IMG/VR virus record: IMGVR_UViG_3300047562_005125
Span: 1-20,419 of that record
DNA from: a virus
Length of the DNA stretch: 20,419 nt
Strand: one strand, 5' to 3'
Made by a program: the position numbers and the translations under genes. Shown here piece after piece: positions 1 through 20,419 of this stretch (within the stretch, counting starts at the first letter, position 1; each line of letters begins with the position of its first letter). Below the pieces are notes generated by a model. The model did not search any database, had not been told where the DNA came from, and saw only the letters and a list, made by a program, of their open reading frames with translations.

Positions 1-50
1 AGGCCAAATACATCTTGGCCATGATCCGAGCACGGCAACAAAAGCAGTAA
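1..50 (+). CDS. C-terminal tail of an upstream gene (partial)
   Basis: From base 3 one frame stays open and ends at TAA (48-50), encoding AKYILAMIRARQQKQ. The gene begins before the window, so its function cannot be given. A strong hairpin follows two bases after the stop, which supports this as a genuine gene end. The basic, glutamine-rich tail is not diagnostic. With only 15 codons visible, a chance open frame is possible. Confidence 0.45.
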   Translation, partial: AKYILAMIRARQQKQ

Positions 51-51
51 C

Positions 52-75
52 ATCAAGGGCCTTCGGGCCCTTGAT
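52..75 (+). terminator. UUCG-loop hairpin, probable terminator or 3' stabiliser
   Basis: The left arm ATCAAGGGCC (52-61) pairs perfectly with GGCCCTTGAT (66-75) around a TTCG loop (62-65). This is the very stable C(UUCG)G tetraloop common in T4-type phage terminators. It lies just after the stop of the upstream gene and before the radical SAM gene. No clear U-run follows, so it may terminate weakly or protect the 3' end of the message. Confidence 0.6.
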
Positions 76-93
76 TGAGCCCTTACTCCCTAC

Positions 94-1155
94 ATGCTGA
101 ACCTGGCCCAGATCCGATCCATACAAGTCGAGATCTCTAATCATTGCAATAGTGCTTGCCCGCAGTGTCCACGCAACTATTATGGCGGAGATACCATCCC
201 AACGCTGCCGTTGCGGAGATGGTCCCTCGGTGAATTCAAGTCGATCTTGAACGATGAGGTACTGTCACAGGTAGAAAAAGTTTACTTCTGCGGTACCTAT
301 GGTGATCCTATGACCAACAAGCACTTGGTTGATATGTGCCAATGGGTCAAGCGTTACCCCAAAGTGAGAGTAGGGCTTCACACCAACGGTGGTATCGGAA
401 GCGAACAACAGTATCGTGATCTTGCTGCTGTGGTGGATTTCTTGGCTTTCGGTATTGATGGACTCGAAGACACAAATCACGTGTACCGCAGGAATGTCAA
501 GTGGCGCAAAGTCATGAGCAATGCCGAGATCTTCATCCAGGCCGGCGGCCGGGCCATATGGGATTTCGTGGTGTTTCAGCACAACCAACATCAAGTAGAA
601 GAGGCTGAGAGTTTGAGTCAAAGCATGGGGTTCGCGCGCTTCAACATCAAGAAAACTAGCAGGTTTTTACGACGCAATCACGAATATCATGCCGATCTTG
701 ATGTGTGCGATAAACGTGGACGAGTTGAGTATAAGATATCAGTACCCACAGACCAACGATTTGTAAATCCCGATTACAAAAAAATCCTTGCCTTGCGTTC
801 AGTATCAGAATATGCACAAACCACTCACATCGACTGCAACTCTCGGCGCATAGGCGAAATCTATATCGGTGCCGACGGCTTTGTTTTTCCGTGTGGATGG
901 TTGCATGATCGTCTCTATGGCCCCGACATCGCGCTGCATCCAGATCATGCGAAACTGCATCGCCTCATCGAGGATGCCGGTGGTTATACCAAGACCAACG
1001 TTTTTTACTCGCCGTTGATTGACATCCTTGAAGGTCCTTGGTTTGATATAATCGAACGCAGCTGGCAAGGTACAAACAGACTCGAGAGATGTGCGATGAT
1101 ATGCGGCGGCGACGCCAACCTCATAGGCCAACAAAACAGTGATGTCCGTTACTAA
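94..1155 (+). CDS. Radical SAM protein with SPASM-like C-terminal cysteines
   Basis: A 353-residue protein. C18-x3-C22-x2-C25 (in HCNSACPQC) is the canonical radical SAM cysteine triad that binds the [4Fe-4S] cluster cleaving S-adenosylmethionine. CGTYGDP near residue 67 and HTNGG near residue 96 fit the following strands of the partial barrel. C248, C267, C333 and C337 in the C-terminal part could hold an auxiliary cluster, as in SPASM/twitch enzymes. SPASM enzymes modify peptides, sugars or other small molecules; the substrate here is unknown. ATG 94 follows a hairpin and has no strong Shine-Dalgarno. The 3' end overlaps the next gene by 14 bases. Neighbours with glycan and hydrolase motifs suggest a carbohydrate or lipid-linked substrate, but that is inference. 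Confidence 0.88.
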   Translation: MLNLAQIRSIQVEISNHCNSACPQCPRNYYGGDTIPTLPLRRWSLGEFKSILNDEVLSQVEKVYFCGTYGDPMTNKHLVDMCQWVKRYPKVRVGLHTNGGIGSEQQYRDLAAVVDFLAFGIDGLEDTNHVYRRNVKWRKVMSNAEIFIQAGGRAIWDFVVFQHNQHQVEEAESLSQSMGFARFNIKKTSRFLRRNHEYHADLDVCDKRGRVEYKISVPTDQRFVNPDYKKILALRSVSEYAQTTHIDCNSRRIGEIYIGADGFVFPCGWLHDRLYGPDIALHPDHAKLHRLIEDAGGYTKTNVFYSPLIDILEGPWFDIIERSWQGTNRLERCAMICGGDANLIGQQNSDVRY

Positions 1156-2098
1156 AGAATCACGCCTTTATGTATTTCCATATGACGAAATCTTCAGGAC
1201 CAAGACCTTCGCACACCCAGTGAAAATCAATGATCACATGGGCGGATTCGATGAGCAAATGCATTGCAAGGTATTGGATCATATTGACAAACACAGCCAA
1301 GGCACGGTGCAGGTAATCACTGATTATCGCTTTTCAAATGGACGACTGGATCAATATCCCAACTTGTGCTTCAGCTGGCAGCCTACATGGGTAAATGATT
1401 GTTTCCGAGACTATCACTCGCACCCTGATCTGCGCCACGAAAATTTTTTGTGCAGTTTCAACGGAACGGGTCATGTTGGACGCCAGCTCTTGGTGGCGTT
1501 ACTACACAGGATGGGGTGGTTTGATCCTGTCTACAGCAGCAAAAATTTTGTGTTTACCGAGGACAACATTGACGGGCATCTACAAAATTATCTAGACCCT
1601 GCGCAACATCGGCTGTACCGTAAATTTTTCATCGGCAACGACTCGTTGGATTTTTTTACTAAACGTACCGGATTTGGGCATGTGCAGTATGATCATGCCA
1701 ACAACATCTTCAACCTCGAACACAAACTCACCGGCAGTTTCGTCAATTTGGTATCTGAAAGCATGCCTACCAGCAGTTACCCTTTTGTCACAGAAAAATT
1801 CTGTTACAGTGTGATAACTCATGGTCTGTTTGTGGCATTTGCACAGTCAGGCTGGCATCAACATCTTGAAACCCATTATGGGTTCAAACCCTTCAAGCGA
1901 ATATTTGATTATCGGTTTGATGCCATCGCCAACCCGGTATTGAGATGCGTAGAACTCATATCCATGCTATCCAAGTTCAGTCGCCTTGGAACCGCGGATT
2001 GGCACGATCTACATGACATGGAGAGGGATACTCTAGAATACAACTACGATCATTATTTCAGCGGCGGTTATCTAGAACACAGATGCAGTTTGGAATGA
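1142..2098 (+). CDS. Putative glycosyltransferase with GT10-like C-terminal motif
   Basis: 318 residues from ATG 1142; an in-frame GTG at 1139 is an alternative start. The best clue is residues about 200-279: FVNLVSES, then FVTEK at 215-219, followed by GLFVAF, HYGFKPF and an R/D-rich turn. This order resembles the nucleotide-sugar end of alpha-1,3-fucosyltransferases (GT10) and related phage proteins, where an E...TEK segment is followed by a P/L-F hydrophobic strand and LGF. The N-terminal half is unrecognised and rich in His and Asp. The gene overlaps the radical SAM gene upstream and meets the next gene at an ATGA junction, so they are probably co-translated. Specificity is unknown, and the assignment rests on motif spacing only. 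Confidence 0.75.
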   Translation: MSVTKESRLYVFPYDEIFRTKTFAHPVKINDHMGGFDEQMHCKVLDHIDKHSQGTVQVITDYRFSNGRLDQYPNLCFSWQPTWVNDCFRDYHSHPDLRHENFLCSFNGTGHVGRQLLVALLHRMGWFDPVYSSKNFVFTEDNIDGHLQNYLDPAQHRLYRKFFIGNDSLDFFTKRTGFGHVQYDHANNIFNLEHKLTGSFVNLVSESMPTSSYPFVTEKFCYSVITHGLFVAFAQSGWHQHLETHYGFKPFKRIFDYRFDAIANPVLRCVELISMLSKFSRLGTADWHDLHDMERDTLEYNYDHYFSGGYLEHRCSLE

Positions 2099-2898
2099 AT
2101 TTTCACACCACACGCGCAGTGATTTTGTGTTATCCAGGTTTTGCCGGAGGTAAGTTCTTGTCTAACTGTTTGAGTCTTAGCCAAGGTGCTTGCCCACAGG
2201 ATCCCAAGGCTGCTCAATATCTTTTGCAAGACCGTGGCAACTACAAGCAGAGATTGAGTTTTGTGATGTCTAGCCTGCCGCCAGCGCACCAAATAAGCAA
2301 CTGGCGTGATTTTGAGTTTGGAGATATCCAAATGTTTGGTGAGTCGGCTGTGACCGCCTGGCATCAAGGTTTGCGAGCTGATTCGAGCACTGTGGTGCAA
2401 CAGCTCACCAATTCGAACATGTATTTTTTTATCGTGAATCATATCATAAATCCAACCGCCTTGCTCAAAGTGTGGCCTAAAGCCACTGTGTTGGTGGTAG
2501 TAAACCATCTTGATTTCCAGAATGTGTGTCTTCGATTCAAATCGCAGATTGGTGTCAATGACATCACTGGTCTAAACGGCAATTACTGTGAGAAAAAATA
2601 TCAACTGCTACGCGGGCCTGATTGGCCAGATTGGCACCAGTTTGAGCAACACGGTTATTGCGTATCGCGCCTGAAAGTTGCCGAGCACATACGCCAGGAA
2701 ATGTCTGAGTTCTACTACACACTCGAAGATGATCAAAGATTGTGCTTGTTTGACATTGGGTCATGTATCTGGGACGGCGATCGGTTTGGAGCATCAATGC
2801 AAAGTCTGTATGAGCAGCTAGATCTCAAAGATTTTAATCGAGATCTGGTGCTTAACTATTGGCAAGCCTACATAAGTCTGCATGAACCCTACCGATAA
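2095..2898 (+). CDS. Unknown protein with N-terminal P-loop-like GFAGGKF
   Basis: 267 residues from ATG 2095, chosen because ATG and the upstream TGA form the ATGA overlap seen at many junctions here. ATG 2083 would add four residues. A hydrophobic strand (AVILCYPG) runs into GFAGGKFLSNCL at 15-26. This strand-glycine-loop-helix arrangement resembles a phosphate-binding loop, as in P-loop kinases or the PAPS-binding loop of sulfotransferases, although it is not a strict Walker A (GxxxxGK[ST]). A central segment FFIVNHIINPTALLKVWPKATVLVV could be another Rossmann-type strand. The rest is aromatic-rich and unrecognised. Sulfotransferase-like transfer onto a glycan would suit the neighbours but is speculative. 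Confidence 0.72.
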   Translation: MNFHTTRAVILCYPGFAGGKFLSNCLSLSQGACPQDPKAAQYLLQDRGNYKQRLSFVMSSLPPAHQISNWRDFEFGDIQMFGESAVTAWHQGLRADSSTVVQQLTNSNMYFFIVNHIINPTALLKVWPKATVLVVVNHLDFQNVCLRFKSQIGVNDITGLNGNYCEKKYQLLRGPDWPDWHQFEQHGYCVSRLKVAEHIRQEMSEFYYTLEDDQRLCLFDIGSCIWDGDRFGASMQSLYEQLDLKDFNRDLVLNYWQAYISLHEPYR

Positions 2899-3748
2899 CG
2901 TGTTCTTACCTCATGTCAAACTGAGCTCAAGGGCCAACCAATATTGGACCTATTCGGGCAAAGATTCTCCTGAACAAAACCGGAGCGAGTCTTTTTATCG
3001 TTATCCTCAAGCCATCAGTTATCGCTACAACAGCCGCGGATTCCGCGACGCAGAATGGCCAACAGACATAGGAGATCTAAGGAGCAGCACCTGGTGTATA
3101 GGTGACAGTTTTACTGTTGGCCTTGGAGTTCCATTGCAAAACACTTGGCCTCATCTGCTGCAGGATCGCAGTGGCACCCGGTGTATCAATGTCAGCATGG
3201 ATGGTGCCAGCAACGAATGGATGGTGCGCATGGCCCAGGATATCATAAGGGAGATCAACCCTAAGCAAATGGTGATCATGTGGTCTTATCTGTCACGGCG
3301 TGAGGATGCCGATACTACTAAGACCGATGAAGATCGGCGGATCTGGCTGACTCGTGCCTCAGATGACGAAGATATAGCCAACTTTTTAAGTTGTGTTGAT
3401 GACCTTCCAGTGGATGTAGCATGCCATCATTTCTTGATACCCAATGCTCATGTGCATCAAAATCATCTTGGTATTTGGGATAAACTTAAAGGACCAGACT
3501 GGCCCCTTAGACCAAAGGATTTGGATGGATTTGCCGCGTTACCAAAGTGGTTGGTGCGCGAGTTGAAAGCGCACGGTGTTTATCGCAAGCTGAAACGATC
3601 AATAGCTGCCAATCAAACATTATTGCACCACTGCGAACCTCGTGGCATCATCATGGTTGACCAGCTCGATTTTGGTAGAGACGGTTATCATTTTGATGTC
3701 AAAACCGCAGAAACAGTTGTAGATCAAATTCTTAGAGTTAACCGCTAG
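2882..3748 (+). CDS. SGNH/GDSL-family hydrolase or acyltransferase
   Basis: 288 residues. CIGDSFTVGLG at 72-82 is block I of the SGNH superfamily, with Ser76 as nucleophile. DGYHFD at 267-272 is the block V D-x-x-H motif (Asp267, His270). SMDGASNEWM near residue 100 fits block II. IMWSYLSR replaces the usual GxND of block III, so the oxyanion-hole Asn is not obvious. SGNH proteins cleave or transfer O-acyl groups on lipids, peptidoglycan and polysaccharides. No signal peptide or membrane segment is visible, so it probably acts in the cytoplasm or on the virion. ATG 2882 overlaps the previous gene by 17 bases. It is the last gene of this plus-strand run, and a promoter begins 3 bases after its stop. 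Confidence 0.85.
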   Translation: MNPTDNVFLPHVKLSSRANQYWTYSGKDSPEQNRSESFYRYPQAISYRYNSRGFRDAEWPTDIGDLRSSTWCIGDSFTVGLGVPLQNTWPHLLQDRSGTRCINVSMDGASNEWMVRMAQDIIREINPKQMVIMWSYLSRREDADTTKTDEDRRIWLTRASDDEDIANFLSCVDDLPVDVACHHFLIPNAHVHQNHLGIWDKLKGPDWPLRPKDLDGFAALPKWLVRELKAHGVYRKLKRSIAANQTLLHHCEPRGIIMVDQLDFGRDGYHFDVKTAETVVDQILRVNR

Positions 3749-3751
3749 AGC

Positions 3752-3780
3752 TTGACCATTGCCAAAAGTTCTAGTACAAT
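3752..3780 (+). promoter_or_regulatory. Sigma-70-type promoter for the uvsX run
   Basis: A -35 box TTGACC (3752-3757) and a -10 box TACAAT (3775-3780) are separated by exactly 17 bases. This is one mismatch per box from the TTGACA/TATAAT consensus. It occupies the only gap between the SGNH gene and uvsX, about 24 bases before the start codon. Recognition by unmodified host RNA polymerase would suit early expression of recombination genes. The site is read from sequence; expression is inferred. Confidence 0.8.
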
Positions 3781-3803
3781 GATTTTATTGAAAGGAAAAA
3801 CCC

Positions 3804-4865
3804 ATGGCCAAACCATTTGACGTCAGCAAGTTCCGCAAGGAAATCACCAAATCGATCGATGGTCTCTCGATCGGTTTCAATGATCCTACAGACTGGATCT
3901 CTACCGGTAACTACGCCCTAAACTATCTCATATCTGGTGACTTCAACAAAGGTATTCCCCTGGGCAAGGTCACAGTGTTTGCCGGTGAATCAGGCGCAGG
4001 CAAGAGCTACATCTGCTCAGGCAATGTGATCCGGCATGCACAGGAACAAGGCATCTTCGTGGTTCTAATAGACACAGAAAACGCACTTGACGAAGACTGG
4101 CTCAAGGCCCTGGGTGTAGATACCAGTGAGTCAAAACTGCTCAAGCTCAGCATGGCCATGATCGACGACGTGGCCAAGACCATCTCCACTTTCATGGCCG
4201 ACTACAAAGCCTTGCCTGATGGTGAGCGACCCAAGATCCTGTTCGTGATTGACAGTCTAGGCATGATGCTCACACCCACTGATGTGAACCAGTTTGAAGC
4301 CGGTGACATGAAAGGCGACTTAGGCCGCAAAGCCAAGAGCCTTACAGCCCTGGTGCGTAACTGCGTGAACATGTTTGGCGCCTATGGTGTGGGCATGCTG
4401 TGTACCAACCACACCTATGCCAGCCAAGACATGTTTGACCCCGATGACAAGATTTCAGGTGGGCAAGGCTTCATCTATGCCAGTTCCATCGTGGTGGCCA
4501 TGCGTAAGCTCAAGCTCAAAGAGGACGAAGATGGCAACAAGATTTCGGATGTCATGGGCATCCGTGCTGCCTGCAAGGTCATGAAAACACGCTATGCCAA
4601 GCCGTTCGAGGGCGTGCAGGTCAAGATCCCGTATGAAACCGGAATGAATCCCTATTCCGGACTGGTGGATCTGGCCGAGAAGAAAGGCATGCTCAAGAAA
4701 GAAGGCAACAAGTTGATGTTTGTCACCAGCCATGGCGAGATCATCAAATACTTCCGCAAGGCCTGGGAAGCCAACGAAGATGGTTGCCTTGACAAGATCA
4801 TGCAGGACTTCAAGAATCAACCCGAGGAGGTAAGTACACCTGTGGACGCACAGGAGGAAGCATAA
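3804..4865 (+). CDS. uvsX: UvsX/RecA-like recombinase
   Basis: 353 residues, close to cyanophage UvsX and somewhat shorter than T4 UvsX (391). The core is RecA-like: Walker A GESGAGKS at 61-68, VLIDTENALD at 88-97 (the RecA catalytic-glutamate region, Glu92), Walker B ILFVIDS at 145-151, LCTNHTY at 199-205, and SGGQG at 218-222. UvsX coats single-stranded DNA and uses ATP to drive strand exchange in recombination-dependent replication and repair. A Shine-Dalgarno AAGGA (3792-3796) sits 7 bases before ATG 3804, with a sigma-70 promoter just upstream. The tail is acidic, as is common in phage RecA relatives. The stop overlaps the next start in TAATG, implying translational coupling. This is the main evidence for a T4-like phage. 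Confidence 0.95.
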   Translation: MAKPFDVSKFRKEITKSIDGLSIGFNDPTDWISTGNYALNYLISGDFNKGIPLGKVTVFAGESGAGKSYICSGNVIRHAQEQGIFVVLIDTENALDEDWLKALGVDTSESKLLKLSMAMIDDVAKTISTFMADYKALPDGERPKILFVIDSLGMMLTPTDVNQFEAGDMKGDLGRKAKSLTALVRNCVNMFGAYGVGMLCTNHTYASQDMFDPDDKISGGQGFIYASSIVVAMRKLKLKEDEDGNKISDVMGIRAACKVMKTRYAKPFEGVQVKIPYETGMNPYSGLVDLAEKKGMLKKEGNKLMFVTSHGEIIKYFRKAWEANEDGCLDKIMQDFKNQPEEVSTPVDAQEEA

Positions 4866-5107
4866 TGCACACAGCAGTAGCCAGTGAAATTTGGGATGAA
4901 CTGCGCAGGTTCATGACACCAGTAGACAGGACCGAGGCAGCCGATGCCTTGGTAGCAGTGCTGATCAATAACGACGAATCAGCCGAGGACATCCGTGAAG
5001 CCTTCAAGGGTGATGCAGACATCAAAACGGCCTTGGCAGGGTATCTCGATGATGCTGCAGAAGAAGAAGATTACGAAGACACCGCCGAAGAAGACGAGGA
5101 CTGGTGA
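4865..5107 (+). CDS. Small acidic conserved phage protein downstream of uvsX
   Basis: 80 residues. The N-terminal 60 residues look helical, with SEIWDELRRF, VDRTEAADALVAVLI, DESAEDIREAFKGD and a short ALAGYLDD. The last 20 residues are almost entirely Glu, Asp and Tyr and are probably disordered. From memory it resembles a short protein encoded next to uvsX in T4-like cyanophages; I know no assigned activity. A strong AGGAGG (4852-4857) lies inside the end of uvsX, 7 bases before ATG 4865, and the start overlaps the uvsX stop. A role as a recombinase or single-strand-binding-protein partner through its acidic tail is possible, but it rests only on position and charge. Confidence 0.85.
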   Translation: MHTAVASEIWDELRRFMTPVDRTEAADALVAVLINNDESAEDIREAFKGDADIKTALAGYLDDAAEEEDYEDTAEEDEDW

Positions 5108-5559
5108 TGTGGTATAGTCGCGTAGTGGCCGATATCAGCACTATACCTGATTTCATTGCTCACTACGAGTCTGAACTGCAGATGGCCAAGGCAGACTGTC
5201 GGATCGGCGGTCTGGTAGAAAAAAACATCACGGCTCTTCCTGGAATCACTGAACATAGGTTCAACCAGTTGCAAGAGATCGAAGCAGTGTTGAACTACCT
5301 CAACATACAGCTAAGAAAGATCCGACGACGGCATTTCCAGAAATATCTTGAAGCCTATGCACGGCAACTGTCCAGCCGTGACGCAGAAAAATATGTAGAT
5401 GGTGAAGATGAAGTGGTTGATTTTGAGACCATTATCAACGAAGTGGCACTGTTGCGTAATCGCTGGCTAGGGGTGATGAAGGGGCTTGACAGCAAACAAT
5501 GGATGACCGGACACGTGGTTCGGCTGCGCACCGCAGGCATGGAAGACGTGTCAATCTAG
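5107..5559 (+). CDS. Conserved T4-like phage protein in UvsY-like position
   Basis: 150 residues from ATG 5107, which shares one base with the preceding TGA; an in-frame GTG at 5104 is the alternative. The protein is mostly helical and charged. ALPGITEHRFNQLQEIEAV near residues 45-63 and IQLRKIRRRHFQKYLEAY just after suggest a helical, coiled, nucleic-acid-associated protein. RRRH is strongly basic, and KYVDGEDEVVDFE lies in the second half. It resembles a protein conserved in marine T4-like phages. Its length and its place in the uvsX run fit a recombination mediator such as UvsY (about 140 residues in T4), but I see no decisive signature. It converges on the next gene, with a 9-base 3' overlap. 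Confidence 0.85.
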   Translation: MWYSRVVADISTIPDFIAHYESELQMAKADCRIGGLVEKNITALPGITEHRFNQLQEIEAVLNYLNIQLRKIRRRHFQKYLEAYARQLSSRDAEKYVDGEDEVVDFETIINEVALLRNRWLGVMKGLDSKQWMTGHVVRLRTAGMEDVSI

Positions 5560-6366
5560 TAGATTGGGCGGTACAAGACGCTCCAGATTGGTCCATAGAC
5601 CATCAAAATATTCTGGATGTGCCAAAGTCCATGCAATGGCCTGCTTGATTTGATCAGTGTCTGCATCTCTCGGCAATGCCTTGACAGCCGGTGCCCAAGT
5701 TTCTAGCATGCCACCGTTTTTATGAGTTTCACTTTCGATCACCACAAAAGGACAGCGTGCCACGCAGGCAGCATACATCTCATGTTGTCGAGCTGTGACC
5801 AAAACTCGGGCGTGACGTAGGCGATTGACTATATCGTCCCATGATTCTGTGAAGATATCGATCTGGGCAGTTTCCCCCACACCAGAAATCAGCATACGTT
5901 CTCCAGGCACAAAAGCATTACCGGCCACTATATCTACAGCATCTTGCTGTTGATATGGTACCGGCAAGAAATAACTCACATCAGGACAGACCTCTACCTT
6001 GCGCGATATCGCTGACAAAATGGCGCGGCGGCTGCGCACTTCACGCACGATCACTCGATCAACACTCATCAAGATCTCAGTGACATCATCGTTGTTGTTT
6101 TGCCAGATTGAATTGGCCAAGATGGTACGAGCGCCAGCATCGTGTGCTTGCTGAAGGATGTTGAGACAACTGCGCATCTTTTTGCCATTGTCGTGAGCGG
6201 TGCCTTCGCCATTGAAAACCGCAAGATCGAGATTGGCATAGTCTATGGCATCACCTTTGTCATAAACATGGACATCATGCCCGGCAAAGTGTTGATTGAA
6301 CCACTGCATGACCTGGCGGCTGCCGCTGTGATATCCTGCGGTGTTATTGAGCAAAAGTATCTTCAT
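5551..6366 (-). CDS. Polysaccharide pyruvyl transferase-like (WcaK/CsaB-type) protein
   Basis: 271 residues from ATG 6366. This start is preferred over the 15-residue longer frame because it forms ATGA with the preceding stop and begins with a clean strand, MKILLLNNT. NGEGTAHDN at 52-60 and RQHEMYAACVARCPFV from residue 193 match the pattern of polysaccharide pyruvyl transferases: an N-terminal NG-G-T loop, then a GT-B-like second half with R-x-H followed by a small-residue helix and P-F/V. ILANSIWQNNN near residue 100 matches the middle strand. Such enzymes move pyruvate from phosphoenolpyruvate to a sugar as a ketal. Its partner is the GT29-like gene. Pyruvylation itself is not proved, since related proteins may transfer other groups. 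Confidence 0.8.
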   Translation of the reverse strand: MKILLLNNTAGYHSGSRQVMQWFNQHFAGHDVHVYDKGDAIDYANLDLAVFNGEGTAHDNGKKMRSCLNILQQAHDAGARTILANSIWQNNNDDVTEILMSVDRVIVREVRSRRAILSAISRKVEVCPDVSYFLPVPYQQQDAVDIVAGNAFVPGERMLISGVGETAQIDIFTESWDDIVNRLRHARVLVTARQHEMYAACVARCPFVVIESETHKNGGMLETWAPAVKALPRDADTDQIKQAIAWTLAHPEYFDGLWTNLERLVPPNLLD

Positions 6367-6908
6367 TGGTGGAATACAAATCCTAGTTGTTGTTGGAAAT
6401 AGGTTCGACAAAATTCACGCTCGCGATCATAAACATGTGGTTCATCTTCACGATTGGGATCATAAAAAGTAGGAGTCTGTTTCCAATCAAACCCATAAAC
6501 ACTCACTGATCGGGGCGCGCATTGACTGATGTACCAGAGCGTCATGATACCAGCGCTGGGTTTTTGTTTTTTTTCCAACGCAAGGTGTTGGGCCAGTTCC
6601 ATCCTTGATTCTAGATCTAGATAAAATACCCCGGGCTGCGGAGATTCTATCCTGCCCCGATCGCTAGTGTGTAAAATTTGCCCAATGTCCACTTCATTAA
6701 TTACCCCATGCCTGCGTATGAAGTCATACCGACTGCAGGCCAGCACCGTCAGTTTACTGCCATGACTGGGCAGTCCCATGGCTCGAGTACCAAGGTTGAG
6801 TCTTACCACCACATCGTGTGCATCGATTTGTTCACCGTGATTGGTATCAAACAGACTGAGAGCATTGCCCACCACTGCGATGGTCTTTTTCTTGAACCAC
6901 TTGCGCAT
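6363..6908 (-). CDS. GT29/sialyltransferase-like glycosyltransferase
   Basis: 181 residues, a compact form of the fold. The N terminus has AVVGNALSLF at 11-20, G25, D29 and DVVVRLN at 32-38. This matches the GT29 large motif (VGNG-S, later D-V-RFN) that binds CMP-sugar. PSAG at 117-120 and VYGFD at 137-141 match the small motif. His158 in HVYDREREF fits the C-terminal catalytic His and acidic motif. Eukaryotic GT29 enzymes are longer and membrane-anchored; this one lacks a membrane segment. CMP-sialic acid or a related CMP-ulosonate is the family's expected donor, but no synthesis genes for one lie in the window. ATG 6908 faces the cupin gene across a 60-base gap. Confidence 0.82.
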   Translation of the reverse strand: MRKWFKKKTIAVVGNALSLFDTNHGEQIDAHDVVVRLNLGTRAMGLPSHGSKLTVLACSRYDFIRRHGVINEVDIGQILHTSDRGRIESPQPGVFYLDLESRMELAQHLALEKKQKPSAGIMTLWYISQCAPRSVSVYGFDWKQTPTFYDPNREDEPHVYDREREFCRTYFQQQLGFVFHQ

Positions 6909-6968
6909 GAATCTATTTATTTGTTGGGCCGGCTGTGTTTAGCATTAAATATCAGCAGGAGAATACAC
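6909..6968. promoter_or_regulatory. Divergent intergenic control region
   Basis: This 60-base gap separates the minus-strand GT29-like gene from the plus-strand cupin gene. Plus-strand TAAATATC (6946-6953) is followed by AGGAG (6957-6961) and ATG 6969. On the minus strand, AATAAATA lies a few bases before ATG 6908. Both resemble the T4-type late promoter TATAAATA. The minus-strand copy is close enough to its start to give an almost leaderless message. No Shine-Dalgarno is seen for the minus gene. Confidence 0.5.
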
Positions 6969-7325
6969 ATGATAGCTGGAAAAGTTTGGGGGCAGACAGA
7001 ACTGTTGGAAGCCAACGGTGTGTTAGAGTTTCATCGCATCGAGATCCGATCCGGTGGCGTTTGCAGCAAACATCGCCATCGGCACAAATGGAATGGGTTT
7101 TTTGTGGAGCGTGGAGCCTTGCTGATACGAGTATGGAAAAACAACTATGATCTCGTGGATGAGACCATCATACGAGATGGACAATACACCAAAATCGCGC
7201 CAGGTGAATATCATCAGTTCGAAGCCTTGGAGGATACCGTGGCCTTCGAACTGTACTGGGCCGAATTCAATCATGATGATATCGAGCGACAAGATGCTGG
7301 ATTCTTGCGAAGCGCAGATCAATGA
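6969..7325 (+). CDS. Small cupin-domain protein
   Basis: 118 residues from ATG 6969, chosen because AGGAG ends 7 bases upstream and the frame before it runs through the promoter gap and the opposite gene. It is a single cupin barrel: HRHRH at 35-39, Glu47 in FFVERG, then APGEYHQFEAL with His82. This matches the two cupin metal motifs (H-x-H...E and P-x...H). It resembles the C-terminal cupin of mannose-6-phosphate isomerase/guanylyltransferase and free-standing sugar-processing cupins. An isomerase, epimerase or sugar-binding role in nucleotide-sugar supply is reasonable but unproved. The next gene starts 39 bases downstream, after another TAAATATC. Confidence 0.85.
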   Translation: MIAGKVWGQTELLEANGVLEFHRIEIRSGGVCSKHRHRHKWNGFFVERGALLIRVWKNNYDLVDETIIRDGQYTKIAPGEYHQFEALEDTVAFELYWAEFNHDDIERQDAGFLRSADQ

Positions 7326-7336
7326 TCAAGCACCGC

Positions 7337-7344
7337 TAAATATC
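7337..7344 (+). promoter_or_regulatory. TAAATATC candidate late promoter
   Basis: CTAAATATC lies in the short gap between the cupin gene and the TTG-started glycosyltransferase gene, 20 bases before that start. It repeats the motif upstream of the cupin gene and upstream of the minus-strand gene at 17569. CTAAATA/TATAAATA-like elements are known late-promoter cores in T4-like phages. Assignment is by similarity only. Confidence 0.45.
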
Positions 7345-7364
7345 ATGCAAGAACGAGGACAAGA

Positions 7365-9020
7365 TTGACTATCAAAGTATTCATTGGTTGGGATCCAGAA
7401 CACGCTGAAGCCGCTGAAGTGTGCCGGCACTCGCTGTTGAAACACAGCACTGTTCCATTACAGATTGAATTCCTTAAACAAAGCGAACTGCGTGAAGCCA
7501 AGCACTACTGGCGCGAAGACGATTCGGGCTGCAGTACAGAATACACCTACACACGCTATCTAGTGCCGCATCTCATGGAGTATTCGGGTCTGGCAGTGTA
7601 TGTTGATGCTGGATTTGTGTTTTTAGATGACGTGCGCGAGCTGTTACAGCACTATGATTCTCGTGCTGCGGTACATGTAGTAAAACATCAATACAAACCC
7701 AAAAACACTACAAAACTGGTAGATCGAGAACAGCATGTGTATCCACGTAAAAACTGGAGCAGCCTCATGCTGTGGAACTGTGCCCACCCAGATCTGCGAA
7801 CCTTGACTGCTGAAGCAGTCAGCACTCAGTCTGCACAGTGGTTGCATCGATTCGAATTTATTCCTTCCAGCACAGTCCACAGTCTCAATCCCGATTGGAA
7901 TTGGTTGGTAGATTGGTATCATGAACCAGATGATGGCACGCCTCGGGCACTGCATTTTACAGAGGGCGGACCTTGGTTAAAAAACCATCGTCAGTGCAAG
8001 TATGGTTGGTACTGGGCTCAGGCCTATCACGATTGGCAGCGCAGCCAAATCAGTGCACCTATGCCCGGTGTGTTGGATTCCATACCGCCTGACATCGAAC
8101 GTTTATTCTTGGATGTGCTAGAGTGGCGGGTTGATCCTGGCCAACAGTACAACCAAGTCGCATATGAAGATCTAACCGCAGCCCTGTCTCGACTCAACAA
8201 TCGAGCAGCGGTGGCAGTGGAGGCCGACACCGTGTTTGAAAGCAGCGATAAACTTGAGGCCAAAGGCCACAACTACGACCCGTTCCTTAAGAGTTTTATC
8301 ATGGGATCTGGCGGACAGATCACAGTCTGGGACAAAACCAGCGAAGATACCACGCCGGTGATCCTGCGTGGAGTCACCAAACGCAAACACATGGCTGCCT
8401 GTGAAGCCAAGGGGCGTGATTACTACTATATCGACACAGGATATTTTGGCAACGGGCGCAAGAAAACCTATCATCGCATCACGCGCAATGCCATGCAGGC
8501 CACGGGGCCCGTGATCAAACGTCCAAGAGACCGATTGTCAGCCACAGGGTGGGCACCACGCAAATTCCGACCCGGTAGCCATATCTTGCTGGCACCGCCC
8601 AGCCAGAAACTCTTGATGTGTTATGACATCGATCTTGAACAGTGGTTGAAAGACACTGTGGATCAGCTGAGATTGTTTACAGATCGCGAAATCATTATAC
8701 GCAACAAAGCCAGTCGCAGCGTGCGGCAAAGTTCTGACACCATCGAGATGGCTCTCGAACGCAATGTGCATTGCCTAGTAACCTTTAGCAGTATCGCAGC
8801 AGTGGAGGCCGTGTTGTACGGCAAACCAGCCATTACCCTAGGACCCAGCGCGGCTCATGCTGTGACCAGCCACGAAATACGCGACATAGAAAAGCCCTAC
8901 ATTCCTACGCTTGATGAAGTCGAGGAGTGGGCTGCACATCTGGCCTACTGCCAGTTTACTGAGGCCGAGATGCGCGACGGCACTGCCTGGCATATCCTAA
9001 CTGATCGTGATGACACCTGA
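7365..9020 (+). CDS. Two-domain glycosyltransferase: GT8-like GT-A plus KpsC-like domain
   Basis: 551 residues from TTG 7365. No ATG fits the frame, and GAGGA (7355-7359) ends 5 bases before the TTG. Residues 1 to about 225 match a bacterial GT-A family: VFIGWDP, STEYTYTRYLVP, YPRKNWSSLMLWNC at 126-139, and HFTEGGPW at 197-204. The expected metal-binding DxD is Asp81-Ala-Gly83, so the second Asp is missing. Asp88 and Asp89 follow. Residues about 300-551 form a second domain: YIDTGYFGN at 355-363, KRPRDR, and TFSSIAAVEAVLYG from 473. This resembles the serine-rich nucleotide-sugar loop of capsule proteins such as KpsC. The domain is homologous to the separate gene at 15927-16727. It may add two successive sugars, or the N-terminal part may be altered or inactive. 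Confidence 0.9.
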   Translation: MTIKVFIGWDPEHAEAAEVCRHSLLKHSTVPLQIEFLKQSELREAKHYWREDDSGCSTEYTYTRYLVPHLMEYSGLAVYVDAGFVFLDDVRELLQHYDSRAAVHVVKHQYKPKNTTKLVDREQHVYPRKNWSSLMLWNCAHPDLRTLTAEAVSTQSAQWLHRFEFIPSSTVHSLNPDWNWLVDWYHEPDDGTPRALHFTEGGPWLKNHRQCKYGWYWAQAYHDWQRSQISAPMPGVLDSIPPDIERLFLDVLEWRVDPGQQYNQVAYEDLTAALSRLNNRAAVAVEADTVFESSDKLEAKGHNYDPFLKSFIMGSGGQITVWDKTSEDTTPVILRGVTKRKHMAACEAKGRDYYYIDTGYFGNGRKKTYHRITRNAMQATGPVIKRPRDRLSATGWAPRKFRPGSHILLAPPSQKLLMCYDIDLEQWLKDTVDQLRLFTDREIIIRNKASRSVRQSSDTIEMALERNVHCLVTFSSIAAVEAVLYGKPAITLGPSAAHAVTSHEIRDIEKPYIPTLDEVEEWAAHLAYCQFTEAEMRDGTAWHILTDRDDT

Positions 9021-9912
9021 CGTTGTAGTTTACTTCAGCAGCCTGCAAAAACAAACTCCTAGCCGCAAAATTGATGTGCTTCAGGCCTTTGCCGATGGCG
9101 CTAGAAATCAAGGAGCCAAGGTTGTAATCCAACGCACTGCTGATGTCATACCAGCACGCATGGCTGTGATCTTGGGTTGGCCCAGCCCGCTTCAGCACGG
9201 ACACAACATAAGATTACGAGCAGCAGTGGTCAAGCAGCAAAAACGCGACAACAATCATGTCATGGCCATTGACGCCAGCACTTTCAAATTTCATGACAAT
9301 CATGGCAAGTATCTAAGATACAGCCTCAACGGCGTTTTCTATGATACCAGTGAATATGCCAACCTTAACAGTGATGCCACTCGCTGGTTGACCATCAGCA
9401 ATGATCTTGGACTGTCAATGAAACCGTGGCGTACCGCGGGTGACTACATCTTGCTGCTGATGCAGCGAGATGGCGGATGGAGCATGAAAGGCCTAGATCC
9501 CATAGCTTGGGTCCGACAAAAACATCAGCAGCTTCGTGCAGTTTCGCAGTTGCCTATGGTTGTACGTCCACATCCGGGCAAAAGTATTGATCTCTCACCG
9601 CTGCGTGATCTAGACATTGAAATCAGCCACAGCAGTCAGCGCACTTTGCAGCAAGATTTAGAGAGGGCCAGAGCTGCCTGCGTTTTTAACAGCAGCAGCG
9701 GAGTGGCAGCTATCTTGGAGGGTGTGCCCTTGATGGTAGATGATCGCAGCGCAGTGACGTATGATGTCAGCCATCACGGGGTAGATGTCATAACCGCTCC
9801 CAGACTCTTGGAAAGGCAGCAGTGGTTATGGGATCTCAGTGCCGCACACTGGAGCGACGAAGAAAGTCGGCAAGGTTTGATCTGGAATAAGTTTGCACCA
9901 CTGATCAGCTAG
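9010..9912 (+). CDS. KpsC/capsule-synthesis-like GT-B protein
   Basis: 300 residues from ATG 9010; GTG 9007 is an adjacent alternative. The N-terminal half contains LQAFADGARNQGA and a Rossmann-like VMAIDAS. The second half has VRPHPGKS at 185-192 and FNSSSGVAAILEGVP at 226-240. Capsule glycosyltransferases of the KpsC/KpsS and CDP-glycerol transferase type share an RPHP strand followed by a serine-rich loop and a helix ending in G-x-P, which binds the nucleotide donor. The same layout occurs in the gene at 17581-18429. It overlaps the preceding two-domain gene by 11 bases and converges on the minus-strand operon with an 8-base 3' overlap. Donor and acceptor are unknown. Confidence 0.82.
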   Translation: MTPDVVVYFSSLQKQTPSRKIDVLQAFADGARNQGAKVVIQRTADVIPARMAVILGWPSPLQHGHNIRLRAAVVKQQKRDNNHVMAIDASTFKFHDNHGKYLRYSLNGVFYDTSEYANLNSDATRWLTISNDLGLSMKPWRTAGDYILLLMQRDGGWSMKGLDPIAWVRQKHQQLRAVSQLPMVVRPHPGKSIDLSPLRDLDIEISHSSQRTLQQDLERARAACVFNSSSGVAAILEGVPLMVDDRSAVTYDVSHHGVDVITAPRLLERQQWLWDLSAAHWSDEESRQGLIWNKFAPLIS

Positions 9913-10573
9913 CTCTTGGTCGACTCATGGCCCACCAGGTCAAGGCCTGATCGCTGTGATCCACGGTTCTCAAATAGTCCCATCCCACACGCCAATCTGT
10001 CAGCTGATGATCAATCCGACGCACTAGATAAGTCTGGCAACGCACCGAGGCAGCACGATCAACGTCCCTTATAATGGCGGGCCAGCTCCGTCCTGTGTCC
10101 TTGAATTGCTTGCCTGCGCGTAAATTTTGCATGGCCTGGTCTAAATTGTTGATGCGGTCTCGGTGCGCTACGATGACATGTTCTCCCAGACGTTCGTGCT
10201 TGGTGATCTGGCGCCGTTCATGCTGCTCACCCCAACCGTGGCGGAAGTCGCTGCCCATGAAAACCACATCTAACTCACCGTCGATCACGCTGCTGACTTC
10301 GCTCAGCGTGGCCTCGGCTGCGCCGCTACCAAACCAAACTTCTGTAGAAAGATAGATCACGATGGGATTTCGCAGACCCTGCATGCGTTGATAGTATTTC
10401 CAGATCTCACAAGGACCTAGACGCTCAAACTCGCATGTGTCATCTGTATCTATGGCATCTCGCCAATGAACCTGTACTGGCCAGTTCTGCCTCAAGAGAT
10501 CCAGCATGCGATCGTGATTGATCCTGGTGGCATCGCGCCAGGTGAGTTCACCGTGATATACTACATCGATCAT
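9905..10573 (-). CDS. Third tandem paralogue of a putative GT-A family, diverged
   Basis: 222 residues. It aligns by eye with the two genes upstream: the start MIDVVYHG, an N-terminal NH motif, W-K/D then VWF at 79-81, LDVVFMGSD, a VIVAHRDR segment, and a C-terminal YLVRR...DWRVGWDYL. The other copies carry K-[WF]-RTD-x-WF; here the residues are LSTEVWF with Ser-Thr-Glu at 76-78. That loses the Arg and replaces the likely catalytic or metal-binding Asp with Glu. It may be inactive, structural or of changed specificity. It is the last gene of the minus operon. ATG 10573 overlaps the previous stop as ATGA. WavE-type LPS glycosyltransferase is the closest family I can suggest, with low certainty. 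Confidence 0.82.
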   Translation of the reverse strand: MIDVVYHGELTWRDATRINHDRMLDLLRQNWPVQVHWRDAIDTDDTCEFERLGPCEIWKYYQRMQGLRNPIVIYLSTEVWFGSGAAEATLSEVSSVIDGELDVVFMGSDFRHGWGEQHERRQITKHERLGEHVIVAHRDRINNLDQAMQNLRAGKQFKDTGRSWPAIIRDVDRAASVRCQTYLVRRIDHQLTDWRVGWDYLRTVDHSDQALTWWAMSRPRAS

Positions 10574-11250
10574 AGTGGTTGTTCCGGATCACAACCGTCG
10601 AGGAACTGTCGGGACAATTGTCCAGCTTTGTATCCGCGCACAAAATCACTGGCCACTGTGTAGTCTGTCATGACATCGCGTTCCTGTCGCACTAAGAATA
10701 TCCTGCACCAGGCAGTTTCACATCTTTCAAGATTCTGAGCAATACATCTAAAAACCAAATTGCCATTTTTTACATCAGACCCTAGCAGGCTGCTTCGTAC
10801 CTGATCAATAGGTCGCAGGGCAGCGCGCCGGGACACTATCACAAAGTCTGGCACCTTGGCATGACGCAGTGTGGCATGGGTCTCTATACGCAGTCCGTTC
10901 TTGACATTGCTGCCGAGATAGCCCACGTCGATTTGCTCAGTCAAAACTCGTTCGGTGAGATGCAGCAGAGGATCGATACTGCTTTTGGCAAACCAGTTGT
11001 CAGTGCGCCATTTCATGATGACAGGACAGTCAATGAGCTGTGCGGCTTTCATGAAATCCCAAACCTGGATGCCTCCTGCAGAGCCGGGTGATCCCGACAC
11101 TGGCATGTCCGTGCGATCAAACTCAGGCTGCAAAAATCGTGTCAATGAAATGTTGCCAAATCTTTGCTCAAGTTCACGCATGACCCAGGCATGATTGTCT
11201 CGTGTCTGCTCCTGGAATCGCGGCAACCCGATGTAAAATATTCCTAGCAT
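10570..11250 (-). CDS. Second tandem paralogue of a putative GT-A glycosyltransferase
   Basis: 226 residues from ATG 11250. A longer frame starts at GTG 11265, but the MLGIFYIG start aligns with MISIFYTG of the upstream copy. Key features are IQVWDFMKAA at 61-70, VIMKWRTDNWF at 77-87 with Arg82-Thr-Asp84, IDVGYLGSN, PDFVIVSRRAAL, and a C-terminal KNGNLVFRCIAQ. The strand then R-T-D then aromatic pattern resembles the metal-binding loop of some GT-A enzymes acting on lipopolysaccharide (WavE-like); this is a family guess. It overlaps the upstream gene by 7 bases and the downstream gene by 4, so the three copies are probably translated together. Confidence 0.85.
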   Translation of the reverse strand: MLGIFYIGLPRFQEQTRDNHAWVMRELEQRFGNISLTRFLQPEFDRTDMPVSGSPGSAGGIQVWDFMKAAQLIDCPVIMKWRTDNWFAKSSIDPLLHLTERVLTEQIDVGYLGSNVKNGLRIETHATLRHAKVPDFVIVSRRAALRPIDQVRSSLLGSDVKNGNLVFRCIAQNLERCETAWCRIFLVRQERDVMTDYTVASDFVRGYKAGQLSRQFLDGCDPEQPL

Positions 11251-12026
11251 TGATAAGTGGTCCACCAGTCCCAGGCAGCATCAAGCAGATGATTTTCTTC
11301 CAATCTTGTCCGACTCATGTAGCTGTCGATATAGTCTCGGCACACGTCACGATCTGTTGGCTGGCTGTCATAGGATTTTCTAATCAACCATAAGTGACAC
11401 AGCACCCCACGAGCTCGCGCAAAGTCACCAAGGATGTATCTAAAAGTTTTGTTACCGCTGCGTATTTTCCTAGGTGGCATAGCCAGCATACGATCTGTCG
11501 CACGCTGTGCGGTGTTCAAGCTGGTTCTCCGCGCTGCTATTACAAAATCTTGCAACCTAGCAGGATCATGTGCAGTGACTTCGTACACTTCGTGCTCTTT
11601 GCCTTGATTGTCATTTACAAGGTCACTGCCAAAGTAAATTACATCCACATTGTCTTTGATGATGTCTCTGACATGCTGTATCAGCACATTTCGAGCGCTG
11701 TCTGTAAACCAGACATCTGTACGGAATTTGATCACGATGTCTCCCGTGACTCTTTCTGCCGAAGTCAAGAAATCCCATACCTGCACAGCGCCGCCTTGTC
11801 CTCGTCGGTAGTTGGTGATCCAATGGTCTCCTTGCTTACCTCGCTTCATGATTCGATCATCGCCACCTTCGTCAAAAGGACAGTGTCCACGGTCGGCGTA
11901 GTCTTTTGTGAACCAGGACACTTCGACCGAATCTAGAGTGGCCAACTCTTGTATCACAGGCTCGTGATTTTCGCGCATGATTTCGGCATTGTGTCTCCGG
12001 TCACCGGTGTAAAAAATACTGATCAT
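11244..12026 (-). CDS. First tandem paralogue of a putative GT-A glycosyltransferase
   Basis: 260 residues, the longest of the three copies. An insertion of about 20 residues (43-76, rich in Gly, Asp and Lys) precedes AVQVWDFLTSAE at 80-91. IVIKFRTDVWF at 97-107 carries Arg102-Thr-Asp104. Also shared with the other copies are VDVIYFGSDL, DFVIAARRTSL, SGNKTFRYILGD and LWLIRK. The C terminus ends in WDWWTTYQC. The fold appears Rossmann-like GT-A, and the enzyme probably transfers a sugar from a nucleotide donor in the cytoplasm; specificity is unknown. ATG 12026 overlaps the stop of the nucleotidyltransferase-HAD gene as ATGA. The duplications presumably began from one of the two copies that retain RTD. 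Confidence 0.86.
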   Translation of the reverse strand: MISIFYTGDRRHNAEIMRENHEPVIQELATLDSVEVSWFTKDYADRGHCPFDEGGDDRIMKRGKQGDHWITNYRRGQGGAVQVWDFLTSAERVTGDIVIKFRTDVWFTDSARNVLIQHVRDIIKDNVDVIYFGSDLVNDNQGKEHEVYEVTAHDPARLQDFVIAARRTSLNTAQRATDRMLAMPPRKIRSGNKTFRYILGDFARARGVLCHLWLIRKSYDSQPTDRDVCRDYIDSYMSRTRLEENHLLDAAWDWWTTYQC

Positions 12027-13045
12027 AAGAAGTCTCCCAGGCTTTCGGTATCACGGCGCAGATTTATGGCCTCGGCTCTGGGCCAAGGGTTGGCATCATT
12101 GTAGTCGTTGATCAAGACTCGACGAGCATTGAGCAAGCCTGACACCAACTCATAGTCACGGAAGCCCAGTCCAGTTAACATGGCATGCGTGTAGTGATCG
12201 GAATCTTTTGGACGTGCTGTGGTGAATACGAACTGATGCCCTTGGCTTTGCAAGGTCAGCAGGCGATCTAGATTTTTCATCAACGGCACCGCTGGTTCGT
12301 GATAGCTGTCTTGGGGCTGGGCATGCACCAAGGTACCGTCGATGTCACAAAAAATCACGCTTTTGTCATTGTACTCATGCCAGTCGGCTGCGGTGCCTAC
12401 ATCAACATAGTCGCGCACGCGCCGAGACAGGAAAATCTCTCCTTGCTCTAGTAGGCGTTGTATCACGTGGCTGACGAAAATTTCATGATCACCCATGTCA
12501 AGTTCTTGATAGGCCTCTTGAAATAGATCCGGAGTGCGGAAGTGATAACCACCCACGCAAAATAGATCACTCACCACTTGTTTTTCTATGATGTCTGTCA
12601 CGATGTCTTGATCGTTGCAGCGAACAAAGCTCTTGGCTGACAGACGTTTGATCACATCATGGTCGACCACTGAGCTCACACAGACATAGTTGCCTTCATC
12701 ATGGTCGTGATCAAAAAAGCTGTCACAGTCCTTGATCAAGAGACCTTGGTTGCTGTCAAGATCCACGCGTTCCATGATCTGCTGTGCTGTGTCAGCTGGT
12801 CCCAGAGTGCGCTCAGGCAACACTATCATTTCTACACGATCGCCGTATATTTCCTGCAAGCGCTGATCAATGGGATAACTGTCATGATGCTCGGCCAACA
12901 CACCGATGTAGATTTTTACAGCCGCATCTAGACGTTCAATGGCCCGCTGTATCATGAATCTGCCTTGATAATCAGTCAGCGTGTACTTTGGACGCATGTT
13001 GGGAAAACGTGTGCTGAGCCCAGCTGCGGGCACTATCACTTGCAT
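12023..13045 (-). CDS. Nucleotidyltransferase fused to HAD phosphatase
   Basis: 340 residues. Residues 1 to about 225 form a sugar- or alcohol-phosphate nucleotidyltransferase. VIVPAAGLSTRF at 3-14 and RPK at 18-20 give the G-x-x-x-R...PK signature of NTP_transferase enzymes, and LLIKDCDSFF gives an Asp pair for metal. Residues 228-340 form a HAD phosphatase: CDIDGT with Asp234 and Asp236, FTTARP at 274-279, and INDYND at 312-317. The nucleotidyltransferase should make an NDP-activated product. The HAD part may dephosphorylate a precursor or proofread. Fusions of these domains occur in surface-glycan pathways. The adjacent APH-like kinase suggests a LicA/LicC-like pair (phospho-alcohol then CDP-alcohol), though a hexose-1-phosphate substrate is equally possible. 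ATG 13045 overlaps the upstream gene by 10 bases. Confidence 0.88.
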   Translation of the reverse strand: MQVIVPAAGLSTRFPNMRPKYTLTDYQGRFMIQRAIERLDAAVKIYIGVLAEHHDSYPIDQRLQEIYGDRVEMIVLPERTLGPADTAQQIMERVDLDSNQGLLIKDCDSFFDHDHDEGNYVCVSSVVDHDVIKRLSAKSFVRCNDQDIVTDIIEKQVVSDLFCVGGYHFRTPDLFQEAYQELDMGDHEIFVSHVIQRLLEQGEIFLSRRVRDYVDVGTAADWHEYNDKSVIFCDIDGTLVHAQPQDSYHEPAVPLMKNLDRLLTLQSQGHQFVFTTARPKDSDHYTHAMLTGLGFRDYELVSGLLNARRVLINDYNDANPWPRAEAINLRRDTESLGDFL

Positions 13046-13776
13046 AGTCGGTTTATTTCCTTGATCAAAAAATCGTGTTCGGCGCTGTGAGGCTGGCAGT
13101 ATCGAAACACTCGCAACAGCATCAGCAACAACAGCGTGTTGTCACTGGCTTGAGGCCAGCGCTCAAGCAGTCCGCGCTGTATATATGCTAGTTTATTCTC
13201 CAGCATGGCAGGTTTGGCTCTCAAAAACCAGTGACACTCGAGATCCTGCCTTAGCTTGGCTATGTCATAGATCACAGAATCCCAGATCGTGGTCTGGCAG
13301 TCGATCATGACAAAGCCATGATCAGTGGCTATGATGTTTTCCAAGGTGAGATCACCTATGTAGTCGGTACTTGGTATGTCAGCAGGCATGCGGCAAGCCA
13401 GTTCTTCTTGGGTGAATTGGAATGGCCATGGATTCACGGTCTGCAGAAATTCTTGGTACTGCTGGGTGCGATCCATCTGGACAGGATCTGCTCCCAAAGT
13501 ATCAGTGACCTCAATCAAGAAGTCCAACAGGGGTTTGGCGGGATTTGATATCAGCCAGCTGCGCATGTCCACGCCATGGACATATTCGATGTCGAGATTT
13601 TCGCCGTGTTGTCCATACACTGCCGGCACTGGGACCCGACCGCTTAGATGTTGCAGTCGCTCAAGATTGCGCTGATTGTTGCCCACTTTGCGCACAAACA
13701 GACTGCCGTGTTTGTGCATGAGATACACTTTACTGCCGCTGAATCCTTGGAATGTCTGTACGATCCTGGCAGCCAT
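13036..13776 (-). CDS. APH/choline-kinase-like phosphotransferase
   Basis: 246 residues with a kinase-like fold. GFSGSKVY at 11-18 is the glycine-rich loop, Lys30 in LFVRK the ATP lysine, and IEYVHGVDM the hinge. YIGDLTLENII at 139-149 is the catalytic loop, with Asp142 and Asn147. VMIDCQ contains Asp159, the metal-binding residue, and YDIAKL follows. In most APH and choline kinases the catalytic loop begins H-[GN]-D; here the His is Ile139-Ile140, a change away from the Asp base itself. The family phosphorylates small alcohols, amino-alcohols or sugars. Its place directly before the nucleotidyltransferase suggests that it makes the phosphorylated substrate. It starts 3 bases after the methyltransferase stop. 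Confidence 0.85.
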   Translation of the reverse strand: MAARIVQTFQGFSGSKVYLMHKHGSLFVRKVGNNQRNLERLQHLSGRVPVPAVYGQHGENLDIEYVHGVDMRSWLISNPAKPLLDFLIEVTDTLGADPVQMDRTQQYQEFLQTVNPWPFQFTQEELACRMPADIPSTDYIGDLTLENIIATDHGFVMIDCQTTIWDSVIYDIAKLRQDLECHWFLRAKPAMLENKLAYIQRGLLERWPQASDNTLLLLMLLRVFRYCQPHSAEHDFLIKEINRLCK

Positions 13777-13779
13777 GGG

Positions 13780-14343
13780 TCATTTGAATGCTACAACACG
13801 GCTGTCGTTGGCAGTTTTGCTGTGATGATTGGCCTCTGCTTGGCTGTGTGTGAATCCGACTTCAAGGAACAGGTGGCACAAACTGTGTTCACTGTATCCC
13901 CACTTGTGCCACATCACAGGATCAGGATATCTTTCATTGTCTCCGTAGATACCAAGTACGGTGCGTTTTTGCAAGCGCCGATCTGCACCTGCCAAAAGAC
14001 AGTCAGGGTTTTTCACCACTTCCTGACACATTTTTAAGAAGTCCGGCCACTCAATTGCGGCGAATCCACCTGGTCGCAAGATACGGTGCCACTCGCGCAG
14101 CATGTTGGCTACACGACTCCGCGTGATGTGTTCTATCACATGCACTGTAAGTATTTCATCAACTGAGTTGTCAGGCAAGGGAAAAGGCTGTGTGATATCA
14201 TGTATGGTAACTGCGCTGTTATCGCGCATGTATTCGCCGTCCACGTTGATGTAACCATCAAAAATCCGCGAACCACAACCTAGATGCAATCGCACAGGTT
14301 CGTTGCGATTTCGTTTATCTTGCACCAGGCTTTCTAATTGCAT
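13780..14343 (-). CDS. Class I SAM-dependent methyltransferase
   Basis: 187 residues. LHLGCGS at 19-25 is motif I, which binds S-adenosylmethionine; GYINVDGE follows as the acidic motif II. HDITQPFPLPDNSVDEIL and VHVIEHI form the motif IV region of Methyltransf_11 proteins, and EWHRILRPGGFAAIEWPD is the conserved post-motif strand. The C-terminal part has MWHKWGYSEHSL, seen in sugar or lipid methyltransferases of glycan clusters. It could O-methylate a sugar, for instance as a chain cap. ATG 14343 overlaps the upstream glycosyltransferase gene by 29 bases, the longest overlap in this operon; a shorter start cannot be excluded. Confidence 0.88.
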   Translation of the reverse strand: MQLESLVQDKRNRNEPVRLHLGCGSRIFDGYINVDGEYMRDNSAVTIHDITQPFPLPDNSVDEILTVHVIEHITRSRVANMLREWHRILRPGGFAAIEWPDFLKMCQEVVKNPDCLLAGADRRLQKRTVLGIYGDNERYPDPVMWHKWGYSEHSLCHLFLEVGFTHSQAEANHHSKTANDSRVVAFK

Positions 14344-15277
14344 CTATAGTCTCCAGGAACCGTTGGGCTACTCGCCCCGCACTGTAATTATCAATAGCAT
14401 ACTGTTGTCCTTGCGTTACTCGCTGCTGGGCCTGCTGGGGATTTTTCATGGCCCACTGTATGCCTTGCATGGTGTCCTGTTGCCAGGTATAAGGGCCAAA
14501 TTCTAGATAGCTGGCCAACGGGGTAGTGATCACGAAACGACCTGAAAACAAACTGTCGATTACGCGGTTAGCGCTCTTGGTATCGGTGCGATAGTTTTCT
14601 GTCACTACTGGTATCACCACCATGTCGGTATCAGCCAAAAGCGTGCCTTGCAGTTGCCAATCCCACTCTAGCATGTGGATGCGATCAAAATTCACACCTG
14701 GTGAGTGCCCACGACGATGGCGTTCCAGCATTTTGTTGCGCAAGCGATCTACCTTGGCCGTGACCATGGTGAACTGATAGTTTTTGATGTGTCGTTCTAG
14801 ATCAGCCCACAGTGTGGTCCAAGGCACGAATTTTAGACTGGCACTGCTGCCAAACCAGAGCAGCTTGACATCTCCGGTTGGTGCGAACCTCGGTTCCAGG
14901 ATGGGACGTTCACCGGGATCTGGTATCACATGGCTGTCTTTGCCCGTGTTTTGTTTCACGGCCAGCGCCATTTGATCACTGTTTACAGTGATAGCATCGG
15001 CAGCCAGGCAGCATGGTACATACTCTTCTTTTTCATCAAACTTGTTGTCGCAGAGATCATATATGGTGAAAGCACCCTTGGCCCGTGCTTGTTGGATATG
15101 ATCGGCATTGCTCATTTTGAGGAACACCACTACTGTGTCGCTGTCGATGTCACTGAGATCCCGACTGGCCACTGCATCGTGTCCAAGCTCCCTCAAAGCC
15201 TGCGCCATGACATCACCTCGCAACCTATGACTGGCTCGTTTGGTCTTGAATCTGCTGCTCCAGAATCTGATTTTCAT
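14315..15277 (-). CDS. GT-B (GT4-like) glycosyltransferase
   Basis: 320 residues. The N-terminal Rossmann domain begins MKIRFWSSRF and includes RLRGDVMAQALRELGHDA (helix after the acceptor loop) and TIYDLCDNKFD at 71-81. The second domain opens with KLLWFGSSASLKF at 138-150, the typical strand linking into the donor site. It continues with VVIPVVTENYRTDTKSANR, whose acidic and Lys residues (Glu227, Lys234) match the GT4-type donor site, then VIDSLFSGRFVITT. The family is retaining and uses nucleotide-sugar donors. No membrane anchor is seen. ATG 15277 overlaps the FkbM stop as ATGA. Specificity is unknown. Confidence 0.87.
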   Translation of the reverse strand: MKIRFWSSRFKTKRASHRLRGDVMAQALRELGHDAVASRDLSDIDSDTVVVFLKMSNADHIQQARAKGAFTIYDLCDNKFDEKEEYVPCCLAADAITVNSDQMALAVKQNTGKDSHVIPDPGERPILEPRFAPTGDVKLLWFGSSASLKFVPWTTLWADLERHIKNYQFTMVTAKVDRLRNKMLERHRRGHSPGVNFDRIHMLEWDWQLQGTLLADTDMVVIPVVTENYRTDTKSANRVIDSLFSGRFVITTPLASYLEFGPYTWQQDTMQGIQWAMKNPQQAQQRVTQGQQYAIDNYSAGRVAQRFLETIDAIRKPGAR

Positions 15278-15930
15278 TTAGGCCACCCCATGATCCAATC
15301 ATCTTTCACCTGATCCACTTTGGTCATGCCCCAGCTCTGCAGTAGATCCACGGCAGCGTGCTGGCTGTATTGGTCGCTGTAGGCATCATGTGGCTTTTGT
15401 TCAACCACTACGATGGGACGACATCGCCGGATAGTGGCTTCTGCGCCCTGCAACACCCTGTACTCAAAGCCCTCGCAGTCGATCTTGATGTAATCGATAT
15501 CCTGGTACTCAAAACTGTCCAAGGTGCGTATTTCAGTAGAGCCATGTCCAAAACTGTTGGGATCAACATGTGTGTGTCCCATGTTGTCCTCGGTAATGAT
15601 CATTTCCACTTGCCCGGGTCGATCGCCAAGGGCGCAGCTTTCTATGATGAATTCGGGATTTTCAGGCACGTTCAGTTTCAGGCAAGTGCGGAACATGTCC
15701 ACGGGTTCAAAGGCAATCACGCGCTGGAACCGTGGCATGAGATCGCGGCTCCACAGGCCTACATTGGCGCCTATATCAAGTGCAGTGCGGAACGAATGAC
15801 AGTGCAAGAGACTGCGATCGCGCACTTGGTATTGATAGCGTGCTGGACCACCTTTGCTGATGCTCTTGTCGAGCATTTTAATAAAGTGTGTTTCCTGATC
15901 AGGAAACCACCATCCGAGATGTTGTTTCAT
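15274..15930 (-). CDS. FkbM-family methyltransferase
   Basis: 218 residues from ATG 15930, which forms ATGA with the upstream stop; GTG 15939 would add three residues. LDIGANVGLW at 51-60 is the SAM-binding motif I, and VIAFEPV follows as the acidic strand. TLDSF, then DYIKIDCEGFEYRVLQGA, is the strongest FkbM signature, followed by PIVVVEQ. FkbM proteins O-methylate polyketides, sugars and glycolipids, and are frequent in surface-polysaccharide clusters. It lies between a KpsC-like gene and a GT-B gene, in step with glycan methylation. Together with the class I enzyme two genes downstream, the operon has two independent methyltransferases. Confidence 0.92.
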   Translation of the reverse strand: MKQHLGWWFPDQETHFIKMLDKSISKGGPARYQYQVRDRSLLHCHSFRTALDIGANVGLWSRDLMPRFQRVIAFEPVDMFRTCLKLNVPENPEFIIESCALGDRPGQVEMIITEDNMGHTHVDPNSFGHGSTEIRTLDSFEYQDIDYIKIDCEGFEYRVLQGAEATIRRCRPIVVVEQKPHDAYSDQYSQHAAVDLLQSWGMTKVDQVKDDWIMGWPK

Positions 15931-16727
15931 CGAGGCCACTCCGATTGTATGATGCCACGAGCTACGCCGTTGGCCAGCTCGGTGTTATGGAATTGTCCGT
16001 ATGCGAGATGCCGGCACCACTTTTGCACAAGATCGGCATCAGGAAACCAAGGATCCTCTATGCGTGAAAGATCGGTGTTGGCCACCGGCAAGGCTGCACT
16101 ACAAGGTGCCATCACGAACACAGGCACACCACTCATCACGGATTCTACAGCGGCATTGCTGTTGAACGTGATCACAGCATGCACATCTGCCAGCGCTGAT
16201 TGGAAATCATTGCTCAATCTCTGCTGTCGATTTGGGTTGCGCTGGCGTATTTCTATAGGCCTGTCGGTGTGTTCGCGCAGGGTGCGCTGTGTCTGATCCA
16301 GCCAGTGCGCAAGGTTGATGTCGTAGACCTGGCAGGGTTTTTCGTCAGGCGCTGCGATCAAGATCTTGCGTCCCTGCTGTCGGGCACGCAGCGAGATACG
16401 ATGTCGCTCCCAGCGATCTGCTGGCCGGTCGATGATGTCACTGTGTTGGAAATTGTCTGGTACTACGCGGTGCCAGGTCTTCCAGCCATGCGGATTTTGC
16501 GGATTTGGACGATTGCCAAAATATCCGGTGTCGATGTACAAGAACGGTCTCCGATCCTGCCAACATCGTTTGATTATTTTGTGCTTGAGTATGCCGCGCA
16601 ATACCAAGGGATCGCGGCTGCTATCGTAGTCCCAGGTTTCCAAAGTAGTAGGCTCTTGACCCGATCCCTTGGCGAAGAGATTGATATACTCGTCCACGCC
16701 GCCCTTGCTGAGGAAGATCCAGGTCAT
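15927..16727 (-). CDS. KpsC-like glycosyltransferase, homologue of the C-terminal domain of the 7365 gene
   Basis: 266 residues from ATG 16727, chosen over TTG 16742 because of the ATGA overlap and the strand-forming MTWIFLSKGG start. YIDTGYFGN at 64-72, IDRPADRW, ILIAAPDEK, WLDQTQRTLREHTDR and TFNSNAAVESVMSGVP run in the same order as in residues 310-551 of the two-domain protein at 7365-9020. The last 40 residues also match (HLAYGQF against HLAYCQF). The asparagine/serine-rich loop followed by a G-x-P helix end resembles the donor site of capsule enzymes such as KpsC. Here the domain stands alone, so it can act without the GT-A partner. It follows a GT-A gene, so the GT-A plus KpsC-like pairing is repeated as two genes. 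Confidence 0.86.
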   Translation of the reverse strand: MTWIFLSKGGVDEYINLFAKGSGQEPTTLETWDYDSSRDPLVLRGILKHKIIKRCWQDRRPFLYIDTGYFGNRPNPQNPHGWKTWHRVVPDNFQHSDIIDRPADRWERHRISLRARQQGRKILIAAPDEKPCQVYDINLAHWLDQTQRTLREHTDRPIEIRQRNPNRQQRLSNDFQSALADVHAVITFNSNAAVESVMSGVPVFVMAPCSAALPVANTDLSRIEDPWFPDADLVQKWCRHLAYGQFHNTELANGVARGIIQSEWPR

Positions 16728-17569
16728 GTGATCTGTTGCCAATAGCTTTCGTTTCGGGGAACCTTGATGTCATGTGGGAGACTATGTCCGGCCTGTTTGC
16801 GATTGTCGCCCTTGAGGTGGTCTAGATAGGCACCCCAGGGAGAATTGATGAGCGGGTGGCCTTCACCAGCAGTGTTTCGCGGGCTACGGCGGAGATCGGG
16901 CAATCCCGTAGCCCAGTCCCACTGCCGTAGCCCTTCGATCTTCTTGCGCACACTGTCAAACACGAAACTGTCATGCCATTCGCCCAGAGTAAAAATGCCG
17001 TTGTCAGCATCGTTATACATGCGTTGGAATTCCTTGACGAATCGGGTGGTACCCTTGGTGCCCAGTTGCATGGCGTAGAGTCCGCACTCGCTGAATTTGC
17101 CATGCCGTCCAAGGTAGCATAGATCTTGATTATCCGGGCACATGGTGTCTATGAATGATTCGGTGATAGGCGAATGGCACACCATGTCTGCATCCATCCA
17201 CAACAGCCAAGGTCGCTGAGCAGTTTTTACAGCATGGAATATGGCATACACTTTGTGCGCGAATCGCACAGCATCCCACTTGAATACCTTGGCGCTGTCT
17301 TTTCTCAAGCCGCGTATGGGATCGTCAGATATGTGACCATTGGCCTTGGGTACCGAGCCCCAGCGCTGTTTGAAGGCCACGAGATCGCTACTGGTCGAGG
17401 CAAGATCCAGTATCTCGAGATTTGGTGCCCGCTGCGTGACTTCGCAGTCTTCGGCATACACCCGTAGCTGCACCGAGCTAGGCCAGGTCTGTAACCACGT
17501 GTCAATCATGCGGCTGGCATATCGATTGTATCCGGCAGCGTTAAAGGTGGTAACTACTGTGTATTTCAT
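16724..17569 (-). CDS. GT-A glycosyltransferase with DxD motif
   Basis: 281 residues. MKYTVVTTFN starts the fold, and WLLWMDADMV at 121-130 has the metal- and nucleotide-sugar-binding Asp126-x-Asp128. KVFKWDAVRFAHKVYAI (95-111) precedes it as the helix typical of this phage-associated family. LYAMQLG and EWHDSFVFD form the acceptor side, and HLKGDNRK is the C-terminal His segment. It probably transfers a hexose from a nucleotide donor. It is the first gene of the ten-gene minus operon. Its ATG 17569 lies only 3 bases after a TAAATATC box and has no clear Shine-Dalgarno. Confidence 0.88.
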   Translation of the reverse strand: MKYTVVTTFNAAGYNRYASRMIDTWLQTWPSSVQLRVYAEDCEVTQRAPNLEILDLASTSSDLVAFKQRWGSVPKANGHISDDPIRGLRKDSAKVFKWDAVRFAHKVYAIFHAVKTAQRPWLLWMDADMVCHSPITESFIDTMCPDNQDLCYLGRHGKFSECGLYAMQLGTKGTTRFVKEFQRMYNDADNGIFTLGEWHDSFVFDSVRKKIEGLRQWDWATGLPDLRRSPRNTAGEGHPLINSPWGAYLDHLKGDNRKQAGHSLPHDIKVPRNESYWQQIT

Positions 17570-17572
17570 AGG

Positions 17573-17580
17573 GATATTTA
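17573..17580 (-). promoter_or_regulatory. TAAATATC box in an 11-base divergent gap
   Basis: On the minus strand ACTAAATATC lies directly before the first gene of the long operon, ending 3 bases from ATG 17569. On the plus strand the same 11 bases supply AGGGA (17570-17574), which acts as a Shine-Dalgarno 6 bases before GTG 17581. If this is a late promoter, transcription would start at or inside the start codon, so a downstream start or leaderless translation would be needed. The function is uncertain. Confidence 0.4.
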
Positions 17581-18429
17581 GTGGCCGGGACCTTGGGGTG
17601 GTTCGAAAATCAATGTGCGCTCAACAGCCGTGAACCCATGCAGGCATTCTTGCAGGGCGCACGGCGCCACGGCTGGCAGATACGGCCCAATGATCTGGCA
17701 ACCGATGCTGTGGTGATTTGGAGTGTGCTCTGGGCTGGACGCATGCGCAACAATCAGCAAGTATACCAGCAGTTTCGTGACCAAGGACGGCCAGTGTTTG
17801 TGATTGATGTAGGCAGTATCTGTCGTAATGTGACTTGGAAGGTGGCTCTAAACCATGTCACGGCCCAAGGGCACTACGGACACCAAAACGACATTGATCT
17901 GACCAGGCCCGAAAAGCTCGGAATCCGCCTCGAACATCAAGTACACAACAACGGTGGGATATTGATCGCTGGACAGCACGCCAAAAGCCTACAAATGCAA
18001 ACATGGCAGTCTCAAGAGGCCTGGATTAATCATGCCATTGATTCCGTGCGCCAGCACACGGATCGTAGTATCACTGTCAGACCTCATCCCCGCAGCCGTA
18101 TCAATGTCGCAGACATAAGGTCTGGAGTCACGATTCAAGCACCTCGAGCCCTGGCCAACACCTACGACAGTTTTGATCTTGCGCATCATTATCATGCCAC
18201 GGTTAATCACAACAGCGGAGTAGGCATACAATCTGCCATGGCCGGTTGCAGGGTCATCGTAGACAGCACCAGTCTAGCACATCCGGTATCAATTTCACCC
18301 AACAAGCTCGAGTCTGCTAACGATAAAGATCGAACATCATGGTTTATCGAAATTTGCCACACCGAATATCTAGTAGAGGAAATGGCACTGGGTTTGCCGT
18401 TTGAAAGATTGACCAGGTATATTTCATGA
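17581..18429 (+). CDS. KpsC/capsule-synthesis-like GT-B protein
   Basis: 282 residues from GTG 17581, supported by AGGGA 6 bases upstream and by alignment of MQAFLQGARRHGW with LQAFADGARNQGA of the 9010-9912 protein. VFVIDVGS at 72-79 is a Rossmann strand. VRPHPRSR at 166-173, followed by VNHNSGVGIQSAMAG at 208-222 and VIVDSTSLAHPVS, forms the second domain seen in KpsC-like and CDP-glycerol-type transferases. It is therefore another member of the group found at 7365-9020, 9010-9912 and 15927-16727. Its stop overlaps the next start as ATGA. Substrates are unknown. Confidence 0.82.
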   Translation: MAGTLGWFENQCALNSREPMQAFLQGARRHGWQIRPNDLATDAVVIWSVLWAGRMRNNQQVYQQFRDQGRPVFVIDVGSICRNVTWKVALNHVTAQGHYGHQNDIDLTRPEKLGIRLEHQVHNNGGILIAGQHAKSLQMQTWQSQEAWINHAIDSVRQHTDRSITVRPHPRSRINVADIRSGVTIQAPRALANTYDSFDLAHHYHATVNHNSGVGIQSAMAGCRVIVDSTSLAHPVSISPNKLESANDKDRTSWFIEICHTEYLVEEMALGLPFERLTRYIS

Positions 18430-19292
18430 CCAGTAAAGATTGGAAACGTTTGTTGCGGCAACAACAGGCCGAAGCTTTTGAACGACAGCAACGGGCGGCC
18501 TTGAAAGAACAGCGACGCGCAGAAAAAGCCTTGGCGCGCATGCAACAAGAAACACGCGATGCGGCACCACCAGTGATCCGCGGTGCTCTACATTGCGCCT
18601 GTTTGATACACAGCACTGGATACGATTGGAGCTACGTAGATAGACTCTACAGCATGATTTCACGCAATCTTAATCGCGATGTAATTTTTCATGTCTACAC
18701 CGAAGAGTCAAGAGCGGTGCCCGCACACATGACCAAACATGTGCTGAAAGAATGGCCAGGACAATGGGGTGCCAGGAAAAGTTGGTGGTACAAGATACAA
18801 CTCTTCAACTGTGATTACTATCAAGGACCTTTGCTGTACTTCGATCTTGACACTGTCATCGTTGGACGACTAGATTGGATCACCGAACTATCTACAAAAT
18901 TCTTGTGGGCACCCAAAGATTATCGATATCTCTGGAAACCCACGCACCAAGGCATCAACAGTTCGGTGATGTGGTGGGACACTACACGTTTTGATTGGAT
19001 CTGGCGTGACTTTGACCAAGCCAACCTTGCACAAATCATGCGGCACTACAATGGCGATCAAGACTACATCAGCGATAAGATAACTCCTAACAACCTGCGT
19101 ACCTTTTTGCCCATGTCGGCTATGAGTTGGCGCTGGCAGGTCAAGGACGGAGGCATGAACTTCAAAACACGCCAGTATCAAAATCCTGGTTCCGGTACCC
19201 ACCTGGACAGTCGAACCTCGATATTGGTTTTCCATGGATCTCCTAAACCGCACGAAGTGGATGATCCTGTGATCAAAAACTTTTGGCAATAG
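18426..19292 (+). CDS. GT-A glycosyltransferase with N-terminal coiled coil
   Basis: 288 residues. Residues 4-45 are a charged helix rich in Arg, Gln, Glu and Ala (RQQQAEAFERQQRAALKEQ), probably a coiled coil for oligomerisation or docking. The catalytic domain begins near residue 53. LLYFDLDTVIVGRLD at 136-150 has the Asp140-x-Asp142 metal motif, HQGINSSVMWW binds the acceptor side, and LVFHGSPKPHEV at 267-278 supplies the conserved C-terminal His-Gly that coordinates metal in GT8-like enzymes. This FHG-x-PKP ending is common in phage and cyanobacterial glycosyltransferases I remember. ATG 18426 overlaps the previous stop as ATGA. Confidence 0.9.
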   Translation: MTSKDWKRLLRQQQAEAFERQQRAALKEQRRAEKALARMQQETRDAAPPVIRGALHCACLIHSTGYDWSYVDRLYSMISRNLNRDVIFHVYTEESRAVPAHMTKHVLKEWPGQWGARKSWWYKIQLFNCDYYQGPLLYFDLDTVIVGRLDWITELSTKFLWAPKDYRYLWKPTHQGINSSVMWWDTTRFDWIWRDFDQANLAQIMRHYNGDQDYISDKITPNNLRTFLPMSAMSWRWQVKDGGMNFKTRQYQNPGSGTHLDSRTSILVFHGSPKPHEVDDPVIKNFWQ

Positions 19293-19293
19293 C

Positions 19294-19758
19294 ATGCAAC
19301 GCTGTGTGAGATTGATATTGGATGTAGTGCCCAAGTCTGACTTGTACGCTAAAGTGTCATGGAACGGTGAAGTGGTCTATCATGACCTCATCATCGGTAA
19401 CACAGAGTGGTACACCAAAGCAGATCTCTGGGGAGACATAGATCTCGCCGTCAGCATTGCTGGTCGTGGGTCTGTGATCTGGCGAGATTTGCACATGAAT
19501 TACACCGGCTGTCTATTGTGTTTGCCTGGCAGCGAAAGTTCAGGTGGGCAAAGAGTGCTGCCACGGGATTTCTTTGCACCACCGTCCGTGTCTCCTGACT
19601 GTCGTCGCTGTGTTAGTGTTGATGGCCAGTTGGTTGAGATCGATCGCTCATCTGGACTCACTGGTAATTGGCACTACGAGTTGATCGGTCCCTGTGAAAT
19701 GCGAGCATCGATTCGAATCGATCGTCAAAAAACCATGCTTTGGACTCCGGTTATCTAG
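19294..19758 (+). CDS. Unrecognised 154-residue beta-rich protein
   Basis: No family is recognised. The start lies one base after the previous stop, so it is probably co-translated with the GT-A gene. The first 65 residues alternate hydrophobic and polar residues (RLILDVVPKSDLYAKVSWNG, then VVYHDLIIG), suggesting a beta-sandwich. NTEWYTKADLWGDIDLAVSI is aromatic-rich. A central cysteine-containing stretch (TGCLLCLPGSES) precedes PDCRRCVSVDGQ, and the end is again strand-like. The cysteines (CLLC, CRRC) could bind a metal, though the spacing is unproved. No signal peptide or membrane segment is seen. A carbohydrate-binding role would suit the position but is a guess. Confidence 0.72.
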   Translation: MQRCVRLILDVVPKSDLYAKVSWNGEVVYHDLIIGNTEWYTKADLWGDIDLAVSIAGRGSVIWRDLHMNYTGCLLCLPGSESSGGQRVLPRDFFAPPSVSPDCRRCVSVDGQLVEIDRSSGLTGNWHYELIGPCEMRASIRIDRQKTMLWTPVI

Positions 19759-19839
19759 TTGTGGTTTTTGTGCAACACTGGGTCTTGGCCAACAACGCAA
19801 GATCTGCAATAATAAGGGATGTTGGACGTGGCTATACAA

Positions 19840-19857
19840 GGTAAGTGAACACTAACC
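19840..19857 (+). repeat. Imperfect hairpin upstream of the sigma-70 promoter
   Basis: GGTAAGT (19840-19846) pairs with ACTAACC (19851-19857) around GAAC, with one A-A mismatch. No U-run follows, so it is a weak terminator candidate. It could instead be a binding site or a chance fold. Confidence 0.3.
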
Positions 19858-19874
19858 TAGCATGCGCCCAGCGG

Positions 19875-19903
19875 TTGACCAAAAAACCCAAATTTCATAT
19901 AAT
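19875..19903 (+). promoter_or_regulatory. Sigma-70-type promoter for the ATPase gene
   Basis: TTGACC (19875-19880), a 17-base spacer and a perfect TATAAT (19898-19903) form a near-consensus promoter. It has the same -35 box and spacer length as the promoter before uvsX. It lies 36 bases before ATG 19940. This suggests early transcription by host polymerase. Confidence 0.85.
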
Positions 19904-19939
19904 AATGACATACAGTGCAATAACAGGAGCCTACTAGCA

Positions 19940-20419
19940 ATGAGCACAATACTTGTACGACGCGGCGTTTACCGCAATCAACCCGTAAAAGATCAAACTT
20001 TCAGTCTGGTCAAGGGATTCCAGACTGGTCGCAAAGGCGGGTTTGTCACTGTAAAATCAGACGGTGCTTTCGGACCCGAGTTTGACGTAGTGCGAATCCG
20101 AGTGAATGGCATCGAAGACATTGAATATACTTCAGGAGAAGTCGTGAGCAGGACTAATATAGTAGAAATGCCCAAAGTTCATACCGAAACTGATGACGAA
20201 GTCATGGAGCGTATCGCGCGCAGATTTGACATCCTAGATGAAATGACCAAAGCCACCATCGCGGGTGATGTGCGTGCCATGATCGTGGTGGGCCCTCCTG
20301 GAGTGGGCAAGAGCTACGGCGTAGAATATCAGCTGGAAAAATCTGGCATGTTCGATCAGCTGTCCGGCAAAAGAGTCAAATACGAAGTGATCAAGGGCGC
20401 CATGACGCCCATCGGCTTG
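19940..20419 (+). CDS. P-loop (AAA-type) ATPase, 3' end beyond window
   Basis: 160 codons are visible from ATG 19940, preceded by AGGAG at 19925-19929, and the frame is still open at the window edge. Walker A GPPGVGKS is at 118-125, led by the hydrophobic strand AMIVVG. RRFDILDEMTKATIAGD upstream and VKYEVIKGAMTPIGL downstream resemble a conserved AAA-type ATPase of T4-like cyanophages, as I remember it. The first 90 residues form a charged domain not recognised as a known fold. Walker B, sensor and arginine-finger motifs would lie beyond the window. A role in DNA or nucleoprotein remodelling fits the early promoter, but the substrate is unknown. Confidence 0.85.
   Translation, partial: MSTILVRRGVYRNQPVKDQTFSLVKGFQTGRKGGFVTVKSDGAFGPEFDVVRIRVNGIEDIEYTSGEVVSRTNIVEMPKVHTETDDEVMERIARRFDILDEMTKATIAGDVRAMIVVGPPGVGKSYGVEYQLEKSGMFDQLSGKRVKYEVIKGAMTPIGL

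Follow-up and report, generated by a model that had tools for sequence, protein, structure and literature searches.

The DNA analysed here, the window, is the whole stretch of 20,419 nt. Between uvsY (end at 5559) and an ATPase gene (from about 19940) it carries 18 tightly packed genes, whose ORFs fill 99% of positions 5551-19758. The features assigned are the following:

94-1155, +: radical SAM protein (PF04055, E 1.7e-11; best NCBIfam match far under cut-off)
1139-2098, +: o2, conserved phage protein of unassigned function, often just 5' of uvsX (alignment)
2083-2898, +: o3, no assigned function; a homologue lies two genes past the Kdo-8-P synthase gene in the related contig G018
2882-3748, +: SGNH/GDSL-like hydrolase, possible esterase (PF13472, E 0.0027, under cut-off)
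3752-3780, +: sigma-70-like promoter ahead of uvsX, TTGACC-17-TACAAT (consensus match only)
3804-4865, +: UvsX recombinase, left flank (phrog_97, E 1.2e-68)
5104-5559, +: UvsY recombination mediator, left island border (phrog_231, E 2.2e-12)
5551-6360, -: PSpyr, polysaccharide pyruvyl transferase-like (PF04230, 36.8 bits, cut-off 25.3)
6363-6908, -: GT29-like protein, short (PF00777, E 8e-10, residues 9-41 only)
6969-7325, +: cupin, WbuC-like (TIGR04366, E 2.3e-6, under that model's cut-off)
7365-9020, +: GTA-x, GT-A (GT8-like) domain fused to a KpsC-fold GT-B domain (phrog_28018, function unassigned, E 1e-50; GT8, E 0.0036)
9007-9912, +: GTB12, KpsC-fold GT-B paralogue with HP motif (hhalign 99.9% to GTx21)
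9905-10573, -: GT13, GT-A family paralogue (alignment A6, with GT15)
10570-11265, -: GT14, GT-A family paralogue (alignment A6)
11244-12026, -: GT15, GT-A transferase with invariant R-x-D, third gene of the activation/transfer module (AlphaFold pLDDT 84)
12023-13045, -: NT-HAD, sugar nucleotidyltransferase-like domain fused to a HAD phosphatase (PF12804 just under cut-off; PF08282)
13036-13776, -: APH-fold small-molecule kinase (PF01636, 25.2 bits, cut-off 23.2)
13780-14343, -: MT11, SAM methyltransferase (PF08241, Methyltransf_11, E 1.4e-9)
14315-15277, -: GTB19, probable GT-B transferase, HpsP-like (NF038295, E 8e-4, far under cut-off; position conserved)
15274-15939, -: FkbM-type methyltransferase (PF05050, Methyltransf_21/FkbM, E 1.5e-20; TIGR01444, E 9e-27)
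15927-16742, -: GTx21, KpsC-fold GT-B enzyme without HP motif (AlphaFold pLDDT 91.6)
16724-17569, -: GT22, GT-A (GT2-like) transferase, MDADM motif (PF00535, 23.5 bits, cut-off 23.3)
17581-18429, +: GTx23, KpsC-fold GT-B paralogue with HP motif (hhalign 99.8-100% to GTx21 and GTB12)
18426-19292, +: GT24, GT-A transferase, DLD motif (phrog_1962 glycosyltransferase, E 1e-24)
19294-19758, +: o25, fast-evolving small protein, directly 3' of GT24 in many loci
19875-19903, +: strong sigma-70-like promoter ahead of the ATPase gene, TTGACC-17-TATAAT, right border (consensus-type element)
19940-20419, +: ATPase, right flank, cut by the contig end (phrog_1250, E 4e-19)

Gene content, borders and phage backbone

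The original prediction placed an island of glycan enzymes between the uvsX run and the ATPase gene, and profile and structure searches bear this out, at least 15 of the 18 genes being of glycan type. The cassette, about 14 kb long in the window, comprises about 11 glycosyltransferase-like genes, two methyltransferases, a pyruvyltransferase-like gene, a WbuC-type cupin, a kinase and a nucleotidyltransferase-HAD fusion, and no cassette protein has an obvious transmembrane segment. The prediction had nearly only glycan enzymes in 5551-19758, a range that includes the last ORF, o25, for which no match to a Pfam or PHROG family, a glycan enzyme or a structural family was found. Proteins of the o25 kind occupy the same place in about 10 loci, and o25 may be an acceptor or a lectin. 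The GT29-like call also stands in part, the match being confined to a short N-terminal segment.

Matches at or above the curated Pfam cut-offs were obtained for PS_pyruv_trans, Glyco_transf_29 (33 residues only), the HAD family Hydrolase_3, APH, Methyltransf_11, Methyltransf_21/FkbM and Glycos_transf_2, and sub-threshold matches in the window for GT8, NTP_transf_3 and DUF6716. For GT13, GT14, GT15, GTB12, GTx23 and GTx21, sequence searches reached no named family at a significant level, and the assignments come from profile-profile comparison and AlphaFold/Foldseek.

GT22 is the first gene of a 10-gene leftward unit, and its start lies 11 bp from the divergent start codon of GTx23. In alignments, D126 and D128 of GT22 and D140-L-D142 of GT24 are invariant. 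GT14 has no match in isolated phages. The start of PSpyr is probably at 6360, judging from the contig L142 and the end of the GT29-like gene, and that of the cupin, after correction, probably at 6969; cupin copies in other islands are 62-78% identical. At the right border, the ATPase start is probably at 19940, going by the promoter position, and the same type of promoter element precedes the ATPase gene in other loci too. Upstream of uvsX, the radical SAM gene is possibly an accessory outside the conserved cassette. An alignment of 12 o2 sequences, 40-48% identical to the window copy, gave no credible PDB profile match; by eye only, o2 looks glycosyltransferase-like.

UvsX of the window is at 68% to that of the Sinorhizobium jumbo phage Phosso, and G018, a close relative of the window, carries sheath, tubes, TerL and a gp32-like gene. 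With UvsX/UvsY in the window and T4-type structural genes in G018, the backbone is that of a T4-superfamily jumbo phage.

Exchange at a fixed site

A search of viral metagenomes for this ordered cluster beside uvsX had been proposed as a check, and we found at least 33 distinct viral contigs (de-duplicated by contig name) in which six or more cassette gene families occur together with UvsX/UvsY. In these contigs the cassette lies at the same site, its orientation being sometimes inverted. A chimera of phage and island can be dismissed, since L142 is 99.96% identical to the window over 11,171 nt spanning the phage/island junction. Eight related phages have a near-empty site, isolated relatives of this backbone have no cassette at the uvsX/uvsY-ATPase site, and the UvsX tree requires at least 3-4 changes of cassette state. 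PSpyr, which among the loci examined gave self matches only, and the GT29-like gene are specific to the window, and content differs among relatives, whose islands include GDP-mannose dehydratase, NDP-sugar dehydrogenase, dTDP-glucose dehydratase-like, DegT aminotransferase, formyltransferase and GT25 genes. Gene order is kept over deep UvsX divergence and the median dN/dS of the cassette genes is 0.05-0.12, that is, they are under strong purifying selection. On the best reading, the locus (uvsX-uvsY / cassette / ATPase-helicase) is a fixed site at which T4-superfamily jumbo phages of one uncultured clade carry a hypervariable, exchangeable glycan-assembly cassette.

Predicted activation module and KpsC-fold paralogues

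The core of the cassette consists of an invariant kinase and NT-HAD pair and four paralogous KpsC-like GT-B domains. In all 76 distinct cases, NT-HAD comes directly after APH, and a GT-A transferase gene usually follows. NT-HAD matches PDB 4evw (E 2e-9), its motifs are invariant in 18 sequences, and its bacterial homologues, in Polynucleobacter and a Legionellales MAG, lie in apparent EPS/O-antigen clusters, the neighbours being named by eye from sequence. Foldseek aligned the GT15 model with SpsA, COLGALT1 and Mimivirus R655 (E 1e-6 to 1e-5, low TM), and the PBCV-1 capsid glycosyltransferase is among its matches.

The four GT-B domains are the C-terminal half of GTA-x, GTB12, GTx21 and GTx23, with the capsule Kdo-transferase KpsC as best solved match. 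Foldseek ranked KpsC, KrkA and WbbB (E 2e-5 to 9e-4, TM 0.4-0.54) highest for the GTx21 model, interrupted only by SenB in third place, and the profile comparisons indicate that the remaining paralogues are homologous to GTx21. GTA-x is split into two separate genes in many relatives, where the A11 profile matches its C-terminal half. The predicted modified GT-B fold of GTx21 resembles that of the retaining Kdo transferases KpsC, WbbB and KrkA (GT107, GT99), and an HP motif is present in GTB12 and GTx23; identity is about 10-14%. The histidine of this motif is invariant in GTB12 (H189-P190, 17 sequences) and GTx23 (H169-P170, alignment) and absent in GTx21 and the C-terminal half of GTA-x. Retaining beta-Kdo transferases have an absolutely conserved nucleophile Asp, D232 in WbbB and D160 in KpsC (PMC9587256). 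Taking the conserved Gln before HP as WbbB Q228, a comparison of sequence spacing without superposition, position +4 is an invariant Gly in GTB12 and an invariant Ser in GTx23. With the catalytic Asp not seen at the expected spacing and two paralogues lacking the HP histidine, the donor may not be CMP-Kdo. Relatives encode a genuine Kdo-8-P synthase, both copies tested exceeding the NCBIfam equivalog cut-off. Members of this family were found in 7 contigs, each of which has the cassette; the gene lies 1.6 kb beyond the ATPase gene in G018 and adjoins uvsY in L164. The CMP-Kdo synthetase family was not found in cassette-bearing contigs.

Proposed function, alternatives and known systems

The reading that we favour over virion decoration, with about even confidence, is that the cassette remodels the surface glycans of the infected host. 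The APH kinase and NT-HAD would yield one activated sugar (or polyol), which the GT15-type enzyme would add; the KpsC-fold and other GT-A/GT-B enzymes would add more residues, probably including Kdo-kind acidic sugars, from host or phage-made donors, and the two methyltransferases and, in the window, the pyruvyltransferase-like enzyme would cap or decorate the chain. Since the proteins seem to be soluble, and the searches gave neither a lipid-carrier transferase nor a flippase, the chain would most likely be assembled at the cytoplasmic face, with LPS or capsule precursors of the host as its base, and exported by the host. The altered surface may make receptors inaccessible to competing phages (superinfection exclusion) or change the host surface in some other way during infection.

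A self-sufficient or strictly capsule-like set, which the original prediction suggested, is not supported: Pfam searches of it found no NDP-sugar dehydratase or epimerase, lipid-carrier phosphosugar transferase, flippase, polymerase or exporter, which suggests dependence on host donors and export, or a cytoplasmic acceptor. PF02397 (one of several initiating families) and PF01943 were found in 0 of 17 related contigs, with controls positive; in this the cassette differs from a complete Wzx/Wzy-type capsule or O-antigen locus, with its lipid-carrier phosphosugar transferase and flippase.

The same soluble, cytoplasmic enzymes without lipid-carrier or flippase partners would also suit glycosylation of proteins of the virion itself (capsid, tail fibres or o25), shielding the particle or tuning adsorption, which we regard as possible but less probable. 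Virion glycosylation is reported for mycobacteriophages (precedent cited in PMC12619734). The cassette lies about 6 kb after the tail-head-terminase block in G018, CcrColossus has homologous glycosyltransferases and a sialyltransferase-like gene directly after its tail genes, and the PBCV-1 match of GT15 and the place of o25-kind proteins 3' of GT24 point the same way; the fast-evolving o25 may serve specifically as protein acceptor, a role that would speak for virion decoration. However, o25 matches no structural family, the nearest neighbours are replication and recombination genes, and Kdo-8-P synthase, the WbuC-like cupin and the KpsC-type fold are envelope-glycan signatures. More specifically, a dedicated Kdo-type acidic glycan might be placed on o25, so that the phage would make its own glycoprotein coat and alter it through exchange of the cassette. 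We consider this improbable; if true, the KpsC-fold paralogues without catalytic Asp would be a new enzyme family.

DNA glycosylation is a classic role of T4-like phage glycosyltransferases, and a location beside uvsX/uvsY and helicase genes would fit hypermodification of phage DNA with an oligosaccharide as an escape from restriction. However, PF00303 (thymidylate synthase/dCMP hydroxymethylase), the family that creates the acceptor base in T4-type DNA glucosylation, was found in 0 of 31 contigs (up to 182 kb, all fragments, so that absence is not proof), with controls positive in 9 of 14 genomes. This speaks against DNA glycosylation, and the Kdo synthase, cupin, pyruvyltransferase-like and sugar-biosynthesis genes misfit, making this role very unlikely and the least likely of the three first proposed; host envelope and virion decoration are both retained.

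Equally unlikely is a small glycosylated metabolite or signalling compound in place of a surface glycan. Kinase, NT-HAD, methyltransferase and radical SAM genes are also known in secondary-metabolite clusters, and for a second type of cyanophage cluster, one that contains cupins, HAD phosphatases and O-methyltransferases, a jumbo-phage survey proposes a metabolite role (PMC7824862), but some 11 glycosyltransferase-like genes, KpsC-type folds and Kdo-8-P synthase argue otherwise, and no halogenase or carbamoyltransferase was noticed. A passively gathered mosaic of host-derived genes lacking coordinated function, which the variable content and the window-only PSpyr and GT29-like genes could suggest, is largely refuted by the selection, the synteny across UvsX divergence, the constant APH-NT-HAD adjacency and the intact motifs, and is hardly credible.

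Surface-glycan clusters are already known in phages, as in P-SSM2 and the pelagimyophages; the present one is distinguished by a conserved layout and components of its own. That phages usually carry one or a few such genes is overstated, since the LPS/capsule-modification cluster of cyanophage P-SSM2 has 15 (PMC7824862, section 3.4.10). Like the cyanophage clusters, which occur in T4-superfamily phages, vary sporadically between related phages and are proposed to block rivals, the cassette combines several paralogous glycosyltransferases of different families, a cupin, a kinase and nucleotidyltransferase predicted for sugar activation and, as in variants, methyltransferases. In contrast, it sits at the uvsX/uvsY-ATPase site, has APH and the NT-HAD fusion (substrate putative) in place of PfkB and a HIGH nucleotidyltransferase, and includes KpsC-fold paralogues, while the window lacks the epimerase/dehydratase genes that related islands have. 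Pelagimyophages have a glycosyltransferase-rich, hypervariable host-recognition region adjoining tail-fibre genes (PMC7029224). The isolated Pelagibacter phage Mosig has adjacent homologues of both GTA-x halves, GTx21, GT22, GT24 and FkbM, but near ribonucleotide reductase genes, at 29-37% identity to the window, and with no NT-HAD match. A marine environmental viral genome combines T4-like structural genes with the LPS/capsule enzymes Gmd, WcaG, ManC, NeuA, KdsA and WaaG (PMC5332604), a different set in which no APH-NT-HAD-GT module is described, KdsA being common to both kinds. Caulobacter jumbo phages (CcrColossus, Bertelyvirus) have an adjacent gene pair homologous to both GTA-x halves, with sialyltransferase-like and GT9-like genes nearby in CcrColossus, but as a small cluster after tail genes and before lysis genes.

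Glycan clusters of phages tend to be regarded as extras picked up from hosts here and there. In the present case, a single cassette recurs at a fixed site throughout an entire uncultured clade of jumbo phages; its pathway order is conserved, selection on it is strong, and some relatives have the site nearly empty. For the enzyme families of the KpsC-fold paralogues and of the APH-NT-HAD-GT15 module, no product is assigned. The finding opens to experiment the question whether large phages remake the surface of their host in the course of infection, and how they exchange surface types, much as bacteria do with O-antigen loci.

Layout of the island

The window is the entire IMG/VR record (20,419 bases). 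Between UvsY and an ATPase gene it carries 18 ORFs, arranged as four gene runs (5551-19758) with a coding density of 99%.

Gene order in the window
3804-5559: UvsX (phrog_97) and UvsY (phrog_231), from PHROGs
Run 1, leftward: PSpyr (pyruvyl transferase-like), GT29
Run 2, rightward: cupin, GTA-x, GTB12
Run 3, leftward, 10 genes: GT22, GTx21, FkbM (methyltransferase), GTB19 (probable GT-B), MT11 (methyltransferase), APH (kinase fold), NT-HAD (nucleotidyltransferase-HAD fusion), GT15, GT14, GT13
Run 4, rightward: GTx23, GT24, o25 (small protein)
Start near 19940: ATPase (phrog_1250), from PHROGs

Upstream of uvsX lies a block of four genes (94-3748; radical SAM, o2, o3 and SGNH-like). Homologues of o2 precede UvsX in roughly a dozen further loci and those of o3 in three, and both are also present elsewhere in G018, the contig of a close relative phage.

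A motif scan of the window found no T4-late promoter motif TATAAATA. The promoter scan gave 30 sites vs 18 by chance, and judged by their sequence only those preceding UvsX and the ATPase appear convincing. GT22 and GTx23 diverge, with 11 bp separating their start codons (17569-17581), and the sequence of this start region (AGGGATATTTAGTG / CACTAAATATCCCT) is largely kept in at least five other loci; its common AT-rich motif was indistinguishable from coding plus ribosome-site constraint.

Recurrence, selection and exchange of the cassette

A chimeric assembly is ruled out by a second contig, L142, which shares 99.96% identity with the window along 11,171 nt reaching from the radical SAM gene to within the island, and by the same junctions in many contigs. 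Searches with UvsX recovered 80 viral loci, many of them with glycosyltransferase genes behind UvsY, and scanning for the GT15 and NT-HAD families gave 118 further loci on partly shared contigs. Six or more cassette families occur alongside UvsX/UvsY in at least 33 distinct contigs. The gene series GT22-GTx21-FkbM-GTB19-MT11-APH-NT-HAD-GT15 is met repeatedly and in both orientations (e.g. L107 and L109 vs the window); NT-HAD comes next after APH in all 76 distinct cases, and a GT13/14/15 member stands within two genes after NT-HAD in 57 of 77. Median dN/dS values are 0.05-0.12 for cassette genes vs 0.04 for UvsX.

In eight loci (L050, L054, L055, L057, L060, L063, L069, L078) UvsY and the ATPase are just 0.2-2.7 kb apart, and the contigs to which L050, L078 and L080 belong, 93-182 kb long, have no GTx21-type gene anywhere. 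On the UvsX tree the island state requires four changes, at least three of them on well-supported branches. The island is an exchangeable cassette, whose parts, order, selection and exchange are shown by these comparisons. Isolated jumbo-phage relatives have UvsX proteins 65-69% identical to that of the window, and in four of them (Phosso, Vibrio 2.275.O, Atu_ph07 and CBB) no glycan gene is annotated within 12-15 kb of uvsX, where many genes are hypothetical; judging by these four, uvsX in jumbo phages is not generally accompanied by glycan genes. The order in G018 is tail sheath, tail tubes, terminase, a gp32-like gene, UvsX, UvsY, cassette, ATPase, helicase and Kdo-8-P synthase.

A second phage group (L156, L157, L166, L167, L171, L172, L177) has the same module in a different order and without UvsX nearby. 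It is richer in sugar-biosynthesis genes, with a dehydratase and, in some, an aminotransferase, a formyltransferase and KdsA. The APH-NT-HAD pair also occurs in further phage backgrounds (L180, L182-L185, L190-L207), with no recognisable adjoining GT15 gene.

Predicted folds and sugar chemistry

The functions of the cassette genes are suggested by homology and predicted fold. Curated Pfam cut-offs are reached by the pyruvyl transferase, GT29 (the match spans just 33 residues), HAD, APH, two methyltransferases and one GT2-type enzyme; GT24 is a glycosyltransferase according to PHROGs and the cupin is near WbuC (NCBIfam). For GT15, one of three paralogues in the cassette, the model (pLDDT 84) matches SpsA and collagen galactosyltransferases at low TM, and a GT-A fold is predicted. 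The GTx21 model (pLDDT 91.6), a predicted GT-B fold, has as its top solved match KpsC, the Kdo transferase of capsule synthesis, and also matches KrkA and WbbB. PDB-sequence profile searches with GTx21, GTB12, GTx23, GT22, o2 and GT24 returned no usable match, fold comparison alone being of help, and all hits of the Pfam family Capsule_synth (PF05159), in three related contigs, fell below threshold (E about 0.001-0.006). By profile-profile comparison GTx21, GTB12 and GTx23 form a single family, and in relatives the GTx21 profile also picks up GTA-x in its C-terminal half, so that the cassette contains four KpsC-fold domains that are paralogous to one another.

Kdo is a sugar found in the inner core of LPS and in capsule linkers. 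Of 37 contigs, 7 have genes of the Kdo-8-phosphate synthase family, and each of these 7 bears the cassette (L224:2101-2952, at 82.1 kb of G018; L230, L231, L235, L232-L234); the two copies tested both score above the NCBIfam equivalog cut-off. A search of cassette-bearing contigs for CMP-Kdo synthetase (PF02348) found none. The predicted KpsC-fold enzymes would fit Kdo-sugar chemistry, apart from two differences: the Asp nucleophile that defines retaining Kdo transferases (PMC9587256) is not at the expected sequence spacing, and the HP histidine is missing from two paralogues. We therefore class them as KpsC-fold enzymes, leaving the donor unnamed, and not as Kdo transferases.

Other cassette versions encode GDP-mannose dehydratase, a dTDP-glucose dehydratase-like enzyme, NDP-sugar dehydrogenase, DegT aminotransferase, formyltransferase, GT25 and a fusion of an HldE-like nucleotidyltransferase with a mannose-6-phosphate isomerase domain. 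In G018, two amidinotransferase-like proteins were recognised by eye (L226:3609-4820 and L226:7808-8779, at 123.6 and 127.8 kb), with one weak arginine-deiminase Pfam match; an NDP-sugar dehydrogenase-like gene lies between the two. The closest bacterial relative of NT-HAD is from Polynucleobacter (30%), which may serve only as a lead to the phage host. There and in a Legionellales MAG, where it is fused to APH, the homologue stands amid apparent EPS/O-antigen genes, these neighbours being named by eye from sequence.

Proposed role of the cassette

In the proposed mechanism, the kinase and NT-HAD would activate a sugar, GT15 would add it, the remaining transferases would extend the chain, and the methyl- and pyruvyltransferase-type enzymes would cap it. 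Searches of 17 contigs yielded neither a lipid-carrier transferase (PF02397) nor a flippase (PF01943), and the proteins of the window are free of obvious membrane segments; hence, either the host would carry out export or the acceptor is cytoplasmic.

Remodelling of the host envelope is favoured because of the Kdo synthase, the WbuC-like cupin and the KpsC fold. Its main rival, decoration of the virion by the cassette enzymes, draws support from the solubility of these enzymes, from the small proteins encoded behind GT24 and from CcrColossus, in which homologous genes follow tail genes. DNA glycosylation is disfavoured, PF00303 being absent from 31 contigs, which are fragments.

Small, fast-evolving proteins, some of them mutually related, are encoded right behind GT24 in the window (19294-19758) and in L012, L042, L090, L109, L118, L119, L143, L164 and L173-L175, with a tandem pair in L119 and L174. 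They are candidates for an acceptor or a lectin.

Multi-gene surface-glycan clusters are already known in phages: 15 genes in P-SSM2, among others (PMC7824862), a multi-gene cluster in pelagimyophages (PMC7029224), KdsA with five other LPS/capsule enzymes in a marine genome (PMC5332604) and four core glycosyltransferases in moraphages (PMC12619734). Within the open-licence literature, the cassette of the window is set apart from these by its site, its APH-NT-HAD-GT15 module, its KpsC-fold paralogues and its clade-wide conservation.
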